Of a DNA stretch of 61,720 bases, positions 1 through 61,720 are shown in pieces. Source of the stretch: a virus; the IMG/VR virus record IMGVR_UViG_3300035438_000178, positions 1 to 61,720 of that record; one strand, given 5' to 3'. How positions within the stretch are numbered: the stretch's first letter is position 1; the number at the start of each line of letters is the position of its first letter. A model generated the notes under the pieces. That model did no database searches and was not told the origin of the DNA. It saw only the letters and a program-made list of their open reading frames with translations. Made by a program: the position numbers and the translations under genes.

Positions 1-36
1 ATTGACAACTCCTGATGGTACTCCTGATACAGCCAT
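1..36 (-). CDS. 5' fragment of the 439-residue internal virion protein gene (duplicate)
   Basis: The ATG at 36-34 and the first codons repeat the start of the gene whose full copy is 60157-61476. It is present only because of the end redundancy. In the circular genome this start overlaps the stop of the preceding gene by one base (TAATG), so the two are translationally coupled. Confidence 0.9.
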   Translation of the reverse strand, partial: MAVSGVPSGVVN

Positions 37-280
37 TATTTACGCTTATTAAATTTTTTCAAAAGAGTACGGAAGTATGCGTTTTCTTTGGACAGACGAG
101 CTGCTTGTTGAGGATTCAGAATAACTTCTCCACCAGTCATCTCACCTATCTTCTCTCCTTTTTGAATGATGTCAATAGGATTTGTCTTGTGATTGAAAGA
201 CCCTTTAGTCATCATACCACCTTCTTTCATATATGCAGCTCTGTCATTCAAGCCCAATTGCTCTAACAACCGCTTCTTCA
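1..280. repeat. Left copy of terminal redundancy
   Basis: The 280 bases match 61441-61720 except at five positions (107, 119, 147, 149 and 153). The overlap implies a circular or circularly permuted genome of about 61,440 bp. All differences fall within the 331-residue virion gene: three codons change silently and one changes Ile to Val. This looks like population variation captured at the two contig ends, not sequencing noise. Confidence 0.93.
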
Positions 281-1031
281 TCTCCTGCTCTCTCAAGATT
301 TCAGGACTAACATATACATCAGAAACTCCGGTCACTCCTTCATAATCAAATCCCTGCTGATAAGCATCTGCTGGACTCATAATAGATGCAGCTTGTTCTT
401 CTGCCAATGGAATAGCCATATACTCGTCAAGAGTTGTGCCCGGCATCTTTCCTTCACGAGCAGTTGTTTCTCCTGCTTTTTTACCTGCGGTCTTATTAAA
501 CTGAGAGGCTACAATAGATTTACCAGCACCACCAAAAGCACCAGCGATATTCTGTAAACCGCCCTCAATCATACCTCTAGCCTCACCTGCGCGTTGCTCG
601 TAAACAGTGCGCTCACGACCTTGCTCACGCTCAAGAGCTGAAGTCAAGTTCTGCAATGCAGATTGTTGAAGTTGATTCTGATTTGCAATCGTCTCAAACT
701 GAGCACGTTCTGCTGCACGGTTAACTCCGGGTAGTCCACCCAAAATAGCACGTCCTCCAGCGCCTTGAAGAGCCTGAATAGAAGTAGCGGTAGAACGATT
801 GATTTCTTCCAACTGACGCTGCATAAGCTGTTGGTCCATAGCATTCTTATACAACTCTCGCCACTCGCTAGGAGCTGATGTACTTGGCGCTTTCAATGAC
901 TTCAAGGCTTTGTTTCCTTGAGACATTTGATATGCTCCTAATCCAGCCTGAAGCGCGCTAAGACCCAACTGAATGGGTATAGCGCCTCCAAGTTGATATT
1001 TTTTTACGCTTTTATTCTTAGAAATCTTCAT
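36..1031 (-). CDS. Putative internal virion (ejection) protein, 331 aa
   Basis: The protein has a short basic N terminus, then Gly/Ala/Gln-rich helical sequence (residues about 15-175) typical of phage internal virion proteins that leave the capsid with the DNA. The C-terminal part carries a KEGGMM segment, a G-E-V-I-L-N-P motif and a basic tail; this C-terminal pattern recurs in small podovirus virion proteins. No catalytic motif is visible. It lies downstream of the muzzle-like gene and is coupled by TAATG to the 439-residue protein and then the 3183-residue protein, so the three probably form the ejected set. The function is inferred from composition and order. Confidence 0.6.
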   Translation of the reverse strand: MKISKNKSVKKYQLGGAIPIQLGLSALQAGLGAYQMSQGNKALKSLKAPSTSAPSEWRELYKNAMDQQLMQRQLEEINRSTATSIQALQGAGGRAILGGLPGVNRAAERAQFETIANQNQLQQSALQNLTSALEREQGRERTVYEQRAGEARGMIEGGLQNIAGAFGGAGKSIVASQFNKTAGKKAGETTAREGKMPGTTLDEYMAIPLAEEQAASIMSPADAYQQGFDYEGVTGVSDVYVSPEILREQEMKKRLLEQLGLNDRAAYMKEGGMMTKGSFNHKTNPIDIIQKGEKIGEMTGGEVILNPQQAARLSKENAYFRTLLKKFNKRK

Positions 1032-1035
1032 AAAA

Positions 1036-1043
1036 CAAAGGTA
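1036..1043 (-). promoter_or_regulatory. Late promoter -7 box (TACCTTTG) of the internal virion operon
   Basis: Read on the minus strand this is TACCTTTG, matching the Bacteroidota TAnnTTTG element, five bases before the ATG at 1031. No TTG lies at the expected -33 distance. A start this close to the ATG would give a near-leaderless transcript, so the call is tentative. Confidence 0.4.
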
Positions 1044-1047
1044 TTAT

Positions 1048-4000
1048 TTATTCTCCTAACTCGTTGTGGAGGTTACTCTTGCTGTAGATAGCGTTGATAG
1101 CGTAAAGCTCTACTTCAGATATTGAAGAAGTAGACAGACGAATCTTCGCATAGTAGTCACGAATCTGGTCTCCCTCAAGCGTAGAATAAGGTGCAAGAGC
1201 AACAACAATGTCGCCATTGGTGATTCCCGCAGGAGGTGCGCTGACAGTTATTGTATTGGCTCCAGAGATTCCAGTAATGGTAATAGTTGGGCTTCCAATA
1301 GCAATAAGCGACGTTCCTGAGACACGATACAATGTAGAACCAATTGGGAATGGGATATTACCAATTGGAGCTGTGAACGTGATATTGCCAGAGGTTGAGC
1401 TTTGGATTATACCCAAAGAGTAAACCTCAGAAGAACCACTAAGAGAAGTAATCGTAGACGTACCTGTATTTGGTGAGCTGTCACGCGGAATGTAGGCGTA
1501 GAAGTTGCGCTCCTTCAATGCGTAGTCACCGTAAGGGTAGTAGATGCTGTCTATTGTTACTGGAGTTGCACTAATAGAAGTTGACTGGTCAGTATTTGTT
1601 ACGTTTGCAGCCCAAGCATCAGTTCCTTCAATGCTAAGAGATTCGTAAGCCTTAACCATAGAAGGATTGAAGTTTGAAATAACTTCAACTACAGAGCCTC
1701 CATTTACCCCGTAATAAGTAGAACGGTTAGCACCCTCGTGGTGTTTGTACATCGCTCCAGCCTTGAACGTATACAACGTATCATCTATAGATGTAATGTT
1801 CTCAGGAGTAAACGAGTAGCGAGTGTTCCAAACAGATTCACCAGTATCAAATCCAGCGGAGAAGTTTCCGTAAGTGTTTGCAGCAGCACCAATAGATGCA
1901 GTGAACTCAGGGCAACTTAGAACGAATGGGAACGTAAATGAACCGTCTGCAATGTTGATTATGATTGGAACAAAGAAGCTATAGCTTGTATTTGTTGCAA
2001 TTCCATAAAGAGCATTACTTGAGTTTCCAATAAACTCTTCACCAAGTACAACCGGATACCCATCAGACATACGGTCCAAGAACGCAATAGCATTTATGCT
2101 ATTATCAAATGTATCGCATATCTGATTGAATACTCGCTCTTCAGTATTGAAGTGGAACAGCAAGTCATCATTATATGTAAAAGAACACAAAACCTTAGTC
2201 CGGTTCTGGTCTGTCTGTATATTGTAAGTAGCTATTAATGCAGCAAGTGAATTGTATACATTGACGACTGAAGTATTAAATCCTTCAGATGCAATGATGT
2301 ATTCTCCATTCTCATCATCCAATCCTCCAATTACTTTCTTGATGGACGCAAACTGAACGATGTCTCGGAAGTTATCCTTGAAGAAAGAATCCATATTGGC
2401 CTCAGAGATAGGAGTGAGTCCATCTTGAGAAAGACGCATAACCTTTCCGCTTCGGATGTCAGCAAAGTAGATACGACCACGCTGTACCGCAACAGACTCA
2501 GGGTTATTGTTTACTCCATATTCTCCACTGTAATACTGAGGAACACCAACAACATTCTTGGTAGCAGTAACTGCTGAACTACCATCAGAGAACTCAACCA
2601 AGTTTCTTCCAACAGGAAATAAACCAACCTTCTTGTCTTGCAAGAAAACTACGCTATCATCTCGGTTTATCAGTACGCGGATAGAACCGTGAATGTAGTT
2701 TAGGTCATAGAAGTTTGCCTGAGAAGGAGTGAAGCTTGATAATCCGAGGTAGAATGAATCAATTACAAATGGACCAGAATATGTTACAGAGCCTGTACGG
2801 TATACAGTCTTTGCATTGACGTTCTCAACTAATGGACGACCAATAGAGGTGTACTTAGATGCAAAGAAGTCACTTACGTTGTCTGTCTCTACATTCTCTA
2901 CAAAGTAACCAAATGTCTTAGCCTTCTTGCCATAGCGCAGCATACGTGGACGGTAGTAGCAATCACCCTCATCCAAAGAGATAACAGCCTCCGTTACGTT
3001 GGTTATAGTAAGTGTAGGCGTAGATGCAGCTGTAAATGTCCCGCTAAGAACAGTTCCGAGAACTCTCCAGTTACCTAAATAAGTAAAGAAGGTTTCTGGT
3101 ATCACATTTGTAACTACAAAAGAGTTACCACCGGAACGGAGTATATCACCAACAGCAGCAAACGTATCTAGAAAAAACATTACATTCTGACCTGATACAG
3201 TATCGCAGTAAGAGGCTGTAGTTGCCGGACGATTGATACCATACATCGTTCCGTTTATTACCGGATACGATTTACCAATCTCGTAATAAATCTCTTGTTC
3301 TTGGACTTGCTTCGCTTGACGATAAAGCTCAATAATACATTTATTTGACCACTTATCTGTCTTTCTGATTACGCTTTGCTTTCCAAATGATTTAGAGTCG
3401 TTATCACGAAGAGCCAAGAACCATCCAGTAGTGTTATATATAGAACTCTCGGAAGTAGATGAAAGAATCGGGTTAGTTGATTCATCATTTGTGAAGAACT
3501 CATAACCAACAACTTCAAATTCAGCGTCTGCATATATTCTAGTCTCTTCATAAGTACCAGAAGTAATGTTGATGACACCAGAAGATGGATTATTAATATT
3601 GGTTGCTATTGCTCCAAAAATAGATGCAGCAGCAGGAATACCTTCAACAAATATTAATCCAGCGAAGTTTACTATGTTTGATTGAAGTACCGTTGCAGTA
3701 TATAGATTTAATCCATCTATAATCAGCAACTTATCACCAACAGAAGGGGCAGTAACTACTCCAGTAACATTAAGGGTAAACCCAAAAGTATTGAATGATA
3801 TAACTCGAAGTTTATCTCCGGGAGTGTATTTGTACTCAATGTTTGCCCCCTTACTTTCCTTGTATGAATCATCTTTGCCCTCAAGAGAGCGCATAGACAC
3901 ATACAACAAGTCCTGATTGGAGTTTCCAGCAATTACGCTGTCTGCGCTTGGATTTGAAGCAATAAAGCCAGCAATGGTACTATACTGAAGGAACTCTGTT

Positions 4001-6231
4001 GAACTGCCTGACTTTGCATACACAGGGCTCCAACGAGTAGCCCAAGATGGAGCCGCAGAGCGTATACGCATAAATACTTCAGAACGTCCATACAGCATTG
4101 CTGTAGGATACCAAAGGAAGTTACGCTCATTTGGGTAATCAATATATACAGAGCCTAATTCTTGGACAAAAGAAGAGCGATTCCGGTCATCATAAAAGAC
4201 AACTCCAAACTTATGGGAAGAACCTGATTTAAAACTTTTATATCCATCTATTGAGTTAGATGCGAATGATGCGCTACTTATCATAGACACATTACGCATA
4301 GCAATCTCATAGTAGGTAGACACAGTTCCAATAGGAGAGCCTATAACAACGTCATTATTTACAATAGTAGAAGTAAATGCTGTATATGGCGCACCATCAC
4401 CAGTTATCTCAATAATGCTAGCATCATCAAAAGATATTTGAGATTTACAAGGATTTGAATTTAAAACCCAACTAATAAATTGATTTTGGCTGATGAATAA
4501 TTTTTCAAGATATAAGGTAGCTTGAATAAGTTTAACCTCATATCGAATATTTCCACCAATTGGACCCAAGTATGTAAACTGAACAGAACCACTCCCATTA
4601 AAGAATGCACGGCGTTCGCTATTCTGAGCCAATATATTAATAGAAGAAACAGGCTTATAGAAACTGATGTCATTTACAAGTACACCATAGTTATCATTGG
4701 GAGTTTCGAGTGATATAGTATAAACTCGCTCAAGTGACTTATTTAGCAATCCAACTAAGTCATTGTATGTTGAACCAGCAGGAACTTTGATAATATTAGA
4801 ATAAGAAAGAGGAGAACTTGATAAGCGCATCCAAGTTTCATCATTCAAGTAATCACTATCCAAAAGACCACCTGCAATATAAGCTTCGTTCTTATCGTTT
4901 AACTCTGTCCAAGTCAACAGATTACCCTTAGCAAATATGGTAAAGTAACCAGAGTTTGTTGGAATTTCATCATCATATGAACCTAAATTCACAGAAAAGT
5001 CAACATTCAAATAAATGTCACTTGCTAATGGAAATGTCAACGAACCTAAACTTCCTGTATTTACATCTAGATACTTTAAAAATGTATTTGGGTTGGTACT
5101 ATTATTAATGCCTATAGTTATAGGCAAGTCATAATAAATAGGTTCCGCATTATAGTTTGGATACAGACTAGCATCCAATCTGTCACTATTGGGGTAACCT
5201 TCAGAATAGTTACCTAAGAACAGGCGACTACCAGAAATGGTAAGCGATTGAGCAGTGAATGGTACGTTGTCAAACAACTTATCTGACTCATCAGTAGACA
5301 GATAACGATACAATGCATCATTCTTAAAATCATAAGTTACCGTTGTAGGAGTTGAAACAGACGGGTTTGAGATTTCATCAATGATGAATAAAGCCCCATT
5401 ATCTCTCTCACGACCAAGAATACGGATGTACTTGACATCTGCGACGCTGGTTAAAACAGAAATACGAATAACATTGCTGATGTTTTCCTCATTCTTATTA
5501 CCCAAGTCATAAAGGAACTGCTCACGAGATGTTGTCAGCTCGGTATACTTAGATACAGACGATACCTCTCCATCGTAGTAGATGTATTGATACGCAAACT
5601 GAAAGTTCCTCTTCAGTACGTTATTCCCATCATATGAAGTATCGGTAACAAACTCAAAAGAAGGCGGGTCCAAAGGTGGCATCTTAGCCAGCGTCAAAGA
5701 CTGTAGTATCTCAAAATCGGAGCCATTCACAACACTTGACGGATATCCGCCAAGAATCATACGAGATACGTTTATTTTCTTTGGAGGTGTTACATCATCT
5801 GTGAAATACAAAAGGGTATCTCCAGTCAATGTTTTAATCAAGTCGCCTTGAATGAATGCAGTATTTATAAAGCCTAAAAGACTGCTTCTAAATACCAATT
5901 CGCACACATCAATAGCGGTAGAGAAGCGATAGATGCTATGTCCGTTATTGCTATTCCAGACAAAGAAAATGATTTCTCCTATCTGAGAGTTTGTAACAGA
6001 GCCGATTACCTTATTGTCTCCAGCGGGAAGTGCGTGAGGCTGTCCCTGCCAGTTGTTTCCTGATTTAAAAGAAACAATAGTATTTCCAAACGCATTCTTT
6101 ACTACACCCCCGTCTCCATTGGTATCAGCAGCAAGACGCACATTTAATGCGTCAGTCATCTCTACGTTCTTTACAAGACGAACATCGTCTTCCGTATTGA
6201 GATAGCGAGGGATAAGTTTATCAATAGCCAT
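1048..6231 (-). CDS. Large tail-hub/muzzle-like virion protein, 1727 aa
   Basis: A very large, beta-rich, Asn/Ser/Thr-rich protein with few charged helices. It opens with MAIDKLIPRYLNTEDD and a V-K-N-V-E-M-T-D-A-L-N-V-R stretch, which resembles the N terminus of muzzle/tail-stub proteins of podoviruses in the crAss-like group (from memory, not checked). It directly follows the two ring-like proteins at 6.2-7.7 kb, the expected order for a distal short-tail component. Internal WYPTAM, RDNDSK and Kelch-like segments suggest repeated beta domains. It is the second longest gene. Assignment to the tail is firm by context; the exact role is inferred. Confidence 0.7.
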   Translation of the reverse strand: MAIDKLIPRYLNTEDDVRLVKNVEMTDALNVRLAADTNGDGGVVKNAFGNTIVSFKSGNNWQGQPHALPAGDNKVIGSVTNSQIGEIIFFVWNSNNGHSIYRFSTAIDVCELVFRSSLLGFINTAFIQGDLIKTLTGDTLLYFTDDVTPPKKINVSRMILGGYPSSVVNGSDFEILQSLTLAKMPPLDPPSFEFVTDTSYDGNNVLKRNFQFAYQYIYYDGEVSSVSKYTELTTSREQFLYDLGNKNEENISNVIRISVLTSVADVKYIRILGRERDNGALFIIDEISNPSVSTPTTVTYDFKNDALYRYLSTDESDKLFDNVPFTAQSLTISGSRLFLGNYSEGYPNSDRLDASLYPNYNAEPIYYDLPITIGINNSTNPNTFLKYLDVNTGSLGSLTFPLASDIYLNVDFSVNLGSYDDEIPTNSGYFTIFAKGNLLTWTELNDKNEAYIAGGLLDSDYLNDETWMRLSSSPLSYSNIIKVPAGSTYNDLVGLLNKSLERVYTISLETPNDNYGVLVNDISFYKPVSSINILAQNSERRAFFNGSGSVQFTYLGPIGGNIRYEVKLIQATLYLEKLFISQNQFISWVLNSNPCKSQISFDDASIIEITGDGAPYTAFTSTIVNNDVVIGSPIGTVSTYYEIAMRNVSMISSASFASNSIDGYKSFKSGSSHKFGVVFYDDRNRSSFVQELGSVYIDYPNERNFLWYPTAMLYGRSEVFMRIRSAAPSWATRWSPVYAKSGSSTEFLQYSTIAGFIASNPSADSVIAGNSNQDLLYVSMRSLEGKDDSYKESKGANIEYKYTPGDKLRVISFNTFGFTLNVTGVVTAPSVGDKLLIIDGLNLYTATVLQSNIVNFAGLIFVEGIPAAASIFGAIATNINNPSSGVINITSGTYEETRIYADAEFEVVGYEFFTNDESTNPILSSTSESSIYNTTGWFLALRDNDSKSFGKQSVIRKTDKWSNKCIIELYRQAKQVQEQEIYYEIGKSYPVINGTMYGINRPATTASYCDTVSGQNVMFFLDTFAAVGDILRSGGNSFVVTNVIPETFFTYLGNWRVLGTVLSGTFTAASTPTLTITNVTEAVISLDEGDCYYRPRMLRYGKKAKTFGYFVENVETDNVSDFFASKYTSIGRPLVENVNAKTVYRTGSVTYSGPFVIDSFYLGLSSFTPSQANFYDLNYIHGSIRVLINRDDSVVFLQDKKVGLFPVGRNLVEFSDGSSAVTATKNVVGVPQYYSGEYGVNNNPESVAVQRGRIYFADIRSGKVMRLSQDGLTPISEANMDSFFKDNFRDIVQFASIKKVIGGLDDENGEYIIASEGFNTSVVNVYNSLAALIATYNIQTDQNRTKVLCSFTYNDDLLFHFNTEERVFNQICDTFDNSINAIAFLDRMSDGYPVVLGEEFIGNSSNALYGIATNTSYSFFVPIIINIADGSFTFPFVLSCPEFTASIGAAANTYGNFSAGFDTGESVWNTRYSFTPENITSIDDTLYTFKAGAMYKHHEGANRSTYYGVNGGSVVEVISNFNPSMVKAYESLSIEGTDAWAANVTNTDQSTSISATPVTIDSIYYPYGDYALKERNFYAYIPRDSSPNTGTSTITSLSGSSEVYSLGIIQSSTSGNITFTAPIGNIPFPIGSTLYRVSGTSLIAIGSPTITITGISGANTITVSAPPAGITNGDIVVALAPYSTLEGDQIRDYYAKIRLSTSSISEVELYAINAIYSKSNLHNELGE

Positions 6232-6233
6232 TG

Positions 6234-6974
6234 TTAAGCCTTAGGAGATTGCTTGAAATTCTTACGAATAACCTTGAGAGCTTCATCCTTAGAGAATGCT
6301 TTCATACGGCTGTTCGCCAAACGACGCTCATTAAAGTATTCTTGACGAGCACGGCCCTTCTCTCCAAGAGAGACATTTGACTTACGCTCAATCAAGTGGT
6401 AATAAATATATGCACGAAGCGCTTGCTCCGCGTACACGTGGATTGTAGGAGATGCAGCACGCGCTTCGTCGGCAATATATTCTAAGTACACTGACGCAGT
6501 TCCAATGTCACTTGCGAACTCAATACGATTGTTCTGGGTGTCTATCCTAAATTGACCAGAATAGTTACCGCCCCCCATTCCGTAGAGTCCACCGTTTGAT
6601 ACGGAATAGACATATTCGCGGTAAACGTAGGAATCGTAGTTAAGATTGAATTCGTCCTCCAAAGTGATTGGAGTCCCTGTAAGGTTGAAGTTTTTGTTTT
6701 CTCCGAATACATATACCAATCCGTCAGGTCCTACTTTACCGATTTTAACCATATCAACATAATCCGCAGGGAAGTTGACAGTATTTGTTGCGCCATCAAC
6801 AGACAGCGTAGTTGCTTTGATTCGCTTCAGGATGTCAAATCCCATCTCACGAATCCCACGAAGAGCTACGTTTCTAATCAGTACCTCAGATGCATTATTG
6901 ATATAATCATCGTCACCGATAGAAATCATAAAGTCAGTAATGACTTGTTCAAGAGATACCGTATCCTGTGCCAT
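6234..6974 (-). CDS. Tail adaptor/ring protein (tail tubular-like), 246 aa
   Basis: The helical N terminus with R-N-V-A-L-R-G-I-R-E-M-G-F-D (residues about 29-42) followed by a beta domain with F-P-A-D-Y-V is the pattern of podovirus head-tail connector or tail tubular A-like proteins. The C-terminal helices (HVYAEQALRAYIYYHLIERK) fit ring-forming adaptors. Its start overlaps the stop of the next upstream gene by one base and it ends three bases before the muzzle-like gene, so these three are one translational unit. Confidence 0.6.
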   Translation of the reverse strand: MAQDTVSLEQVITDFMISIGDDDYINNASEVLIRNVALRGIREMGFDILKRIKATTLSVDGATNTVNFPADYVDMVKIGKVGPDGLVYVFGENKNFNLTGTPITLEDEFNLNYDSYVYREYVYSVSNGGLYGMGGGNYSGQFRIDTQNNRIEFASDIGTASVYLEYIADEARAASPTIHVYAEQALRAYIYYHLIERKSNVSLGEKGRARQEYFNERRLANSRMKAFSKDEALKVIRKNFKQSPKA

Positions 6975-7693
6975 TATTGCTCAGATTTTTCTTGGTTAGC
7001 CGCATATGCGTATACATCTTGGTCTCTCAAGTTGATGCCAATAAGCTTAGCCAATTCAACTACCAAGTCAAATACGTAATGCTCAGGAAGTTCAAAGTCG
7101 TAGCTGTTTGCAGGGTTGAATATCTCCTTGTTTGCAACAAGAGGTAAAACGTAGCCCCACTTAGGCTGTGCAGCAACACGAGTAGCAGTACCTACCTGTA
7201 ACGCTTCAGGCTGCTTGTAATAGGTTAGAGAAACACTTGCGATAGACGTAGGGCTTACGTTCAATGAAGTGTCTAAGAACGCAGCAGGGAAGTTCACAGA
7301 AGGAGCAGACAAAGTGCTACGAAGGACGTTTTTCCAATTCGCAATGTCATTGACAACCGGGACAGAACGATTAGAAGAATCTGTAATCGTAATGACACGA
7401 GCAAAGTCAGAAGGAAATGCTCCAACTCCTGTAGTCAAAGAAACAGTTTGCGTCTTTACGAAGCGAGCTAAGTCCTCATCCAGTTGCTTGATTCTATTCT
7501 TGTCTAAGGCAGAATCCAACTGATTGTTTCTAATTCGCTTAGCCATAACTCGGTCTTGCTCAAACAACTGATTGTACAGATTTAGTTGAGCAACACCAGC
7601 TAAGCTGTTGAATACGGATGGGGTCACAAATCCACGCTGGTCTTTGTTTACCAAATCTTTTAGTGCCGTATACACTCTGTTTACGCTAGCCAT
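6974..7693 (-). CDS. Second ring/connector protein, 239 aa
   Basis: The N-terminal helices (V-N-R-V-Y-T-A-L-K-D-L-V-N-K) and a beta domain with F-P-S-D-F-A-R-V resemble the F-P-A-D-Y motif of the neighbouring adaptor, which suggests two related ring proteins between portal and muzzle. The C-terminal helix E-L-P-E-H-Y-V-F-D-L-V-V-E-L-A closes the fold. It has its own -7 box at 7710-7719 after a strong terminator, so it starts a new transcript with the tail genes. The family is not named with certainty. Confidence 0.55.
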   Translation of the reverse strand: MASVNRVYTALKDLVNKDQRGFVTPSVFNSLAGVAQLNLYNQLFEQDRVMAKRIRNNQLDSALDKNRIKQLDEDLARFVKTQTVSLTTGVGAFPSDFARVITITDSSNRSVPVVNDIANWKNVLRSTLSAPSVNFPAAFLDTSLNVSPTSIASVSLTYYKQPEALQVGTATRVAAQPKWGYVLPLVANKEIFNPANSYDFELPEHYVFDLVVELAKLIGINLRDQDVYAYAANQEKSEQ

Positions 7694-7709
7694 ACCGAGG
7701 TCACTTTAA

Positions 7710-7719
7710 TGCAAATATA
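7710..7719 (-). promoter_or_regulatory. Late promoter -7 box (TATATTTGCA)
   Basis: The minus-strand sequence TATATTTGCA fits TAnnTTTG. It lies 17 bases before the ring protein ATG at 7693 and just below the terminator hairpin at 7732-7748, so transcription ends and restarts here. No -33 TTG at standard spacing; the hairpin occupies that region. Confidence 0.55.
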
Positions 7720-7731
7720 CCAAAAAAGAAA

Positions 7732-7748
7732 GGGGGCATTTAGCCCCC
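7732..7748 (-). terminator. Intrinsic terminator after the 276-aa structural gene
   Basis: GGGGGC and GCCCCC pair over a five-base ATTTA loop. On the minus strand the hairpin is followed by TTTCTTTTTT, a classic U tract. It lies 25 bases below the stop of the 7773-8603 gene. Confidence 0.85.
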
Positions 7749-7772
7749 CTTATAAATCAGAAAAAGAACCTG

Positions 7773-8603
7773 TTACAGTCGGTCAAGCTGTTCTTGCAAC
7801 TCATTGAAGACAATAGAGCCTTTGTCAGTCAAACAGAATCTAGTCATCACCTCAACAGTATCCTGACCAGCAGGAGAAGCGAGAATCAAACGATTGCTGT
7901 CATACCAATACATACCATCAGGCTTAGCGTTAAGAATCTGGAATTCAACGCATTGCATAACGATAGCTCGTGCCTTAACAGATGGGCTGTCAAACAACTC
8001 CATAAACTTAGCAGGATTTGCCTTAGCCTCTTGGAGCAATTCACGACGAATCTCGATGTTCTTTTGATTGGTGTTGATTCCCAAAGACATAGCAACAGGA
8101 AGCAATTCGTCAATGGACTTGTCACGAACCAAGATGACAGCATCCAACTTAGCGAATTCGTCTTCTACTTCTTTCTCAGCCTTCTTATCGTTCTCAAGAA
8201 CTCGGAATACACCACCTCCATTTGCTAAGTTAAGAGGGTGCTTATCAAGGTATTCTTGAAGATTCTTACGTTCTGGACCAACAATCAATTGACCCTCGTA
8301 GAAAACAACCTGCTCACGAAGAGCATCTTTAGGCTGTTCATCAGTAAAGATTGAACGCTCATTTGGGCAATAACGGATTGCTCGGTTATAACCTTTTGTT
8401 TCGTCAAAAATTGAAAAGTCGTGTTGTGGGATACGAAAAACAATACCTCCGCTACTTTCAATAACGTAGATTTTTACTTTGCTTACTTGTTCTTCTATTT
8501 CTTTGTTGCGACGTACTACACGTGCAGATTGAGCAGATACAACTGAAGGGTCAGTTAGAATATCGGTCTGCTCCACCGAGGTAATTGCGCGAGGGCGTGC
8601 CAT
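7773..8603 (-). CDS. Uncharacterised capsid-cluster protein, 276 aa
   Basis: It follows the major capsid gene, separated by a terminator, and ends at its own terminator, so it is a single-gene transcript. The N-terminal third is beta-rich and rich in aromatic residues (K-I-Y-V-I-E-S-S-G-G-I-V-F-R); the middle is a charged helix (K-K-A-E-K-E-V-E-D-E-F-A-K-L-D); the C terminus is a compact mixed domain. I do not recognise the family. Its position suggests a head-associated or head-completion protein. A separate transcript with two terminators implies independent dosage. Confidence 0.5.
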   Translation of the reverse strand: MARPRAITSVEQTDILTDPSVVSAQSARVVRRNKEIEEQVSKVKIYVIESSGGIVFRIPQHDFSIFDETKGYNRAIRYCPNERSIFTDEQPKDALREQVVFYEGQLIVGPERKNLQEYLDKHPLNLANGGGVFRVLENDKKAEKEVEDEFAKLDAVILVRDKSIDELLPVAMSLGINTNQKNIEIRRELLQEAKANPAKFMELFDSPSVKARAIVMQCVEFQILNAKPDGMYWYDSNRLILASPAGQDTVEVMTRFCLTDKGSIVFNELQEQLDRL

Positions 8604-8641
8604 AATTGAATGAAATTTAATTAAGAAAGAAAAAGATGAAA

Positions 8642-8661
8642 GGGGGAGCCGAAGCTCCCCC
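8642..8661 (-). terminator. Strong intrinsic terminator after major capsid gene
   Basis: Eight base pairs (GGGGGAGC with GCTCCCCC) close a tetraloop that reads TTCG on the minus strand, an exceptionally stable loop, followed by TTTCATCTTTTTC. It lies 14 bases below the capsid stop codon, as expected for the most highly expressed late gene. Confidence 0.9.
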
Positions 8662-8675
8662 AGTCATCAGTTTGA

Positions 8676-10103
8676 TTAACCGCGGAACAGTACGTGACGG
8701 TTCGCAGCGCGGGTTACCAAGTTGAACTCAGAACGATAGTTGAATTGCAAGTTATCGTCGTTCGTGTTGGTCACACCCAAGATAGAACCAGTCATCCAGT
8801 GCTCCATTTCACGGCTGTATCCGTTGGTAGCCTTGTAGTTCATTTCCAAAGCAGGAGCTTTATCTCCAGTCTTCGGGTCAGCTACGCTAATCATCGGAAT
8901 TGCAACACCATAATACTTTTGGTTGGTCATACCCAACAAGGTAGGCTCGTTCAACAATTTCCAGCCAGTTTTGTGGAAAGTGTAAGAACCACGCTTGAAG
9001 GAAGTGAATCCAAGCTTGATAGCAGCATCCTGAGCGTTGTTGTAGTTACCGAATGCTTGTCCACCAATAGTTGGATTAGCCGTAACAGTCGTAGCCAAGC
9101 CACGAGCAATCAAGTCGTCCAGATTCAAGTCTTGCTGACGGTTCAGGTACAAAGCGTATTCAGGAGAACCACCTTGCTTATCCAATTCCTTGATGATGTC
9201 ATCGAGGTCAGTCAAAGTAGAGGCATATCCGCTGTTAACGATACCACGGTCTTCGATAGCTGCGAAGTAACCTTCAGTACCAGCGATGTCACCATTGAAA
9301 TCGGCAGTCGTTGCAGTAGCAATTTCAGTGTTGGTTACTTGAGTTCCGAGAATCATCATCATCTCACGCTTGTCGAGGAAGCGCTGACGAGTGTCCATCT
9401 CAGACTTAACATACCAGCGGTAGTCACCACCACCTACGTCAATCCAGCCTACGTTGGTAGCTTGAGAACCAGTTACCTCATACTTCTCTTTAAGAATCAT
9501 ATAAGGGTTGGTACGCTTAACTACGTCGCTTTCCAAGTAACCGACGTTCTGTCCAGTTCCTTGAGCAAACATATTACCAACAATCGGCAATTGAACACCA
9601 GCAGTTGCTACAGAAGCGGTCAAACCACCAGTAGCCAAAGTACGCAAGGTTGCAGATGCAGTTGCGGCAGTGGTCAATTCACCAGTGCTGATAGCACTAA
9701 CGATTGCGCGGTCACGACCATTAATCAAAACGATGTCATTCAAACGCAGGTACTTAGCTGCTTGAGCCTTAACAGCATTCGTGTCGCCAGTAGCGGCAGA
9801 AGGCATATTGACAGTCAAGGTACGAACAGCAGTCGTAGCAGTAGCAGAGAAAGTAGCGTACTGAGAGGGGTGAAGACGAACTTCTTCCCAGTATTGTACT
9901 TCGTCAGCAACTCCGTTAGCACGGATAGAACCAGTCATCTGCAAGAAGCCCGTAATGGTTTGTGTACCATAGGTCTTAATCAGCATATCCCGGTTATCGG
10001 GCTTGTTTACTTGGTTAATAAAATCACCTAAAGAGGTGTACTTGGTTGGGTCCAAACGGCGAAAGCCATTATATGGAAACCCAGAGGGACTGTTTGTTGC
10101 CAT
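8676..10103 (-). CDS. Major capsid protein, HK97-like, 475 aa
   Basis: The size, the placement directly after an acidic scaffold-like gene and before a strong terminator, and the composition (Ala/Thr/Gly-rich, balanced charge) identify the major capsid protein. Visible segments include an N-terminal arm (residues about 1-60), a Thr/Ala-rich insertion (about 85-185) and helices near residues 255-275 (E-M-D-T-R-Q-R-F-L-D-K-R-E-M). The C-terminal part (R-S-E-F-N-L-V-T-R-A-A-N-R-H) fits the end of an HK97-type axial domain. The fold is inferred. A 445-codon open frame on the opposite strand is a codon-bias shadow. Confidence 0.8.
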   Translation of the reverse strand: MATNSPSGFPYNGFRRLDPTKYTSLGDFINQVNKPDNRDMLIKTYGTQTITGFLQMTGSIRANGVADEVQYWEEVRLHPSQYATFSATATTAVRTLTVNMPSAATGDTNAVKAQAAKYLRLNDIVLINGRDRAIVSAISTGELTTAATASATLRTLATGGLTASVATAGVQLPIVGNMFAQGTGQNVGYLESDVVKRTNPYMILKEKYEVTGSQATNVGWIDVGGGDYRWYVKSEMDTRQRFLDKREMMMILGTQVTNTEIATATTADFNGDIAGTEGYFAAIEDRGIVNSGYASTLTDLDDIIKELDKQGGSPEYALYLNRQQDLNLDDLIARGLATTVTANPTIGGQAFGNYNNAQDAAIKLGFTSFKRGSYTFHKTGWKLLNEPTLLGMTNQKYYGVAIPMISVADPKTGDKAPALEMNYKATNGYSREMEHWMTGSILGVTNTNDDNLQFNYRSEFNLVTRAANRHVLFRG

Positions 10104-10117
10104 TTAAGGTTAGTTTT

Positions 10118-11287
10118 TTATTTGAAACGTAAAATACCATCTCGACCTGATAATGCTTCCATTAACTGGGTAGCAAGCAAGTCTTGACCATTAGTTGCAG
10201 CAGGTGTCGGTGAACTGATGTCTACGTTCGCAGCCTTTGTAACGATGTTACGCTGTCCGTCGTGCATCCCTTGACGATAGACAGATTTTACAATCTCGTC
10301 GATATTGTCAATCAATGCACGATGCGAGTTCAACATCTCAAAATTCCACGAGCCATCTGGTGAAACATACTGGTCGAAAAATTCGTCCAACTTCGCATTC
10401 TTCTGTTTGAGAGTAGACTTGTATTCCTGCGGAATGCCAAACTTGAATTCGCTATCGCCACCCAAGTCAAAATCAAGAGTTTCCATAAGGTCAACCTCTT
10501 GCGACATCGTAGAAATCCAATTGCTATCAATCGGGCTTTCAACTTCCTGCGTTGTTGAACTTTGCACGTCAGGCAACATATAAGAGTCGCGAATCTCATT
10601 AATTGCTTTTCGTGCTTCTTCGGCGTCAATCTTAAGCTGTAACGAAGACAGTCGGACTTCATCATCAGAGTACATTTCGGAATCGACTTTGTACTTTGAA
10701 TTTACTAGAAGTTGAATTTCATCCGGAGCAAGGTTTGGATACTTCGTCGACATTTGTAGACGAACAGCCGTAACATCATCCATTTCAGACGGGTTTAGGC
10801 TTTGGTATTTAAACCAATCCTCAGGAGAACGACCAGTCTTCGAAACGAAATCTGCAATAACAGATACACGCTCATCGACATCAGCCTTACGTTGCTGTTG
10901 AAGCATATTAGCGATAGCATCTACGCTGTCAATTGTCATACCAAGCTTTTCGCTCAGATAGGTGGCAATTGCAGATTCGATTTCGCTATCGGAAATATCG
11001 TCATCAGCAGACGTTTGAGGTTCGTTAGGTAAAGAACTTCCTGTAGTCTGTTGCGGCTCTACAGGGGCAGCCGTTGGTGCATCAGGTGTAGCAGTTGTTT
11101 CTGCTACTGGAGGAACTGGATTGTCTCCAAGTCCCAACGCTGAAGCATCAAAATCAGCGGGGCGATTAAAAATAGAATCAGGACTGTCTATAGACTGAGG
11201 AGTGACATCAGGTCGGCTCAAATCTACAGGCGGCTCATTCGTAATGTTAATACCACCAGCTTTAAGTACATCTTCCAAAGAATCCAT
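10118..11287 (-). CDS. Putative capsid scaffold protein, 389 aa
   Basis: It lies 14 bases upstream of the capsid gene, the usual scaffold position. The protein is strongly acidic; residues about 30-100 are Pro/Thr/Asp-rich and probably disordered, and the rest is helical with many Asp, Glu, Gln and Ser. The basic C-terminal end (G-R-D-G-I-L-R-F-K) could contact the capsid protein, as in other scaffolds. There is no recognisable protease motif, so processing would need another enzyme. Confidence 0.65.
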   Translation of the reverse strand: MDSLEDVLKAGGINITNEPPVDLSRPDVTPQSIDSPDSIFNRPADFDASALGLGDNPVPPVAETTATPDAPTAAPVEPQQTTGSSLPNEPQTSADDDISDSEIESAIATYLSEKLGMTIDSVDAIANMLQQQRKADVDERVSVIADFVSKTGRSPEDWFKYQSLNPSEMDDVTAVRLQMSTKYPNLAPDEIQLLVNSKYKVDSEMYSDDEVRLSSLQLKIDAEEARKAINEIRDSYMLPDVQSSTTQEVESPIDSNWISTMSQEVDLMETLDFDLGGDSEFKFGIPQEYKSTLKQKNAKLDEFFDQYVSPDGSWNFEMLNSHRALIDNIDEIVKSVYRQGMHDGQRNIVTKAANVDISSPTPAATNGQDLLATQLMEALSGRDGILRFK

Positions 11288-11336
11288 TTGAATTATATTT
11301 AGTTACGGGTCAAAGTTAAACAAAAACTTTAATCAT

Positions 11337-11660
11337 TTAAATACCACGAGTATAGCTCTGAGATTTAGGTGGCATCTTCTTATCTGCCCCTGCTCCTCCC
11401 CAGAATGCTCTGTTTGCCCAGTAAGCAGCACTCATCATTCCTTTAGAGATATTCTTTGCGTGGCGAGCTTTAAATGACTTGCGTGCTTCAGGAGAATAGT
11501 TGTGCCCCATCTTCTGGTCGCCAAAACGGATGAGACGAACTTTGTCGCCAACCTTAGCAAGCACAATACCTTTCTTAGTAGGGTGTGATGGTGTCTTCTT
11601 CCATTTGTTGACACCAGACAGCCCGTACTTCTTGAGCATATTTTTAATTCTGTCTTCCAT
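11337..11660 (-). CDS. Conserved basic virion-cluster protein, 107 aa
   Basis: The segments L-K-K-Y-G-L-S-G-V-N-K-W-K-K-T-P-S-H-P-T-K and S-F-K-A-R-H-A-K-N-I with M-S-A-A-Y-W-A-N-R form a pattern I associate with small conserved proteins of marine and Bacteroidota podoviruses. The protein is highly basic and could bind DNA or line the capsid. The family function is unknown. It starts a transcript after the terminator at 11685-11706 and precedes the scaffold gene. Confidence 0.6.
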   Translation of the reverse strand: MEDRIKNMLKKYGLSGVNKWKKTPSHPTKKGIVLAKVGDKVRLIRFGDQKMGHNYSPEARKSFKARHAKNISKGMMSAAYWANRAFWGGAGADKKMPPKSQSYTRGI

Positions 11661-11684
11661 ATCACAAATTTATATAAAAAAGAA

Positions 11685-11706
11685 ACCCTCCTTTTTAGGG
11701 GAGGGT
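11685..11706 (-). terminator. Intrinsic terminator upstream of the scaffold/capsid transcript
   Basis: ACCCTCC (11685-11691) pairs with GGAGGGT (11700-11706) around an eight-base loop. On the minus strand it is followed by TTCTTTTTTAT. It ends the fibre transcript before the scaffold and capsid genes; a TAAATTTG element just below it could restart transcription. Confidence 0.8.
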
Positions 11707-11750
11707 CGACGAATCCTAATTACCCTTGTAGAAACGTCTAGCGGAGAATC

Positions 11751-12002
11751 CTACTTGCTCCGTTTGATTTCGCCTGTACGGATGTCGATGTTTCCGGCTC
11801 CATACTTATCGGCTAACTTTTTCTTGATGGATTCGATGTGCTCAGACATAACCTTCCATTTGTCGTATTGTTTTCCAATCTCTTCTTCCAATGAGAGCTT
11901 TTGGATTGACAGCTTTGCAATCTCCGCTTCGATTGGCGCAATAGATGAAAGAGAAGATGTGATTTCAGACAACTCCTCAGGAGTAATGTGGTCTTGTTCC
12001 AT
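11751..12002 (-). CDS. Small coiled-coil protein, 83 aa
   Basis: I chose the ATG at 12002; an upstream in-frame TTG at 12020 would overlap the promoter-like box. Nearly the whole protein is one acidic helix with heptad-like leucines and isoleucines (residues 9-65), ending in a basic tail (T-G-E-I-K-R-S-K). Such proteins in fibre clusters can act as assembly factors, but nothing specific identifies this one. Confidence 0.55.
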   Translation of the reverse strand: MEQDHITPEELSEITSSLSSIAPIEAEIAKLSIQKLSLEEEIGKQYDKWKVMSEHIESIKKKLADKYGAGNIDIRTGEIKRSK

Positions 12003-12017
12003 TGTATTTGATTTGTT

Positions 12018-12025
12018 CAAAGATA
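12018..12025 (-). promoter_or_regulatory. Late promoter -7 box (TATCTTTG)
   Basis: Minus-strand TATCTTTG lies 15 bases before the ATG at 12002. The nearest TTG upstream is 14 bases away, shorter than the 19-21 bases seen in the early promoters. Confidence 0.45.
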
Positions 12026-12364
12026 CTATTTATTCAATACAACATTACGACGTGATGGAGTAATTCGCTCCTTAATCATCTTATCCAAGTATGTCTTTAG
12101 TTGAAGAGCATATGCTTCGCTAATCTTAGACGTAACCCATTCTTCTACCTTTGCGCTAGTCAATTCTGATAAAGGAATAAACCCTTCACTAGAGATTGAA
12201 CTAGTGTCTAAGTCTGTCGCTCCGTTTGTGGATACAGTAATTAGAGGATTGTCTTTACTCTTAGCAGTGTATGACCAATGCACACGAACCACAACATCAG
12301 TTAATCCATTGTGACTTGTTAAAACCTCAAGGTTCTTACAGGTCCAGAAGTATTCGTTTTCCAT
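12026..12364 (-). CDS. Small phage protein of unknown function, 112 aa
   Basis: The N-terminal half is beta-rich (T-D-V-V-V-R-V-H-W-S-Y-T-A) and the C-terminal half helical (residues about 65-100, ending in K-E-R-I-T-P-S-R-R-N-V-V). The V-x-V-H-W-x-Y pattern recurs in small phage structural-region proteins I have seen, but I cannot name the family. It sits between the repeat fibre and the coiled-coil protein. Confidence 0.5.
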   Translation of the reverse strand: MENEYFWTCKNLEVLTSHNGLTDVVVRVHWSYTAKSKDNPLITVSTNGATDLDTSSISSEGFIPLSELTSAKVEEWVTSKISEAYALQLKTYLDKMIKERITPSRRNVVLNK

Positions 12365-12393
12365 AGTGTTATATTATTTCATAAAGATACAAA

Positions 12394-14169
12394 TCAACCA
12401 ACAGCATCAATATAACTTAGTGCAGCGTAGGTTATGTCTGGGGCAGTTCCAGAAGACAATTCCTGTACGTGCAACTCAATAGTGTCGCCAGTGTCTACTG
12501 TAGAATCTGCTGAAGGTATGTGGAATGAAAACGTGGTATATGGAACCTCTGATGTTCCGTACATATAACCAACCCAATAACTTTCTGAATCTGCAACATC
12601 GGTAGTGTTAGTAACATTGTAAAGCTTATACTTAAACATTCTAAACTGAGGACCAGTCTGTGTGCTTTCAACTTCAAAGGTTACAATGAAGTATCCTCTG
12701 TTGTCTGCTGAAAGGTCTTTATTGACTCCAACACGTATGTTTGTACCATTCAAGACAACCATAGCCCACGTAGATGGGACTACAAATGGTGTTGCGTAGT
12801 CACGTGCGTACTCGGCATCTCCGGGAGTTGCAGTTACTGGAATTGATGCGTCTATAGTAATGCTGTCCGTTGTTGCGTTTGTGGTCAGTACAATATTAGA
12901 ACCTGCGACTAACGTCAGTGTATCGTTATTCGTGTCAGCAACAACCGTACTTTGACCAGCGACTGCTACATTCTTAAAGATAGCTTGTGCAGAACCGGGG
13001 TCTGTATTTGACAGCGTTATATCGTTAGCAAGCGTTGTTGCAGAAATACCGCTACCGGGCTTAATGGTAAATGTATCGTTGTTAGACGAGGCTGTTATAG
13101 TTGTCTGTGTGGGTACTGCAATGTTCTTAAATATATTCTGAGAAGACCCCCTGTCGTTATTGGTAACAGTGATACTGCCACTTGAAGTGATAGGGCCACC
13201 AGAGACAGACATACCAGTACCAGCAGTTAATCCTACTGAAGTCACCGTTCCTGCATACTGGTCTGCCGAGGTAACCGTGAAGTTAGGATACGTGCCAGTT
13301 ACTACAGAAGTGCCAGCTCCAGTGATAGATACAATCTGGTCTGGTGCGCTGTTGGTAACTGTAAGTGTATCTGTAGTATCGTTAGTGGTAATAGTAATTC
13401 CCGTGCCAGACGACATCGTAAGCGTATCGTTGTTACTATCTGCTACAATTGTATTCTGACCAGCTACGGCTATGTTCTTAAAGATATTCTGAGAGGAACC
13501 CCTATCGTTGTTTGTAACTGTAAAACTTGGGTAAGCCCCAGTTACTGATATACCAGTTCCAGAGGCGATAGATACTGTTTGGTCAGGTGCGCTGTTAGTT
13601 ATTGTCAGCGTATCCGTTGTTGCGTTTGTGGTCAGGGTAATCCCAGTCCCTGCTGCTGTAGTAAGTGTGTCGTTGTTAGAGTCTGCTACAATTGTAGATT
13701 GACCAGCAACAGCAAAGTTCTTGAATATGTTCTGCGCTGAACCAGTATCTGTATTTGTTACGGTAATACTACCACTCGTGGTAATAGGACCTCCAGAGAC
13801 AGATATACCAGTACCTGCTGTAAGGTCTACAGAGGTAACCGTACCACCACCGCCGCCACCGCCTGTAGCGTTTATGGTAATCGTATCTGTTGTAGCATCT
13901 GTGGTAATCGTCACGTTTGAACCAGCAACTAACGTGAGGGTATCGTTGTTAGTATCAGCCACTACTGTAGACTGACCTGCGACTGCTACATTCTTAAATA
14001 TGTTCTGGTCTGAACCCTTGTCAGTGTTATTAACCGTGATGCTTCCGCTTGTGGTAATAGGACCTCCAGAGACAGACATACCAGTACCTGCCGTAAGATT
14101 AACAGATGTAACAGTCCCGTCATTCAACAAGTCAAGATTGTTAGTAAATGGATTAAATTGAACTTTCAT
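12394..14169 (-). CDS. Repeat-containing tail fibre protein, 591 aa
   Basis: The N-terminal F-N-P-F-T-N-N-L-D-L-L motif is typical of phage fibre attachment regions. Residues about 20-420 are five imperfect units with the core I-F-K-N-x-A-V-x-x-Q-x-T and N-N-D-T-x-T, joined by Gly/Thr-rich segments such as T-A-G-T-G-M-S-V-S-G-G-P-I-T. These predict a trimeric beta fibre shaft. The last 170 residues have no repeats, more aromatic and charged residues, and are probably the receptor-binding tip. The repeats are also similar at DNA level, so unit number could change by recombination. Confidence 0.7.
   Translation of the reverse strand: MKVQFNPFTNNLDLLNDGTVTSVNLTAGTGMSVSGGPITTSGSITVNNTDKGSDQNIFKNVAVAGQSTVVADTNNDTLTLVAGSNVTITTDATTDTITINATGGGGGGGTVTSVDLTAGTGISVSGGPITTSGSITVTNTDTGSAQNIFKNFAVAGQSTIVADSNNDTLTTAAGTGITLTTNATTDTLTITNSAPDQTVSIASGTGISVTGAYPSFTVTNNDRGSSQNIFKNIAVAGQNTIVADSNNDTLTMSSGTGITITTNDTTDTLTVTNSAPDQIVSITGAGTSVVTGTYPNFTVTSADQYAGTVTSVGLTAGTGMSVSGGPITSSGSITVTNNDRGSSQNIFKNIAVPTQTTITASSNNDTFTIKPGSGISATTLANDITLSNTDPGSAQAIFKNVAVAGQSTVVADTNNDTLTLVAGSNIVLTTNATTDSITIDASIPVTATPGDAEYARDYATPFVVPSTWAMVVLNGTNIRVGVNKDLSADNRGYFIVTFEVESTQTGPQFRMFKYKLYNVTNTTDVADSESYWVGYMYGTSEVPYTTFSFHIPSADSTVDTGDTIELHVQELSSGTAPDITYAALSYIDAVG
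12960..14020 (-). repeat. Five imperfect repeats inside the fibre gene
   Basis: Versions of the block encoding I-F-K-N-x-A-V-A-G-Q-x-T-x-V-A-D occur near 12,972, 13,123, 13,474, 13,721 and 13,990. Spacing varies from about 150 to 350 bases. Codons differ between copies, so the repeats are old or under diversifying drift, yet still share runs long enough for homologous pairing. Confidence 0.7.
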
Positions 14170-14363
14170 AAAGTTTGAGTGACGCTTATTAGATTTCCAG
14201 AAGAGTAAACTAGAGCAAGACTACAAACAGTAACTCCATCCAATTTATATACAACAGATGTCATATCTGTGCCAGTATACCCCATCTCAACAGAGTTGTA
14301 CGTAGGAATCTTGAATCCTATAACGCTATCAACCCACGGGTAGTTCTGATTCCCTATTTGCAT
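14166..14363 (-). CDS. Small virion-cluster protein, 65 aa
   Basis: A compact beta-rich protein with Y-P-W-V-D-S-V-I-G-F-K-I-P-T-Y-N. The ATG-stop overlap with the downstream fibre gene (4 bases) and the 35-base overlap with the upstream gene show tight packing. It is probably a fibre accessory or chaperone. No family recognised. Confidence 0.5.
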   Translation of the reverse strand: MQIGNQNYPWVDSVIGFKIPTYNSVEMGYTGTDMTSVVYKLDGVTVCSLALVYSSGNLISVTQTL

Positions 14364-14529
14364 CTTCTTGTTGTTTTAACAATTCTTCAAGTTGAATTTG
14401 ACAATCTTTAATATTCATACTTGCCTTCTCTATCTCATCCATATCACCGACAGATAATGCTCCAGCCAATATAGTATTCAAGAATTGTAGGCGCTTGTAC
14501 AGAAGGTCAATTTTTACAGATGGTTCCAT
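14329..14529 (-). CDS. Small helical protein, 66 aa
   Basis: The protein is one long acidic amphipathic helix (residues 5-55) with a charged C terminus. It overlaps the next gene by 35 bases in another frame. The spacing of one base from the upstream beta-propeller-like gene indicates co-translation. Possible fibre assembly factor; function unknown. Confidence 0.5.
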   Translation of the reverse strand: MEPSVKIDLLYKRLQFLNTILAGALSVGDMDEIEKASMNIKDCQIQLEELLKQQEDANRESELPVG

Positions 14530-14530
14530 A

Positions 14531-15955
14531 TTAGTAAATCATTATACGTCTAAGTGCAGTTGTTGTATTTCCCAAATAGTAAACCCAGTCAATAACGTCT
14601 CCTCCAGCACCATCATCATAAGATACTGTAAACATCTTATCTCCAACTACAGCAGTAGACTGAGGATAGAAGTCAGTGGTAAAACCAGTAATCTCATTAT
14701 CTACCACATTATAGTAAAAGAATCGACCAGTGCTTTCCTTCATACCATATATTCTTGGGCCATCAATATCCCAGCAAGAACCAGTAGTAAATGTTTCACC
14801 CGGTCTTTGATAAGATATCGTAGCCCAAGTATTTAGTGCAATATCATATCTATGCAAATCTGCCGTACCAGCGCCACGGAACGAGTATATAAACCTTCCG
14901 TCTAAAATATTAGCGTTTTCATTGGACCAAAAAGAATCTCCTGTCTTAGACACCCAGTTTCCTGACATACCAGTACCCGGAGCAGCAGCACGAGCAGCAG
15001 TAGGCGCTAATGTAGTCCAAGTATTAGCAGAGATAGAATACCTATACATAGTTACTGCACCATTACCAAGAAGGTATAAATAGTCATCATTGCCTTCAAT
15101 GGCATACTGAGAAGTAGCATCTGGGTTTGTAGTCCAAGCTGCTGAAACTGTCAGTACAGTACCAGTATTAGATGCAATACTCCTTACTTGTCCAATGCCT
15201 GTCCCTGCTGTAATACTAACTTGGTAGTTAGACCACTGGTTAGTAGTCCAAGCTTTTATTGAATTTGTTAAAGTTGTAGCGCCTCCAGCTGTAGCTGTTC
15301 CTGTTGCAAATGCTCCGACATAAGATGGAGTACCAACAAGGCGTCCATCAGTTCCCCAAGTTGCTGGAAGACCAGTTGTGGTTAAGGAAGTTAGTGTACC
15401 AGTAACTAAGTCATATGACCTGATAACTCCAGCAACTAAAGCTGTGTATGCATTAAATACATAATATACACCAGAGTCAATTTTAAATGTAGAAGATGCA
15501 GGAGTTGCAACTGGAAGTGCAGAGTCAAGCGTTATTACGTTAGTACCGCCGGGAACAATGTCAACACGAGTAATTGTCCTACGAAGACCAGTCACACTTG
15601 CCCCAGTCTGGAACCATACAGTCCGTCCTTCTAACTTACCTGTAATGTTTGTAGTCAGAGTAATTGTAGTAGTAGTTCCACCAGTAGCGGTAAGCGTATT
15701 TGACCACAAGCCCCAAGAACCACAAGCTCCAGCGGCAAATGTTCCACCAAGCGCAAAAGAAGGAAGAATCTGAAATGCATCTTCATTAACATCATACAGT
15801 GCTGGAGAGCCTGTATTGAATACGTGCAATGCTGTACGTCTTGTGCCAAGAGGGTCTTTGATGATAAAAGAACCAGCAACAGTAGCTGTTACTGCCGGAG
15901 TCATCATCTGAAACTCCTTACGATGGAGAAGACGTTTGTTATTTTGATAAGCCAT
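14531..15955 (-). CDS. Putative beta-propeller adhesin, 474 aa
   Basis: Repeated blocks of about 50-60 residues with Y-x-Y-x-x-x-x-N-x-W-x-x-L (for example M-Y-R-Y-S-I-S-A-N-T-W-T-T-L and H-R-Y-D-I-A-L-N-T-W-A-T-I) are Kelch-like. A Gly/Thr-rich stretch at residues 70-180 and aromatic loops suit glycan recognition. The gene lies among fibre genes and overlaps its neighbour by one base. It is probably a host surface-binding module; enzymatic activity is not indicated. Confidence 0.6.
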   Translation of the reverse strand: MAYQNNKRLLHRKEFQMMTPAVTATVAGSFIIKDPLGTRRTALHVFNTGSPALYDVNEDAFQILPSFALGGTFAAGACGSWGLWSNTLTATGGTTTTITLTTNITGKLEGRTVWFQTGASVTGLRRTITRVDIVPGGTNVITLDSALPVATPASSTFKIDSGVYYVFNAYTALVAGVIRSYDLVTGTLTSLTTTGLPATWGTDGRLVGTPSYVGAFATGTATAGGATTLTNSIKAWTTNQWSNYQVSITAGTGIGQVRSIASNTGTVLTVSAAWTTNPDATSQYAIEGNDDYLYLLGNGAVTMYRYSISANTWTTLAPTAARAAAPGTGMSGNWVSKTGDSFWSNENANILDGRFIYSFRGAGTADLHRYDIALNTWATISYQRPGETFTTGSCWDIDGPRIYGMKESTGRFFYYNVVDNEITGFTTDFYPQSTAVVGDKMFTVSYDDGAGGDVIDWVYYLGNTTTALRRIMIY

Positions 15956-16470
15956 TATCCTACGTTGTTAATGTTAGAATTGATTGCGGTTAAGTTATCC
16001 CAGTTTTTAACCTCTGTGTTAGCACTCCAACCGCCTAACGCTGATAAGTTGGACAGTGTTGACATATTAGGCGTAGAAAGTGGAGTAACACGAAGGTCAG
16101 CAGATATACCTCTTACAGCAGCTAAGAATTCAAGACGAGTAGAAATCTCATACAGAGCGTCTAATACCTCATTACTTGCTCCGGACAGTCCATTGTCGTA
16201 GTAGATAAGCAACTCGTCAGAGTTGCTCATAAACGTACCAAAAAAATTAGCTATGGAAGATAAAGATGGAGTTGAAAAGAATAAGGTATTATAGTTTGTC
16301 TGAGTGACCAGCTGCTTCGTATTAGAGAAATTGTAAACAACTGTCTGAAGAGTACCGTTGTTTATAATCAACAGCCTCTCCTTCTCTAATGGATTTGACG
16401 CAGTGAATTCATTAAAAGTAATGGTGCTCGCACCAACATTAATTGTGTAGTCTGTTATTACTCTTTTCAT
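15955..16470 (-). CDS. Fibre-cluster structural protein, 171 aa
   Basis: The N-terminal 60 residues (K-R-V-I-T-D-Y-T-I-N-V-G-A-S-T-I-T-F) form a small beta domain resembling attachment domains of fibre proteins. The C terminus is helical then Asn/Ser-rich. It is coupled to the propeller gene by a one-base overlap, so it may anchor that adhesin to the virion. Confidence 0.45.
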   Translation of the reverse strand: MKRVITDYTINVGASTITFNEFTASNPLEKERLLIINNGTLQTVVYNFSNTKQLVTQTNYNTLFFSTPSLSSIANFFGTFMSNSDELLIYYDNGLSGASNEVLDALYEISTRLEFLAAVRGISADLRVTPLSTPNMSTLSNLSALGGWSANTEVKNWDNLTAINSNINNVG

Positions 16471-16474
16471 ATTA

Positions 16475-18043
16475 TTAAGATAATGCGATAGAATAGGCTA
16501 TCATTAGTAATTCTATTTCAGTAGTGCCCTTATATATTCCTCCATTGGACACAATCAAGTCTCCAGAGTAATCTATTTGTGTGGTCCCATTAATAGTCAG
16601 TTTAGCGGTAGTACCAGTAGTAACTGAAGTTGCACTTCCACCAATCACAACTCTTGTAGAGAAATTAGGAGCTATTGATATTGAGTTATAACTAAACATT
16701 GGATTAAAAACAGCCCCAAACATTCCTAAAAAACCTCCATTAAGACTTATGCTTCCAGATGCATTTGGAGGACCCATTGAGTTGTCAAATGTGCCTATGT
16801 TTAAATCACCGTAAACACCTAAGTTATACGGTGTAGTGGTTCCAGATACTCCAAATTGAGAAGATGAAGAGTTTATCTGGAAAGAAGGATTAAAGGGACT
16901 GCTTATTGAAAATGAATAGTATGTAGCTTCTAATTCAATGCCACCATAAGTCATACCGATTCTATCGTACCGATAAAAACGACCACTTGATGGCTGGAAC
17001 TCAAATCCCATTGCACCATTGTCAGAGACAACAAGTTTCTCAATGGGGCTAGCTGTTCCTATACCAAGATTCTTAAGGCTATTATCCCAGTATAACTGAG
17101 AATCACTTGATATACTATTAGTTCCGTTCCAGAATGCTACACGTGTAGCAACACCACTACCAGAAACCCCACCAACGGCAACTGTCTGATTTTCCCAAAC
17201 CTGAAGAGTTGAGTTATAAACTAAGAACTGACCATTTGTAGGAGTAGTTGTAATCCTTACGTTGTGCAGTTCATTAAGCTCGTATCCATTATCAACCTTT
17301 ACATAAATCTGTCCTTGTGTTGGATGTGCTCTAACAACAAATCCTAAGATTACAGTATGTTGAGGTGCTAAAGGCTTTACGTTAGTAATTGCACCAAAAG
17401 TTATTGGAGATAGATAAAGAACATCACCATCATTCCACGTCTCACCTTGAAGCGAACCAGTGGTGTTAATGTTTCTTACTAATCCTGAAGAAGTTACAAA
17501 ACCTTCTTGGTTGTTTGCTATAGTTTCTGTTACAATACCAATAGTATCAGCAGAGTTTGGGTCTGAATCAGCACGAGCCAATCCAATCTTTAATCTGTTT
17601 CCCTGCGCTCCTGTAATCTTAACAGCCTGATAGTTAGCCTCAAGAAGGTCTACACCTGCCTTATTTACTACACGAACTACTTGCTCTTGTCCTATTTGAA
17701 GCGTTACATTATTTCCAAGAAGGCGAAGGTCTAAAGTTCCATCAGCATTATTCCAAGCCATCATACCCTCCTGAAGGGCAGCAGTGTAAGTTGTATTGTA
17801 AAGCGTGTAGTTTGTGGTTACACCACCAACAGAAATAGTATTTAGAGTAGTGTTACCGCGAGTAGTTACGGTATCAAGAGTATCAGATTCCTCTATATCT
17901 CCTCCAGACTCAGGAAATGTAATATTACCTAAGATTTTCTTAAATAGCGTATAGTAGGTAACCGTCTTTGTTCTAGAGGTTCCTTGTATGGTGAGGGTGA
18001 ACTCATCCGTAGGATTGATGATTACATCTTTTTCTAACGCCAT
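16475..18043 (-). CDS. Tail fibre protein, 522 aa
   Basis: The motif N-L-G-I-G-T-A-S-P-I-E-K-L-V-V (residues about 320-335) is a hallmark of Bacteroidota phage and pyocin-like fibre proteins. Upstream lies a beta-rich region with W-N-N-A-D-G-T-L-D-L-R, followed by a glycine-rich distal part. There is no intramolecular chaperone domain at the C terminus, unlike many fibres with this motif. It begins a transcript with its own -7 box after a terminator. Confidence 0.65.
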   Translation of the reverse strand: MALEKDVIINPTDEFTLTIQGTSRTKTVTYYTLFKKILGNITFPESGGDIEESDTLDTVTTRGNTTLNTISVGGVTTNYTLYNTTYTAALQEGMMAWNNADGTLDLRLLGNNVTLQIGQEQVVRVVNKAGVDLLEANYQAVKITGAQGNRLKIGLARADSDPNSADTIGIVTETIANNQEGFVTSSGLVRNINTTGSLQGETWNDGDVLYLSPITFGAITNVKPLAPQHTVILGFVVRAHPTQGQIYVKVDNGYELNELHNVRITTTPTNGQFLVYNSTLQVWENQTVAVGGVSGSGVATRVAFWNGTNSISSDSQLYWDNSLKNLGIGTASPIEKLVVSDNGAMGFEFQPSSGRFYRYDRIGMTYGGIELEATYYSFSISSPFNPSFQINSSSSQFGVSGTTTPYNLGVYGDLNIGTFDNSMGPPNASGSISLNGGFLGMFGAVFNPMFSYNSISIAPNFSTRVVIGGSATSVTTGTTAKLTINGTTQIDYSGDLIVSNGGIYKGTTEIELLMIAYSIALS

Positions 18044-18047
18044 ATAA

Positions 18048-18055
18048 CAAAGGTA
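18048..18055 (-). promoter_or_regulatory. Late promoter -7 box (TACCTTTG)
   Basis: Minus-strand TACCTTTG ends five bases before the ATG at 18043 and follows the terminator hairpin at 18068-18087, the same terminator-then-promoter arrangement as at 7.7 kb. Confidence 0.45.
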
Positions 18056-18067
18056 GTTAAAAGAGAA

Positions 18068-18087
18068 TAGCCCTCGTAAGAGGGCTA
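18068..18087 (-). terminator. Intrinsic terminator
   Basis: TAGCCCTC and GAGGGCTA pair perfectly over a four-base loop. On the minus strand the hairpin is followed by TTCTCTTTTAAC. It lies 20 bases below the stop of the 18107-18427 gene. Confidence 0.85.
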
Positions 18088-18106
18088 CTCAATTGGATTC
18101 CAGACC

Positions 18107-18427
18107 TTACTCTTGAGGAATCACGCAGTATGGTGATGTCGGATTTACCTCGCAGAATTTTACAGCGTATTGCTGTTCCCATCCACCGAACCAGTGTACA
18201 GCAGAATCTGGAGTAGGCCACACTATAAAGGATAAGAATTCCGTAGGGATTTCTTGGTAAAAGATAATGTCCACCGCCCAACGTGGGTCAGTTTCCACAA
18301 GTCCGATTTGATGAACGGCACAATTCACAAAAGATACCTCACCTTCGTTCATTTCAGCGAATCCCGATGAAAGCATATCGGCAATGAACTGCCCTTCGGT
18401 AGGCCAAGCATATTTCAAGTAGGTCAT
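18107..18427 (-). CDS. Virion-cluster protein of unknown function, 106 aa
   Basis: The start at 18427 gives an ATGA overlap with the preceding gene and avoids a 54-base overlap implied by the longer frame. The sequence is rich in Trp, Phe and Cys (D-P-R-W-A-V-D-I-I-F-Y; H-W-F-G-G-W). This small Trp-rich alpha/beta pattern recurs next to phage fibre genes, but I cannot name the family. It may assist the lectin-like protein encoded just upstream. Confidence 0.55.
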   Translation of the reverse strand: MTYLKYAWPTEGQFIADMLSSGFAEMNEGEVSFVNCAVHQIGLVETDPRWAVDIIFYQEIPTEFLSFIVWPTPDSAVHWFGGWEQQYAVKFCEVNPTSPYCVIPQE

Positions 18428-20382
18428 AACGTGGTTCTTTGAATACATACAGCGTCTGAAAGCGGAGTTGGCGCAAGCCACATTTGATTTATTTCAATTG
18501 GTACTTGATTAATATAGCTTGCCAAAAATTGCATATTTGTTGTAGTAAAAGAAGTTGCGCTTACTTGCTTTACTCCGTTTACAAATACGTCCGCAGTTGT
18601 TCCATCCCACTTAATGGCAATTTTAACTGCCGTTGTAGTAGTAGTAAAAAGTGATGTACCAGAACCAGCAACCCATTTTGATATATTTAGTCTTGAGTCA
18701 ACTCCTCCAGTATTCCGAATATTAAAACCGTTGGTAAATGAACCGTTGACCGTGTCAAGAAAAAATCCAGTGCTTGTGCTATCCCGTGTGTATCCAATAT
18801 TGTCGGACAAATCAAGAAATAAAGTACCACCAGCAGCCGTAATAAAACCATTGGTAAAGATGTTGGCTCGTGTAAAAGAATCGCCAATCCTTGTTACAGC
18901 TGCGAATGTTGTTGGGATGTAGCTGGTTGGGTAGGCTCCAGCCTCCAATTGAGGTAGTGCGTGTAAAAATCCTTGACCAGTAGAAAGAGTAGAAGGTAAT
19001 GCTAACAAATAAATAACTGGACTACCAGTTGGAGATGCTCCAGTTGTTATACTTACATTAACCCGATACCATCCACTGCCCCAGTTTTGTACCGTAGATG
19101 TGCAGAATGTAGATGTTCCAAGCGTAACCCCAGCAGCTGCTATATTAATGACTTGTGTCCAAGATGTACCCCCCCATTGAAAACTATTATTAAATTGCAT
19201 ACTGGTAACAACATCTACACCATCGTACTTAAAAAATGCACTCAATACATAGCCAGTCGAGCCAGCCAATACAGATGAAGTGCAATTTTGTTGGGCATAT
19301 CTTAATGTTCCTGCTGCTTCATTTTTAGTTATGCGGGCGCAATTAACACCAGCCATTGGAGAACCACTTACAGTGGTGTCGTAAGCAACTCCAGTAGTTG
19401 CGTTGTAAAGCAATCTGTTAGGGACAAGGTTCGTGCGTTGGGGTTCAAGCAACAATCTACCACAAGTGTTCAAAGTCCCGTCTGCGTTACGGAAGTCTAT
19501 GCGGGGGACATTCAATCTGTCAGTAGTAGCGAAGTAGTTCATTCTTGATGAACCTTGAACTACCTGCATACCCCACAGTAAGTAGTCTACGAGTCCACTT
19601 CCAGCAATGGTTAGGTCACCATAGTTTCCAAAGGTGTTAGACGCACTGCTGGCATACTGAAGGCCAAAGTCATTGAAGTTACTCGTAGCCGTAATTGAGA
19701 TTCTATACCATCCATTTCCTTCAGATGTTATAGAGCCAGTTGTTCCGGGTATGTTATTGTGTTGTACACTTACAACGGAGGCTGTATCTAAGTCAAAGAT
19801 GACCCCAGTCCATATAAACTGTCCTCCAGCACCTTTCAAACTTACGTACCTTGAGTTAACCTTCTTTACATATGCGGAGTATGTATACGTACCTAATGGA
19901 ACTACTTTAGATTGATAACAAGGATGTGGTCCAACAGTTATAGTAGACGCATAAGAATCAGCGGTGTTTGTTCCATCAGGAGCAACGCCAGCATTGGCTA
20001 CTATTGTTATGTTGTTCGTTAGCCACAATACATTTTCTAATTCTTGACTATACGTAAACAAATTATAAGGACTCAGTCTAATTACCCCTGTAGAATCAGT
20101 ATAGGTAGCATCAGAAGCACGAGTAAAGTCAAGGTCACCTAATGCCGAATTTGGTTTCTCAGCAAAAACAATATCCTCTTTAATGCCATCAGGTATAAGT
20201 ACCAAAGATGCATCTTTAAGTAGTCCATTTGAATTTAGACCAAGCAGCCCATTTAACGCACATACAGCGTTCTGGAAGACACCTCCAGCAGCAGTAACAC
20301 GAATAAAGTATTGTCCATATAGAGACTTAGCAAAGTTGAATACGAGCCCTCCCTTGCCTAAACCTAATCCTAAGCCAAGCAT
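18424..20382 (-). CDS. Carbohydrate-binding receptor-binding protein, 652 aa
   Basis: After a Gly/Leu-rich start and an F-T-R-A-S-D-A-T-Y segment, two jelly-roll domains of about 150 residues follow (near 130-270 and 325-480). Each has the W-Y-R-I/V-S/N-I/V pattern of phage carbohydrate-binding modules. The junction A-Y-P-T-S-Y-I-P-T-T (near 480) is the usual linker to a C-terminal concanavalin/LamG-like domain, here residues about 500-640. No glycosidase motif is visible, so binding to host surface glycan is the likely role. Confidence 0.7.
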   Translation of the reverse strand: MLGLGLGLGKGGLVFNFAKSLYGQYFIRVTAAGGVFQNAVCALNGLLGLNSNGLLKDASLVLIPDGIKEDIVFAEKPNSALGDLDFTRASDATYTDSTGVIRLSPYNLFTYSQELENVLWLTNNITIVANAGVAPDGTNTADSYASTITVGPHPCYQSKVVPLGTYTYSAYVKKVNSRYVSLKGAGGQFIWTGVIFDLDTASVVSVQHNNIPGTTGSITSEGNGWYRISITATSNFNDFGLQYASSASNTFGNYGDLTIAGSGLVDYLLWGMQVVQGSSRMNYFATTDRLNVPRIDFRNADGTLNTCGRLLLEPQRTNLVPNRLLYNATTGVAYDTTVSGSPMAGVNCARITKNEAAGTLRYAQQNCTSSVLAGSTGYVLSAFFKYDGVDVVTSMQFNNSFQWGGTSWTQVINIAAAGVTLGTSTFCTSTVQNWGSGWYRVNVSITTGASPTGSPVIYLLALPSTLSTGQGFLHALPQLEAGAYPTSYIPTTFAAVTRIGDSFTRANIFTNGFITAAGGTLFLDLSDNIGYTRDSTSTGFFLDTVNGSFTNGFNIRNTGGVDSRLNISKWVAGSGTSLFTTTTTAVKIAIKWDGTTADVFVNGVKQVSATSFTTTNMQFLASYINQVPIEINQMWLAPTPLSDAVCIQRTTL

Positions 20383-20404
20383 CTCAAAAGATATTTAAGC
20401 CTAA

Positions 20405-20671
20405 TTAGGCGATGTATGCAATCGCTGAGCCGCTTGATACGGTGACAGCGCTAAACAACCCATACAATGTAAATCCAGCAGGAAATGTAATAGAAGTAAG
20501 GTTCGCTCCAGCATAAGACGTCACGGAGATAACAGAATCCTCAACCATAGAGATTGCACGATACTGCTCGTCAGTAACTGGTGTGAATCCAGACACAATA
20601 CGTCTAAATCCTTTCTGTCCAAAGGACTGGCGGTAGAAATTGGGTTCCGCCTGAATGTTTTCGTAAGCCAT
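20405..20671 (-). CDS. Small virion protein, possible head decoration, 88 aa
   Basis: A helical N terminus is followed by a compact beta domain (I-T-F-P-A-G-F-T-L-Y-G) that looks like the small trimeric heads of decoration or fibre proteins. It has its own -7 box about 50 bases upstream. It lies between portal and receptor-binding protein. The role is inferred from fold impression only. Confidence 0.5.
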   Translation of the reverse strand: MAYENIQAEPNFYRQSFGQKGFRRIVSGFTPVTDEQYRAISMVEDSVISVTSYAGANLTSITFPAGFTLYGLFSAVTVSSGSAIAYIA

Positions 20672-20716
20672 AGTTCAAGTTTTAAGATTAAAGAACAAAT
20701 ACAATACTATGCTGGA

Positions 20717-20724
20717 CAAATATA
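20717..20724 (-). promoter_or_regulatory. Late promoter -7 box (TATATTTG)
   Basis: Minus-strand TATATTTG lies 45 bases before the ATG at 20671. It overlaps the last base positions of the portal gene region only marginally, in a 56-base intergenic gap. Confidence 0.5.
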
Positions 20725-20727
20725 CTT

Positions 20728-23169
20728 CTATTCTTGAAGCAAAATTTTCATAATGTCATCCTCCTGCTCGTCAGTCAATTCAGGACGTTCGCCCTTACGT
20801 TGAGAGATTAGTTTAGACTGGGCAACAGCTTGTTTATCAACGCGCTCATCTTTCCGGTCTTCCTTCATCTTGTCAAGCATCTCCTTCTGTTGGGTCTGAT
20901 TGACATTCATCTGACCCATCGCCATCAACTTCTGCTTTTCCAATTCTGTACGTAAGCTGTACTCCAACTGAAGCAACTGCTTCTTGCCTTCGGTCTCAGC
21001 AGCAATCTCTGCCTGACGAGCCTGTGCCTGTGCTTGAGTTTCAGCCATTCTGCCTTGAGAAGTTACCTGAGCAACTTGAGCATTAGCCTGTGCCTGCATC
21101 TGAGAGTTCTGAGCAGCCTGTTCTTGCTTCTCGCGGATACGCTTCTTACGACGAACAACCAGCAAACGCTCGGCTTGGTCTACATCTTTCAACTGACGGA
21201 TAGCAATAGCGTCCTCCAAGTTGATTTCTCCAATGCTCAATGCAGCTTGAATGTTGGCTTCCAAGTACGCTTTGTCTTGGTCATCCATCTCCGTAACTAC
21301 GCGCACACCAAAGTTGTACATAGGAAGGTCCTTGAACGATGCAAGAATCTTCATATTCTCAACTCCAATAGCAGTTTCGTAAGCTTTGAACAGAATAGAC
21401 TTCTCAGGGATAATCTGAAGGCAACGAACTACGTCCTCACAAACACGACGGAACAATACCAAAGAAGCATTCGTAATGTCGTAAGTGGCGTTGTTTGCAG
21501 CAGCAATAGCCTGTTGACGTACACCTACGAGTTGCTCACCCTTAGGAGTAGTACCATCGACAACCTCGTTGATTCCCGTAGCGTCGCGAATCATACGCAA
21601 GTTGTGGTTGTAGATTCCAATCAACTCATTGATATTCCGAATGCTGTTGTCCAACGGGCGGATAGGAGGATTCTGGAAACTACCATCAGGATTCTTAGAA
21701 CGATAGTAGAAGATACCAGTCTGCTCGTAGATGTCTTGGATATCAAGTGGTTGCAATTCACCACCACGTCCAAGTTGTACGTTCTCCAATCCTTCGATGT
21801 CTACAATCAATCCATCAGGCTTAGCCTTAGCAATTGATTGCTGCATCTTCAGGTGAGAAAGTTGCAGTTGGTCAGCAAAGGTGATGATGCCAGATACCAT
21901 TGACTTAGGAATCATCCGACGCAAGTTCACAGCAACAGCGCTGTAAGAGAAGCGAGGACGAGACATATCGTGAACATTCTTCGGGATATTCTTCTTCAGA
22001 CCGTAGTCGAACAAGTAATCCGTTCCAATGATGTACTTACCTCCATAGATGGTGGCATTCTGCATATGCACAGCCTCACGGTCATAAACAGACTGCTGAG
22101 GTGCTTTGTACTGATATCCTTTGTAGTAGAATCCGATATTGCCAAAGCGTGACTCTTTCTTCTCAAAGATGATGTCGTCAACAGAAGCAAACTCAAACTC
22201 CATCATATTGATGGTGTATTGGTCGTAGCCATATTGGTATACGCCAAGAGCAGAGTCGTAGTAAGATTCAGAAAGGCGGTCAGGGTTGTTACCCATCGTG
22301 TTCATCACAGTGACAGCCATCTGTTTGTACTGGTCTTCAGTAAACTGAGTTCCAGCCATCCGCTTAAGTTCCTGAATAGAAATACGACGGAGGTGACCCA
22401 TATAGATACAATCCGAGAAGTTCGGGTCGTCTGTAAGGCTATGGATAAAGTAAGCAGGGTCTACGTAGTCCTCTTTGATTCCGTAGTTCGGGTCGTTGTT
22501 ACGCTTAACAACAGCCATACCGATGCTAACGAGGTCTTCTACGTTGCGACGATAGATACGCTCATTAAAGTCATTCCAAGACAGTGTGAGGCGTGTAGCA
22601 ATCTGTGCTGCAATCTCTGCTTGCGTCTTGATGTTTGTTTCGAAGAAAATCTCTGCTTCTTCAAGGCTTTCAGGAAGAGCGTCTGGGTCAGCAGATGTTT
22701 CAAGACCCATTTCCTTAGCTTCCTTAAGAATATCCTTATTCTTAACCATTGCCCGGATACGAGCCTTCTCCTTATCCTTCTCACTATGAGAAAGTGGGTC
22801 AATTGCCTCTACGTTAGGATATGGTTCAGTAGACAGAATCTTATTGACTACAATCTTAACGAACTTAGGGATGATGGGTACTGGAGACCAATCAATAGAA
22901 AGAAGAGCACCATCACCATTGTTCGGGTCCAGAGACGTTAGAATCTGTTTGTAGATATTGGTATCCTGAGTTCCATTCGCATAGTCGCGATTGATTTGAA
23001 ACTCACGCCAACGGACATTGTACAATGAACCAGTTGTGTCAACTCCTCCCCACTGCGAGTATACGCTTTTCGCGTATTGTAAACCGTACTCTTTACTGAC
23101 CTTCGTTGTGTGATTCGCCAACGGGTCAGGAAAGTTTACGTTACTCGACAAGTCGATATAGTCTGCCAT
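20728..23169 (-). CDS. Portal protein, 813 aa
   Basis: It follows the large terminase gene and is the size of large podovirus portals. The core (residues about 60-600) has N-L-R-R-M-I-P-K-S-M-V, then D-P-A-Y-F-I-H-S and I-R-D-A-T-G-I-N-E (near 530), typical of portal stem and wing regions. Residues about 670-800 form a long Gln/Ala/Lys/Glu-rich coiled coil, a barrel-like extension that would project into the capsid. The dodecamer is the DNA entry and exit channel and docks TerL. It has its own -7 box (23190-23197). Confidence 0.85.
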   Translation of the reverse strand: MADYIDLSSNVNFPDPLANHTTKVSKEYGLQYAKSVYSQWGGVDTTGSLYNVRWREFQINRDYANGTQDTNIYKQILTSLDPNNGDGALLSIDWSPVPIIPKFVKIVVNKILSTEPYPNVEAIDPLSHSEKDKEKARIRAMVKNKDILKEAKEMGLETSADPDALPESLEEAEIFFETNIKTQAEIAAQIATRLTLSWNDFNERIYRRNVEDLVSIGMAVVKRNNDPNYGIKEDYVDPAYFIHSLTDDPNFSDCIYMGHLRRISIQELKRMAGTQFTEDQYKQMAVTVMNTMGNNPDRLSESYYDSALGVYQYGYDQYTINMMEFEFASVDDIIFEKKESRFGNIGFYYKGYQYKAPQQSVYDREAVHMQNATIYGGKYIIGTDYLFDYGLKKNIPKNVHDMSRPRFSYSAVAVNLRRMIPKSMVSGIITFADQLQLSHLKMQQSIAKAKPDGLIVDIEGLENVQLGRGGELQPLDIQDIYEQTGIFYYRSKNPDGSFQNPPIRPLDNSIRNINELIGIYNHNLRMIRDATGINEVVDGTTPKGEQLVGVRQQAIAAANNATYDITNASLVLFRRVCEDVVRCLQIIPEKSILFKAYETAIGVENMKILASFKDLPMYNFGVRVVTEMDDQDKAYLEANIQAALSIGEINLEDAIAIRQLKDVDQAERLLVVRRKKRIREKQEQAAQNSQMQAQANAQVAQVTSQGRMAETQAQAQARQAEIAAETEGKKQLLQLEYSLRTELEKQKLMAMGQMNVNQTQQKEMLDKMKEDRKDERVDKQAVAQSKLISQRKGERPELTDEQEDDIMKILLQE

Positions 23170-23189
23170 AATAACTTAAGCCTTTTATG

Positions 23190-23197
23190 CAAATATA
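23190..23197 (-). promoter_or_regulatory. Late promoter -7 box of portal gene (TATATTTG)
   Basis: Minus-strand TATATTTGC lies 20 bases before the portal ATG in a 37-base gap. No -33 TTG at 19-21 bases. Confidence 0.5.
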
Positions 23198-23206
23198 CAG
23201 ATATAA

Positions 23207-25327
23207 CTAACGCCTGATTTCCCGTGTCTTACGGAAGAATACTTTCTCATTGAAATTAGTTTTGGGCTTTTCCATCGTAACCTTCTGAGCGCCAAGCAAT
23301 GCTAAGCCAGACGAGATACTCAAGTCAAATCTAGTTCGGTCATCAATCTTGAAATTCACCCAATCCTCAAGAGTTCTAACAAAGTACATATTCCCGTACT
23401 GTCCGGTCTCGTCGTTGAGTCCAACGTGATGGTGGATATAAGATTCAATAGCCTGAGCGTGAGCTTGAATGACATCCTGAGAGTTAGATGGAATACCTTT
23501 TGACTTCACCGTAACGTGGGTGGTAGAACCGCCGAGGTGTTGTGGTCGGTCCATAATGTAACCATCGTAACCTCTTGATTCAAAGTATCTTACGATTCCG
23601 TATTTGTTGTTTTCTATCAAGAGAGGGAAGCCATAGAACACAGCAGCCATCAAAACATCCTCATAGAATATCTTCGCTAGAGGTGGTCTTGATGCATACT
23701 CGGCTACAAACATATTGGAAGGAAACTCCATATTGAACTTGGTCATCATATGACAAGCACCTTTAGAGCCACGTCCATCTGTAGTCACATCCAAGTCATA
23801 GGAGTCAACTCCACCAATGCCGAGGTGTGTATTGGGTGGAATCTTCTTATTCTTCTCTACTTTATATATGTTCTGCAAATGGGACGGAGGCATCCACGTA
23901 ATTCGCCACCTACCATTTGGGTCGGGTGAGAAGATAACCTTAGAGTCCTGAACGCCATCCTGCCAAACGAAGTTCCCAATTACTACAGGATTAGGAAACA
24001 AATCTTCGTTGTACTGAACCTGTTCGTATATCTTGTTGATGTTGAACAGGCTGGACTTTGTTGAATCACGAAATGCCTCATCATCAGTAAATGGGAACTG
24101 ACGGATGAATTCATTGAGTTCGTAGCTATCTGAGGACATAGCACGACGCTCGTTTCTCAAGAACGTCTTGGCTCCAATCTTGATGACGTCACCATCCATA
24201 CTTATGATTGGCTTCTCAGGGTCTTCAACGATAGCATTTCCATAGGTATCAAAGAAACCTTCCAATGCTTCGTAGGCAGGGATAAAAATCCGGTACAATC
24301 CAGAAATAGTACGGTCATTTTCGTTCCGTTTGCTTACATCTGAGTTCTGATACAGCTTTTTGTACTGGCGACCACCCTTATCCAGCGGGTTTACCGTAGA
24401 ACCTACCAGTGCTTTACCAATAATCTTACGACCAATCATCAAACAGGTACGATGGATGCGCCAAGATTCAGTAATATCTGCTGGCTTTACCCATTTTCCA
24501 GCCTCATCAAGAAACAAGACGTGGGTCTTGGAGCCGTCATAGGCGTTGTTGGTGGTATTTTTCCAGTTGATGATGGTGTCTAGCGCTTCCCCGACCTGAG
24601 AAGTTTTGTTATTCTTGGTAATACGTTTGGAAGGTTCGCGAAAAGCAAGCTCAACGCGAGGATTTGTCGTACCATCTTGGATAGGTTTAAAGAAGAAAGG
24701 GTAAGAACGGAAGATTGGGAGAACCTTCGACATAAAGACAGCATCCTGAGCGTCATCACCTGTCTTGGACATAATGCCCAACAGCTTCTCCTTCACTTGA
24801 GTAGCCTCATCCACAAGAATGGAGCTACACATATTGGTATATCCAGAGCGACGACACTTAACGTACACCTGTCCATAGCATCGTGGGTCTACTTCACAAG
24901 CCATTTGGTGAATGTGCAGTTTCCACTGGAAATGCAAGAAGCTTGGGTATCCAATATCAATCTTGCTCCACTGAAGAAACATATAGTGGTGTCCAGTCAG
25001 ATAGATTGGAACGCCATTATTGTAGAACCACACACCATTCCTACGTCTTTCGAACTCTGTCTCAATGTAGTCGTTGTACTTAGCCTTAAACTCTTTAGGC
25101 ATTTCGTACCACTCATCCATTGACTTAACGCCAATAAGCTCCTTAGGTGGCTCCTGACGTTCCCAGTATTGGTCTTCTTTCTTCTTATTATGAAAGAGGA
25201 TTTTAGATTTCTCAGGAAGTTCTGGGAGTTGAATCTGTAAATCTGCCAGTTCAATTATCTCTCCAGAAGTTTCCTGAGGACATATATTGATTACGACCTT
25301 ATCATCTATAATCTTTAGGCCAGCCAT
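23207..25327 (-). CDS. terL: Terminase large subunit, 706 aa
   Basis: The N-terminal ATPase has a degenerate Walker A, K-C-R-R-S-G-Y-T (residues 157-164), and Walker B V-L-F-L-D-E-A with D274-E275. The C-terminal nuclease domain begins near I-G-G-V-D-S-Y-D with candidate metal ligands, and the H-H-H-V-G segment lies near residue 640. It is somewhat longer than typical TerL because of an N-terminal 100-residue extension. It translocates DNA into the prohead and cuts it at the portal. The start overlaps the stop of the 99-aa gene by one base. Confidence 0.9.
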   Translation of the reverse strand: MAGLKIIDDKVVINICPQETSGEIIELADLQIQLPELPEKSKILFHNKKKEDQYWERQEPPKELIGVKSMDEWYEMPKEFKAKYNDYIETEFERRRNGVWFYNNGVPIYLTGHHYMFLQWSKIDIGYPSFLHFQWKLHIHQMACEVDPRCYGQVYVKCRRSGYTNMCSSILVDEATQVKEKLLGIMSKTGDDAQDAVFMSKVLPIFRSYPFFFKPIQDGTTNPRVELAFREPSKRITKNNKTSQVGEALDTIINWKNTTNNAYDGSKTHVLFLDEAGKWVKPADITESWRIHRTCLMIGRKIIGKALVGSTVNPLDKGGRQYKKLYQNSDVSKRNENDRTISGLYRIFIPAYEALEGFFDTYGNAIVEDPEKPIISMDGDVIKIGAKTFLRNERRAMSSDSYELNEFIRQFPFTDDEAFRDSTKSSLFNINKIYEQVQYNEDLFPNPVVIGNFVWQDGVQDSKVIFSPDPNGRWRITWMPPSHLQNIYKVEKNKKIPPNTHLGIGGVDSYDLDVTTDGRGSKGACHMMTKFNMEFPSNMFVAEYASRPPLAKIFYEDVLMAAVFYGFPLLIENNKYGIVRYFESRGYDGYIMDRPQHLGGSTTHVTVKSKGIPSNSQDVIQAHAQAIESYIHHHVGLNDETGQYGNMYFVRTLEDWVNFKIDDRTRFDLSISSGLALLGAQKVTMEKPKTNFNEKVFFRKTREIRR

Positions 25328-25626
25328 TATGCACCTTTCGCTTTGCGTTCAGCAAATCCACCTTTGAAGTCAACTTCTTCTCCTATCTTCTTGGAATCCT
25401 CAAGGTCAAGAATCATCTGCTCAAGACGTTGACGTTCTTGTAGGAGTTCTCGGCAGTCGATTACGGACTGCTTGATGGAAGAGAGTTCAGCCTTACGTGC
25501 AGCACCGGAAATCTCAGAATCTACAGGGACGCGAATCTCCTCAATGAGGTTATTGATTGCGTCCTCCATAGAATCTAAAAGTCTTCGTGCTGCATCTACC
25601 GTGGTAAACTTATTCTTTGTAGTCAT
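25327..25626 (-). CDS. Candidate small terminase subunit, 99 aa
   Basis: It precedes and overlaps terL by one base, the usual small-subunit position. The protein is almost wholly helical: D-A-A-R-R-L-L-D-S-M-E-D at residues 10-21, then a coiled coil (residues about 45-80) with a basic tail. No clear helix-turn-helix is visible, so the assignment relies on context; a scaffold-like or packaging accessory role is the alternative. Confidence 0.5.
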   Translation of the reverse strand: MTTKNKFTTVDAARRLLDSMEDAINNLIEEIRVPVDSEISGAARKAELSSIKQSVIDCRELLQERQRLEQMILDLEDSKKIGEEVDFKGGFAERKAKGA

Positions 25627-26230
25627 AACAGATTGCCATAATATGGTCAGTATACATACGCCATACTTTCTTCCCTTGAACCTCCATCTCGTAGTCTGAA
25701 TTCTTGGAGAACAACACGATGTCTCCCTTCTTCACGCCTAGTTCCGCAAGAGCATCAGAGTCGAACATAATCCGACCGTAGCGATTCTCTTCTGGTTCAA
25801 GTGATACAATCTCAATGATATCACTAGTAATCTTCTTAGGCTGCTTTACAGGCTCTACGAATACCCAGTTGGTCAACATATGAAGACCTTCTTCGTTCTC
25901 GTAGGCATACACCTGAGTAGCAAATCCACCACTAGGGTCGTACTCAGCACGATAGTGGCGTTTCTTTTCATCCATTACCTGCATACCATCGACCATTACG
26001 TGGTGATGTAGGTATACAGTGTCCCCAACTTTCACTGGAGTTTTGTGTTTAGCGGGTACTGCGACTACTTTCCCTTGCGGAATGCGGTGTTCGAACTCGC
26101 TAAACTTGGACGAAAGGTACATTTCCTGACCACCAACGGTGACCGTTTCCTTTACCGCCTGTGGGATGTGGACGATAAAGCTGTCTAAACATTGCATATG
26201 AATTGAATTAGAAATTACAGTCGTTTTCAT
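25610..26230 (-). CDS. GroES-like co-chaperonin protein, 206 aa
   Basis: The first half has G-K-V-V-A-V-P and V-K-V-G-D-T-V-Y-L, the beta-barrel motifs of cpn10. A similar block near the C terminus (G-V-K-K-G-D-I-V-L-F and W-R-M-Y-T-D-H-I-M-A-I) suggests a tandem or extended cpn10 fold. Phage cpn10s replace host GroES for capsid folding; placement just before terminase and capsid genes fits that. The length is twice that of GroES (about 95). A start at the internal ATG (residue 12) is possible. Confidence 0.65.
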   Translation of the reverse strand: MKTTVISNSIHMQCLDSFIVHIPQAVKETVTVGGQEMYLSSKFSEFEHRIPQGKVVAVPAKHKTPVKVGDTVYLHHHVMVDGMQVMDEKKRHYRAEYDPSGGFATQVYAYENEEGLHMLTNWVFVEPVKQPKKITSDIIEIVSLEPEENRYGRIMFDSDALAELGVKKGDIVLFSKNSDYEMEVQGKKVWRMYTDHIMAICYDYKE

Positions 26231-26441
26231 AAATGACGTTTTCGTTCATTATGGTTTTCCAACACATAATGCCTCTATCGTCCTTTATGTATACCCTAAA
26301 CTTTTCCTTTCCGAATTGCTCAAGATACTGCAAATCTAATACGATTGCTTCAATTTTCGATACTCCTACATTTTGACCTACGTAATAAGCCATAGCATTG
26401 AGGGGGTTTGGCCCCACAATGATTTTCCTAATAAGTTCCAT
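26208..26441 (-). CDS. Small hypothetical protein, 77 aa
   Basis: An alpha/beta protein containing G-P-N-P-L-N-A-M-A-Y-Y-V-G-Q near its start, which recurs in small phage proteins next to GroES-like genes. It overlaps the co-chaperonin gene by 23 bases, so the two are co-expressed. Function unknown. Confidence 0.5.
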   Translation of the reverse strand: MELIRKIIVGPNPLNAMAYYVGQNVGVSKIEAIVLDLQYLEQFGKEKFRVYIKDDRGIMCWKTIMNENVIYENDCNF

Positions 26442-26469
26442 TTAATTTATTTAAGTGTCTGGCAATCAA

Positions 26470-27447
26470 TTAGTAACTGTAGAACAGTTTAGCATCCATA
26501 CGCAAGTATTGTGCTTCACCAGAGGTGTTGCTTGCGCGAAGAAGTAATTGAGAACCAGAAGTTGTTGCGGTGAATGTTACTGTTGCTGCGGTAGATGCTC
26601 CGTAGAAAGTATGGATATCTTCGTCTACGGTCACGTTGGTTCCGGTAGAAGAAGTCCAGATGATACGGATGGTTCCGATACGCTTGGTAGATTCAGCAGC
26701 GTTATAGAGTGTGTACTCGATTTTCACGCCTTTGAAGTTTGCGTACTGGGGAGAGAATACGGTAAAGTTGCTTGCACCGATTGCGATTGTTGCGCTTACG
26801 GCACGACGATAGATAGCAGCGTTACCTGAGTTAGTTTCACGAACGACAAACTCAAGGCCACTCCAGATAAGCTGCTCGGAACCAGCGCTGGTGCTCATCG
26901 TAAAGTTTGATGTAGCGGACAGCGTTCCGGCGCTGTTGAATTGGATTTGGGTGTTGGAACCTGCTGCGGTAGAGATGAAAGCGAGGTTTGCTTGCAGGTA
27001 GGCAACGATATCAGAGAATACGATTCCTTTGTGTTGGGTAGCGGTAAAGTCCCAAATAAGGAAAGAGTCAGCAGGGGAAACAGTTGCTGAGTTTAGCTGT
27101 GCTAGGTTTGCTGGGTTATCAAGACCAAAAACAAACGAAGACAGCGTAATAGGGGATGCTGCGGTGTAGGTGCTGGTACTTGAAGTAAAGGCGTTTGTTC
27201 CAAGTTCACGGGTAACGGCCTTAGTTCCGTCAAACAGGAGTGCTGTGAGTTCGGATGGGGCATTAGGTGGTGTAGCTGTAAAGCGTAGTTCACCATTAAT
27301 CTCTACTGCGGTGGTCCCAAGTTTAAGAGCCGTATCGTTTCCGTTGCCGTCTTCGATTACTTTTGGGGTACTGGTAGCGGTATTGGTTTCCAGCTTCAGA
27401 AGCGAGGGAAAAGCATCTTTTACTTTTTGACCGGACAGAGTTGCCAT
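26470..27447 (-). CDS. Virion surface/fibre protein, 325 aa
   Basis: Thr/Ser/Ala-rich and beta-rich throughout. The middle contains G-S-N-T-Q-I-Q-F-N-S-A-G-T-L, the linker typical of Bacteroidota phage fibres, and the C-terminal 120 residues form a compact jelly-roll-like domain. GC content appears higher than the flanking genes. It has its own -7 box and is divergent from the winged-helix gene. Probably a head or tail fibre. Confidence 0.55.
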   Translation of the reverse strand: MATLSGQKVKDAFPSLLKLETNTATSTPKVIEDGNGNDTALKLGTTAVEINGELRFTATPPNAPSELTALLFDGTKAVTRELGTNAFTSSTSTYTAASPITLSSFVFGLDNPANLAQLNSATVSPADSFLIWDFTATQHKGIVFSDIVAYLQANLAFISTAAGSNTQIQFNSAGTLSATSNFTMSTSAGSEQLIWSGLEFVVRETNSGNAAIYRRAVSATIAIGASNFTVFSPQYANFKGVKIEYTLYNAAESTKRIGTIRIIWTSSTGTNVTVDEDIHTFYGASTAATVTFTATTSGSQLLLRASNTSGEAQYLRMDAKLFYSY

Positions 27448-27464
27448 AATCTTTTAATTTTGTA

Positions 27465-27472
27465 CAAATATA
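27465..27472 (-). promoter_or_regulatory. Late promoter -7 box in the 27.45-kb divergent gap
   Basis: Minus-strand TATATTTG lies 17 bases before the ATG at 27447, in a 37-base gap shared with a plus-strand gene. On the plus strand TAATTTTG occupies part of the same gap, so the two promoters may overlap and compete. Confidence 0.45.
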
Positions 27473-27484
27473 AATTTAATTCAT

Positions 27485-27928
27485 ATGCCTAAAAGCAGAG
27501 TACGTAAGTCAAGGATGTTCAGGCAGTTTTCTCCGTTGCAGGAGCGAAACCTGTCGCACACTGGTATGGAGTTGTTGGGTCCTGTATATCGTTTCTGCAA
27601 GAAGACCTATGGGTTGTCGCAGAGTGAGATTCATTGTTTGCTGTTGGGGTACAGCTATGAGTTCTTCACCATTGACCATATGAGTGAGAAGATGAACCTT
27701 AGTAGGTATCAATTTCAGCGTAGGACGATTGCTCCACTAGGAAACGCTGGCTATCTATATCGCCACTTTGATAGGTTGAGTGGCAAGAAGATGGAAGAGT
27801 TTATGTTCCGAGACGAGGAATCGTTCTGCGTTCGGTTTGCACTGACGCAGAAGGGCAGGTTGTTTGTCGCAAAGTTCTACCGGATGTGTTCCGGTAAGGA
27901 ACCTATGAGTGAGAAGCCTTCACTTTAA
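27485..27928 (+). CDS. Winged-helix-like putative regulator, 147 aa
   Basis: This is the only plus-strand gene inside the late minus-strand block. Residues about 40-125 show helix, helix, recognition-like helix and wing order: L-S-Q-S-E-I-H, M-S-E-K-M-N-L-S-R-Y-Q-F, then L-T-Q-K-G-R-L-F at the end, as in MarR-type winged helices. The N terminus is very basic. A role in controlling late transcription is inferred from orientation and position. It could also be a terminase-like DNA-binding protein. Its end overlaps a convergent small gene by 26 bases. Confidence 0.6.
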   Translation: MPKSRVRKSRMFRQFSPLQERNLSHTGMELLGPVYRFCKKTYGLSQSEIHCLLLGYSYEFFTIDHMSEKMNLSRYQFQRRTIAPLGNAGYLYRHFDRLSGKKMEEFMFRDEESFCVRFALTQKGRLFVAKFYRMCSGKEPMSEKPSL

Positions 27929-28064
27929 AGGGCATCTCCAGAGAGGCGTTTTGATGGGGAACGAATTTACCTGAGTGTTTCATCAGGAAAAAGCGTCCTC
28001 CTTCATTCATCCAGTGGTATCCTTCTGGAGCCTTGACCATTATTTTCTTCTTAGAGACTTTCAT
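27903..28064 (-). CDS. Small hypothetical protein, 53 aa
   Basis: ATG at 28064 overlaps the stop of the preceding gene (ATGA), and the frame stays open for 53 codons to TAG at 27903. The protein begins M-K-V-S-K-K-K-I and continues G-Y-H-W-M-N-E-G-G-R-F-F-L-M-K-H-S-G. The same small, basic style is seen in the four genes upstream, so I take it as real. Its last 26 bases overlap the plus-strand regulator gene end to end. Confidence 0.6.
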   Translation of the reverse strand: MKVSKKKIMVKAPEGYHWMNEGGRFFLMKHSGKFVPHQNASLEMPFKVKASHS

Positions 28065-28288
28065 TTCTTGGCTCTGTTTTTAGATGCTGGGATAAACTTC
28101 TTCTCAGTGTGGTCGTAGTCCATACCATCGCCATTGCCGTAGCGTCCGGCTTTGTGTCGCATTTTGTTTAGAAATGCACGATACTTCTTACGCTCTTCGG
28201 TAGAATGGTACTTGGTATTGTACTCATTCTTCTTCTCACGAGCTTCGGGGTTCTCCTTGAAGTATTTAGCGGACTTGCTGAGTTTCAT
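28061..28288 (-). CDS. Small basic protein, weak HNH-like signature, 75 aa
   Basis: The protein is very Lys/Glu/Arg-rich with helical N terminus (Y-F-K-E-N-P-E-A-R-E-K-K). The C-terminal part reads G-N-G-D-G-M-D-Y-D-H then P-A-S-K-N-R-A-K-K, a pattern seen in small phage proteins related to HNH or packaging-associated nucleases, though the full metal site is not evident. It is ATGA-coupled on both sides. Confidence 0.5.
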   Translation of the reverse strand: MKLSKSAKYFKENPEAREKKNEYNTKYHSTEERKKYRAFLNKMRHKAGRYGNGDGMDYDHTEKKFIPASKNRAKK

Positions 28289-28674
28289 TTCCGGAATGCT
28301 TTAACCTTTTTGGCGATGGACTTGGGTTGTGCAACGAATTGTTTCCCTTGCGCTGTTCCTTCGCGTTTGGCTTTGGTGGTAGCGGCATACTCTTGGGGTG
28401 ACAGGGACTTGATGGCTTTTTCGGGCAGGTATCTTTCTCCTGTTTGTGAGGAGGGTTTACCGCTTTTGGTACGCCATTTTTGTTTTGTCCACTTGGAGAG
28501 TGACGTTTCCTTCTTGGGTCCAGCGTAGGAGCCTCCTTCTTTCTTGTAGAGGGATACTGCTAGCTGAGCTTTTCGGGCACTCCATTCTCCGGGGTCACCG
28601 CCTTTGCTTCCGCCTTTCACGCGAGCCACAATGCGTTTCCACAGTGCTGGATTCTTTTTCGTTGCAGTGCTCAT
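28285..28674 (-). CDS. DUF5872-like basic protein, 129 aa
   Basis: The order N-P-A-L-W-K-R-I-V-A-R-V-K-G-G-S-K-G-G, W-S-A-R-K-A-Q-L-A, S-L-S-K-W-T-K-Q-K-W, S-G-K-P-S and A-T-T-K-A-K-R-E-G matches my memory of DUF5872-type proteins of phages and large DNA viruses. It is strongly basic (many Lys, Arg) and probably binds DNA or packs in the virion. No enzymatic motif. Confidence 0.6.
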   Translation of the reverse strand: MSTATKKNPALWKRIVARVKGGSKGGDPGEWSARKAQLAVSLYKKEGGSYAGPKKETSLSKWTKQKWRTKSGKPSSQTGERYLPEKAIKSLSPQEYAATTKAKREGTAQGKQFVAQPKSIAKKVKAFRK

Positions 28675-28692
28675 TTGGAATACTGTCCCTGT

Positions 28693-28878
28693 TTATTCCT
28701 CTTCACCTTCTTCGTAGAAGCAGGCTTTGACTTTGTAATGGGTTGGTTGTTTTCCACTTGCTTTAACAGCAGCAGCGACTGACTTAACAGCTTCGTCAAG
28801 AGTTGTGGCTTTGACCATAATAAGCGAGCCATCCTCATCCATTTTTCCACCTTCGTAGTATTTTTTAGTTACTTTCAT
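28693..28878 (-). CDS. Small hypothetical protein, 61 aa
   Basis: A compact protein with Y-Y-E-G-G-K-M-D-E-D-G near the start, a central helix (D-E-A-V-K-S-V-A-A-A-V-K-A) and an acidic C terminus. It is ATGA-coupled to the upstream gene. Its acidic end contrasts with its basic neighbours and might pair with one of them. Function unknown. Confidence 0.5.
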   Translation of the reverse strand: MKVTKKYYEGGKMDEDGSLIMVKATTLDEAVKSVAAAVKASGKQPTHYKVKACFYEEGEEE

Positions 28879-29111
28879 TTTTTAGCGAATTTGCGTAGGG
28901 TCATTGCGAGTTGAGCGCGTTTTCCAAGCTTACCACCTTTCTTAGCAGCTTCTTTGAGTTTATCTACGGGAATCTTTTCACCCATAGGTACATCCAGTTG
29001 CTTATGCAGAGCACCGGGTTTTGCTTTTTCGAGGGCTTTCTTAATCCAGCCACCCTTTGCGTATTCAGGTGACATCCCGCCACCCATATACATTTTCTTA
29101 CTCATTTTCAT
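28875..29111 (-). CDS. Small basic virion-cluster protein, 78 aa
   Basis: It begins M-K-M-S-K-K-M-Y-M-G-G-G-M and continues Y-A-K-G-G-W, the Gly/Met/Lys-rich signature of small proteins in podovirus structural clusters. The rest is basic and helical. It is coupled by four-base overlaps to the endolysin and to the next gene. It may be a minor capsid component. Confidence 0.5.
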   Translation of the reverse strand: MKMSKKMYMGGGMSPEYAKGGWIKKALEKAKPGALHKQLDVPMGEKIPVDKLKEAAKKGGKLGKRAQLAMTLRKFAKK

Positions 29112-29575
29112 TTATAGGGAATATAAGAGGTTTTTCCTTTAGCATCACGGACAGCACGGAGAATCTGTTTACGGTTAGCACCTTTACGGTATCCAACGTG
29201 TACCCAGTCGGGGTTAGTAGAAGTACCAAACTCCCAAATCAGTTGGTCAAAGTCAAGGTTGTCCTTAACAAAGTCAAAGACCATCTTATTAGTCACTCCA
29301 GTACCCTTATCATCTTGGTCGAGGTCAAGAGCACGACCGTTGCAATGGTCAGAGGATGCACTACCACCGATAGCCTTATTCAAAGCAGCAGAGCGATAGG
29401 CAGAGGAAATGAAGATAGGTTTTGCAAAATGCTCCCGTATAGGAGTGTGAACAGCTTCACAGGTAACCTTGAGGTTCTCCAAGTGCTCAGGAGTAGGCAT
29501 ATTACTGATGCCTTTGCGTTTAGCGTTATCTGAGGAGGTAACCTCGGAGATAGCTACATACTTACTGACTTGCAT
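29108..29575 (-). CDS. Peptidoglycan endopeptidase, M15 family (endolysin), 155 aa
   Basis: The protein has the M15 metal site: S-x-D-H77-x2-G-x-A-x-D84 and W-V-H126-V, with E115 in L-I-W-E-F as probable catalytic base. M15 enzymes cut D-Ala-containing or L-Ala-D-Glu bonds in peptidoglycan peptides. No signal peptide is seen, so release would need the holin encoded at 50.4 kb. It is the first gene of the late block, directly below the promoter at 29,637. Confidence 0.85.
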   Translation of the reverse strand: MQVSKYVAISEVTSSDNAKRKGISNMPTPEHLENLKVTCEAVHTPIREHFAKPIFISSAYRSAALNKAIGGSASSDHCNGRALDLDQDDKGTGVTNKMVFDFVKDNLDFDQLIWEFGTSTNPDWVHVGYRKGANRKQILRAVRDAKGKTSYIPYK

Positions 29576-29636
29576 TTGCAGCGTGTTTTACGTTTGGTTT
29601 TAAGAATACAAGAATCTGTTTCCTTTCATTACAAGA

Positions 29637-29644
29637 CAAATGTA
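29637..29644 (-). promoter_or_regulatory. Leading late promoter (TACATTTG)
   Basis: Minus-strand TACATTTG lies 61 bases before the endolysin ATG and is the first promoter of the late block. No TTG is present 19-21 bases upstream. The DnaA box lies about 50 bases upstream of it. Confidence 0.5.
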
Positions 29645-29692
29645 ACAACTTTCCAAATACAGAAAATCAGCACATACAGAATTTTGAACAAT

Positions 29693-29701
29693 TGTGGATA
29701 A
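29693..29701 (-). promoter_or_regulatory. Perfect DnaA box
   Basis: TGTGGATAA, the complement of TTATCCACA, matches the bacterial DnaA box at all nine positions. It may bind host DnaA or the phage protein encoded at 43731-44219, which has a DnaA domain IV. Confidence 0.75.
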
Positions 29702-30007
29702 GGATTTGGAAATGTCATTTTTTTTTCGTAACTTCGCTTTGTCTTTAGACAGCTTTAGCATTGCAGCAATAACAATGTTATGTAAAGCAATGTATTCACA
29801 GAATCCCTTGCTTTTCCAAATCATAGCGTAAAACACGCTGCAAATACAACACAAACCATAACACGCTGAAGTCACAAACGTAAAGACGGCGTATTGCATT
29901 TATACATATAGGCTATTTCAATCCACCTTAGTGGTTGAATTAACAGATTCTATCTTCCTCAAAACCAATGGGGTAGCTGAACCACTTCAAGTTTTGCTTT
30001 AAATTGG

Positions 30008-30053
30008 GAGAAATGTATATGGTGCATAAAACATATGAGAAATGTATATGGTG
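30008..30053 (+). repeat. Two 17-bp direct repeats (iteron-like)
   Basis: GAGAAATGTATATGGTG occurs at 30,008-30,024 and 30,037-30,053, 29 bases apart start to start. An ATAATATATATATA stretch follows directly. Paired iterons next to AT-rich DNA suggest initiator binding and duplex opening. Confidence 0.65.
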
Positions 30054-30144
30054 GGGATAATATATATATAGGGACGGTCCGTAGCGCGTACCCAAACGCA
30101 TCCGCGCACCCAAGCCCCCGCGCGCGCACGCAGAGTTAGAATAA

Positions 30145-30355
30145 TATCTAGCCTTTTCTATAACTCCTAGTAAGAATATCTTAGCCTATTAGTTAGATAT
30201 CATAGTATTCTTTCTCTCCATCTAACCAATTGATTACTAGATACTAATGGTTTATTATCTCACTTAGTTCTTTAATTAAACCTTATATCTTTCTATCTAA
30301 CAAATAGTTAGAGTAAACAATCCCCTTCTTAGATATCTAACTAAGTATCTAATAC
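30145..30355. repeat. Cluster of TATCTA/TAGATA words
   Basis: TATCTA or its complement occurs at about 30,145, 30,194, 30,295, 30,331 and 30,346, with partial versions between. TTAGATATCTAA (30,329-30,340) is a perfect 12-bp palindrome. The cluster may be an operator array or additional initiator sites upstream of P1. Confidence 0.5.
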
Positions 30356-30387
30356 AAAAACGGGCGAGGCGACGGCTCCAAAAAAGT

Positions 30388-30429
30388 AATAATTTATATT
30401 GTTCCAAAGGAACATATATATAAATTATT
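30388..30429. promoter_or_regulatory. Long inverted repeat upstream of P1
   Basis: The arms AATAATTTATAT-TGTTCC and GGAACA-TATATATAAATTATT flank AAA, with one three-base length difference. The minus-strand side is followed by ACTTTTTT, so it may terminate leftward transcription. It also lies 22 bases before the TTGACAA of P1, where it could act as an operator. Confidence 0.6.
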
Positions 30430-30451
30430 AAAAAAAAACATTTCAAAAAAC

Positions 30452-30485
30452 TTGACAACGGCATTTCCACCGCCATATCTTTGCA
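30452..30485 (+). promoter_or_regulatory. Early promoter P1
   Basis: TTGACAA at 30,452 and TATCTTTGCA at 30,476, with 21 bases between TTG and the -7 box. This matches the Bacteroidota TTG/TAnnTTTG promoter closely. It drives the small early genes from 30,550. The base sequence after the -7 box (GCATCGTC) is shared with P3. Confidence 0.85.
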
Positions 30486-30549
30486 TCGTCGCCGAGAGGA
30501 AAGCCCTCCACACACCGCGACTAATGAATAACTTAATGTAATAGTTATT

Positions 30550-30774
30550 ATGAGTAAGATTAAAAACAAATCTACAAAGAGTAATTACTCACCTCGTAAA
30601 ACTCCAAGTTTTACTAGTATCTACCAAGAGAATATCTATGTCTCTTATGCCTTCAAGAAGATTAAGGCTAGGTTTAACTCTAAGTGTTATGCTACCGGTA
30701 CTTTGATTCCTGTTGGAGCAGAGATGTGGTATGATTATGCTAACAAAACTTGTTTTGCTATGGACTCTATTTGA
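30550..30774 (+). CDS. Small basic early protein, 74 aa
   Basis: First gene after P1. The N-terminal 25 residues are Lys/Ser-rich and probably disordered; the remainder (residues 25-74) is a compact beta-rich domain with C-Y-A-T-G-T-L-I-P-V-G-A-E-M-W-Y-D, reminiscent of small nucleic-acid-binding domains. A 7-bp hairpin (AATAACT/AGTTATT) in the leader ends just before the ATG and may influence translation. Family unknown; early host-takeover role is possible. Confidence 0.6.
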   Translation: MSKIKNKSTKSNYSPRKTPSFTSIYQENIYVSYAFKKIKARFNSKCYATGTLIPVGAEMWYDYANKTCFAMDSI

Positions 30775-30826
30775 GTTCATAGCACTGAGTAAGAAAAAAA
30801 AAAAAAAAAATTAAAAACTATTAGTT

Positions 30827-31027
30827 ATGAAAACTATTTCTCAAGCAACTTACAATTCAATCTACAATAAGTACCTAAAGTTAGTTAACTACTACGATGA
30901 GTTACTTTGGAATGATGGTTACGATGATGATGGTGAAACTACTGAGGATTGGAGTTATATCATTAGTATGACTAATGAGTTCAATGAGAGGTATCATCTG
31001 ATGATGAAAGGTGTAAAGGTTAACTGA
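30827..31027 (+). CDS. Small acidic early protein, 66 aa, ending inside the ribozyme
   Basis: A helical, Tyr- and Asp-rich protein (Y-Y-D-E-L-L-W-N-D-G-Y-D-D-D-G). It follows a run of 17 A residues at 30,794-30,810. Its final codons GTT AAC form the 5' arm of hammerhead stem I and its TGA stop (31,025-31,027) is part of the CUGAUGA catalytic core. Ribosomes ending this gene would therefore sit on the ribozyme. Function unknown. Confidence 0.6.
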   Translation: MKTISQATYNSIYNKYLKLVNYYDELLWNDGYDDDGETTEDWSYIISMTNEFNERYHLMMKGVKVN

Positions 31028-31073
31028 TGAGGCTTTAATAGCCGAAACATATCCTAAGGGATATGTCTTAACC
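31018..31073 (+). ncRNA. Type I hammerhead ribozyme
   Basis: Stem I GGTTAA (31,018-31,023) pairs with TTAACC (31,068-31,073). The core CTGATGA (31,024-31,030) is followed by stem II GGCT/AGCC with loop TTAAT, then GAAA (31,044-31,047), stem III CATATCC/GGATATG with loop TAAG, and T-C at 31,066-31,067. Every invariant hammerhead nucleotide is present, including the A-U pair after GAA and C at the cleavage site. Cleavage is predicted between 31,067 and 31,068, separating the 66-aa gene from the downstream 48-aa membrane protein gene. Stem I is short and has no internal loop for the usual tertiary contact. Confidence 0.92.
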
Positions 31074-31086
31074 AAAATGTTTAGTT

Positions 31087-31233
31087 ATGCATAAAGTAAT
31101 GTGTTTCATCCTGATGTTAGCAGGTACATTCCTGTTCGCTGAGTGTCTACGTCGTGGATTCGTAGGCTTTGGGCTGATAGGTGCTATGTCTGCTGTAGCC
31201 GGATTGTACTCCTACATTCAGGAGGGAAAATAA
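31087..31233 (+). CDS. Small membrane protein, 48 aa
   Basis: ATG at 31,087 lies 19 bases after the predicted ribozyme cleavage site. The protein has a hydrophobic segment at residues 4-19 and another at about 25-42, separated by C-L-R-R-G, so two short membrane helices are likely. Its gene is directly followed by an inverted repeat and promoter P2, the same order as for the 54-aa membrane protein before P3. Confidence 0.6.
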   Translation: MHKVMCFILMLAGTFLFAECLRRGFVGFGLIGAMSAVAGLYSYIQEGK

Positions 31234-31236
31234 ATT

Positions 31237-31255
31237 TATACTACGAAGTAGTATA
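31237..31255. promoter_or_regulatory. Inverted repeat upstream of P2
   Basis: TATACTAC and GTAGTATA flank GAA. It begins four bases after the preceding stop codon and ends 34 bases before the TTGACAA of P2. The same 34-base distance occurs at P3, which favours an operator role shared by the two promoters. Confidence 0.6.
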
Positions 31256-31289
31256 TACGGCAAGAACTAAAATTTTTTTTGCCAAACAC

Positions 31290-31323
31290 TTGACAAAGGG
31301 GTTTCGATTGTTATACCTTTGCA
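31290..31323 (+). promoter_or_regulatory. Early promoter P2 (amidoligase 1)
   Basis: TTGACAA at 31,290 and TATACCTTTGCA at 31,312; 21 bases separate TTG and TACCTTTG. The flanks C-C-A-A-A-C-A-C before and T-G-T-T before the -7 box closely match P3, so the two promoters are likely duplicates. Confidence 0.85.
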
Positions 31324-31381
31324 GAGCCAACGGCGAAAGGGTCACGCCGAATGTTTGACCCGAATGTACAAAAATTGTGTT

Positions 31382-32761
31382 ATGAAAAATGTTTTCGATT
31401 ACGAGGGTCAACAACACCCTATGTCTGAGTGTGTAGTGCTACACGAAATGAGTGACTACGGCGGTGAATATATTCACCGAGATGTGGCTGTAGCCTTCCG
31501 TCTTGATGGGGAAACGCAATACTTTACTCCGGAGGAGGCTGTCTACGACATCTACGACACCCCTGTGATGCTGAGTGACGCGGTGCTCTTAGACAGGGGC
31601 AACCACGGAGGCGAGTGGTGCGCTATGAACGAGGCTGTCCTCACTGAGGATGCCGGATGGGTTCACGTTTCCGATACTTACTACGTAAGTTTGAGCGACG
31701 GAAACACCTACTTCTATATGTGGAACTTACGAAATGTTACCGAAGGTACTGTCGCCGAAGGGTGGTACAGCGAGGACGATTGTGTCTACGTAGAGGATGC
31801 AGATGCCTACTACCACGTAGATGATGAGGGTGTGTGGTACACCTTCGATGAGCAAAATTCCGAGTATGTTTTAATCCAAAATGATAACCAAAACCCCAAT
31901 GTTATGAGCACAATGTCTACACCTACCCGCGGCATCAACACCGGCATCCGTGTCGAGGACTACCACCAAGGCCGGATGGGTTCACCTGTCCGTGAGTGGA
32001 AAGCGGGCGAGGCAAAGTTTACCATCGGCTTCGAGGTTGAAAAAGAGGACACCACACCTACGAATGTGTGGAGCGTGATTGACACCCGTGTCTACGGATG
32101 GGTTCGAGAGCGCGACGGCTCACTGAACCATATGACCGGATACGAATTGGTCTCACCTACCTACGACCTGTTCGGGTCTGAGCTCGACACCGACCTTGCA
32201 AGCGAGTGCATCACCGAGCACGTCAACGGCGCCTACAGCGAGCGCTGCGGGGGGCACATCAACTTCGGCATCAAGGGTCTGACCGGATTGCAGGTCTACG
32301 AACAGATGAAGGGCTTCACACCCCTGTTGCTGTCCCTTTACAAGGGACGTTTGCTGAATCGCTACTGCAAAATTCGTCCGGACTACAAGGACGGCAGCAA
32401 GATGGGCGCTGTGCACGTCAAGCCGGGCTTCATCGAGTACCGAGTGCCGAGTGCCGTCAAGAGCACTGAAAATTTGCTGTGGCGCCGCGATTTGCTCCGC
32501 ATTGCCGCCGAGCACGCCGGAAAGGGTGCGGCCTACTTCACCCGGGCTGCGATGACCAAATCACACCCGCTGCACAAGCACTTGCGTAAGGTCTACGACG
32601 AGCGCACAATCGCACTGCGAGTGGGCTTTGCACTGTCGCTTGCCGAGCGTATGGAGGGCAAAAAATTCTCCAACTACGTTACCTTCACCGAGGTAACCGA
32701 CATCATCGACGTCCACGCCGCGGATGTTGAGCGCCACCTACAACAGGCTGCACACCTGTAA
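31382..32761 (+). CDS. Amidoligase 1, glutamine-synthetase-fold ligase, 459 aa
   Basis: I chose ATG 31,382, about 55 bases after the P2 start; the longer open frame would begin inside the promoter. Residues 1-190 are an acidic, Tyr/Asp/Val-rich domain of unknown role. The amidoligase domain follows: F-T-I-G-F-E218-V-E220, R-D245-G-S-L, E255-L-V-S-P, C289-G-G-H292-I-N and E352-Y-R354. These match the Amidoligase_2 pattern; the family joins amine and carboxylate groups with ATP. N294 stands where the second copy has His. GC rises to about 63-65% in parts of the second half, unlike its neighbours, a sign of transfer. A G-rich hairpin follows the stop. Confidence 0.85.
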   Translation: MKNVFDYEGQQHPMSECVVLHEMSDYGGEYIHRDVAVAFRLDGETQYFTPEEAVYDIYDTPVMLSDAVLLDRGNHGGEWCAMNEAVLTEDAGWVHVSDTYYVSLSDGNTYFYMWNLRNVTEGTVAEGWYSEDDCVYVEDADAYYHVDDEGVWYTFDEQNSEYVLIQNDNQNPNVMSTMSTPTRGINTGIRVEDYHQGRMGSPVREWKAGEAKFTIGFEVEKEDTTPTNVWSVIDTRVYGWVRERDGSLNHMTGYELVSPTYDLFGSELDTDLASECITEHVNGAYSERCGGHINFGIKGLTGLQVYEQMKGFTPLLLSLYKGRLLNRYCKIRPDYKDGSKMGAVHVKPGFIEYRVPSAVKSTENLLWRRDLLRIAAEHAGKGAAYFTRAAMTKSHPLHKHLRKVYDERTIALRVGFALSLAERMEGKKFSNYVTFTEVTDIIDVHAADVERHLQQAAHL

Positions 32762-32914
32762 GGTACACGTAGGCAAGGGGGTGTGTGTAGATATACACAC
32801 CCCTACACCTACACACGTAGACATACATATCTACACATATATGCACGTCTACATACGTAGACATACACACATACACACCTACACCTACACATAAACCCAC
32901 AAACACCTACACCT
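32762..32914 (+). repeat. CCTACAC/TACGTAG-rich intergenic tract
   Basis: This gene-free stretch is mostly overlapping copies of ACACCTAC, TACACA and TACGTAG. It opens with the hairpin at 32,778-32,803 and ends with A-C-A-C-C-T-A-C-A-C-C-T directly before the next ATG. The same words precede the starts at 33,638 and 36,628. Confidence 0.7.
32778..32803 (+). terminator. Hairpin after amidoligase 1
   Basis: GGGGTGTGTGT (32,778-32,788) pairs with ATACACACCCC (32,793-32,803) over a four-base loop, 11 pairs including one G-U. No U tract follows, so it may instead stabilise the mRNA 3' end. A similar GGGGTG/CACCCC hairpin follows amidoligase 2. Confidence 0.6.
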
Positions 32915-33511
32915 ATGGCTAACATTTGCAACAACTTCGTAACGATTTCCGGCAAGCCTGAGAATATCCGAGCTGCCTACAATTTTCTCCTCGACTACAC
33001 ACCCGACCACGGCGTGATGTACGACCGACTGCGCGACCTACACCTACGTAAGGGCTACACCCTGACCCCTGAGGACAACGGCGCCGCCTCACCTGTGTGG
33101 TGGGAGTACAACGTAGAGTACACAATCGTCGACCTTGACAACAAGGTAGATGTAATTTCTGTCGTCGGTGGTTCAAAGGGAATGCCGCCTGTGGATTTCC
33201 TACGCCTACTGAGCGAGCACTTTCACGTAGATGTGAGCGCTAAGTACGAGGACTACGCCGGATTCATCGGCGGATACTTCAAGGCTGTCAACGGTGACCC
33301 TATTGTCGACGATTTCCTGAGCCTACTTGAGTACCTGTGGCGCTACGATGACGAGCGCATTGCCTTCTACGATGAACTGCATTCGCTTTGTAAGTGGAAC
33401 GACCACGGCTTCGAGGATGTTAAACGACTGCATCTGAGTGAGTTTAAAACACCACTGACCGATGATGAATTGAGAATCATTGGAAAGTATTTCGAGGATG
33501 ATGCCTCGTAG
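32915..33511 (+). CDS. Api92-like/DUF1281-type protein, 198 aa
   Basis: The N terminus M-A-N-I-C-N-N-F-V-T-I-S-G is the hallmark of the phage and mobile-element Api92-like ferredoxin-fold family. The middle has P-V-W-W-E-Y-N-V-E-Y and the C-terminal half is acidic and helical. GC is high (around 55%), like the adjacent amidoligase 1, so they may have arrived together. The role is unknown; position between amidoligase 1 and the GATase makes it a candidate substrate or partner. Confidence 0.65.
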   Translation: MANICNNFVTISGKPENIRAAYNFLLDYTPDHGVMYDRLRDLHLRKGYTLTPEDNGAASPVWWEYNVEYTIVDLDNKVDVISVVGGSKGMPPVDFLRLLSEHFHVDVSAKYEDYAGFIGGYFKAVNGDPIVDDFLSLLEYLWRYDDERIAFYDELHSLCKWNDHGFEDVKRLHLSEFKTPLTDDELRIIGKYFEDDAS

Positions 33512-33637
33512 GTACACACCTACACCTACGTACATACACGTAGGCACGCACACCTACACCTACGTACACATACATACGTAGGTACACACACCTACCTACA
33601 CACACATATACCTACACCTACAAACACCTACACACCT
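33512..33637 (+). repeat. Second CCTACAC/TACGTA-rich intergenic tract
   Basis: Like 32,762-32,914, this stretch consists of tandem-like ACACCTACACCTACGTA words with TACGTA palindromes. It separates the Api92-like gene from a small membrane protein gene. At least seven copies of ACACCTAC can be counted by eye. Confidence 0.7.
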
Positions 33638-33802
33638 ATGAGAAACTTACCACACTACCTTGCTTCGACCTTCACCGGATTGTCTACGTTCGCTTTTGTT
33701 TTCGCTGTGCTACACAATGAGTACACACTTGCGATTGTATCTACACCGCTTGCGATTGTATCCACACTTACACTTGCTAGCCTCGATTGGAAAAAATCAT
33801 AA
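33638..33802 (+). CDS. Small membrane protein, 54 aa
   Basis: ATG 33,638 to TAA 33,802. Residues about 8-26 and 29-49 are hydrophobic, giving two predicted helices with a short H-N-E-Y loop; the end is D-W-K-K-S. Its stop codon lies in the inverted repeat that precedes P3. It has no clear sequence similarity to the 48-aa membrane protein before P2 but holds the same position. Confidence 0.55.
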   Translation: MRNLPHYLASTFTGLSTFAFVFAVLHNEYTLAIVSTPLAIVSTLTLASLDWKKS

Positions 33803-33812
33803 CGTAGTTATG
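33798..33812. promoter_or_regulatory. Inverted repeat upstream of P3
   Basis: CATAAC and GTTATG flank GTA. It overlaps the stop codon of the preceding gene and ends 34 bases before the TTGACAA of P3, the same distance as at P2. All three early promoter repeats have a three-base spacer. Confidence 0.55.
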
Positions 33813-33846
33813 TATAGCAACAACAAAAAAATACTTCACCAAACAC

Positions 33847-33880
33847 TTGACAAGGGCATACCGAATGTTATACCTTTGCA
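33847..33880 (+). promoter_or_regulatory. Early promoter P3 (GATase and amidoligase 2)
   Basis: TTGACAA at 33,847 and TATACCTTTGCA at 33,869, with the same 21-base TTG to -7 spacing as P1 and P2. It starts a transcript with a leader of about 100 bases before the GATase ATG. A short TCGT/ACGA hairpin begins the leader. Confidence 0.85.
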
Positions 33881-33985
33881 TCGTCAAACGACAAATGTTC
33901 AACCTAATACCTGATGCTTATGTAATGTGACCTGTTCAACAAATGCTTTAATAAAAATGTATAACTTATTTAAATTCAATAGCCT

Positions 33986-34882
33986 ATGTGTATAGCAATT
34001 CTTAACAAGGGAAACGCGGTTTCCAAAAAACATCTGAAAAATTCTTGGGACTCCAACTTCAACGGCGCGGGTCTTATGTGGGTACAAGGTGGTGCACTGC
34101 ACACCTACAAGAAAGCCAACAAGCACAAATCAACTGACTTCACCGAGTTCTACGACACCTACCTACAAGCGTATGACAATCGTGACGAGAACACACCTGT
34201 GGGTATTCACTTCCGCATTGCAACGCACGGCAAGACCGACGAGTTCCTTCACCCATTCAAGGTAGGTGAGAACATCGGCCTTATGCACAACGGCATCCTA
34301 AGCGGGCTAGGTACTGAGGCGTACAGCGACACGGCTAAACTTGCCGACCTGTTGTCCGGACTGCCGGAGGTTATGCTCCAAAATGTCGACGAGTTATTAT
34401 CCAATAACTTCATCTACACGGCGCTTGCATCTATGTGTGGTACAGGTAATAAACTAATCTTTATCGACAACACCGGTGACTACGAGATTGTCAACGAGAA
34501 AGCCGGACATTGGGCTGACGATAATTGGTACTCCAACGACTCCTACAAGAACAGCGGTGTGCGCTACTACGGAGACAAGGCTGTCTACGATTGGGGAAAG
34601 GGATGGGGAAAAGCGTGGGAAAAGCCTTACACTGCATCTACACCTACGTTAGGGGCATCTGTAGGTAAGCCCTTGCCTGCATTGCCTAAGGCATCTGTGC
34701 CCTTTGTTGATGCGGATGTTGATGAGAGCATCATCGATGATACGGATACCAAATCATTGGGTACTTTTTGGTGTAGCAAATGTTACAGCACTGAGTACGT
34801 TACCGATGCCTGTGAGTGCGACCGATGCGGAACCTACAACTACCGGGCTGAGACCGCTGTGTGTGGGTTACTGTACTCGTAA
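33986..34882 (+). CDS. Class II glutamine amidotransferase, 298 aa
   Basis: The protein starts M-C2-I-A-I, so Cys2 becomes the N-terminal nucleophile after Met removal. H-F-R-I-A-T-H-G and L-M-H-N-G-I-L are the conserved Ntn-amidotransferase motifs that bind glutamine and form the oxyanion hole. Residues about 200-250 are a Pro/Ala/Asp-rich linker, and the C terminus holds a four-plus cysteine zinc-ribbon-like module (C263, C266, C276, C278, C281). It would hydrolyse glutamine or a gamma-glutamyl amide. It lies between two amidoligase genes, so it may supply ammonia or edit their product. No synthase domain is fused. Confidence 0.85.
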   Translation: MCIAILNKGNAVSKKHLKNSWDSNFNGAGLMWVQGGALHTYKKANKHKSTDFTEFYDTYLQAYDNRDENTPVGIHFRIATHGKTDEFLHPFKVGENIGLMHNGILSGLGTEAYSDTAKLADLLSGLPEVMLQNVDELLSNNFIYTALASMCGTGNKLIFIDNTGDYEIVNEKAGHWADDNWYSNDSYKNSGVRYYGDKAVYDWGKGWGKAWEKPYTASTPTLGASVGKPLPALPKASVPFVDADVDESIIDDTDTKSLGTFWCSKCYSTEYVTDACECDRCGTYNYRAETAVCGLLYS

Positions 34883-34935
34883 TGTTCAACCTATTGTTTA
34901 ATCGAATTGTCTAACTATTTAATCCTTAATGTATT

Positions 34936-36576
34936 ATGATTCACAATGTTAACTTCCTAGCTCCCAACTTCGGCCTCCCGGAGGACTTGTTCAACTACTA
35001 TACAGATGAGTGCCTTCGGCCTTACCTACGTAACCTTAACACACGTTATCAAGCATCTAGCAATGGTACTTATGTTCCGTTACTGCCGCCTATTCATACG
35101 GCAAAAAATTTCTCAGTAAATAGTGATATGAGGTCTCAGTACCAACGTACAGGTGGTACTCTATACAAGCAAGCAGATATGACGGCTGATGCCTATGCGT
35201 ATGGCTCAAATGTGCGAGCTTCATTTAAGGGACAATCATCGCCTTTGCATTCTTCTATGTGGTGTTGGAGCGTATATGACTTGATGATTCCGTGGACTAA
35301 ATTCATAAGCCACTTCAATAATCTTGGTGAGTCAGTTATTTTTACAGCGGGCAGAGAAGACAATCGCATATACCTACCTATCGCCTCAAAGTTCCCGCAA
35401 TTTGATAGTAGGCATTGCATTGCAAGCCCTAGTGTATCTGAGGGTGTTGAGCGACTGAATGGGTGGGGATACATCTACAAAAATCTTAATGCTCCTCGTG
35501 GTGTATTGAGTATGTTTAACGAGCAATACCTACGTGACATTGGAGGGTTCGATGAGGCAACAGCTGAGGATATTCTTTCTATGGCGAATGCTACTGCCTT
35601 CTTCGTAGAGAATAATTCTATATCCTGTTGCCTTTCCTCATCTATGCCTGAGGAATACATTGATGACAGCGAGGATGTGTTCGATATGGACAGCCCTGAT
35701 ATGCAAGCACGTCTAGGTATACCACAAGCGGAAGAAACGCCTCCTGTTCTTGAAGTGCGTTCCTACAAGGGATTCAATCGGGTTCACAAGGCAAGCAAGA
35801 AGGCTAAGTTCACTATCGGATTCGAGGTGGAGAAAGAAGATTCATCTGTCCGCCGTTCTGTTGATGCCGACCTGTTGTACAACACTACACGGTGGGCTAA
35901 GGAGCGCGATGGTTCGCTGAGTAGTTACTCCGGTTACGAATTGGTCTCACCTACGTATGACCTGTACACCAATGACTTGGACAACGACCTGAAGAACAGC
36001 GAGGACTTACGTAACCACATAGATGCACAATACAACACAGGCTCTTGCGGTGGGCACATACATCTAGGCGCCACAGGTGTGACGGGTAAACGATTGTTCC
36101 AAATGATGGGGCCGTGGATTCCGCTTATCTACTCACTGTATGTGGGGCGTATCAACGGACGGCACTGCAAGGTGAAGAAGAATGAGAATATCATTCGTGA
36201 CGATGAGAAATACCAATCGGTTCGCATCTTTGACAATCGCGTCGAGTTACGTATTATAAGCGCTGTGCCTGATGTAGACACGCTGTTGTGGCGCCGCGAT
36301 TTGCTTCGTCTTATTTGTGACAACTTGAGTGCTACTCCGTTCACTATCCTTGCGATGATGCACGACAAGCGTTCGAAACTACACAAGCACTTGCGTAAGC
36401 AATACAGCGCTACCAACTTGGAGAAGAAAATCCAATTGTATGTGTACTTCGCTAACCAATTGTTGAGTTCCGACTACACACGATTGGAGAAACGCATTCC
36501 TGAGTGGGAGCGTATGTTCACATCTGAGCAGCGTTCACACCTCCGTGCTCACGGTTTCTCTAACTATGTATCTTAG
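34936..36576 (+). CDS. Amidoligase 2, 546 aa
   Basis: Residues 1-280 are an N-terminal domain unlike that of amidoligase 1, with aromatic-rich segments (S-S-M-W-C-W-S-V-Y-D-L). The catalytic domain has F-T-I-G-F-E297-V-E299, R-D325-G-S-L, E335-L-V-S-P, C371-G-G-H374-I-H376 and E437-L-R439. The two catalytic domains share these motifs and the L-L-W-R-R-D-L-L-R segment, so they are paralogues. GC is nearer the genome average than in copy 1, so the duplication is old or the copies came separately. A GGGGTG/CACCCC hairpin follows. Confidence 0.85.
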   Translation: MIHNVNFLAPNFGLPEDLFNYYTDECLRPYLRNLNTRYQASSNGTYVPLLPPIHTAKNFSVNSDMRSQYQRTGGTLYKQADMTADAYAYGSNVRASFKGQSSPLHSSMWCWSVYDLMIPWTKFISHFNNLGESVIFTAGREDNRIYLPIASKFPQFDSRHCIASPSVSEGVERLNGWGYIYKNLNAPRGVLSMFNEQYLRDIGGFDEATAEDILSMANATAFFVENNSISCCLSSSMPEEYIDDSEDVFDMDSPDMQARLGIPQAEETPPVLEVRSYKGFNRVHKASKKAKFTIGFEVEKEDSSVRRSVDADLLYNTTRWAKERDGSLSSYSGYELVSPTYDLYTNDLDNDLKNSEDLRNHIDAQYNTGSCGGHIHLGATGVTGKRLFQMMGPWIPLIYSLYVGRINGRHCKVKKNENIIRDDEKYQSVRIFDNRVELRIISAVPDVDTLLWRRDLLRLICDNLSATPFTILAMMHDKRSKLHKHLRKQYSATNLEKKIQLYVYFANQLLSSDYTRLEKRIPEWERMFTSEQRSHLRAHGFSNYVS

Positions 36577-36581
36577 TGGTG

Positions 36582-36597
36582 GGGGTGTGTTCACCCC
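36582..36597 (+). terminator. Hairpin after amidoligase 2
   Basis: GGGGTG and CACCCC pair over TGTT, six bases after the stop codon. It resembles the hairpin after amidoligase 1 and lacks a U tract. Confidence 0.55.
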
Positions 36598-36627
36598 TAC
36601 CTCTACATACATAACACACCTACACCT

Positions 36628-36807
36628 ATGACACTACCGGAAGATGCGGCTAAGAACTATGCCGCTTGGGTAATGGAGCAACACAATCCTGAATACGAAA
36701 TCGAGATGCTGTTCCTCCGCTTATCGGACAGACAACAGGTATATGCCTATGCCGATATGCTTGAGAGTACGAACACAATCGACGACGAACTATTCGAGGA
36801 TGATTGA
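36628..36807 (+). CDS. Small acidic protein, 59 aa
   Basis: ATG 36,628 follows A-C-A-C-C-T-A-C-A-C-C-T, the same start context as at 32,915. The protein is helical with W-V-M-E-Q-H-N-P-E-Y-E-I-E and a very acidic end (D-D-E-L-F-E-D-D). Function unknown; it may be an inhibitor-like or partner protein. Confidence 0.55.
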   Translation: MTLPEDAAKNYAAWVMEQHNPEYEIEMLFLRLSDRQQVYAYADMLESTNTIDDELFEDD

Positions 36808-36842
36808 ATTAAAACTTTAACTAACTAATACAACTTACTGAT

Positions 36843-37085
36843 ATGCAAGAAATTAAACGCACTTACCGATTCTCTAAAGATTACATTCACGCTAAGACAC
36901 AATCCCTTAGTACCGTTAGCTGTGACGTCGAGGTGGACTACGATACAAAAGCCTACTTCATCGACCACGGTGCAGCGCACATTGCAGGTGGTTCCGGACA
37001 CGACTACAACCTACCTAAGATGATTGCAACGGCTGAGATGCACATTGAGGTACTAGCATTCTTACGCGATGAGTTTTCTAAATAA
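36843..37085 (+). CDS. Hypothetical early protein, 80 aa
   Basis: A mixed protein with a basic first third, D-V-E-V-D-Y-D in the middle and H-G-A-A-H-I-A-G-G-S-G-H-D-Y-N as the most distinctive part. Two or three histidines in that segment could bind metal, but no known motif is complete. It continues the P3 transcript. Confidence 0.5.
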   Translation: MQEIKRTYRFSKDYIHAKTQSLSTVSCDVEVDYDTKAYFIDHGAAHIAGGSGHDYNLPKMIATAEMHIEVLAFLRDEFSK

Positions 37086-37196
37086 GATTCTCATCTACCT
37101 ATGCCTGATACCTACACGTACTGTCCGGGTATCTAGGACTACATACCTACACATATATAGAAACGGACGGACAAAAACTAAATTCAATACAACACT

Positions 37197-37661
37197 ATGA
37201 ACAGAAAATTCTACAAATTCCTCTACGCTCTCAAGCGTGCAATGTTTGCAACACTGAAATTTATTTCACGACCTAAGAAGATTGGTGACAAGCCTTTCAC
37301 GATGCGCTTCTACAAGGACGAGGGCTATTGGTTCGCTGACGTACCACAATGGAAAGGACCTAAGGCTAACCTGATGATGGTTGCCGGAGCTGATATTTTC
37401 CTTGATAAACTTGGAGAAGAACAGAAACGTCGCTTCTTTCGACGTGCCGATGACGTGACGCTCACTATATCTACGAGCACTAAGTATATGCCTAAGAGCT
37501 ACCGCACACTCAAGATGATTGAGAAATGCGAGTTCGATGGTGCGTACTATAAGTACGGATTCAAGGGTAATGAGATTTGTTGGCTGTGCGATGTCACCGC
37601 TTGGGTAATCGGATACTTCCCTAAAGAAATCTATTATTCATTCGATGAGGCAGTTATGTAA
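37197..37661 (+). CDS. DUF6717-like protein, 154 aa
   Basis: The segment F-Y-K-D-E-G-Y-W-F-A-D-V-P-Q-W-K-G-P-K-A with M-V-A-G-A-D-I-F-L-D matches my memory of the DUF6717 family, small alpha/beta proteins found in Bacteroidota and their phages. The first 30 residues are basic and partly hydrophobic. The function of the family is unknown. Leader start context is A/T-rich without a ribosome site. Confidence 0.5.
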   Translation: MNRKFYKFLYALKRAMFATLKFISRPKKIGDKPFTMRFYKDEGYWFADVPQWKGPKANLMMVAGADIFLDKLGEEQKRRFFRRADDVTLTISTSTKYMPKSYRTLKMIEKCEFDGAYYKYGFKGNEICWLCDVTAWVIGYFPKEIYYSFDEAVM

Positions 37662-37686
37662 CCTCACTTAAAGTTTTTATTTAGTA

Positions 37687-37719
37687 TTGACTTTATCAAT
37701 TATTTCTTGTAACTTCGCA
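37687..37719 (+). promoter_or_regulatory. Early promoter P4
   Basis: TTGAC at 37,687 and TAACTTCGCA at 37,710, with 20 bases between TTG and the -7 box. The -7 box deviates from TAnnTTTG at one base. It opens the transcript leading to the glucosaminidase and ThyX genes, with a leader of about 100 bases carrying a strong hairpin. Confidence 0.65.
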
Positions 37720-37740
37720 TAGTGCAAGCAGCAGCTGAAA

Positions 37741-37764
37741 GGGGGGCGCTCACACGCCTCCCCC
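37741..37764 (+). other. Strong GC hairpin in the P4 leader
   Basis: GGGGGGCG (37,741-37,748) and CGCCTCCCCC (37,755-37,764) form a very stable stem with one bulge and a six-base loop. The outer sequences contain repeated GCAGC and GCAGCAC words. It is about 20 bases from the transcription start and 66 bases before the next ATG. It could be an attenuator, a small RNA or an mRNA stabiliser. Confidence 0.5.
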
Positions 37765-37830
37765 AAAGCAGCACAATACAAAGGTGGTCTTGGGCATATA
37801 GTATTTAATTCAATTCAAAAAATGTGTTAA

Positions 37831-37977
37831 ATGAATGATTCAATTAAAGCACTGTTAGAGTTTAAGAATCAACAGATTGAGGCACTTCAACGTGAGTTAG
37901 AACGCGTCAACAACTTAAACTTATTGTTTAATCAAAATGTAAAACGTGAACAGAATGAGACAGATGATTGTAAGTAA
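37831..37977 (+). CDS. Small coiled-coil protein, 48 aa
   Basis: ATG 37,831 to TAA 37,977. Almost the entire protein is one helix with leucines at heptad-like spacing (L-L-E-F-K-N-Q-Q-I-E-A-L-Q-R-E-L-E-R-V). It overlaps the next gene by 23 bases. Function unknown. Confidence 0.55.
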   Translation: MNDSIKALLEFKNQQIEALQRELERVNNLNLLFNQNVKREQNETDDCK

Positions 37978-38236
37978 AATTGTTCAAGATGCCTACGTAG
38001 AGTTACGTGAATCGTGGGACAGGTACATACCTAGTGATGTACAGGTACACCTAATGGACTACGAGGTAGGTGTGCGCCGGATGGAATACATCATCGAGAA
38101 TGGTATACGTAGAGGTATGGTAGGCGATGCGCTGTTGTTCTCTACACGTAGGTATACGTTAGCGCTGTTGGATGATTTCTCATACATCTACGATAAGTAT
38201 AATCTCGTATTGCATCGAGTTAACATTACACATTGA
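37955..38236 (+). CDS. Hypothetical helical protein, 93 aa
   Basis: I chose ATG 37,955 over the GTG at 37,946. The protein is helical with W-D-R-Y-I-P-S-D-V-Q-V and G-V-R-R-M-E-Y-I-I-E-N-G-I-R-R-G. The latter looks like a DNA- or protein-binding helix pair, but no family is recognised. It ends one base before the glucosaminidase gene. Confidence 0.5.
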   Translation: MRQMIVSKIVQDAYVELRESWDRYIPSDVQVHLMDYEVGVRRMEYIIENGIRRGMVGDALLFSTRRYTLALLDDFSYIYDKYNLVLHRVNITH

Positions 38237-38237
38237 T

Positions 38238-38798
38238 ATGCGTTTGAATTTATATATGTATGACAAAGGCTGTTTACAATTCAAGAGATTGACAGTTAAG
38301 CAGTTATCGGTTTCAATTGCAGTATTACTTTCAACTACAGCGTGTGTTACGTTTGGGTTGATAGATAAGAATACACACATCTACGAGGGTGCGTTAAACG
38401 TCTACCTACATAAGCCCGCGTTCACTGAGGACAAATTGGTACAGCAGATGGGTGGTATGAATCTCAGGTTTCCCCACATTGCATTGGCTCAAGCAAAACT
38501 TGAAAGCTCAAGGTATAAGTCACTGATTTTCAAGGAGAACAATAATCTATTTGGAATGAAAGAGGCTAAGCAGAGGATTACCTTAGCGAAGGGTACACGT
38601 AGGAATCACGCCTACTACGACACGTGGGAAGACAGCGTACTTGACTACGCCTTTTGGTGTGCTACCTACGCGAACAAATGCAAGACGGAGCAACAGTTCT
38701 ACACGCTCCTATCTACCTACGCGAAAGACCCTATGTACGAATCAAAGCTCCGCAAAATCGTGGAGAAGGAAGGATTAAAAGAAAAGTTTAACAATTAA
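38238..38798 (+). CDS. Membrane-anchored glucosaminidase-like lysozyme, 186 aa
   Basis: ATG 38,238 follows the previous stop by one base. Residues 23-41 are a signal-anchor helix. The catalytic part (about 65-180) has I-A-L-A-Q-A-K-L-E89-S-S, N-N-L-F-G-M-K and Y-D-T-W-E-D-S-V, the pattern of the GH73 N-acetylglucosaminidase family with E89 as catalytic acid. It would cut glycan strands from the periplasmic side of the inner membrane. Being in the early block, it may serve something other than final lysis, or act as a signal-anchor endolysin. Confidence 0.75.
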   Translation: MRLNLYMYDKGCLQFKRLTVKQLSVSIAVLLSTTACVTFGLIDKNTHIYEGALNVYLHKPAFTEDKLVQQMGGMNLRFPHIALAQAKLESSRYKSLIFKENNNLFGMKEAKQRITLAKGTRRNHAYYDTWEDSVLDYAFWCATYANKCKTEQQFYTLLSTYAKDPMYESKLRKIVEKEGLKEKFNN

Positions 38799-38808
38799 AA
38801 AGGAAGAG

Positions 38809-39036
38809 ATGGGACGTTCGTTATCCTCACTTGAGGGCTTTATGATAGTAAATGGTAAAGAAGGAGAGCAGTTCTACACACGAAAAGATTCGCGTTTCGT
38901 AACTACGCTGTGCAACTACTACAAGCGTAGGGTGAACACGGCTAAGTGCGTAGTCACGTATGAAGATGGGACTAATATCCGGAGTGAGTATGTTGTTTTA
39001 GTAACGCTTGGTAAGTTTAAGAAAGACGAGAAATGA
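38809..39036 (+). CDS. Small basic protein, 75 aa
   Basis: A beta-rich protein with G-R-S-L-S-S-L-E-G-F-M near the start and a basic C terminus. It overlaps the next gene by four bases (ATGA). It might bind nucleic acid given its charge, but no motif supports this. Confidence 0.5.
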   Translation: MGRSLSSLEGFMIVNGKEGEQFYTRKDSRFVTTLCNYYKRRVNTAKCVVTYEDGTNIRSEYVVLVTLGKFKKDEK

Positions 39037-39263
39037 AACCGGAGACAGCAAATCGAACAGCAGTAGAGTGGCTTGAGTATGAGTTTGTAAAGCTTGAAAG
39101 CACGGTAGGTGTGCATAGCAGTATGTACCATCTAATTGAGGAAGCCAAAACAAAGGAGAAACTACAAATCAGTGAAGCGTACTACAATGCGTTTATCAAT
39201 GCCACCAAAGGGATTGAACTTGACTTTGAGGACTACTACAACGAAACCTTTAACACCAAATGA
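39033..39263 (+). CDS. Small conserved phage protein, 76 aa
   Basis: The N-terminal N-R-T-A-V-E-W-L-E-Y-E-F and the middle I-E-E-A-K-T-K-E-K-L-Q-I-S-E-A-Y-Y-N-A-F are a pattern common in small proteins of Bacteroidota phages, usually uncharacterised. It is helical and acidic, and four-base coupled on both sides to its neighbours, directly before thyX. Confidence 0.6.
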   Translation: MKPETANRTAVEWLEYEFVKLESTVGVHSSMYHLIEEAKTKEKLQISEAYYNAFINATKGIELDFEDYYNETFNTK

Positions 39264-39877
39264 ATAAGGTTGAATTAGTGGGCTACTATGGCTCCGACGC
39301 TACACACGCACAATCGGCGTGGACATCTACGAGCAGGAAACTGACCAAAGACAAGGAAGAAAGGATGCCTGACCTACTGAATATGCTAGCCTCAGAAGGT
39401 CATCACACACCGTTTGAAAAGTCAACGCTTCACTTTCTCGTAGACGTAGACCAAGCTACGCACATACACCTACTCAAGCATCGTATAGGCGTGAGTATCA
39501 ACGGGGAATCGGCGCGTTACAAGGAGCTGAAAGAGGACAAGTATTACTTGCCTGAGGATTGGAATAAGTATTGGGAAACAGAACTTGAGATTTTCACACG
39601 GCTTTCCAATACACTTTACCACAGATGCCTTGAGCAACTTACTCCTGTTCTTGGACGCAAGAGAGCTAAGGAATCCGCACGTTTCTTTAAGACGATGAAT
39701 TCTCAAATCACAATGGACATCTCGTTCAATTGGCGTTCATTTGCACACTTCCTACACCTACGTAACAGCGAACACGCTCAAGTAGAGGTGCGAGAGGTTG
39801 CTAAGCAGATGCTTGAATTGGTGAAGAACATTGAAGGAAATCCGTTTAAGTACACAATCAAAGCGTTTAACCTATGA
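39260..39877 (+). CDS. thyX: FAD-dependent thymidylate synthase ThyX, 205 aa
   Basis: It makes dTMP from dUMP with methylene-tetrahydrofolate, FAD and NADPH, supplying thymidine for phage DNA. The ThyX signature appears as K73-H-R-I-G-V-S-I-N-G-E-S-A-R-Y87, compared with the usual RHR-x7-S: the first Arg is Lys and one residue is inserted. H-T-P-F-E (residues 49-53) is also typical. Length is close to the family norm (about 220). Four-base overlaps link it to genes on both sides. Confidence 0.88.
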   Translation: MNKVELVGYYGSDATHAQSAWTSTSRKLTKDKEERMPDLLNMLASEGHHTPFEKSTLHFLVDVDQATHIHLLKHRIGVSINGESARYKELKEDKYYLPEDWNKYWETELEIFTRLSNTLYHRCLEQLTPVLGRKRAKESARFFKTMNSQITMDISFNWRSFAHFLHLRNSEHAQVEVREVAKQMLELVKNIEGNPFKYTIKAFNL

Positions 39878-40005
39878 GAGAGCAGTTTATTCGTATCGCT
39901 ATGGCTAGGCTCAAGAAAGATTATCCTTTCTATCCGCAGAGGATTGCTGTTGCCGCAAAGATGTGGTCAAGGTTTAAGTCACGTAGGTGTGAGGAGGCCG
40001 ATTAA
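39874..40005 (+). CDS. Small basic protein, 43 aa
   Basis: ATG 39,874 overlaps the thyX stop (ATGA). The protein reads E-Q-F-I-R-I-A-M-A-R-L-K-K-D-Y-P-F-Y-P-Q-R-I-A in pieces and ends basic then acidic. This arrangement, a helix with aromatic-proline turn, recurs among small phage proteins of unknown role. Confidence 0.55.
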   Translation: MREQFIRIAMARLKKDYPFYPQRIAVAAKMWSRFKSRRCEEAD

Positions 40006-40060
40006 CTTCTTAGTTGTCGAGGTTGAATACATAAAGAAGAAGATACTTTATGTGAAGAAG

Positions 40061-40267
40061 ATGGAAATCATAAGCACTTATGGTAATCTGTCTGAGATTG
40101 AACGATTCGACAGAAAGGTATACACCGGATTCGCAGGATTGAATAAAGAGATATTCAACAACGGAATCATAGGACACATCAGGATAAGAAGAATACTATC
40201 TAAAAAAATCATTGGATACACCAACTATGACACAGGAGAAAGTAAGACCAAGCCATTACGTTCGTAG
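40061..40267 (+). CDS. Hypothetical protein, 68 aa
   Basis: The longer open frame begins inside the previous gene; ATG 40,061 is the most natural start. The protein is basic and beta/alpha mixed with F-D-R-K-V-Y-T-G-F-A-G-L-N. It overlaps the DUF3310 gene by 41 bases. Unknown function. Confidence 0.45.
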   Translation: MEIISTYGNLSEIERFDRKVYTGFAGLNKEIFNNGIIGHIRIRRILSKKIIGYTNYDTGESKTKPLRS

Positions 40268-40457
40268 TGGTAAGGATGTATGGGAGATGATGATTGACGT
40301 CTACGGAAAGGAGGCATTCATCAACTTCTGTGAAATCAACGCATTCAAGTACCGGATGCGAGCAGGTCTGAAAGAGACAGAGAGTGTTCTAGAAGACATT
40401 GAAAAAGCAAAATGGTACGAAAACAAAGCAAATGAACTAAGACACGATGGAGAATAA
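40227..40457 (+). CDS. DUF3310 protein, 76 aa
   Basis: The pattern V-R-P-S-H-Y, then F-C-E-I-N-A-F-K-Y-R-M-R-A-G and D-I-E-K-A-K-W-Y is the nucleotide kinase-like DUF3310 domain found in many phages. The domain is about 60 residues and this protein is little more than it. The role is not established; association with replication genes is common. ATG 40,227 was chosen over TTG 40,212. Confidence 0.8.
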   Translation: MTQEKVRPSHYVRSGKDVWEMMIDVYGKEAFINFCEINAFKYRMRAGLKETESVLEDIEKAKWYENKANELRHDGE

Positions 40458-40761
40458 TCAATCTCGAATAGCAACCAAATTAGTAATCCTACATCAGTGT
40501 CAATTGGAATTGCTTGATGACCTACAGGGGACTACGCTATATAGGCAAGACATAAAATTCTTAACCAATCAACTAATCAAAAAACTAGAAGAGCACCTTG
40601 ACAAATACTTAAAGACCTTAGATGACGACGAGAAAGAGTTCTCGTTCTTATCAATCCAAAGAGGGATGCAAAAGCTGTTAGACCTTTCATTGGAAGAACT
40701 TCACGAGTTAGACCCAACAATAAAAACTGAATTAAATGGAACGAAAAAAGAAACTGACTAA
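40447..40761 (+). CDS. Hypothetical helical protein, 104 aa
   Basis: Nearly all helix with alternating charged residues (Q-L-I-K-K-L-E-E-H-L-D-K-Y-L-K). It overlaps DUF3310 by 11 bases and the next gene by 26. It may be an assembly partner for replication proteins. No motif recognised. Confidence 0.5.
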   Translation: MENNQSRIATKLVILHQCQLELLDDLQGTTLYRQDIKFLTNQLIKKLEEHLDKYLKTLDDDEKEFSFLSIQRGMQKLLDLSLEELHELDPTIKTELNGTKKETD

Positions 40762-40954
40762 GGTAACATTCTTTGCCTGTGACAAGTCCCTACGCACACT
40801 TCTGAATGAGACCGTAAGCGTAGAATATGTGAGTGACCTAATCAGCACCTGTAATAAATACTCAGAAATGATTGAGCCTCAGGATATTACATTAACAATC
40901 GAAGATGACCGATTGACAGTGATATTCTTACCAAAACTTTCTTTTGCAGATTGA
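40736..40954 (+). CDS. Hypothetical protein, 72 aa
   Basis: A small alpha/beta protein beginning with a Lys-rich stretch and ending with I-T-L-T-I-E-D-D-R-L-T-V-I-F. Its stop is immediately followed by promoter P5, so it is probably the last gene of the P4 transcript. Unknown function. Confidence 0.5.
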   Translation: MERKKKLTKVTFFACDKSLRTLLNETVSVEYVSDLISTCNKYSEMIEPQDITLTIEDDRLTVIFLPKLSFAD

Positions 40955-40984
40955 TTGTTATCCACAAGTTTTTAACTACATTTG
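40955..40984 (+). promoter_or_regulatory. Promoter P5 of the replication operon
   Basis: TTG at 40,955 and TACATTTG at 40,977 are separated by 19 bases, and the ERF ATG follows 23 bases later. The spacer holds a perfect DnaA box, so binding there would block or alter polymerase access. Confidence 0.75.
40958..40966 (+). promoter_or_regulatory. Perfect DnaA box inside P5
   Basis: TTATCCACA lies between the -33 and -7 elements of P5. Together with the box at 29,693 it is one of only two perfect copies I found in gene-free DNA. Confidence 0.75.
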
Positions 40985-41007
40985 TCAACAAATAAATTCA
41001 ATTCAAT

Positions 41008-41700
41008 ATGGCAAGAACACCAAGACAGACCGCTACAGCGGAGTCACCTACGCAAGTAGAGCCACACGTAGACACATACGAATGGACCTCGGCAGAGAAA
41101 CTTTTACGAGTTCAAGCAGAGTTAAAAGCACCAAAGGGTCAATACAATAGTTTCGGTAAGTATGCATACCGGAATCAAGAAGACATCCTTGAGGCTGTAA
41201 AGCCTTTGCTGATGAAATACAACCTACCTGTGCGCGTATCTGACAGCATCTACGAGGGTAATGGGTGGATGGCTATCTGTGCGACTGTGATTGTAGGTAC
41301 AGGCACTGATTGCGTAGAGGTGAAGGCTTATGCAGGTGTTGATTTCAATCGCAAGGGTATGGACATTGCACAAGCCTTTGGCGCATCATCGTCCTACGCT
41401 CGTAAGTACGCACTGAATGGTATGTTCCTTATCGATGATACCAAAGATGCTGATGCAACTAATATGCACGGGAAAGGCCAAGCGCTTCCTCCAAGCCCAG
41501 TAAAGCAAGTAACGCCTACTACTCCAGCGCCTACACCTACTCCAGCGCCTGTAAGCGCAGAGGACAAGTACGCTCAGGTATGGAATTACTTGAAGGCAGC
41601 AAAGCCCGAAGACCGTGAATCATTGACCAAGAAGGCAATCGAGAAGTATGGTTCTATTTTCACACAAGAGCAAATCACAGAGTTATGGAACTTGCAATAA
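41008..41700 (+). CDS. erf: ERF-family single-strand annealing protein, 230 aa
   Basis: Residues about 28-150 have Y-N-S-F-G-K-Y-A-Y-R-N-Q-E-D-I-L-E-A-V-K-P, then F-G-A-S-S-S-Y-A-R-K-Y-A-L and D-T-K-D-A-D-A-T-N, the ERF core. The C-terminal half has a Pro/Thr-rich linker (T-P-T-T-P-A-P-T-P-T) and a helical tail domain. ERF proteins anneal complementary single strands in phage recombination and genome circularisation. The gene leads the P5 operon and overlaps the exonuclease gene by 16 bases, a typical annealase-nuclease pair. Confidence 0.88.
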   Translation: MARTPRQTATAESPTQVEPHVDTYEWTSAEKLLRVQAELKAPKGQYNSFGKYAYRNQEDILEAVKPLLMKYNLPVRVSDSIYEGNGWMAICATVIVGTGTDCVEVKAYAGVDFNRKGMDIAQAFGASSSYARKYALNGMFLIDDTKDADATNMHGKGQALPPSPVKQVTPTTPAPTPTPAPVSAEDKYAQVWNYLKAAKPEDRESLTKKAIEKYGSIFTQEQITELWNLQ

Positions 41701-42446
41701 AACTACAAGAACTTACAGGTAAAGATGCTCTTTCATACAGCAGTATGAAGGAAGCATACAAAGACCTGAAGCGGTTTGACCTGTATGTGCGTGGACTTCT
41801 ACGCAAGGAAACAGACAGCCTGTCTTTTGGTACGCTGTATGACGATGTACTCCTTACTCCGGATTGCATTGGCGACAAGTATGCTGTCTTTGATGACACC
41901 GAAATATGCGAGAAGATTGGTGGTAAACAACCACGCTTGACTACAGCATACAAGGATGCTAAAAAGCATTTTATGTATGAGGCAGGACATCGCACAATCG
42001 TAAGCATAGATGATATGAATGCGGCTAATGCTATGGCTAAGCGCATCAAAGATTCCGGAGTATATGACACATATCTATCGGGAGAGCATCAAAAGAAAGT
42101 CATAGGTTTCATCAATGAGTTTCCTGTTAAAGGGTTCTTAGACAACTTAGGCGATGGATTTATTTCCGACCTTAAAACATCTAGCAATCCCGATGCTTTC
42201 AAGCGTGATGTAATGGTGTATGACTATGACCTACAGGTCTACATCTACACGGAACTGACTGGCATCAAGGACTTTTATTGGATTGTTCAGGGAACTAATT
42301 CACCTTACAGCATTCGGGTTATCAAGGCATCTGAATACACGATTGCTAGCGGCAAGATGAAGTTTGATATGGCCTACGCTAACATACTTAGCTATGTGAA
42401 CGGAGAGATGACGCCCGATGCTTACTACGAGTTCTCTGAGGTATGA
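41685..42446 (+). CDS. PD-(D/E)XK exonuclease, 253 aa
   Basis: The nuclease core shows D153 in G-F-L-D-N-L, then D162-L-K164 in I-S-D-L-K-T-S and Q184-V-Y-I-Y188, the order of RecB/lambda-exonuclease-like enzymes. E134 may complete the metal site. Partnered with ERF, it would resect double-stranded ends to expose strands for annealing. The first 100 residues are probably a DNA-binding or YqaJ-type leading part. Length fits phage exonucleases. Confidence 0.85.
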   Translation: MELAIKLQELTGKDALSYSSMKEAYKDLKRFDLYVRGLLRKETDSLSFGTLYDDVLLTPDCIGDKYAVFDDTEICEKIGGKQPRLTTAYKDAKKHFMYEAGHRTIVSIDDMNAANAMAKRIKDSGVYDTYLSGEHQKKVIGFINEFPVKGFLDNLGDGFISDLKTSSNPDAFKRDVMVYDYDLQVYIYTELTGIKDFYWIVQGTNSPYSIRVIKASEYTIASGKMKFDMAYANILSYVNGEMTPDAYYEFSEV

Positions 42447-42988
42447 AAGACGTACACGTAACATTCGACATTGAGACACTAGGGACAGATTTTAATTCAC
42501 CTATTGTTCAACTTGCGGCAGTTAAATTCAAGGACTATAAAATCATTGACGAGTTCAATGAGTATATTGAAATTGATAGTTTAACTAAACGTGACTACGT
42601 TCCTGATATTAAAACAGTTATGTGGTGGATGAGTCAGGAACATCACGTAATGAAATCTGTCTTTTTTTCTGAGCCAAGAGTCAAGATTGGTACAGTTCTT
42701 AACCAATTCTACTATTGGATGAGCCGTGAGTATATCGAGAATGTTTGGTGTCATTCCACATTCGATTATGGAATCCTAAAGACCACCTATGCTAAAGAAT
42801 ATATGAAGTGCCCAATCAGTCACCAAAATATTCGAGACATAAGGACTTTAGAGTCATTGACCGATGGCGGAAGAAAGAGGGCTATTTTAAAACAGAAGCA
42901 TCATACAGTCCACGATGCACTAACCGATTGTAAAATTCAGGCAGAATACATTGCCTACGCATTATCTTTAATCTCTAACAAAAACTAA
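42443..42988 (+). CDS. DEDDh 3'-5' exonuclease, 181 aa
   Basis: All four catalytic positions are visible: F-D9-I-E11-T, T-F-D108-Y-G and H157-D-A-L-T-D162. It belongs to the DnaQ/ExoX-like superfamily, smaller than a polymerase subunit, and may trim 3' ends or degrade RNA or single-stranded DNA. It is coupled by four bases to the exonuclease gene and by one base to the SSB-like gene. Confidence 0.85.
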   Translation: MKDVHVTFDIETLGTDFNSPIVQLAAVKFKDYKIIDEFNEYIEIDSLTKRDYVPDIKTVMWWMSQEHHVMKSVFFSEPRVKIGTVLNQFYYWMSREYIENVWCHSTFDYGILKTTYAKEYMKCPISHQNIRDIRTLESLTDGGRKRAILKQKHHTVHDALTDCKIQAEYIAYALSLISNKN

Positions 42989-42989
42989 A

Positions 42990-43382
42990 ATGGAAAACAC
43001 AAAAATCTTCGCCGGATACGTTAAGTCCGTAAAAGTGTGGAATGATGCAGCTCGTTCATTCGTAGACCCTGATGCAGGTGTAGCTGTTCGTTTCTCTTTG
43101 TCTATTGCAGAAATGAATGACCTTCAGCGCTACGCAACAGCAGGTGAAAAGCCTTTCGTTTCATTTGACTTGAAGCTTTCTTCTAAGGGCAAATACTACA
43201 TCGAAGTATCTGACCCATCAACTTGGTCTAAGCAAGCACCACGAACTGTTACTCCGGCAACTCCTGAGCAAGCATTCGGAGGTCCTGCTGCTACGCAGTA
43301 CCAACCTACATTTCAGCCTGTAGCTCAGGCTCCTGTAGGACACGCACCTGCAATTACGCCTACGGATGACCTACCCTTCTGA
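42990..43382 (+). CDS. SSB-like single-stranded DNA-binding protein, 130 aa
   Basis: The first 85 residues form a small beta-rich domain (I-F-A-G-Y-V-K-S-V-K-V-W-N-D; F-D-L-K-L-S-S-K-G-K-Y-Y), then a Pro/Gln/Ala-rich linker and the acidic tip T-D-D-L-P-F. That tip is the SSB C-terminal docking motif that recruits replication partners. The domain is shorter than bacterial SSB and may be a divergent OB fold. It lies between nuclease and initiator genes. Confidence 0.75.
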   Translation: MENTKIFAGYVKSVKVWNDAARSFVDPDAGVAVRFSLSIAEMNDLQRYATAGEKPFVSFDLKLSSKGKYYIEVSDPSTWSKQAPRTVTPATPEQAFGGPAATQYQPTFQPVAQAPVGHAPAITPTDDLPF

Positions 43383-43443
43383 TTTAGTTAAGTCATCATT
43401 AGGTTTCCTTTGTGGTTTGGAATGGGGGTTGGAGGTTGTCAAG

Positions 43444-43734
43444 ATGACGCCTCCTACCTTCCAAGCCTACACACCTATGAAGGATATGGCTATGTTTGAA
43501 ATCATAGAAGCGAATGTCGTCGAGAGAGGTGTACTTTCTTTAGAAAAGATACCGCCTCACAAGTTCTCTGTCATCTACATTCCGTGGAAGAAAGGCGACA
43601 ACGTACTATTGGTTGAAACAAAGAATCTCAAGAGTTTAACAATTACCGGAGAAGACCTAGCAAAAATCATCATTCGACGCGCAGAGATAGACGTTGAAGC
43701 TGTATTGGATGCTGGACTAAAAAAACATAAATGA
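43444..43734 (+). CDS. Hypothetical protein, 96 aa
   Basis: ATG 43,444 is preferred to the longer frame, which overlaps the SSB-like gene. The N-terminal half has P-P-T-F-Q-A-Y-T-P-M-K, the middle is beta-rich with I-P-W-K-K-G-D-N-V-L-L, and the C terminus is a charged helix. It overlaps the DnaA-like gene by four bases. No family recognised. Confidence 0.5.
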   Translation: MTPPTFQAYTPMKDMAMFEIIEANVVERGVLSLEKIPPHKFSVIYIPWKKGDNVLLVETKNLKSLTITGEDLAKIIIRRAEIDVEAVLDAGLKKHK

Positions 43735-44219
43735 CATACGAGTACAGACCCGCCAAGATAGGTGAATTTGTCAAGGCTGTCTCGGACTTTTACAAAGTAG
43801 ATTTGTTTGCAAAGTCGCGTACTCAGATGTTAGTAGACATTCGGCACGCGTGCTACTTTGTATTGCGCCGGAGACCTATTACATTTCAGATGATTGGCAA
43901 TGCCTTCGGGAAGAATCACGCCACTGTGATTCACGGAGTACAAACAGCATCAAGCCTTCTTGATATAGGTGATTTCAAGATGACACTACACATTAGAAGT
44001 GTTGAAGCTATAGCCGTCACATTCTTTAATGAGAATGGGATAGATATGATTGACCCATTGATTCGTGAAGATGCATTTAGAATTCGCTTATACAATTTTC
44101 TAGAAGAAAACAAAGAACTACTTCCCGACTTGACAGATAAGTATCGAATTACGGCCTACAAACGATTAACACTTGAAGTGTATGAAAAAGCCTTTTACAA
44201 AGATAAAGAGGACTCCTAA
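43731..44219 (+). CDS. Stand-alone DnaA domain IV-like initiator, 162 aa
   Basis: Residues about 12-80 match DnaA domain IV: V-S-D-F-Y-K-V-D near 17, S-R near 29, then the signature I55-G-N-A-F-G-K-N-H-A-T-V-I-H-G69, equivalent to F-G-G-R-D-H-T-T-V-L-H-A in DnaA. This module reads DnaA boxes. There is no AAA+ domain (Walker motifs absent), so the protein can bind but not open DNA alone. The second half is helical and may recruit other replication proteins. Two perfect DnaA boxes lie elsewhere in the genome. Confidence 0.8.
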   Translation: MTYEYRPAKIGEFVKAVSDFYKVDLFAKSRTQMLVDIRHACYFVLRRRPITFQMIGNAFGKNHATVIHGVQTASSLLDIGDFKMTLHIRSVEAIAVTFFNENGIDMIDPLIREDAFRIRLYNFLEENKELLPDLTDKYRITAYKRLTLEVYEKAFYKDKEDS

Positions 44220-44370
44220 GGAGCACGCAGACATACTTTTCGGTATGCACGGAATTGAAGATGCATTAATCAACGCCAAACAAGTGTACTTTATCGCTAC
44301 AGGTGATGCTAGTGATTATTGGAAAGAGGTAATTCAAATACTAGAATCATACAATGTCAGCCGTACTTGA
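44182..44370 (+). CDS. Small hypothetical protein, 62 aa
   Basis: ATG 44,182 fills the only gap between the initiator and the primase-helicase. The protein is Lys-rich then helical with H-G-I-E-D-A-L-I-N-A-K-Q-V-Y-F. It overlaps the initiator by 38 bases and the next gene by 17. Expression is likely but unproven. Confidence 0.5.
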   Translation: MKKPFTKIKRTPKEHADILFGMHGIEDALINAKQVYFIATGDASDYWKEVIQILESYNVSRT

Positions 44371-46204
44371 AAGTAAAATAACCATTTTCAAGTCAGTATT
44401 CGAGAAAGATTCACCTGCATACATAACTGTAAATCAGGCACTTAACAGAATACGAGACGGAAGACAACAGGCAACTATTGATTTAATCCGTCAAGGCAAT
44501 AAAGAGGCTAAGACGCGACTACCTGTAGTCCTATGGTCAGGAGTGTTCCGCAAGCGCGAGGACAATCAACTCATTGACCACAGCAGATTAATCGTAATTG
44601 ACATTGACCACGTATCTGAGTTCTCGACTGTAGATGAGGTTAAAGACCTGTTGTGCGTAGATGACTACGTAATGGCTACTTGGGTATCTCCTTCCGGAGA
44701 TGGAGTCAAGGCGCTAGTACAAGTCACTAATCCTGAACGGCATCGTGACCACTTCAAGGCACTTGAAATCTATTTTGATAAACGATATGGTATTACCATA
44801 GACGCATCAGGAAAGAATGAGAGCCGTGCTTGCTTTGAGTCCTACGACCCAAACATCTGCATTAAGACAGCTAAGCCCTTTGGGAATATGGTGTCTACAG
44901 AAGAGGTTAGACAGCAACAGGAAGCACCAAAGAAGACAGCTCCTATAAAGGCAACTGATTATCAGAAGCTAAACGTAGCGGCATTGATGGTTCGTCGGGC
45001 ACAACCCGGAGAGAAACACGCTGTCCTTCTACGTGCGGCTATCTTGTGCGGAGGATTCGTATCTGCGGGTAGAGTAGAGGAAGACGAGGCATATCGCGTA
45101 CTCCTACGTGAGATTCAGCGTCACGACATTGAAAGCATTGACTCAGCCAAGAAGACAATCTGTGACGGAATCGAGGAAGGGAAGAGAAAGCCTATCCACG
45201 AAATCGTAGAGCAAGAGGAGAAAGAGAAGCGTAGATTTCAAATTGAGGACGGAGATATGTCATTCATTTCATCTGATGATTCAGATGAGGATTGGATTAA
45301 CGCTTTTGCTGAGGGCCGTATCGAAATGGGGCTGACCACAGGTCACCAAAATATAGATACACACTTTGTCTACAAGAAAGAGTTCATCATCGTAAATGGA
45401 CACAGCAACGTAGGTAAAACTACACTCGCACTCCATATGATGCTCAATGCATCTATACGACACGGATGGAAATGGATTATCTATTCAGCAGAGAACAAGA
45501 CAGCATCTATCAAGATGAAGCTGATGCAGTTCGCTTGCGATATGGATATTAAGTCAATGTCTTACCTGACTCGTAAACAAGCCTATCAATGGGTAAAAGA
45601 CCACTTTATCATCATTAAAAACGATAAAGTATACTCCTATATGGACATCTTGCTATACATTGAGAAGGCAATGACCTACAAAAAGGTTGACGGTGTATTC
45701 ATTGACCCATACAACTCCTTACGCGTAGACATAAGCAAGAATTCAGGCGTAGGTGTGCACGAATTCCACTACGATGCTGCATCTGAGTTCCTTACCTTTT
45801 CCAATTCTAAGAACGTAGCACTATGGCTTAATATGCACGCTGTCACTGAAAGCGCTCGTAGAAAGGGAGAAGACCAACTTCCGGTAGCTCCGATGGCTGA
45901 AGACAGTGAACACGGGGGCAAATGGGTGAATAGAGCTGATGGATTCCTTACCTTTCATAGAAAGATTCAACATCCTATCCCACAGGTGCGTAGAACAATG
46001 GAGGTACACGTTAGAAAATGCCGTGAAACAGAGACAGGAGGAGAGCCTACATCATTAGATAAGCCTATACTTTTGGAGATGAACAACTCTAGAACTAGCT
46101 TCAGGCTGTCTAATGGACAGAATCTGTTCCCACCTTTAGGTTCAATAACAGAAAATTTACAAGGAAGTTTACCAATTATTGGTGATATTGATATAGCCTT
46201 TTGA
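44354..46204 (+). CDS. Primase-helicase fusion, 616 aa
   Basis: Residues about 1-180 resemble the VirE/BT4734-type N-terminal domain (V-I-D-I-D-H-V-S; W-V-S-P-S-G-D-G-V-K-A-L-V-Q-V), often part of Bacteroidota primases. Residues about 195-265 look like a PriCT helical module. A RecA-like ATPase follows, with Walker A G349-H-S-N-V-G-K355-T and Walker B F-I-D-P-Y near 455. It would unwind DNA at the fork and probably prime synthesis. No DNA polymerase gene is seen, so the host polymerase is needed. Confidence 0.8.
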   Translation: MSAVLESKITIFKSVFEKDSPAYITVNQALNRIRDGRQQATIDLIRQGNKEAKTRLPVVLWSGVFRKREDNQLIDHSRLIVIDIDHVSEFSTVDEVKDLLCVDDYVMATWVSPSGDGVKALVQVTNPERHRDHFKALEIYFDKRYGITIDASGKNESRACFESYDPNICIKTAKPFGNMVSTEEVRQQQEAPKKTAPIKATDYQKLNVAALMVRRAQPGEKHAVLLRAAILCGGFVSAGRVEEDEAYRVLLREIQRHDIESIDSAKKTICDGIEEGKRKPIHEIVEQEEKEKRRFQIEDGDMSFISSDDSDEDWINAFAEGRIEMGLTTGHQNIDTHFVYKKEFIIVNGHSNVGKTTLALHMMLNASIRHGWKWIIYSAENKTASIKMKLMQFACDMDIKSMSYLTRKQAYQWVKDHFIIIKNDKVYSYMDILLYIEKAMTYKKVDGVFIDPYNSLRVDISKNSGVGVHEFHYDAASEFLTFSNSKNVALWLNMHAVTESARRKGEDQLPVAPMAEDSEHGGKWVNRADGFLTFHRKIQHPIPQVRRTMEVHVRKCRETETGGEPTSLDKPILLEMNNSRTSFRLSNGQNLFPPLGSITENLQGSLPIIGDIDIAF

Positions 46205-46215
46205 TAACTTTGTAT

Positions 46216-46755
46216 ATGTCAAGGAATTATGATGTCAATATCGACCTACCAAAACCACCTAGCCTTAATAAGTTATATGCTGGTTCGCATTGGCAAAACC
46301 GCTATAACGATAAGTCAGAGTATTGGATTGGCATCGCAATTGAATTGGCAAAGTATCCTTTGTTTCGGGCTGAATCTATTAGTGTACATCTTCGCTACAA
46401 CTATAGGTTTGACGTTGACAATACTATCGTTGCTATTAAGTTTCTTGTTGACTTTCTTAGAAACCACGGCTACATTGATAACGACACTCCGAAATACTTT
46501 ACTGCGCTTAGCACAGTTTATGATAGTAACTTAGAGAAAGGAAGATTTACTGCAACAATTTCCTGCATAGGATACAAAGAAGTTCACAATGACCCCAACA
46601 GAACTATCCAATTGCTACTTGATAGCAGTAAAAAGGCTTCAAGAGTCGCTAATAAATCTGTACGAGGAACTACACGACGAACAGGGAAGTCCATTACCGT
46701 CGCTGGGAAAAGCAGAAATTCTGTTCGGGGAGTTTCGAAAAGACGCAAAAATTGA
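46216..46755 (+). CDS. rusA: RusA-like Holliday junction resolvase, 179 aa
   Basis: I chose ATG 46,216; the upstream TTG is less likely. Residues P-P-S-L-N-K-L-Y (14-21), F-D66-V-D68-N and I-D88-N-D90 match RusA, where three aspartates bind the catalytic metal. RusA cuts four-way junctions, so branched concatemers can be packaged. The family is about 120-130 residues; here a 50-residue Arg/Lys/Ser/Gly-rich tail is added. The tail overlaps another gene in a different frame. Confidence 0.8.
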   Translation: MSRNYDVNIDLPKPPSLNKLYAGSHWQNRYNDKSEYWIGIAIELAKYPLFRAESISVHLRYNYRFDVDNTIVAIKFLVDFLRNHGYIDNDTPKYFTALSTVYDSNLEKGRFTATISCIGYKEVHNDPNRTIQLLLDSSKKASRVANKSVRGTTRRTGKSITVAGKSRNSVRGVSKRRKN

Positions 46756-46831
46756 GTTTGATTTAATACGAGAATCTATAATTGAATTTAACGAAACGGA
46801 TGGTAACAGTAGTACACATAGACGGCCTTAA
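46589..46831 (+). CDS. Small acidic protein overlapping rusA, 80 aa
   Basis: A helical protein with L-I-N-L-Y-E-E-L-H-D-E-Q-G and F-D-L-I-R-E-S-I-I-E-F-N-E, ending N-S-S-T-H-R-R-P. It overlaps the basic tail of rusA by 167 bases in another frame and the glycosyltransferase start by 32. Its composition looks like real protein, so overprinting is likely. Confidence 0.5.
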   Translation: MTPTELSNCYLIAVKRLQESLINLYEELHDEQGSPLPSLGKAEILFGEFRKDAKIEFDLIRESIIEFNETDGNSSTHRRP

Positions 46832-47762
46832 TGGTATTAACTACCATAGGCTTATGGTTCCCTTGTTGCGGTTGACGCAAAATGGATTTAACTTCCATTG
46901 GATTCAAAAGATAAGTGAACTTAAGGATATGGACCTAGATAAGGTTGATAACCTTATCATTTCAAGGATGGCTCGAATCGAAGGACACGCAGAATTTAAG
47001 CGTATGCTTAAAGACCACGGCGTTAAATTGATTCTAGACAATGACGACTATTGGGAACTTGCTAAGCATAACCCAGCATTCTTTGCGTATTCTACAGATA
47101 TACGTCATCACATCAAGAAAACAATCAAGATTGCTGACGTGATATGGACTCCATCTCCGGCACTTGCTAAAGAGATGCAGCGTCTTAACCCAAAGGCTCA
47201 GATTGAGATAGTAAACAACGCTATCAATGAGTACGAAGACCAATGGGCTAATTGGAAGAAAACATCAGGTAGACAGCTTCACTTCGGGTATCTTGGGGCT
47301 GCTGCTCACAACAAGGACGCTAGGCTTATGAAGTACGAGTTCTATGGAAAAAACTTTGCTTGTCTACGCAAACTTGGGTACGAGCGAATCTTCAAGCCTA
47401 ACAAGGTGTGGCATCCAAAGGAGATTCAAGAGTATGGAGAGTTCTATCGTGAGATTGATGTATCTATCGCACCGCTTGAAACAACTCTGTTCAACCGATG
47501 CAAGAGTGACTTGAAGGTAACCGAGGCAGCTTGGACACGAACTGCACTTATTGCCTCAAATACAACTCCATACAAGGAGGTGATTAAGAATGGTGAAACG
47601 GGAATCCTATGTTCTACTCCACAAGAATGGAGAGAAGCAATAGAGTCAATGACCAAGAAGCGAGCACAGGAACTTGGGCATAACCTATATGAAGACCTAA
47701 AGAACAGCCCTAATCACAACCTTGACTTAGTTAATCAGAAACGAATTAAATACCTAATCTAA
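46800..47762 (+). CDS. Glycosyltransferase, GT-B family 1/4-like, 320 aa
   Basis: The N-terminal Rossmann half has V-V-H-I-D-G-L-N-G-I-N-Y-H-R near residue 4 and L-I-L-D-N-D-D near 75; the C-terminal half has F-G-Y-L-G-A-A-A-H-N-K-D and I-A-P-L-E-T-T, followed by K-V-T-E-A-A-W, the nucleotide-sugar binding pattern. ATG 46,800 is chosen over TTG 46,782. It would transfer a sugar to DNA, a virion protein or a host glycan. It overlaps the methyltransferase by one base. Confidence 0.78.
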   Translation: MVTVVHIDGLNGINYHRLMVPLLRLTQNGFNFHWIQKISELKDMDLDKVDNLIISRMARIEGHAEFKRMLKDHGVKLILDNDDYWELAKHNPAFFAYSTDIRHHIKKTIKIADVIWTPSPALAKEMQRLNPKAQIEIVNNAINEYEDQWANWKKTSGRQLHFGYLGAAAHNKDARLMKYEFYGKNFACLRKLGYERIFKPNKVWHPKEIQEYGEFYREIDVSIAPLETTLFNRCKSDLKVTEAAWTRTALIASNTTPYKEVIKNGETGILCSTPQEWREAIESMTKKRAQELGHNLYEDLKNSPNHNLDLVNQKRIKYLI

Positions 47763-48469
47763 TGAGCGATTTTATCAAAGAGTTCGAGGATGCTGCAAAT
47801 AAGCAGACCGACAAAGTAACACATCACGGATACCAACGATTCTATCCATACTTCCTACAAAAGTTTGTAGGTAATAATCCTAAGATTTTAGAGATTGGTA
47901 TTGAGTACGGAGGTTCTATGGTTTTGTGGAACAACTATTTAAAGAATGCCACTATATACGGCATTGATATTCAAGCAAAGCCTTCAAGCTTTGAGATGCG
48001 TATGTTTCAAGCCGACCAATCCAAAGAAGAGGATTTGGAACGCGTAATGAAAGAGATTGATTCTAAGCTCGATATAATTGTAGACGATGGCTCACACCAT
48101 CCTAAGCATCAGCTAGACACATTCGTGTATCTGTTCAAGCACCTTGCTGACGGAGGAGTATACATCATTGAGGACATCGAGACCAACTACTGGAAGTTAG
48201 CCGAACTATACGGATATAATATCAACTACGGAGTAGGACATCCTGAGTCACTGATTACAATCTTCAAGACAATCTCAGATTGTGTTAACTTAGAGATTGA
48301 CAAAACTGTGCTTTCTAATGATAAGCATATCCCTGTTTCTATACAGAAGAAGATTGAAATGATAACATTTGCTCACAATTGTATCATTATCGTGAAGAAA
48401 GATGAGCGATTCAAGAAATTCTACAACCGTGACTACATCTACACCTACTTCACTTCTGACGAAGCTTGA
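47762..48469 (+). CDS. Class I SAM-dependent O-methyltransferase, 235 aa
   Basis: The SAM pocket L43-E-I-G-I-E-Y-G-G-S52 is followed by Y-G-I-D69-I, then I-V-D108-D-G-S-H-H113 and Y-I-I-E-D-I-E-T-N-Y-W. This combination is typical of sugar O-methyltransferases of the CmcI/Elm-MIII type acting on glycosides. Directly downstream of a glycosyltransferase, it probably methylates the transferred sugar. Confidence 0.8.
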   Translation: MSDFIKEFEDAANKQTDKVTHHGYQRFYPYFLQKFVGNNPKILEIGIEYGGSMVLWNNYLKNATIYGIDIQAKPSSFEMRMFQADQSKEEDLERVMKEIDSKLDIIVDDGSHHPKHQLDTFVYLFKHLADGGVYIIEDIETNYWKLAELYGYNINYGVGHPESLITIFKTISDCVNLEIDKTVLSNDKHIPVSIQKKIEMITFAHNCIIIVKKDERFKKFYNRDYIYTYFTSDEA

Positions 48470-48875
48470 TGAAGGTACGCTGTTTGACTTGCTGAAGATG
48501 AAGATGATTGAGGACTTAACAATGTCCTCAACTCTTCACAGCGAGTTTGACTGCTACTCACGTAAGTATAGAGTTCTGATTGAACTCAAATGCAGAAAGG
48601 TACATTACGATACATTGCTTGTAGAACAAGGCAAGTACATAGATGTTATATCAAAAGCGTCTAGGCTTGGGTATAGACCCATCTACATCAACTCAACCCC
48701 AGAAGGAATTTGGGCATTTGATTTAAGCAAGGTAGAGCGAACAGCGTGGAAATATCAGATGATGCCATCTTATACTGAGATAGCAAACAACTCGTATCCT
48801 GCTAGAAAAGTAGCTAAAACTGTCGCCTACCTACACGTAGACGATGCTATCAGCCTTGCCCAACGCTTAGCTTAG
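48402..48875 (+). CDS. Putative PD-(D/E)XK nuclease, 157 aa
   Basis: Residues D50, then V-L-I-E61-L-K63-C-R-K, and E75-Q-G-K-Y-I give a plausible metal site, and the Y-I-N-S-T-P-E-G-I-W-A-F-D-L segment closes the fold as in small restriction-like nucleases. The Thr/Ser-rich first 20 residues overlap the methyltransferase gene by 68 bases; ATG at codon 33 is an alternative start. It is the last plus-strand gene and overlaps a convergent gene by 26 bases. Confidence 0.6.
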   Translation: MSDSRNSTTVTTSTPTSLLTKLDEGTLFDLLKMKMIEDLTMSSTLHSEFDCYSRKYRVLIELKCRKVHYDTLLVEQGKYIDVISKASRLGYRPIYINSTPEGIWAFDLSKVERTAWKYQMMPSYTEIANNSYPARKVAKTVAYLHVDDAISLAQRLA

Positions 48876-48987
48876 CGTAATGCTTACTTCCCTTACTCTT
48901 AGAGTATTTCGTCTTTGAGTGTACACCGGGACGACGACGCTTAGGCTTATGCATAAACACAGCCTTGAGTTCTTTTACTTTAGCCAC
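48850..48987 (-). CDS. Small conserved basic protein, 45 aa
   Basis: A GTG start at 48,987 (or ATG at 48,954) leads to TGA at 48,850. The protein contains H-K-P-K-R-R-R-P-G-V-H-S-K-T-K-Y-S-K-S-K, a pattern I know from very small conserved Bacteroidota phage proteins (R-P-G-V-H-A-K-T-K). It is the last late gene, and its end overlaps the plus-strand nuclease gene. Confidence 0.7.
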   Translation of the reverse strand: MAKVKELKAVFMHKPKRRRPGVHSKTKYSKSKGSKHYAKLSVGQG

Positions 48988-49399
48988 CGTAGATTATTAC
49001 TAAGTTCATTAAAGTTAGGATGCCGAATAACCATCCGAATGTAATAAAAAAATCAGATTGAGACATAGGCTGAACCTGATTTCTCTTGAATTTTAATTCA
49101 TTGTACTGGTCCATAGCACCCTTAAGTCCAAGCTGTGATACTTGGAATTGGTATTCACAATACTGAAGTGCTCCAAGAAGGCTGTCTTTTTGCTGCTGAG
49201 TTATCAGTTCTCTATCCGCCATTTGACGAATAGTAACATTCATCTCTACGAAGCGCTTATTCATAGCCTCCGCCTGAGCTTTAGTCATAATGACTACAGT
49301 ATCCTTATTTTCGATTCGCTGAGTCGGATACTGCTTCGATTGCGAAAATGCTAAATGGCTTACCACCAATAGAAGAATCGTGAGCAATTTTCTTTTCAT
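48980..49399 (-). CDS. Secreted protein with C-terminal membrane helix, 139 aa
   Basis: A signal peptide (K-R-K-L-L-T-I-L-L-L-V-V-S-H-L-A-F-S-Q, residues 2-20) is followed by a long charged helix (about 35-105) and a C-terminal hydrophobic segment (F-F-I-T-F-G-W-L-F-G-I-L-T-L-M-N-L). The layout suits a spanin-like or periplasmic scaffold protein. It overlaps the upstream gene by 95 bases in another frame, an unusual overlap for this genome. Confidence 0.55.
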   Translation of the reverse strand: MKRKLLTILLLVVSHLAFSQSKQYPTQRIENKDTVVIMTKAQAEAMNKRFVEMNVTIRQMADRELITQQQKDSLLGALQYCEYQFQVSQLGLKGAMDQYNELKFKRNQVQPMSQSDFFITFGWLFGILTLMNLVIIYGG

Positions 49400-49688
49400 A
49401 GCTTACAACAATTGCCTGAGTTTCTACCAACTTCTGATTAGCTACAAGAACCTCTTGTTTAAGTTCTTTAACCTCGGCCTTCATCTCTTGTACTTTATTC
49501 GTAACTACATTATCTATCGCCCGATTAAGACGAACAGCCTTTTGATGATGTTCAGCAGATTTAGCAATAAGCAAATCTATTTCATCAACTTCTGGCTTAT
49601 TCTTTTCATTTCCAGCGAATAACACTGGCAAAAAGAACAATGCTGTTATCAAAGCAGCAAAGAATAGAGTAGTTTGAGATTTCATCAC
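49305..49688 (-). CDS. Membrane-anchored coiled-coil protein, 127 aa
   Basis: An N-terminal hydrophobic segment (residues 7-25) is followed by a long coiled coil (about 45-105; V-Q-E-M-K-A-E-V-K-E-L-K-Q-E-V-L). This is the architecture of Rz-type i-spanins. Its C-terminal 31 codons are overprinted by the next gene's signal peptide. Holin, spanin and this gene are consecutive, so membrane disruption is the likely role. Confidence 0.55.
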   Translation of the reverse strand: MMKSQTTLFFAALITALFFLPVLFAGNEKNKPEVDEIDLLIAKSAEHHQKAVRLNRAIDNVVTNKVQEMKAEVKELKQEVLVANQKLVETQAIVVSYEKKIAHDSSIGGKPFSIFAIEAVSDSANRK

Positions 49689-49936
49689 TTGAAGTTTTCA
49701 GACATTTCAATTTTTGCTATTGAATATCCAAGTGTAGAGTCACTTCTACGGACGTGATTGGTAAGCTTGTCTACTTTCTGATTCAGTATCTGAACTTCAT
49801 CATCGCACTTACCAAGCTGGTCTGCCGCAGACATTTTAATGTCTACATACAGATACCCAACAGCAACTATGAGGATAAACAATAAACCTTTTACCGGGTC
49901 TTTACTAAATTGCTCAAAAGAAATTGGCGGCTTCAT
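49685..49936 (-). CDS. Small membrane protein with periplasmic coiled coil, 83 aa
   Basis: A single predicted helix (residues about 16-34; G-L-L-F-I-L-I-V-A-V-G-Y-L-Y-V) and a heptad-like segment (E-V-Q-I-L-N-Q-K-V-D-K-L). It overlaps its neighbours by four bases and one base. Possible pinholin regulator, antiholin or i-spanin. Confidence 0.55.
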   Translation of the reverse strand: MKPPISFEQFSKDPVKGLLFILIVAVGYLYVDIKMSAADQLGKCDDEVQILNQKVDKLTNHVRRSDSTLGYSIAKIEMSENFK

Positions 49937-50367
49937 TACAGCTTCTTATCTATGATTTTCTTCACTCCGAAGATAGTTATAAAAATGATGAGCAATTTCC
50001 ACCACAAACCATCGTACCACTTGCGCTTATCCTCATATATTACTTGAGGAGGACACTCAACTTGTACGTAATGAGGGACTTTAATCTCCTTGATTTTTGT
50101 CTTAACAACCAATACTTCATTGCCAAACTCATCTTTGATTTTGGAGATTACCAAACGCAAAGAGTCGTTTTCAATTACAGAACTATCGTTAAGCGCAGGA
50201 ACTCGAATAGTATCCCGACGAATAATCGGAGGTATCTTCACAGTGTCCCATTTCGTAACAACCGTGGGCCTCAGGATAGAAGGGTCTTTCTTCTTGGCTT
50301 GAGTCAGATGCCACTGGGCGCTGCAAGAGCTTAGTAATACGAGTACGAAAATCGGAAGCCATTTCAT
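49936..50367 (-). CDS. Candidate unimolecular spanin, 143 aa
   Basis: The N terminus is a lipoprotein signal with lipobox L12-S-S-C15. The C terminus (W122 to L143) is a transmembrane helix followed by basic residues. Lipid anchor in the outer membrane plus a C-terminal inner-membrane helix in one protein is the defining layout of u-spanins, which fuse the two membranes at lysis. The periplasmic middle has P-I-I-R-R-D-T-I-R-V-P and is beta-rich. Adjacent holin supports the role. Confidence 0.75.
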   Translation of the reverse strand: MKWLPIFVLVLLSSCSAQWHLTQAKKKDPSILRPTVVTKWDTVKIPPIIRRDTIRVPALNDSSVIENDSLRLVISKIKDEFGNEVLVVKTKIKEIKVPHYVQVECPPQVIYEDKRKWYDGLWWKLLIIFITIFGVKKIIDKKL

Positions 50368-50588
50368 TTCTTACCCATAAACTTGTCAATAGACGTACCG
50401 AACAATGCACCAATTACGATGTATTGAACAGCCTGAACTAAGTCTGGAGACGGTGCAATCTCTTGATGGCTAAAGCTGTTGGCTACCATCGTGAATGCAA
50501 GGATAAAAAACCCCGCTACTCCGACAAATCGCTTTGCCGAAATAGTGCCCTCTTGCGGGGATAACAGGTTGTATAAGAACTCTTTCAT
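50364..50588 (-). CDS. Putative holin, 74 aa
   Basis: Two hydrophobic segments (residues about 20-39 and 52-69) with short charged ends (N-terminal L-S-P-Q-E-G and C-terminal D-K-F-M-G-K-K) fit class II holins, which time lysis by forming inner-membrane holes. It overlaps the u-spanin gene by four bases and follows the giant virion gene by nine. Confidence 0.7.
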   Translation of the reverse strand: MKEFLYNLLSPQEGTISAKRFVGVAGFFILAFTMVANSFSHQEIAPSPDLVQAVQYIVIGALFGTSIDKFMGKK

Positions 50589-50597
50589 AGTACAAAT

Positions 50598-53500
50598 TTA
50601 CTTTTTATTATAAAGCTCTCTGAAGGTCACATAGAACTCCTCATTAGGACGGAAACCTGTTGATTTCAGGTCTTCAAAGGCGTCATTTATCTCCTCAGAA
50701 CTCATTTTTCCAAACTTCTCGTAGAACATCTTAGCAGCAATTGTAGGCGTCTCCGCATAGCGAATGCTCAACATACTACGCTGCTCATCTGTCCGTGCCA
50801 ACTCGTAGAAATACTTGCGTGCAATACGCTCACGCTTAGCTTCAGGAAGGCTGTTAAGTACGCGCTTGATTTCAGCAACATTACGCTTCTTGGTCTTCAA
50901 CTCTTGACGAGCCAAAGATTTAATCTTTTCAGATGCAATGTAGTCCTCAGTGCCTTCCTCCAACTTTATCTCTTCAGCCTTGCTTCCCTTTTTAACGTAG
51001 TCACGCCACTTAGGACTTGTATCACGAATGAATATTTTAACAGGCGCATTCAGAGCACGGCTAACTTCCTGACTGACAACATCAGAAGCTTTGGTTTCTT
51101 TCTTCTCCTGAGACAAGTCGATATCCTCTGCGCCAACAACAGCTGCTGTTGCACGAGATGCGACATCTAAGAATCCGTAAGCAATACCTACCAAGAAGTT
51201 AGTGCTAGGCTGAGTAATAACAGATTCAACACCAGCCTTCAAGCGAGGTGCAGAGATGTCCGGAATGAACTCACTTTCAGAAGCTTTAGCAATAGCCTTG
51301 TAGAAGAACTCTACCTTATCATTCTCACGCTCCTCAGCGTATGGCTTTATCTTTCCAAAGAACTGCTCAGGTACAATAGTAGCGTTACGGAAAGAGTCGT
51401 AGTTAAAGAATGCTTTAGCGATAGCATTGAACGTAGGTATACGAGAGAACAAGTCTGAAGCATTATCAATTCCCGGAACAAAGAAGGGAACAGAGTCAGC
51501 CATATTTTCCCAAATAGCCTTAATCTCATCCTCAGAGTATCCTTTAGACTCTCCAGTATTGATGTAGTGTGCCCAAGAACGTGCAACCGTCTCTACCGCT
51601 GTGGTTAGAGGTACAAGTTGCTGTACTTTCTTAATACGCAAATACTTACGAGTACCGTCTTCATTCTTTACTGGAAGAAGGATAACGTGATAACGGTGAC
51701 GGATATATGGGTCAATATCTTCGTAGTCATCATCACTGTAGGCAAGTATGTTGTACATAACAAGACCCATAAGTCCTCCCGCATACTGAGCAAACTTGAC
51801 TGCAAAAGCTTGAGGATTGTCCTTGATTCCCTTAAATGTTGCATACGTTGCTTGGAACGCTACGTTCAAGTATGGTGAAATAGCATCCAAGTCCTTAGTC
51901 AGTGAACCACCCTTGCTGAAGTCAACAATGTCGCGAGCTTCAGCAGCAGCCATAAACTTGATTTTCTCAATGCCTTCAGCAGTCTTCGCCAAATCAGGGA
52001 ACTCTTGCTTAAGGTTCTCAATCATACGGCGATATACAGCCAATCGGAGACCAATTTCAAACGCTTCACCCGTGTAGGCAATGCCTTTTGTGAATTTGTC
52101 CCATCTTTTAGCTAGGTTGTACTCAAGTTTATTCTTGTACTTATCCTTGAATCGGTACTCAGGACGGAACTCCTGACTCATAAAGGACATACCACCTCCG
52201 TGAGCAAAGTAATCTTGCAGGATTTCCTTATCCCTCACCTTGCTGTAGATGCCATAGGAGTAATCCTTAGCCATCTTGAGCAATGCGATAGGCAAGAAGC
52301 TGTCCTTTCCGTAGACACGTGAACGTGACATAATTACGTTCAATGCTTCAGGAACAGCCAAGCCAAATCCAAACGTAGGGTTGTATCCGGTAGCAAAGAT
52401 TCTAAGGATAGGCGCACCTGCAAGAGCAGAAAGGACTTTCTTAAACCGTCCACCTAATCCAAAGAAGCTCTTGTTCATATCCTGCCACTGCTCGTACAGG
52501 TCATTACGCATCTGTACAGCGCGAAGCTTACCTCCCTCTTTGTAGTATACGTTAGTGAATCCTTCATCAGCAGGGTCAAAGACTTCATTACCATACTTAT
52601 CAGTAGCAACATCACCATTTGACAGAGTTTTGTTGTTTGCCTTACGCAACCACAAAGCATTGTCAGGAGTAGTTCCCTTAGCTAATTCAGCAGTAGCAAT
52701 GTTCTCAAAACGCTTAGCCTCAGCAGCTTTGAATGCGAAGGACAACAGCATCTTAGAGTCCATAAGCAAATTCCCTTCGCTACCTTCTTCGATAGCCTTC
52801 AGGACATCTTGCTTAAGTCCAGTTCCGGCGCGCTCAAACACCTCATTATCAAGATTCTCGAAAATCTTTTCAATGAATTTACGAGGCTCGTAATCGTCCT
52901 TGATGAATCGCTCTAAAGTCTGTTCATCAATCAAACCGTTTTGGTAGTACGAACGCAGAATGTTTCTGAACTGGTCAAAATACGCATCTGCATACATATT
53001 CAGCTCGTTGAACTTGCGGTTACCAAGCTTTCTTTGAAGAGCACCAGTAGCTTGAATACACTGCTCAGCGTTCAATCCCTTAGGATGCTTTGGACGGACA
53101 GCATACTGCTCAACACGCTCTTTTAGTGAATCAAGTTCAGCCTTTGCACGAATCAAATCATTCTCAAGAGAGGCAATAGCCTTCTTATCAGGCTTAGCCT
53201 TCTTCTTTTCCTCGCGGATTAGAGCATTCGTAATTGATTTAGTTTCATCGTAGTTGTTCCGAGCATTTTTATAGCTGTCCTCTGTCGCCTTCTTGCGCTC
53301 ATCCCAATTAGAATCAATCTGAATGATACGACGCATCAAGATTAACTGGTCTAAAAGCTCAATATCTGCCCGGCTAAGTTTACCATAGATAGCATTCTCA
53401 GCCTTCTCAAACAGATACGTAGCATTAGCAAAAGCTCCAGCACGCAACGTGAGTAGGTTTTCTGCAAACTCAAGGTTACCCTCAACCATAGCGTCACGCA

Positions 53501-56500
53501 CATCTGCCTGTCTGTCTAACCAAGCATTCTTAGAGAAGATAGTCTTCTGAAACTTATTGAATGCAGACATACGACTAGCGTACTCTTTGTCAGAGTCATA
53601 AGAAGCCTCAGCAACTTTATCCAAAGCCTTATCCTCCTTAGCCTCTTCTGTAGGGTCAAGCTTGAATTTGCGTGAAAATTTCACCGCAGACTTGGTGAAT
53701 ACTGTCTCTCCATTTAAGTTACGTAAAACTTTTGGAAAAGGTATAACCTCACCAACTTCACTATAGGCGTTAAATTGCTCAGAAAAGTCACGGACCTCAT
53801 AATAGTCCATATTTTTTGTCTCCTCTGGTGACAATATCAACCTACCATTATATTGATTAATTAATCTTTCAATATTAGCAGCTCCTGAATAACTACTTTG
53901 ATTAAAATTATCATAATCACTTTCGGTTTCCTTAGGATTCGGAACCGCATTAAAAGCATATACTGCTAAAGAATTGTCACTAAATGTTACAACGCGAGCA
54001 ATTTCGGTTCCTGACTTTAGTGTAAAACTCGGACCAACACTTCTAGCATATGCCTTGTTATATAAAATTTTTCTTCTTAAGTTATTTCCTTCAAACTGTT
54101 GAATGGTATTCATTATACCTTCAGCAATCTTTTTCTGTTCAGGTGATGATGATTTAGAATCTATTGTTTTTGTTACATTTTTTTCAAATTTCTTGTAATA
54201 AGGGTGACTTCTGTCATCCCCTGCGGCAGCAAAGCTAACTGTAGCATATTCAACGTCAGGAAACATTTTAGGGATTAATGCAACAACACGCTGAAAATTT
54301 CTAGCTGTATCTAAATAAGGAGGTACGTTAGAGTATGTGAAAATATCTGAACTAAATGCTATATATACATTTTTACCAATAGGGTCATATGTAGCATCAA
54401 TAGTATAAGTGTCTTTTAGAGTAGTGCCTTTTATATCCTCTGGTATTACATCAAGACCCAAATATGTTTCTGGAACAACCCACTCAACATCAAATGATTT
54501 TTTTCTCTGTAATTCATTACTTTGCATTTTTACTCCAGCATCATCAAGAATTGACCTGACATCAGAAACAGTAAGAACCTTATCTAAAAGTTCTTTTGGT
54601 GGTGTTCGAGATGTAGCTTTTTTAGCACTGTCAGAAATGAAATCTATTGCTTTTCCATTTACGAACGAACGCATAAATTCAGGTGAGTTAATATCTATTT
54701 GAAATAAATTTAACTCTTGTCTTCCCATTCGAAAACTTCCCGGACCAATTCCAATAAGATTAGGTGATGCGTCTGAAATTGCTTTAGAATTTGTAATCCT
54801 ATCAGGATTTGCACCACTATTACCTTCTTTAATTGCAGACTTAGCAGAATCAATCATTTCTTGAATATCGCTATGAAAGTCTAAAACTGAAGGGAACCTA
54901 GTAGGATTTAGTAAACTACTGTAAAGACTAGTAAAATGATATACAAATTTTGAAGTCTGTTCAACATAAAGAGCGAAAGCGTTAGTTACTTCAGGAGAAT
55001 CTATATCTAATCCTTCGACTTTAGAATACTCATTTTCAAGGTCATAAGTAGCTGAAACATTATATTTATCAATTCCTGCTAAACGTACTTGATTATCTGA
55101 GTCAGTACCAATATAATAGATGAAATATGTTTTTGGGTTATCCCTATATAATATAGGAAGTGTTTTTGTTTTATAAGCCTTCTCTATAGCATCGTTTATC
55201 ATATCATCATAACCACCCAGTATTGTTGAGTCATCTGGGTCATAATTAAGTGTAGCTTTAGATATTATAGAATAGTCATTGAAACTTGTTAAATTATTCT
55301 CTAGTTTGTCTTTTAAGTATTGAGAAATGATAAGTGCCCTTTGCTTTGGTTCAAGAGATACACTACCAAAAGAAGTAGCTTCAATTAGTTTATCAAAATT
55401 ATTTATATCTATTTTACTAAAAACATCAATCAATTTATCTGTTGCATCCATTTTTACGTTAAATAACTCATCAATGTCCCCTTTGAAAAAAGAACTTGTT
55501 GACTTATAGTTAAAAACAGAAGCCTGAAACTCATACATATTACTAATTAAGTTAGTACCAGAGGTAAATAAAGAACTAAGGAACAACTTTGCTTCATCAC
55601 TGAGACGTTTTATCCCAAAGTCGTATCCTCCTACAGTTCTTGACTCATTTAAAGCATCATCATAAGCCACTACATCAAGCTGAAGGCCTTGATAAGCAGC
55701 GTCAGTGTTGACCATTTTAGAAGCAATAATGTCCTGTAATGTATCAAGAGTAGTCTTATATGCTTCAGTTGATAAAGAAGGCAATTCAGTATTTTGCTTG
55801 ATTATCTGTGATAAATCATCAAGTCGTGACTTTACATTAAAGTCCTCAATAGACAGATTAGTTTTCTCTAACTGTTCATTAAACTCTTTTATAGATTCAT
55901 CAACTATTGCTTTTACTACCTTATTATTGTTTACATCATCATCACTGTAAGTCAATGAATACTCAGCTAAAGCATCTGAGATAGCTATGTAAGCAAGCTG
56001 AGTTTTGGTTTCTATGTTAGCCGTATTTAAGAATTTGCCGAACTCTAAATTCTTTATGCCAGTTGCAGCGCGAGCAGAAGCAACTTCTAACAATTTTTCA
56101 TAAGATGCTCTTGCAATAGACAAAAGACCATCACCTTCAATATTCTTTCCGCTTACAACTCTGTCAATTACAGATGAATAGAACTGCTTGTTACGTTGTT
56201 TTACAATGTCAAAAAACAATGCACCATAAGAAAACATTGCTTGGTCCCTGCTTTTTGCATCTGCATTTACAAATACTACCTTATTAGTTGGTTTGTCTAA
56301 ATCAATGTCGTAACCTTTTGATTTAAAAAACTCCAATGCTTCCTTGCCATATTTTACACCAAGCATTTTTTTGAAATCATCCAAGAACTCAACCTTAGAT
56401 GTAAAATCAAACTTTGCTGTGTCAGACTTGACAAAAATTAATGGTACATTCAATTTTTTAGCAAAGTGCTCAAGGACAGTCATTGAGTTGAGCAAAGGCT

Positions 56501-59500
56501 CAGAAACCTCATCCTGAATATTTTTTGCATCTAAAATCTCTTTTTCCATCACCAGCATAGATGGCTTGTCTTCCAAGAAACGCTGAACAAATTGAATAGC
56601 CTCAGGTTCACCAATAGAAAACTTGAGAGATTTGATTGCATTTGCTTGAGGTCCAGATTGTTTAATCTTGACAGCCTGACCAGCCTCAAAAGCTTGATTC
56701 ATAAGATTCAAGAAGTCAAACACTTCCTTCTTACTCTTCAATCTCTTCTCAACACCAAAGAACTTCAGAATATTGTTTACGAAGTCGACAATCTTCTCAA
56801 ACGTAGAAGTCTCAGGCTTGATTTGGTTGTACAGCTCAGGCTGAGAGAATTGAGCAACAAACTCAACAAAAATCTCCTCCATATCTGCATTGTTGATGAC
56901 TTGACGCATCTTACGTGCAGCAGCAGTACGAGACAACTCTTCAGGAAGAGTGTCGATAATGTCCATAATGATACGCGAGGCACGGAACTGGAATGTCCGG
57001 TCTTCACGTGAAATAGCATCAAGGATAGGGTGAAGGATTTCGTGACGAATGACACGCATTTGGTCTTTCGCAATCTGTCCATTCATATCAGGAGTCACCA
57101 ATACGTGGATTTGCTTATCCTTCGCATTGTAGTATCCTTCAATTTCGAAATCAGGTCGCTCAGCAAGGCTCTCGTAAAGAGACTCCTTATTGTAGTGCAA
57201 CACAAGATTTACATCAGGAAGGACAGAATATAAGGTGCTCAAGTAGCGATTGATAACCTCGGCAGTCTTCTTGTTGAGACGCTTAGATAGGTTACCAATT
57301 CCAATAACTTCAACATCACGGGCAGCAACAGCCTCCTCCTTTGTTTGAACTTCAGGACGTGGTTTTGCTGGTACTTTGGTTTTCTTCTCGACCTGCTTAG
57401 TAACCTTCTCGTAGGCTTGGTCAAACTCATACTGAGGAATAGCTCCAAGCTGACGAATCTTGCCTTCAATGGCTAAATCCATAGCAAGGTTTAGGTCAGA
57501 AGTAGTTGGTTTTCCAAGTACAGTTCGCTCCGAACGGTTACGAATGGTAATGGTACGAGCAGATACAGGCTGTCCCTTAGGGGTAGCGCTGCGTACAACT
57601 ACACCATCAATATTACCGAACTCATCAAGTGATGATTCAACGTATTCGATAGCATCATAGTTAGGGAATACGCCTTTCTCACGGCCTACTTCTCTCTTGC
57701 GCTTGAATACAACAACATCAACAGTTCCGTCTTCTTGAACTTCTAGATAGGAGCGTTCTCCGGGCTTTTCATTTCCGGTTGAGACTGGGGCATAGTTGAC
57801 TCTTTCGCTGAGGTTGAGTTTGCCTTGCGGTTTGACGCTAATTTTTGGAGTTCGTTTAGGAGCTCCAACTGGGACTTCCGTGGTAACTTCCTCAGTTGTA
57901 ATAGCTGTTTTGTTGTCATAATAATCGATTTCGTTGAATTTATCAGTAAGTACATCGGTGTATACCTGCTTTTCATCCTCTGGAATATCTAATGCTTGAA
58001 CTTCATCAATAGCTTGGATAATCTGTTCCTGAGCTGTATTGGCATCATTAATGTCGACTTCCTGATTCTGAGCCATTGCTTCAAAAACAGGTAAAGCATC
58101 AACACGAGTAGCAATCTTGTCAGCGTCAGTTTCTACTTTGACTTCTTCGCCAGTTTCTTGAACCACTCCACCTGCTTGAGGCGCTGCTTGGCCTCCTTCA
58201 GTGACAGGTTCGACTTTGACAGGGGCTTGCCCTCCTTGCTCTGGACTTGGTACTTGCCCTTTTTCGAGATTATCATACTTGTACTTTTCAGTAATGTTCT
58301 TAATCTGAGAGTATGTGTCGAGCATTTGCGTCTTCATAGAGTCACGAACCTCATCGTTCGTGCTTTCCATCCGAGACTTAGCAAGTTGCTCTAAATCAGA
58401 ATTCAAGGCATAGACCTTTGCTTGGTCATCCTTAGTCATATTCTCAAAGAAGGCAACACTTGATTTGACTTCTCCGTCACGACGCTTAGTCAAGTCTAAA
58501 ATGTCTTTGGTAAGTGCATAACGCTCCTCAGGAGTTTGAGCCTCCGACATTGCATTACGCTTGACTTCTAGAGCCTTATTAATTTTTGTTACTTCAAAGT
58601 TTCTTCCAATACGACCAGCTAGGTATACAGGTGTAGATGCAGTAGCACCAGCACCAGTAATAATACCAGCCATACCTAAGCCAGCAGCTCCAGAACGAAC
58701 AGCAGCCTCAATTATTCCACTAGCTGTTACCTCTTCTCCTTTTGCTGCGTTATCAATAACGTATTGAGATGCACCAGTAAAAGCTTCACCAAGTGATTCT
58801 TCAGTTAAGTTTACAGCACCCCCCTTAATAAGGCCGGTAAAATATTCGTTAAATGTTTTCTTAGCAGCAGCCTTTCCTCCAGCGTCAACAACTCCACGCA
58901 TAGCACGAGTAAGTACCCTTCCTCCAACAACCTCTCCGACAGCCTCAGTAGCACCCATTGCTGAAACATAGCCTAATGCTTCAACATCAGACATATCCTT
59001 GAACCACTTCTCATTTTTGACATCGCCATAAGATTGAGCAGCGGAAAGAGCAGCCATAGTAGCATAAGATGCAGCCGGGCCACCAGCGAAATTGGCAGCA
59101 GCTGCGATACCCATAAGTGGAGCACTTTGGGCTGTGGTATTCAGCGCTATGCGTGCAGCATTAGAGAAGTCACCATCGGTAAGAGCATCATAAAAATCTT
59201 GCTCAAACTTAGTCGTATTCAAATTGAATTCTTTCTGCTGAAGCTGTCTGCTAGACTCAAGCGGGAGTCCGAATGAATCAACCTCTACTCCTATAGCTGA
59301 ACGAATACCATAATCTAAATTACCTATACCTGATGCAAGGTTATAAACAAAGTCCTTGAATATGTTTTGGTCATTGTAACGCTTGTCTCCACTCAAATCA
59401 AGAGAAATTCCTTGATTTATAAACAAGTCATTCTCAACTTTCTTTAGATACTCTTTGTCGTTTCGCTTATCCTCAGGGAGTTTGTCAAGAATCTCTTGCT

Positions 59501-60149
59501 TTGTGAAATCCTGTAAACGGGAGTTTACTTGAGAAGTTTGCTGAGAACGTACAACATCCTCAAACTTCTTTTGGGTAGTTTGAAGCTGAGTAGAAAACGG
59601 GTCTACCTCTTTTCCTTTCAAGTTTAAAGTAGCACCACCACGACGTTCGAAACTCTGTCTTGCTGCCTCAATAGCGTCTTCTTCAGGGCTTTTTGGACGG
59701 AACTTAAGAGCCTCTTGGGTACGACGCTCAGTAATAGTTTCAAAAATCTTGTTCGGAGTTTTGCTAAGTGACTCTACTTCATCAGAAGTAATGTATCCAT
59801 TATCAATACCCTCCCGAACAACTTTAAGAGCAGCGCTGTTATAAATCTCGTTCCGGTTTATACCATATCGGTCACCCGCGTTTTTGGTAGTCTCGGAAGC
59901 CGAAGTAGACGGCATAGGCTTTTGCACGCCACGTCCAGCGGATGGAACAGCCATAGACTCCTTCCTTCCCTCTGATGACGTTGAAGGAGTAGGAGTAGTT
60001 GATTCTTTTTTTTTTACCCCGTACAGCTTCTTGTAGTCATCTACGACAAACTGAATATTAGCATCTGATTCTTTGTTAGAAATCATTTTTCTAACAATGT
60101 CGTCAAGTTTTAATTTGTCTTTTTCAGAAAGAATAAGTTGGTCTTCCAT
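50598..60149 (-). CDS. Giant polyvalent internal virion protein with zinc peptidase motif, 3183 aa
   Basis: The longest gene, about 15% of the genome. After an N-terminal helix and a Ser/Pro linker (residues 50-90), residues about 340-510 are Ala/Gly-rich and could insert in membranes. H1036-E1037-I-L-H1040 followed by E1091-E1092-I-F-V-E1096 is a zincin metallopeptidase site like those of phage polyvalent proteins. K1176-F-S and K2157-F-S bound an AT-rich, Asn/Asp/Lys/Ser-rich module. Residues about 2580-2800 (I-F-A-T-G-Y-N-P-T-F-G-F-G-L) resemble a polyvalent-protein domain known from other phages (LPD38-like, from memory). It is probably packaged and ejected with the DNA, possibly cleaving host or virion proteins. 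Confidence 0.8.
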   Translation of the reverse strand: MEDQLILSEKDKLKLDDIVRKMISNKESDANIQFVVDDYKKLYGVKKKESTTPTPSTSSEGRKESMAVPSAGRGVQKPMPSTSASETTKNAGDRYGINRNEIYNSAALKVVREGIDNGYITSDEVESLSKTPNKIFETITERRTQEALKFRPKSPEEDAIEAARQSFERRGGATLNLKGKEVDPFSTQLQTTQKKFEDVVRSQQTSQVNSRLQDFTKQEILDKLPEDKRNDKEYLKKVENDLFINQGISLDLSGDKRYNDQNIFKDFVYNLASGIGNLDYGIRSAIGVEVDSFGLPLESSRQLQQKEFNLNTTKFEQDFYDALTDGDFSNAARIALNTTAQSAPLMGIAAAANFAGGPAASYATMAALSAAQSYGDVKNEKWFKDMSDVEALGYVSAMGATEAVGEVVGGRVLTRAMRGVVDAGGKAAAKKTFNEYFTGLIKGGAVNLTEESLGEAFTGASQYVIDNAAKGEEVTASGIIEAAVRSGAAGLGMAGIITGAGATASTPVYLAGRIGRNFEVTKINKALEVKRNAMSEAQTPEERYALTKDILDLTKRRDGEVKSSVAFFENMTKDDQAKVYALNSDLEQLAKSRMESTNDEVRDSMKTQMLDTYSQIKNITEKYKYDNLEKGQVPSPEQGGQAPVKVEPVTEGGQAAPQAGGVVQETGEEVKVETDADKIATRVDALPVFEAMAQNQEVDINDANTAQEQIIQAIDEVQALDIPEDEKQVYTDVLTDKFNEIDYYDNKTAITTEEVTTEVPVGAPKRTPKISVKPQGKLNLSERVNYAPVSTGNEKPGERSYLEVQEDGTVDVVVFKRKREVGREKGVFPNYDAIEYVESSLDEFGNIDGVVVRSATPKGQPVSARTITIRNRSERTVLGKPTTSDLNLAMDLAIEGKIRQLGAIPQYEFDQAYEKVTKQVEKKTKVPAKPRPEVQTKEEAVAARDVEVIGIGNLSKRLNKKTAEVINRYLSTLYSVLPDVNLVLHYNKESLYESLAERPDFEIEGYYNAKDKQIHVLVTPDMNGQIAKDQMRVIRHEILHPILDAISREDRTFQFRASRIIMDIIDTLPEELSRTAAARKMRQVINNADMEEIFVEFVAQFSQPELYNQIKPETSTFEKIVDFVNNILKFFGVEKRLKSKKEVFDFLNLMNQAFEAGQAVKIKQSGPQANAIKSLKFSIGEPEAIQFVQRFLEDKPSMLVMEKEILDAKNIQDEVSEPLLNSMTVLEHFAKKLNVPLIFVKSDTAKFDFTSKVEFLDDFKKMLGVKYGKEALEFFKSKGYDIDLDKPTNKVVFVNADAKSRDQAMFSYGALFFDIVKQRNKQFYSSVIDRVVSGKNIEGDGLLSIARASYEKLLEVASARAATGIKNLEFGKFLNTANIETKTQLAYIAISDALAEYSLTYSDDDVNNNKVVKAIVDESIKEFNEQLEKTNLSIEDFNVKSRLDDLSQIIKQNTELPSLSTEAYKTTLDTLQDIIASKMVNTDAAYQGLQLDVVAYDDALNESRTVGGYDFGIKRLSDEAKLFLSSLFTSGTNLISNMYEFQASVFNYKSTSSFFKGDIDELFNVKMDATDKLIDVFSKIDINNFDKLIEATSFGSVSLEPKQRALIISQYLKDKLENNLTSFNDYSIISKATLNYDPDDSTILGGYDDMINDAIEKAYKTKTLPILYRDNPKTYFIYYIGTDSDNQVRLAGIDKYNVSATYDLENEYSKVEGLDIDSPEVTNAFALYVEQTSKFVYHFTSLYSSLLNPTRFPSVLDFHSDIQEMIDSAKSAIKEGNSGANPDRITNSKAISDASPNLIGIGPGSFRMGRQELNLFQIDINSPEFMRSFVNGKAIDFISDSAKKATSRTPPKELLDKVLTVSDVRSILDDAGVKMQSNELQRKKSFDVEWVVPETYLGLDVIPEDIKGTTLKDTYTIDATYDPIGKNVYIAFSSDIFTYSNVPPYLDTARNFQRVVALIPKMFPDVEYATVSFAAAGDDRSHPYYKKFEKNVTKTIDSKSSSPEQKKIAEGIMNTIQQFEGNNLRRKILYNKAYARSVGPSFTLKSGTEIARVVTFSDNSLAVYAFNAVPNPKETESDYDNFNQSSYSGAANIERLINQYNGRLILSPEETKNMDYYEVRDFSEQFNAYSEVGEVIPFPKVLRNLNGETVFTKSAVKFSRKFKLDPTEEAKEDKALDKVAEASYDSDKEYASRMSAFNKFQKTIFSKNAWLDRQADVRDAMVEGNLEFAENLLTLRAGAFANATYLFEKAENAIYGKLSRADIELLDQLILMRRIIQIDSNWDERKKATEDSYKNARNNYDETKSITNALIREEKKKAKPDKKAIASLENDLIRAKAELDSLKERVEQYAVRPKHPKGLNAEQCIQATGALQRKLGNRKFNELNMYADAYFDQFRNILRSYYQNGLIDEQTLERFIKDDYEPRKFIEKIFENLDNEVFERAGTGLKQDVLKAIEEGSEGNLLMDSKMLLSFAFKAAEAKRFENIATAELAKGTTPDNALWLRKANNKTLSNGDVATDKYGNEVFDPADEGFTNVYYKEGGKLRAVQMRNDLYEQWQDMNKSFFGLGGRFKKVLSALAGAPILRIFATGYNPTFGFGLAVPEALNVIMSRSRVYGKDSFLPIALLKMAKDYSYGIYSKVRDKEILQDYFAHGGGMSFMSQEFRPEYRFKDKYKNKLEYNLAKRWDKFTKGIAYTGEAFEIGLRLAVYRRMIENLKQEFPDLAKTAEGIEKIKFMAAAEARDIVDFSKGGSLTKDLDAISPYLNVAFQATYATFKGIKDNPQAFAVKFAQYAGGLMGLVMYNILAYSDDDYEDIDPYIRHRYHVILLPVKNEDGTRKYLRIKKVQQLVPLTTAVETVARSWAHYINTGESKGYSEDEIKAIWENMADSVPFFVPGIDNASDLFSRIPTFNAIAKAFFNYDSFRNATIVPEQFFGKIKPYAEERENDKVEFFYKAIAKASESEFIPDISAPRLKAGVESVITQPSTNFLVGIAYGFLDVASRATAAVVGAEDIDLSQEKKETKASDVVSQEVSRALNAPVKIFIRDTSPKWRDYVKKGSKAEEIKLEEGTEDYIASEKIKSLARQELKTKKRNVAEIKRVLNSLPEAKRERIARKYFYELARTDEQRSMLSIRYAETPTIAAKMFYEKFGKMSSEEINDAFEDLKSTGFRPNEEFYVTFRELYNKK

Positions 60150-60156
60150 TTATATT

Positions 60157-61476
60157 TTACTTTTGTGAGTAACCGTATTTTTCACGAAAAGATTGTGCGC
60201 TAACAGTAGGTTGAGCAGTTTGTTGTGGCTGATTCGAAGATACGTTAAATATGCTCTCGTATGTTCTGCGGTCATTCTGGTCAACTAGGTATTGCTGGAT
60301 AGATGCAATGTCCTGAGGATTAGCCTTTTTGCCTCCCCATCCACCACCTTTTGACGTAGTTCCAGTTAGGTTTCCAACAGCGCTAGCTGAGCCATCCTTA
60401 CCCTTATAAGTAACCCATACCTCACCATTAGGCCAAGTACCAAAGTTGATAATTTGATTATCCCCAGAATAGATTCCTCCCTGAGCCTGATAACCAGTTA
60501 GATTAACTGGATTCTGTTTGCCTTGTTTATTGGTTACATAAACAGTACGCTCGAATGGTACGTGAGTACCCTGCTTACGATTACCTCCACCACCAAATCC
60601 AAACGAAGATTGTGATGATTGACGAGCATTTTGAATTTGGTCTTGACGAACTTCATAAGGATTGACAGCAGCTTCAGGAGTCAACGCCTCAGCATACTTA
60701 TAAGCCTCATCGCTAAACTTAGTTACCCAATTATCGTAGTTTGGGTTATCGTAAATGTTTTGAACCTGATTGTAATCAGTTACTTCTCCGTTCTCTCCAA
60801 TCTGTCGGAGAGACAGACCACTCCACAATGCTGCATTCTTTTGCGCCTCAGAATCCTGTAGACGTGTAGAGATAGTAGTACGTATCCACTTATCTCGCTC
60901 AATAGGGTCATACTTCCCTGTCTTGGGGTCAATAAAACTGAACTTAGCAGTCTCATCCCAATCCTTACGCACTTGCTGAGCCAACTCGTATGGATTCATA
61001 GTTTTATATGAATACTTACGGTCAATCAGAAATGGGTTCGTGGCAGCAGACATAATCTGCTCTGGATTCAATATAGCAGAATTGTACTCCGCATATACAT
61101 CCTTACCAGCCTTACCCTTCAAGTTTACCTTGTCTGGGTTAGCCAAAGCGTATGCCGTCTCCTTCTGTACGTTCTGAGTGTATGCCTGAGCAGCTCCTGC
61201 TACTTCACTATACTTAGCGTAAGCTTGATTAAGAGCAGCACGGCTACGTGCATTGTCATTCAGCTCAACCTCAACCATAGCCTTCTCTACGTCGTTGTAG
61301 AGTCCTTGAACAGCTTGTTTAGCGCCATCAAGGATAAGTCCTTCCTTCTTGGCGAACTTGCCTAAATAGTCTGCAAGTCTGTCTTCTTCTTGCTTGCGTA
61401 CTTGGCGTAGATTCTCAGCATACCCAACTAAGTCGGGTATATTGACAACTCCTGATGGTACTCCTGATACAGCCAT
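60157..61476 (-). CDS. Internal virion protein, 439 aa
   Basis: Residues about 10-130 are helical and Lys/Glu/Ala-rich, then a region with Y-K-T-M-N-P-Y-E-L-A-Q-Q-V-R-K-D-W and a Gly-rich linker (S-F-G-F-G-G-G-G near 290). The C-terminal 130 residues are beta-rich with G-T-W-P-N-G-E-V-W-V-T-Y. It lies directly before the giant gene (seven bases apart) and is coupled to the 331-aa protein through the circle. It is probably ejected with both. Confidence 0.6.
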   Translation of the reverse strand: MAVSGVPSGVVNIPDLVGYAENLRQVRKQEEDRLADYLGKFAKKEGLILDGAKQAVQGLYNDVEKAMVEVELNDNARSRAALNQAYAKYSEVAGAAQAYTQNVQKETAYALANPDKVNLKGKAGKDVYAEYNSAILNPEQIMSAATNPFLIDRKYSYKTMNPYELAQQVRKDWDETAKFSFIDPKTGKYDPIERDKWIRTTISTRLQDSEAQKNAALWSGLSLRQIGENGEVTDYNQVQNIYDNPNYDNWVTKFSDEAYKYAEALTPEAAVNPYEVRQDQIQNARQSSQSSFGFGGGGNRKQGTHVPFERTVYVTNKQGKQNPVNLTGYQAQGGIYSGDNQIINFGTWPNGEVWVTYKGKDGSASAVGNLTGTTSKGGGWGGKKANPQDIASIQQYLVDQNDRRTYESIFNVSSNQPQQTAQPTVSAQSFREKYGYSQK

Positions 61477-61720
61477 TATTTACGCTTATTAAATTTTTTC
61501 AAAAGAGTACGGAAGTATGCGTTTTCTTTGGACAGACGAGCTGCTTGCTGAGGATTCAAAATAACTTCTCCACCAGTCATCTCACCAACCTTTTCTCCTT
61601 TTTGAATGATGTCAATAGGATTTGTCTTGTGATTGAAAGACCCTTTAGTCATCATACCACCTTCTTTCATATATGCAGCTCTGTCATTCAAGCCCAATTG
61701 CTCTAACAACCGCTTCTTCA
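61441..61720. repeat. Right copy of terminal redundancy
   Basis: Matches 1-280 with five differences, all inside the C-terminal coding part of the 331-aa gene. See the left copy; the pair marks where the circle was opened. Confidence 0.93.
61476..61720 (-). CDS. 3' fragment of the 331-aa internal virion gene (duplicate)
   Basis: This is the C-terminal part of the gene fully present at 36-1031, truncated by the right end of the window. Compared with that copy it has Val for Ile in K-G-E-K-V-G-E-M and three silent codon changes. Confidence 0.9.
   Translation of the reverse strand, partial: KKRLLEQLGLNDRAAYMKEGGMMTKGSFNHKTNPIDIIQKGEKVGEMTGGEVILNPQQAARLSKENAYFRTLLKKFNKRK

What the first reader, a model, noticed from the sequence alone, without database searches (positions are those of the whole stretch)
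30000..48900. Dispersed octamer ACACCTAC/GTAGGTGT enriched throughout the early half
By eye I count more than 20 copies between 31.7 and 48.5 kb, in both orientations, in gene-free tracts and in coding sequence in all three frames (CAC-CTA-C, A-CAC-CTA, CCT-ACA-CCT). In the late half I found only one clear copy (near 21,525). About one would be expected by chance in the early half. Presence in three frames argues for selection on DNA, not protein. Often it extends to TACACCTACGTA. Possible roles: recombination or replication signal, DNA-modification or nuclease site, packaging tag.
Basis: seen in the sequence. Interest (0 to 1): 0.75.

Follow-up and report, generated by a model that had tools for sequence, protein, structure and literature searches.

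The report
Word-biased leading region of a phage
In this phage of Bacteroidota the first stretch of early genes has been rewritten at the DNA-letter level: it is packed with the word CCTAC (first seen as ACACCTAC) and, for 12,000 bases, emptied of the word CCAG, while relatives empty other restriction-type words from the same place, which suggests that the first-exposed phage DNA carries its own disguise and marks.

Summary
In detail: ACACCTAC occurs 28 times (1.5 expected), 27 of them at 31.7-48.5 kb, 23 on the + strand and 4 on the - strand. Twelve lie between genes, mostly in two low-complexity tracts. Early genes hold 16 against 3.5 under a codon-preserving null (maximum 10 in 2000 shuffles), in all three frames. 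The octamer is the tip of a broader surplus of CCTAC/CTACG, shared by relatives about 70% identical in the primase, which lack the octamer surplus. The surplus is strongest in the transcript sense and near the start of the early block; density is kept more than position.

The same block holds a stronger anomaly. CCAG/CTGG is absent from 29,298 to 41,497 (12.2 kb, about 74 expected) and AGACT/AGTCT from 28,055 to 50,441. GATC and CATG are absent genome-wide. Relatives have a word-free zone at the same place for other words (AGCT, CTAG, CCAG, GGACC). Best reading: a leading, first-exposed region purged of restriction-type sites and enriched in a transcript-sense mark. The purge fits site avoidance. 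The molecular role of CCTAC is inferred; a double-stranded DNA signal and a transcription-linked mutation bias remain open.

The parts
31704..48448 (.). Span of the 27 early ACACCTAC copies (23 on +, 4 on -)
   Evidence: Exact scan; frames and codon-preserving null
29298..41497 (.). Zone without any CCAG or CTGG (12.2 kb, about 74 expected)
   Evidence: in 20 genes starting in the zone 3 against 40.4 (minimum 27 of 1000 shuffles; the 3 lie at 41,497-41,542)
28055..50441 (.). Zone without AGACT or AGTCT (22.4 kb, about 36 expected)
32762..32914 (+). Intergenic low-complexity tract rich in ACACCTAC, with a strong hairpin at 32769-32812, ending ACACCTACACCT at the start codon
   Evidence: RNA fold z -5.2
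33512..33637 (+). Second intergenic tract; hairpins 33525-33544 and 33558-33583 built from CCTACGT/ACGTAGG arms
   Evidence: RNA fold z -4.7
36577..36627 (+). Short intergenic leader with hairpin 36578-36601, ending ACACCTACACCT at the start codon
30036..30105 (.). Noncoding element conserved in distant relatives, near the left edge of the zone; candidate genome end, packaging or control site
30452..30485 (+). Promoter-like site TTGACAA...TTTGCA (Bacteroidota type)
31290..31323 (+). Promoter-like site of the same type
33847..33880 (+). Promoter-like site of the same type
31382..32761 (+). Early gene, C-terminal half paralogous to the amidoligase-like gene; carries 3 octamers
   Evidence: 41% identity over 258 aligned positions
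34936..36576 (+). Amidoligase-like early gene, conserved in most relatives' zones

Best explanation
The octamer is the visible extreme of a lineage-specific surplus of the core CCTAC(G) in the early transcription block. That block most likely is the first DNA to enter the cell, or the first to be read, and it has been rewritten largely by synonymous change in two ways. (1) Shown: restriction-type words are missing from it (CCAG for 12.2 kb, AGACT for 22 kb), and relatives lack other words at the same place. Inferred: host-recognised sites are purged from DNA exposed before counter-defence acts. (2) Shown: CCTAC(G) is in surplus in all three frames and between genes, mostly in the transcript sense, with turnover of positions but upkeep of density. 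Inferred: it is a transcript-sense signal, most likely a short binding site on early mRNA (or on the non-template strand during transcription) for a factor of the phage or of its host group that favours early phage messages.
For: Zone anchored near the divergent point in many relatives with changing words. Codon-preserving surplus in all frames, not a by-product of avoiding the missing words. Pooled over four relatives' zones: CCTAC sense 166/66, antisense 26/16; CCTACG sense 69/19, antisense 12/7. In late genes, on the opposite strand, CCTACG is again in surplus in sense (54/26) and not in antisense (18/15), so the bias follows transcription, not one physical strand. Octamers stand just before start codons in three leaders. 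Only 51 of 192 aligned CTAC sites are shared.
Against: In the window itself the antisense words are also in surplus (GTAGGTGT 4/0.8, CGTAG 32/16), which an RNA-only signal does not predict. No RNA-binding partner is known. Entry order is inferred, not measured. The surplus and the purge may have separate causes: relatives with the same CCTAC surplus purge different words, and CCTAC surplus continues weakly past the zone.
Confidence: 0.38

Rival explanations
1. CCTAC(G) is a double-stranded DNA signal: a Chi-like word that tames a host helicase-nuclease acting on incoming ends, or a site for a phage DNA-binding protein that coats or organises the early region.
For: Antisense copies are also in surplus in the window and pooled (CGTAG 57/29.5, z 7). 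The region coincides with the word-free leading zone. Some relatives have other words with strong polarity on one physical strand genome-wide, for example CGCTGTT in G008 (33/5.3 against 4/1.6), as Chi words would have.
Against: Sense surplus is larger than antisense. If the early end enters first, a nuclease entering there would read the minority orientation (from general knowledge of how Chi is read). In late genes the surplus follows gene sense, not a fixed strand.
Confidence: 0.27
2. Mutation bias: a context-dependent, transcription-linked process turns TTAC-type contexts into CTAC in heavily transcribed early DNA, with no function.
For: TTACG is depleted (20/65) where CTACG is enriched (165/74), and CTTACG is 6/21. 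The bias is frame-independent, sense-directed and changes position freely.
Against: The surplus is specific to a 5-6 base core with extended flanks up to ACACCTAC, and most other one-letter neighbours are not depleted. TTAC to CTAC is also the main synonymous route open to selection. It does not explain leaders built of the word.
Confidence: 0.2
3. By-product of low-complexity tracts, codon usage and base composition of the early block.
For: 12 of 27 octamers are in intergenic tracts; early genes use more CTA and TAC than late genes.
Against: Codon-preserving nulls are exceeded in every frame, also when the avoided words are forbidden in the null, and relatives share the core surplus.
Confidence: 0.08

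Closest known systems
Restriction-site avoidance by phages (genome-wide survey, Rusinov et al. 2018, PMC6286503)
   Same: Complete or near-complete loss of short recognition-type words such as GATC and CATG from the whole genome
   Different: Here some words are lost only from a leading zone of 6-13 kb, the word changes between relatives, and one (CCAG) is not palindromic; a term search of that paper found no treatment of position or early genes
T5 first-step-transfer region and T7 leading end
   Same: Leading DNA is expressed before the rest enters and is tied to restriction insensitivity (T5: PMC9345386; T7 Ocr: general knowledge)
   Different: Unrelated phages; entry order is not known here; no anti-restriction gene was identified in the zone
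Chi sites of RecBCD/AddAB
   Same: Short over-represented word with preferred orientation
   Different: Regional, follows gene sense in both blocks, no enzyme known
Dispersed octamers such as HIP1 of cyanobacteria, DNA uptake sequences
   Same: Octamer-scale word scattered through genes in all frames
   Different: Those are genome-wide in hosts (general knowledge); this one is regional and graded around a 5-base core

Membership tests
Restriction-site avoidance | Word far rarer than a codon-preserving null | tested here: met
   GATC 0/179, CATG 0/99 in genes; CCAG/CTGG 3/40 in zone genes
Restriction-site avoidance | A host enzyme reads the missing word | not testable with these tools
   Host unknown
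Leading-region avoidance (T5/T7-like) | Missing words confined to one contiguous zone at the early end | tested here: met
Leading-region avoidance (T5/T7-like) | That zone enters the cell first | not testable with these tools
   Inferred from gene order and promoters only
Chi site | One orientation on a fixed physical strand | tested here: not met
   CCTACG follows gene sense in early (+) and late (-) genes
Chi site | Over-represented in the host chromosome and read by its helicase-nuclease | not testable with these tools
   Host unknown
Replication iterons | Regularly spaced direct repeats in one origin region | tested here: not met
   Copies dispersed over 17 kb, irregular spacing
RNA-binding-protein site | Enriched in transcript sense in all frames and leaders | tested here: met
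   antisense surplus in the window is a caveat
RNA-binding-protein site | A protein that binds CCUAC RNA | not testable with these tools
   No candidate; the passages read on Bacteroides RbpB describe a 41-nt sRNA motif and no CCUAC word

The most novel reading that the evidence does not exclude
Phages of this family write their entry order into their sequence: the leading 6-13 kb is purged of whichever host-recognised words matter, different words over different lengths, and in one lineage it carries a positive word (CCTAC) that marks early phage nucleic acid for protection or preferred expression.
Probability: 0.33. Interest if true: 0.82.

Novelty: new variant of a known kind. Interest (0 to 1): 0.66.

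Why it matters
If site avoidance is limited to the leading region, sequence alone would show which end of a phage enters first, how much DNA is exposed before counter-defence acts, and which words the unknown host cuts. A positive word in the same zone would point to an undescribed way of marking early phage messages or DNA. Both could be read from metagenomic phages without culture.

Tried and rejected
Octamer as a conserved site: rejected, 20 relatives' records hold 0-7 copies each. By-product of avoiding the missing words: rejected by a shuffle that also forbids them. Composition or codon usage alone: rejected. Iteron origin: spacing irregular. Other viral contigs holding ACACCTACACCTACGTA: besides a near-identical contig, five contigs with local copies only and no dispersed octamer in the stretches fetched. 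The phage's DnaA-type helix-turn-helix protein as the binder: its family reads a different box and nothing ties it to CCTAC; left open. Host identification by genome scan: one contig, in a Maricaulis bin, not informative. Literature on region-limited restriction avoidance in phages: nothing direct found in the open library. Long gaps of common words in some contigs (G006 ends, G008 at 21-24 kb, G004 at 53 kb) hit many words at once and were set aside as local sequence peculiarities.

Full report
Observation. ACACCTAC occurs 28 times in the window against 1.5 expected: 27 between 31,704 and 48,448, and one at 21,521. In the early block 23 are on + and 4 on -. About 12 lie between genes, chiefly in 32,762-32,914 and 33,512-33,637, low-complexity tracts with hairpins just upstream of start codons. 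The rest lie in genes, in every frame.

Null models. Shuffling synonymous codons within each gene keeps protein and codon usage. Against this null, early genes hold 16 octamers where 3.5 are expected (2000 shuffles, maximum 10). Sense copies by frame are 5/1.0, 4/1.4 and 3/0.2. The signal is graded: CTAC 191/109, CCTAC 66/25, CTACG 62/32, ACCTAC 37/11, ACACCTAC 12/2.7 in sense. Late genes show 0/0.9 in sense and 1/0.6 in antisense. So the unit is a core CCTAC(G) with preferred flanks.

Relatives. Searches with primase, amidoligase and terminase gave many IMG/VR relatives. Apart from near-identical contigs, none shows the octamer surplus of the window; 20 records hold 0-7 copies each. Five distinct early regions (the window, L082, L083, L084, L087) share the CCTAC/CTACG surplus with different flanks. 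Pooled over four leading zones, CCTAC is 166/66 in sense and 26/16 in antisense, CCTACG 69/19 in sense. In late genes, on the other strand, CCTACG is 54/26 in sense and 18/15 in antisense. Density falls along the block, partly through codon usage. Only 51 of 192 aligned CTAC sites in five genes are shared with relatives: density is kept, position mostly not.

The word-free zone. Looking for the reverse effect, GATC and CATG proved absent from the whole window (about 179 and 99 expected in genes). CCAG/CTGG is absent from 29,298 to 41,497, a gap of 12.2 kb where about 74 are expected from the rest of the genome. AGACT/AGTCT is absent from 28,055 to 50,441. In relatives a zone at the same place, beginning near the divergent point between early and late blocks, lacks other words: AGCT and CTAG in G001 and G002, AGCT in G003, CCAG and AGCT in G018 and kin, GGACC in G006. 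In a base-shuffled window the largest gap statistic was about 12, against 39-74 for the main cases here.

What the region is. The + block carries primase/helicase, an Erf-type annealing protein, exonucleases, a ThyX-type thymidylate synthase and an endolysin-like gene; the - block carries terminase, portal and structural genes. Three promoter-like sites of Bacteroidota type stand at 30,452, 31,290 and 33,847. A noncoding element at 30,036-30,105 is conserved in distant relatives and may be an end, packaging or control site. Distant isolated relatives infect Flavobacterium and Cellulophaga. That this block enters first is inferred from its position, its content and the zone itself.

Mechanism. 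The purge is best read as avoidance of host-recognised sites in DNA exposed before counter-defence acts, in line with what is known of the T5 leading region (PMC9345386). The surplus word follows gene sense in both blocks, stands in leaders, and is kept in number rather than place, so I favour a transcript-sense signal on early mRNA. A double-stranded DNA signal is the main rival, because the window itself also shows an antisense surplus. A mutation bias comes next, since TTACG is depleted where CTACG is enriched, although TTAC to CTAC is also the main synonymous route open to selection.

Limits. ORFs come from a simple caller. Early, late and leading are inferred. The host is unknown. Many words were screened, so only effects far above screening noise are used. 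The purge and the surplus share a region but may have separate causes. Chi-like words in other relatives are separate leads.

Noticed in passing
window 1-61720: Complete absence of GATC, CATG and CCWGG from the whole genome, as in most close relatives for GATC and CATG.
   Followed up: yes
G008 (IMG/VR record of L108): CGCTGTT is in strong surplus on one physical strand genome-wide (33/5.3 against 4/1.6 on the other) and AGCT is absent: a Chi-like, polar word. G004, G012 and G005 have other words of the kind.
   Followed up: partly
window 30036-30105: A 70-base noncoding element (GGGGATAATATATATATAGGGACG followed by a CG-rich run) conserved in distant relatives at the left edge of the zone.
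   Followed up: partly
window 43731-44219 and about 40958: A phage protein with a DnaA-type C-terminal helix-turn-helix, and a perfect DnaA box TTATCCACA just before the Erf-type gene (seen).
   Followed up: no
window 31382-36576: Three conserved early genes: two paralogous amidoligase-like proteins and, between them, a protein starting MCIAI that looks like a class II glutamine amidotransferase (from its start only).
   Followed up: no
L115 (13521 bases): Another word in extreme surplus, GGTCAGGT, 14 copies against 0.1 expected.
   Followed up: no

Follow-up and report, generated by a model that had tools for sequence, protein, structure and literature searches.

What does a hammerhead ribozyme do between two small early genes of a phage, and does it matter that the stop codon of the upstream gene falls within its catalytic core? 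This question is raised by positions 31018-31073 of the IMG/VR record IMGVR_UViG_3300035438_000178, here called the window, i.e., the whole 61,720-nucleotide stretch that was analysed. A sequence-only reading of the window had proposed that termination of translation and folding of the ribozyme compete for the same bases, and that such a coupling had not been described. What hammerheads do in bacteria and phages was called an open question in a 2017 review (PMC6155905). The main text of Perreault et al. 2011 reports clustered hammerheads that flank prophage genes and proposes that they process transcripts into single-gene messages; three tandem bacterial arrangements were cleaved in vitro, one of them in E. 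coli, and HHphage of the haloviruses HF1/HF2 precedes the start codon of an early gene by 13 nt (PMC3088659).

The record falls within a group of ~60-kb tailed phages, with a portal related to those of Flavobacterium elemo, Cellulophaga and Tenacibaculum phages; among its genes are those for a terminase, a portal protein, a primase-helicase and an Erf-like protein. Its first plus-strand early unit contains the ribozyme, placed between promoter-like sites at 30452 and 31290; here a 74-aa ORF is followed by a 66-aa ORF, the ribozyme and a 48-aa ORF. The features of this unit are as follows:

30452..30483, plus strand: promoter-like site TTGAC...TATCTTTG ahead of the unit (sequence; putative function)
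30550..30774, plus strand: 74-aa ORF that opens the unit and is conserved among the nearest relatives
30827..31027, plus strand: upstream 66-aa ORF, its last residues VN encoded by stem I (ORF reading)
31018..31073, plus strand: complete type I hammerhead ribozyme, stem I to stem I (core bases, fold, covariance model)
31018..31023, plus strand: 5' strand of stem I, GGUUAA, pairing with UUAACC at 31068-31073, 6 bp (fold, covariation)
31024..31030, plus strand: core C3-A9, CUGAUGA, with two successive same-frame TGAs (sequence)
31025..31027, plus strand: TGA stop of the 66-aa ORF, within the CUGAUGA core (ORF reading)
31031..31043, plus strand: stem II, GGCU/AGCC, 4 bp, with pentaloop UUAAU (fold, covariation)
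31044..31046, plus strand: core G12 A13 A14, GAA (sequence)
31047..31066, plus strand: stem III hairpin CAUAUCC/GGAUAUG, 7 bp, or 8 with A15.1-U16.1, loop UAAG (fold, covariation)
31067..31068, plus strand: predicted cleavage site, 3' of C17 at 31067 (position from the hammerhead fold)
31068..31086, plus strand: predicted 19-nt leader of the downstream message (distance from cleavage site to the ATG at 31087)
31087..31233, plus strand: downstream 48-aa ORF, a small hydrophobic protein (ORF reading)

No known family was found for either the 66-aa or the 48-aa protein, homologue searches with both returned the identical contig alone, and BLAST of the 900-base region against phage genomes gave 0 matches. 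Three promoter-like sites of one kind (TTGAC...TANNTTTG) stand ahead of early units at 30452-30483, 31290-31321 and 33847-33878; we take them to be of the Bacteroidota type, which suggests that phylum for the host. Over 16 nt, the leader of the 66-aa gene (30814-30829) has 81% identity to that of the 48-aa gene (31074-31089), AAAACTATTAGTTATG / AAAATGTTTAGTTATG, and low-complexity imperfect tandem repeats of the ACACCTACAC type occupy early-gene gaps at 32797-32915 and 33513-33635.

Judged from its core and fold, the element at 31018-31073 is a genuine, complete type I hammerhead for which cleavage is predicted. It reads GGUUAA-CUGAUGA-GGCU-UUAAU-AGCC-GAA-A-CAUAUCC-UAAG-GGAUAUG-U-C-UUAACC, and the type I core (CUGANGA, GAA, A15.1-U16.1 and H17) is present in full, with three helices in type I order and stem I open, both in the fold and in relatives. 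Folding of 31010-31080 gives the hammerhead as the minimum-free-energy structure (-19.2 kcal/mol, z -3.3, with 0/200 shuffles equally stable), and it is kept in the minimum-free-energy structure of a 201-nt context that is as a whole modestly stable (z -1.8). Nearest-neighbour folding of many long contexts gave the inner pair of stem I a low probability (median 0.07), by a method that ignores tertiary stabilisation, and we regard this value as uninformative. In a comparison for exposure of the start codon by cleavage, the mean unpaired probability was 0.62 uncut vs 0.67 cut, a rise no greater than removal of sequence alone would give. A covariance model whose training set excluded the window scored 31018-31073 at 71.6 bits (E 1.5e-14). 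The complete core and the stems of 6, 4 and 7 bp described by the sequence-only reading are thus borne out, as are its placing of the 66-aa stop codon in the core and the predicted split at 31067/31068 with its 19-nt leader.

The same reading had named a covariance search with the Rfam hammerhead models as a check. Rfam 15 at gathering scores left 31018-31073 unmatched, the best sub-threshold matches being RAGATH-1-hammerhead (28.1 bits, threshold 56.3) and Hammerhead_3 (22.5, threshold 48.5). Among the 30 copies that the window-free model found in five test loci, none (0/30) reached an Rfam gathering score, one relative coming to 32.6 bits vs the Hammerhead_1 threshold of 34; standard Rfam annotation therefore overlooks the subfamily in the tested loci. 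Hammerhead_1 (RF00163) and Hammerhead_3 (RF00008) share the identical core and three-way junction with the element, whereas the window and all 30 relatives stay under their gathering scores. RAGATH-1 (RF03152), the best sub-threshold match, is presumably the pseudoknot hammerhead, reportedly from Weinberg 2015. The pseudoknot form has an extra stem-loop and a pseudoknot in place of helix II (PMC11300833), whereas stem II here is a covarying 4-bp hairpin. Membership of RAGATH-1 was rejected, given a score below threshold and a hairpin stem II with 4 covarying pairs. Theta (HDV-like) ribozymes of gut phages are likewise small phage ribozymes with an apparent role in RNA processing, but they are of another class and mostly lie beside tRNAs; those away from tRNAs are mostly >200 nt from the nearest ORF (PMC10879173). 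The widespread bacterial form in the main text of Perreault et al. is type II (PMC3088659), unlike the type I form with a fixed 6-bp stem I found here.

Relatives were collected with two patterns. The first, with 24 fixed bases and stem I as GGUUAA, matched 53 viral stretches, and the hammerheads in these loci have all three stems and are often arrayed. The second, whose fixed positions were the core, the two ends of the loop and, in stem II, the outermost and innermost pairs, matched at least 120 phage stretches; among the matches listed, 102 of 106 distinct full-context matches completed a type I hammerhead, stem I being exactly 6 bp in all 102, and shuffled flanks completed the fold in 0.5% of cases. 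In an alignment of 52 sequences, 99.5% of cells were paired, 14 of 15 pairs had changed on both sides, and 179 cells were altered on both sides; covariation was 0.67 vs 0.13 for shuffled and 0.04-0.09 for slid structures. The aligned sequences had been preselected by a pairing descriptor, and the flank test is an unselected control and therefore the stronger evidence. The compensatory stem changes that had been suggested as a check are accordingly found in related phages. The A flanking stem I is present on both sides in 66/74 copies and loop II is mostly UNNNU, which hints at a possible tertiary contact between loop II and stem I. By sequence comparison these elements form a compact phage subfamily, with a 6-bp stem I flanked by A, a stem II of 4 bp whose loop is usually UNNNU and a variable hairpin III. 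Structure and covariation, like the abundance, junction geometry and recurrence described below, are read directly from the sequences.

Whole records carry 1-10 copies each, grouped on one strand, and the window's record carries 1 in its 61,720 bases. Flavobacterium phage elemoB and Pelagibacter phages HTVC019P and HTVC131P have one copy each; loci L168 (2946-3012) and L169 (2656-2724) are the unannotated hammerheads of the two Pelagibacter phages, ahead of MarR and integrase genes. In five of 30 portal-related records, the corresponding divergent early region contains 1-4 copies. The two closest relatives of the window phage have neither the element nor either flanking small gene, so the element is dispensable for this group, and the module of 66-aa gene, hammerhead and 48-aa gene has been gained and lost. 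A pattern search of genome contigs gave one match, a subfamily hammerhead with a long stem III insert on a Bdellovibrionales MAG contig (L056, 2712-2782), which may be a phage contig.

Junction geometry was counted over 211 loosely non-redundant copies, 15 of which have no upstream ORF of at least 40 aa ending nearby. In 181/196 the upstream ORF terminates between -16 and +15 relative to the core, and in 161/202 the following ATG comes 18-29 nt after the cleavage site (median 24); the sampled loci were all chosen for having the core, and these statistics describe those loci rather than phage hammerheads generally. Upstream ORFs end just before stem I (51/196), in stem I (46/196), at the core TGA (39/196) or near loop II (17/196). 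There are two TGAs in CUGAUGA, one TAA in GGUUAA and, often, a stop in loop II in the third frame, and because these stops are in different frames a gene that enters the element usually ends there. Homologous upstream proteins end differently: in L111 and L036 the C-terminus is ...VN, at the core (the L036 protein being a shorter version), in L048 the stem I TAA is the stop, and the L041 homologue reads through LTDEA to loop II. The position of the core stop is therefore not conserved. What recurs is a gene ending at the element, not in its core. Specific selection for a stop in the core was rejected on the 39/196 core endings and the varying positions among homologues. Another set of homologous upstream genes ends at hammerheads in L067 (1658), L074 (1252), L075 (253) and L108 (4330), on the reverse strand except in L074. 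Some loci have a Shine-Dalgarno-like motif within the leader, 3' of the predicted cut, so cleavage would keep the translation signal with its own gene.

We consider that these elements probably serve intercistronic mRNA processing, an active type I hammerhead cutting at the stop-ribozyme-start joints of small early genes. The hammerhead would fold as RNA polymerase passes and would cut after C17. The upstream message would then end in hairpins II and III with a 2',3'-cyclic phosphate and the downstream message would start at a 5'-OH, with a short leader (~20 nt), these being the ends that hammerheads generally leave. A polycistronic early RNA would be divided into separate messages with independent translation and decay, and the position of the stop inside the ribozyme would follow from a joint that abuts the upstream gene tightly and offers usable stops in all three frames. 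Cleavage in the cell, the chemistry of the ends and an effect on expression are what we infer. A single copy in the window would give one cut alone, which counts against this reading. The prophage and HF1/HF2 hammerheads in the main text of Perreault et al. similarly flank individual phage genes, and processing of long transcripts was proposed there (PMC3088659). The proposal that polycistronic RNA is processed by phage hammerheads dates from 2011; that main text does not mention stop codons, and we found no uniform leader length given there (PMC3088659). The junction geometry is sharper than we found described, although the processing idea itself is prior. A link of hammerheads to anti-restriction is also common to both, with ardA in the 2011 main text (PMC3088659) and an ArdC-like anti-restriction gene (phrog_7245) upstream in L067.

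It is also possible, if somewhat doubtful, that the hammerhead and its adjacent small gene move as a cassette, the ribozyme securing the inserted gene's own message, with the conserved core perhaps providing homology for recombination. Among the hammerhead junctions compared, 35 pairs share the downstream gene alone, 53 the upstream gene alone and 10 both, and in the closest relatives of the window phage the module is missing from between conserved neighbours. By such comparisons the element looks like a joint that links exchangeable genes. However, small early phage genes shuffle regardless, and the pair counts cover hammerhead junctions alone. Moreover, exchange at the joint is compatible with message processing and does not compete with it.

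A translation-coupled switch, closest to what the sequence-only reading had in mind, appears unlikely to us. Here, a ribosome terminating at the core TGA would keep the ribozyme unfolded, and cleavage and expression of the 48-aa protein would report translation of the 66-aa gene. The core stop of the window, shared with the 39 relatives counted above, would fit such a device, and nearly all upstream stops are within a ribosome's reach of stem I. We infer that termination at any of these stops would place a ribosome over stem I, and competition between ribosome and ribozyme is plausible at every such junction. A special coupling to the stop codon is not sustained, however, since core endings are about as frequent as expected for a motif with stops in all frames, homologues in L111, L036, L048 and L041 stop at three different places, and 15 copies have no upstream ORF ending nearby.

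Two further readings are very improbable. Circular or spliced RNA made by hammerhead pairs, as in retrozymes and viroid-like RNAs, would draw on the tandem copies in several records, but the window holds one copy, the copies are found beside protein-coding genes and not beside noncoding repeats, and spliced or circular products were sought by Perreault et al. and, according to the main text, not found (PMC3088659); it was rejected on the single copy and the lack of circular products in that text. A chance occurrence or inactive relic would suit a sole copy in the record, and has against it 0 strict hammerheads in 200 Markov-simulated windows, an intact core, the E of 1.5e-14 from an independent model and family-wide covariation.

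More speculatively, and rather unlikely as a whole, the element could be a phage-wide gene-joint module, an RNA of ~56 nt giving an any-frame stop, an mRNA cut and a leader of standard length, with cleavage set by upstream translation; early genes would be exchanged together with the joint, each keeping its own message. As for the stop codon in the catalytic core, its reading as a special regulatory device is corrected to a common geometric overlap of a tight fit. With a large uniform set lying under Rfam thresholds and with tight stop-ribozyme and cleavage-start distances, the hypothesis that these hammerheads process phage messages becomes directly testable, and carriers are in culture among Flavobacterium and Pelagibacter phages.

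What the first reader, a model, noticed from the sequence alone, without database searches (positions are those of the whole stretch)
31382..36576. Two amidoligases around a class II glutamine amidotransferase, each cassette with its own promoter
Both ligases keep the GS-fold motif set (G-F-E-x-E, R-D-G-S-L, E-L-V-S-P, C-G-G-H, E-x-R), and the amidotransferase between them keeps Cys2, H-N-G and the zinc-ribbon tail. Amidoligase 1 differs at N294 where the second has H376, so the copies may have diverged in substrate. The set suggests ATP-driven amide bond formation (for example gamma-glutamyl or isopeptide links) with an editing or ammonia-supplying partner, aimed at host protein, cell wall or a small molecule. 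I do not know a described phage system with this exact gene order.
Basis: partly seen in the sequence, partly recalled or inferred. Interest (0 to 1): 0.88.

Follow-up and report, generated by a model that had tools for sequence, protein, structure and literature searches.

The report
Phage amide-ligase and glutaminase gene cassette
A virus of Bacteroidota-type bacteria carries two glutamine-synthetase-like bond-making enzymes around a glutamine-splitting enzyme, a variant of a known but biochemically untested phage cassette thought to alter the infected cell, and its relatives in bacteria sit on mobile elements beside anti-phage genes.

Summary
Window 31382-32761 (lig1) and 34936-36576 (lig2) encode homologous GS-fold ligases (44% identical over the catalytic domain). 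AlphaFold models are confident in that domain, and the PDB matches are led by GS, YbdK and GmaS. Between them, 33986-34882 encodes a class II glutamine amidotransferase (GAT) with its catalytic residues invariant in 31 relatives. Two near-identical Bacteroidota-type promoters precede lig1 and GAT.

The order lig1-GAT-lig2 recurs in seven other viral loci. Each ligase forms its own clade, and their split predates the trio. Ligase-GAT linkage holds in 44 of 50 ligase loci; the six exceptions run off a contig.

The kind is known: amidoligase + GAT (+ second amidoligase, ATP-grasp, gamma-glutamyl cyclotransferase) is the 'peptidoglycan modification cassette' of phiEco32/LUZ24/RIO-1-type podoviruses, never tested biochemically as far as I found. 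This is a divergent, reduced variant; the ATP-grasp and cyclotransferase searches found nothing in the window.

New here: bacterial ligase-GAT pairs sit on mobile elements beside anti-phage systems (Qat, short Argonaute, Gabija, type IIG). In one pair of elements ligase-GAT is shared while the defence cargo differs. Function remains inferred.

The parts
31290..31321 (+). promoter-like site P1 (TTGACA-18-TACCTTTG), 92 nt upstream of lig1
   Evidence: Bacteroidota -7 TAnnTTTG per PMC7366714
31382..32761 (+). amidoligase 1 (lig1): N-terminal degenerate beta-repeat region (aa 1-205) and GS-fold catalytic domain (aa about 209-440)
32762..32914 (.). CACCTACA/ACATAC low-complexity tract left of the DUF1281-like gene
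32915..33511 (+). DUF1281/Api92-like protein, inserted between lig1 and GAT only in this phage; probably incidental
   Evidence: Pfam PF18406 E 0.0069 (below cut-off); not at this place in kin
33512..33640 (.). CACCTACA-type tract right of the DUF1281-like gene
33847..33878 (+). promoter-like site P2, 139 nt upstream of GAT, copy of P1
33986..34882 (+). stand-alone class II (Ntn) glutamine amidotransferase with C-terminal Cys-rich tail
34936..36576 (+). amidoligase 2 (lig2): lineage-specific N-terminal region (aa 1-270, unmodelled) and GS-fold catalytic domain (aa about 287-530)

Best explanation
This is a phage early-region amide-bond cassette. Two ATP-dependent GS-fold carboxylate-amine ligases (lig1, lig2) work with one stand-alone class II glutamine amidotransferase. 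Proposed mechanism: the amidotransferase's N-terminal Cys attacks glutamine and releases ammonia. A ligase, after phosphorylating a gamma-type carboxylate with ATP (as glutamine synthetase, GmaS and YbdK do), joins it to ammonia or an amine. lig1-GAT is the ancestral pair; lig2 is an older paralogue with a different N-terminal region and the canonical H-x-H motif, probably acting on a second substrate of the same pathway. The most likely target is a glutamate-containing peptide of the host envelope (peptidoglycan stem peptide or similar), altered so that competing phages are excluded. Basis of each step: homology, GS fold, intact catalytic residues, gene linkage and promoters are shown computationally; ATP use, gamma-glutamyl chemistry and ammonia transfer follow from the families; the envelope target and superinfection exclusion are inference, resting partly on a literature hypothesis. 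My confidence by step: enzyme classes 0.9; the proteins act together 0.85; ammonia supply rather than deglutamylation 0.5; envelope target 0.35.
For: GS fold: catalytic-domain pLDDT mostly above 90; Foldseek hits YbdK 1r8g 2.6e-4, GS, GmaS 9qur 3.4e-4 and Dop/PafA; VIA Z 9-10 over about 160-195 residues for the best rows, all 50 listed entries GS-family. Profile-profile match to bacterial ligases, one of which passes the Pfam Amidoligase_2 cut-off: 98.2%, E 3.2e-14, with E-x-E, DGSL, E-[LI]-V, CG-x-H, R and E-x-R in register. Amidotransferase: C2, R77, T80, H89, N102, G103, D115 invariant in 31/31; GATase_6/GATase_4 hits in relatives; GlmS glutaminase E 1e-3. Linkage: 44 of 50 viral ligase loci have the GAT nearby; the six without run off a contig end. 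Trio order in L004-L009 and L011. lig1 clade 100/99 and lig2 clade 97/96; the trio GATs group with GATs of lig1-type single ligases, 96/93. Gamma-glutamyl chemistry: in MW202828, a TerL relative of this phage, the GAT is fused to a gamma-glutamylamine cyclotransferase domain (PF06094, 7.5e-18) and follows a ligase; 11 of 32 ligase-bearing records encode PF06094. Published cassette and envelope hypothesis: PMC5498523, PMC10580990, PMC3890496.
Against: No biochemistry exists for any relative that I found. The searches for PF06094, PF08443 and a StenR_269-type ATP-grasp found nothing in the window, so this is not the full published pathway. No substrate evidence points to peptidoglycan. Ligase matches to Pfam Amidoligase_2 stay below the curated cut-off. 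A class II amidotransferase could hydrolyse a gamma-glutamyl product rather than feed ammonia.
Confidence: 0.5

Rival explanations
1. The amidotransferase works in reverse of the ligases: ligases attach gamma-glutamyl groups and the Ntn enzyme removes them, as EgtA and EgtC do in ergothioneine synthesis (protect, process, deprotect) or as an editing or reset activity.
For: Some class II amidotransferases act as gamma-glutamyl hydrolases (EgtC; general knowledge, papers located but not read). The GAT is stand-alone and, in MW202828, fused to a gamma-glutamylamine cyclotransferase, which also destroys gamma-glutamyl amides. PMC5498523 lists the phage amidotransferase among degradative enzymes.
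Against: The glutamine-binding set R77/N102/G103/D115 is fully canonical, and the best PDB profile hit is the GlmS glutaminase domain, neither of which demands a new substrate.
Confidence: 0.3
2. The cassette modifies an intracellular target (host or phage protein, or a nucleotide signal) as counter-defence, instead of the envelope.
For: Bacterial ligase-GAT pairs lie on mobile elements next to QatBCD, short pAgo/REase/TIR, Gabija, type IIG RM and other systems; in L057/L058 an 83%-identical block with recombinase, ligase and GAT ends just after GAT, where the defence cargo differs. The fold family includes the protein tagger PafA.
Against: Position in a defence hotspot is equally expected for a protective envelope modifier or passenger cargo; the association rests on few loci; no target motif or tag protein was seen.
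Confidence: 0.2
3. Only one of the two ligases is catalytic; lig1 has lost the second histidine of H-x-H and serves as scaffold or regulator.
For: lig1 has N (orthologues N, G or S) where lig2, bacterial relatives and YbdK have H.
Against: All other invariant catalytic positions (E218, E220, D245, E255, H292, R323, E352, R354) are kept in lig1 and its clade; lig1-type ligases are the sole ligase in many phages, so they must do the work there.
Confidence: 0.1

Closest known systems
Peptidoglycan modification cassette of podoviruses (phiEco32, 7-11, RIO-1, PSA-HP1, LUZ24/PaP3/tf, PA11, CW02)
   Same: amidoligase(s), class II glutamine amidotransferase, early region amid DNA metabolism genes; PSA-HP1 also has a second amidoligase (PMC5498523; UFV-P2 gene table)
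   Different: no ATP-grasp or gamma-glutamyl cyclotransferase found here; the two ligases flank the amidotransferase; proteins below curated family cut-offs; Bacteroidota-type host
Pfam Amidoligase_2 (PF12224) + GATase_6 pairs in OM43 and other phages (MEP401/402)
   Same: same gene pair, ligase overlapping the start of the amidotransferase; MEP402 GAT 38% identical to the window's
   Different: single ligase, different phage family
YbdK / gamma-glutamyl-methylamide synthetase / glutamine synthetase
   Same: fold and order of catalytic motifs
   Different: about 11-15% identity, extra N-terminal regions, dedicated amidotransferase partner
MurT-GatD and EgtA-EgtC
   Same: ATP-dependent carboxylate ligase paired with a glutamine-amidotransferase-type enzyme, as functional analogues
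   Different: MurT is a Mur ligase and GatD a class I GATase, so an analogy only; EgtA/EgtC was compared from general knowledge, not aligned here

Membership tests
Phage peptidoglycan-modification (amidoligase) cassette | GS-fold amidoligase | tested here: met
Phage peptidoglycan-modification (amidoligase) cassette | class II glutamine amidotransferase next to it | tested here: met
Phage peptidoglycan-modification (amidoligase) cassette | second amidoligase | tested here: met
   homologous to the first, relation to the second amidoligase of PSA-HP1 not tested
Phage peptidoglycan-modification (amidoligase) cassette | gamma-glutamyl cyclotransferase | tested here: not met
   PF06094 not found in G000 while found in 11 of 32 records searched; other cyclotransferase families not tested; window may be incomplete
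Phage peptidoglycan-modification (amidoligase) cassette | ATP-grasp enzyme | tested here: not met
   StenR_269 ATP-grasp protein and PF08443 not found in G000; other ATP-grasp families not tested; window may be incomplete
Phage peptidoglycan-modification (amidoligase) cassette | acts on peptidoglycan | not testable with these tools
   no biochemistry; in the sources read the envelope role is a proposal credited to Iyer et al. 2009, a paper not held here
Pfam Amidoligase_2 (PF12224) | score above curated cut-off | tested here: not met
   lig2 17.2 of 22 bits, lig1 no hit; 18.4 bits in genome search
Pfam Amidoligase_2 (PF12224) | homology to bona fide members | tested here: met
   hhalign 98.2%, E 3.2e-14 to alignment A7, of which L058 scores 39.7 bits for PF12224
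Class II (Ntn) glutamine amidotransferase | Cys at position 2 after initiator Met plus R, T, H-P, H-N-G, S-D-T motifs | tested here: met
PF14395 COOH-NH2_lig | score above cut-off | tested here: inconclusive
   no hit in any record or control

The most novel reading that the evidence does not exclude
The ligase-amidotransferase pair is a host-protection module in its own right, carried both by phages (as superinfection exclusion) and by recombinase- or conjugation-borne elements in anti-phage hotspots: a chemical, amide-bond-based anti-phage system not yet catalogued, of which this phage has a two-ligase version with diverged substrates.
Probability: 0.2. Interest if true: 0.72.

Novelty: new variant of a known kind. 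Interest (0 to 1): 0.46.

Why it matters
Phage amidoligase cassettes are widespread, yet I found no report that any has a known substrate. This variant reduces the set to three proteins, shows by phylogeny that the two ligases have been kept apart, and links the pair to bacterial mobile elements with anti-phage cargo, which gives a direct experiment: does the pair alone, expressed in a bacterium, block phages? A yes would turn an annotation-only gene set into a defined chemistry.

Tried and rejected
(1) tblastn of lig2 against 50,697 phage records: no match; of lig1: only MW202828 is meaningful. (2) Scan of 84,980 bacterial/archaeal genomes with the ligase profile A4: no confirmed relative; the GAT profile found 20 bacterial loci. 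(3) About 390 further Bacteroidota genomes carried no GAT at E 1e-15, so bacterial copies are rare. (4) Sigma-70 consensus scan: fewer matches than shuffles; the Bacteroidota consensus was the right one. (5) One long reading frame, L071, that seems to join ligase and GAT was rejected as a fusion: the GAT starts at its own Met-Cys, which Ntn chemistry needs, and the joining stretch looks like another frame. (6) A functional role for the DUF1281-like gene inside the span: absent there in all kin. (7) PDB sequence search with the ligase profile: nothing credible. (8) The N-terminal regions were poorly modelled and were not searched on their own; their fold is not claimed to be new. (9) The same promoter pattern upstream of the trios in kin: no consistent match in a simple scan, so the promoter pair is shown for this phage only. 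(10) DUF1281-like gene against the DUF1281 genes downstream of lig2 in kin: no detectable match.
Full report
CHECK OF THE OBSERVATION. The three reading frames exist as stated. lig1 31382-32761 (459 aa) and lig2 34936-36576 (546 aa) match each other at E 5.5e-49, 44% over 220 residues. The motifs are in place: GFEVE, ERDGSL, ELVSP, CGGH, E-x-R. The amidotransferase (33986-34882) keeps Met-Cys2, H75-F-R77, T80, H89-P, H101-N-G, S114-D-T, invariant in 31 relatives. The Cys-rich tail is real and common among close relatives but missing in others. Two promoter-like sites of the Bacteroidota type (TTGACA, 18 nt, TANNTTTG) lie 92 nt before lig1 and 139 nt before the amidotransferase, in a 93-nt repeat 72% identical. 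Three such sites occur in the window against 0.36 expected; the -7 consensus is that of PMC7366714. A fourth gene, DUF1281-like, sits at 32915-33511 between low-complexity CACCTACA tracts and is not at this place in relatives.

WHAT THE PROTEINS ARE. Pfam gives only sub-threshold Amidoligase_2 for lig2 (17.2 of 22 bits) and nothing for lig1. AlphaFold models of both have catalytic domains mostly above pLDDT 90. Foldseek and VIA-align match them to the GS superfamily: E. coli YbdK, glutamine synthetases, gamma-glutamyl-methylamide synthetase, Dop/PafA; Z 9-10 over 160-195 residues for the best rows, every listed VIA entry being GS-family. A profile comparison with bacterial ligases, one of which (L058) passes the PF12224 cut-off, gives 98.2%, E 3.2e-14 with catalytic motifs in register. 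Amidotransferase relatives score for GATase_6 and GATase_4 and the profile hits the GlmS glutaminase domain. The N-terminal regions are poorly modelled. That of lig1 carries repeated DD-x2-Y-x-E...YYH-x-DD segments; in bacterial relatives the N-terminal region is a run of CxxC fingers, so the phage version may be a degenerate form (inference).

HOST AND PHAGE. TerL is about 41% identical to Flavobacterium elemo phages and 48% to MW202828; the promoters are of Bacteroidota type. The phage is a roughly 60-kb podovirus-like genome with ThyX, ERF and a DnaB-type helicase.

CONSERVATION. Fifty viral loci encode a ligase relative. Forty-four also encode the amidotransferase nearby; the other six (L010, L012, L044, L048, L049, L050) run off a contig end. 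The order lig1-GAT-lig2 is kept in L004, L005, L006, L007, L008, L009 and L011 (L006 and L007 are near-duplicates). lig1 sequences form one clade (100/99) and lig2 another (97/96); lig1 groups with ligases that stand alone beside an amidotransferase in other phages (98/94), and the trio amidotransferases group with the amidotransferases of those phages (96/93). So the two ligases separated before the trio lineage diversified, both have been kept, and lig1-GAT looks like the older pair. After CGGH-I, lig2 has H in 7 of 7; lig1 has N in five, G in one and S in one. Bacterial relatives and YbdK have H, so lig2 keeps the canonical state.

LINK TO GAMMA-GLUTAMYL CHEMISTRY. In MW202828, a TerL relative, the amidotransferase is fused to a gamma-glutamylamine cyclotransferase domain (PF06094, 7.5e-18) directly after a divergent ligase. 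PF06094 is found in 11 of 32 ligase-bearing records, often 6-10 kb downstream, but not in the window. L008 has a second amidotransferase 35% identical to that of MW202828. Stenotrophomonas phage StenR_269 carries a fuller set, as annotated: cyclotransferase, amidotransferase, GS-like ligase, ATP-grasp, amidoligase, second amidotransferase. A StenR-type ATP-grasp and PF08443 were not found in the window.

BACTERIAL RELATIVES. A scan of 84,980 genomes with the amidotransferase profile gave 20 loci; most have an amidoligase immediately upstream. They are rare and mobile. Chitinophaga eiseniae has the pair between an N6-methylase fragment and conjugative-transposon tra genes. In two Ignavibacteria genomes an 83%-identical block containing a serine recombinase-like gene, an ATPase-like gene (both named from sequence by eye), ligase and amidotransferase ends about 65 bp after the amidotransferase; beyond it one has QatBCD and the other TIR, short Argonaute and REase-PNTD genes. 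Others lie near a type IIG enzyme (L060), Gabija (L069; GajB located, GajA in the pooled set), an Argonaute-like gene (L062) or PDC-S06 (L071); AbiE genes were also in the pooled neighbours. Ten control regions from three of these genomes gave scattered single-gene hits and no complete system. The sample is small and not matched: a lead, not a statistic.

KNOWN KIND. PMC5498523 describes a peptidoglycan modification cassette in PSA-HP1, RIO-1, phiEco32, 7-11, PA11, tf, MR299-2, LUZ24, PaP3 and CW02: a gamma-glutamyl amidoligase, a second amidoligase, an ATP-grasp enzyme, gamma-glutamyl cyclotransferase and glutamine amidotransferase, proposed to prevent superinfection. PMC3890496 shows the genes in UFV-P2; PMC10580990 the amidoligase-GATase pair in OM43 phages. 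PMC11318856 speaks of the phiEco32 amidoligase as modifying cell-wall receptors, citing Iyer et al. 2009; that source (not held) is cited elsewhere as a suggestion.

MECHANISM. Shown: homology, fold, intact catalytic residues, linkage, promoters, ancient paralogy. From family knowledge: ATP-dependent acyl-phosphate chemistry on a gamma-type carboxylate, and glutamine (or gamma-glutamyl amide) cleavage by an N-terminal Cys. Inferred: ammonia is passed to a ligase; the target is a glutamate-bearing envelope peptide; the effect is exclusion of competitors. Rivals are removal of gamma-glutamyl groups by the amidotransferase, and an intracellular counter-defence target.

VERDICT. Real, well conserved, of known kind, with a new arrangement and an unexpected mobile-element/defence context in bacteria. 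Interest 0.46; the more novel reading (an uncatalogued amide-based anti-phage module) gets probability 0.2 and interest 0.72 if true.

Noticed in passing
L057:558-6781 and L058:572-6784 (Ignavibacteria MAGs): 83%-identical mobile-element block (serine recombinase-like, ATPase-like, amidoligase, amidotransferase) whose defence cargo differs: QatBCD in one, TIR + short pAgo + REase-PNTD in the other, starting about 65 bp after the amidotransferase.
   Followed up: partly
L054:9001-10215 (MW202828): Class II amidotransferase fused to a gamma-glutamylamine cyclotransferase domain (PF06094) and a Cys-rich tail, directly downstream of a divergent amidoligase.
   Followed up: partly
window 32762-33640: DUF1281-like gene bracketed by CACCTACA/ACATAC low-complexity tracts on both sides, found between lig1 and the amidotransferase only in this phage; it looks like a relocated or inserted gene.
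   Followed up: partly
L008:4873-9953: Four-gene version: lig1, amidotransferase, lig2, then a second amidotransferase-like protein whose C-terminal part resembles a worn-down cyclotransferase domain by eye.
   Followed up: partly
L070:5032-9384 (Brachyspira): One amidotransferase with three amidoligase genes (ligase-GAT-ligase-ligase).
   Followed up: no
L029:7521-8909: Ligase reading frame split in two (7521-8423 and 8427-8909), a frameshift, stop or sequencing error.
   Followed up: no
window 46782-48469: Glycosyltransferase (group 1) followed by a CmcI-like methyltransferase in the same phage; possibly another surface or virion modification.
   Followed up: no
window 50598-60149 (minus): Single 3183-aa open reading frame in the late region, not identified.
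   Followed up: no
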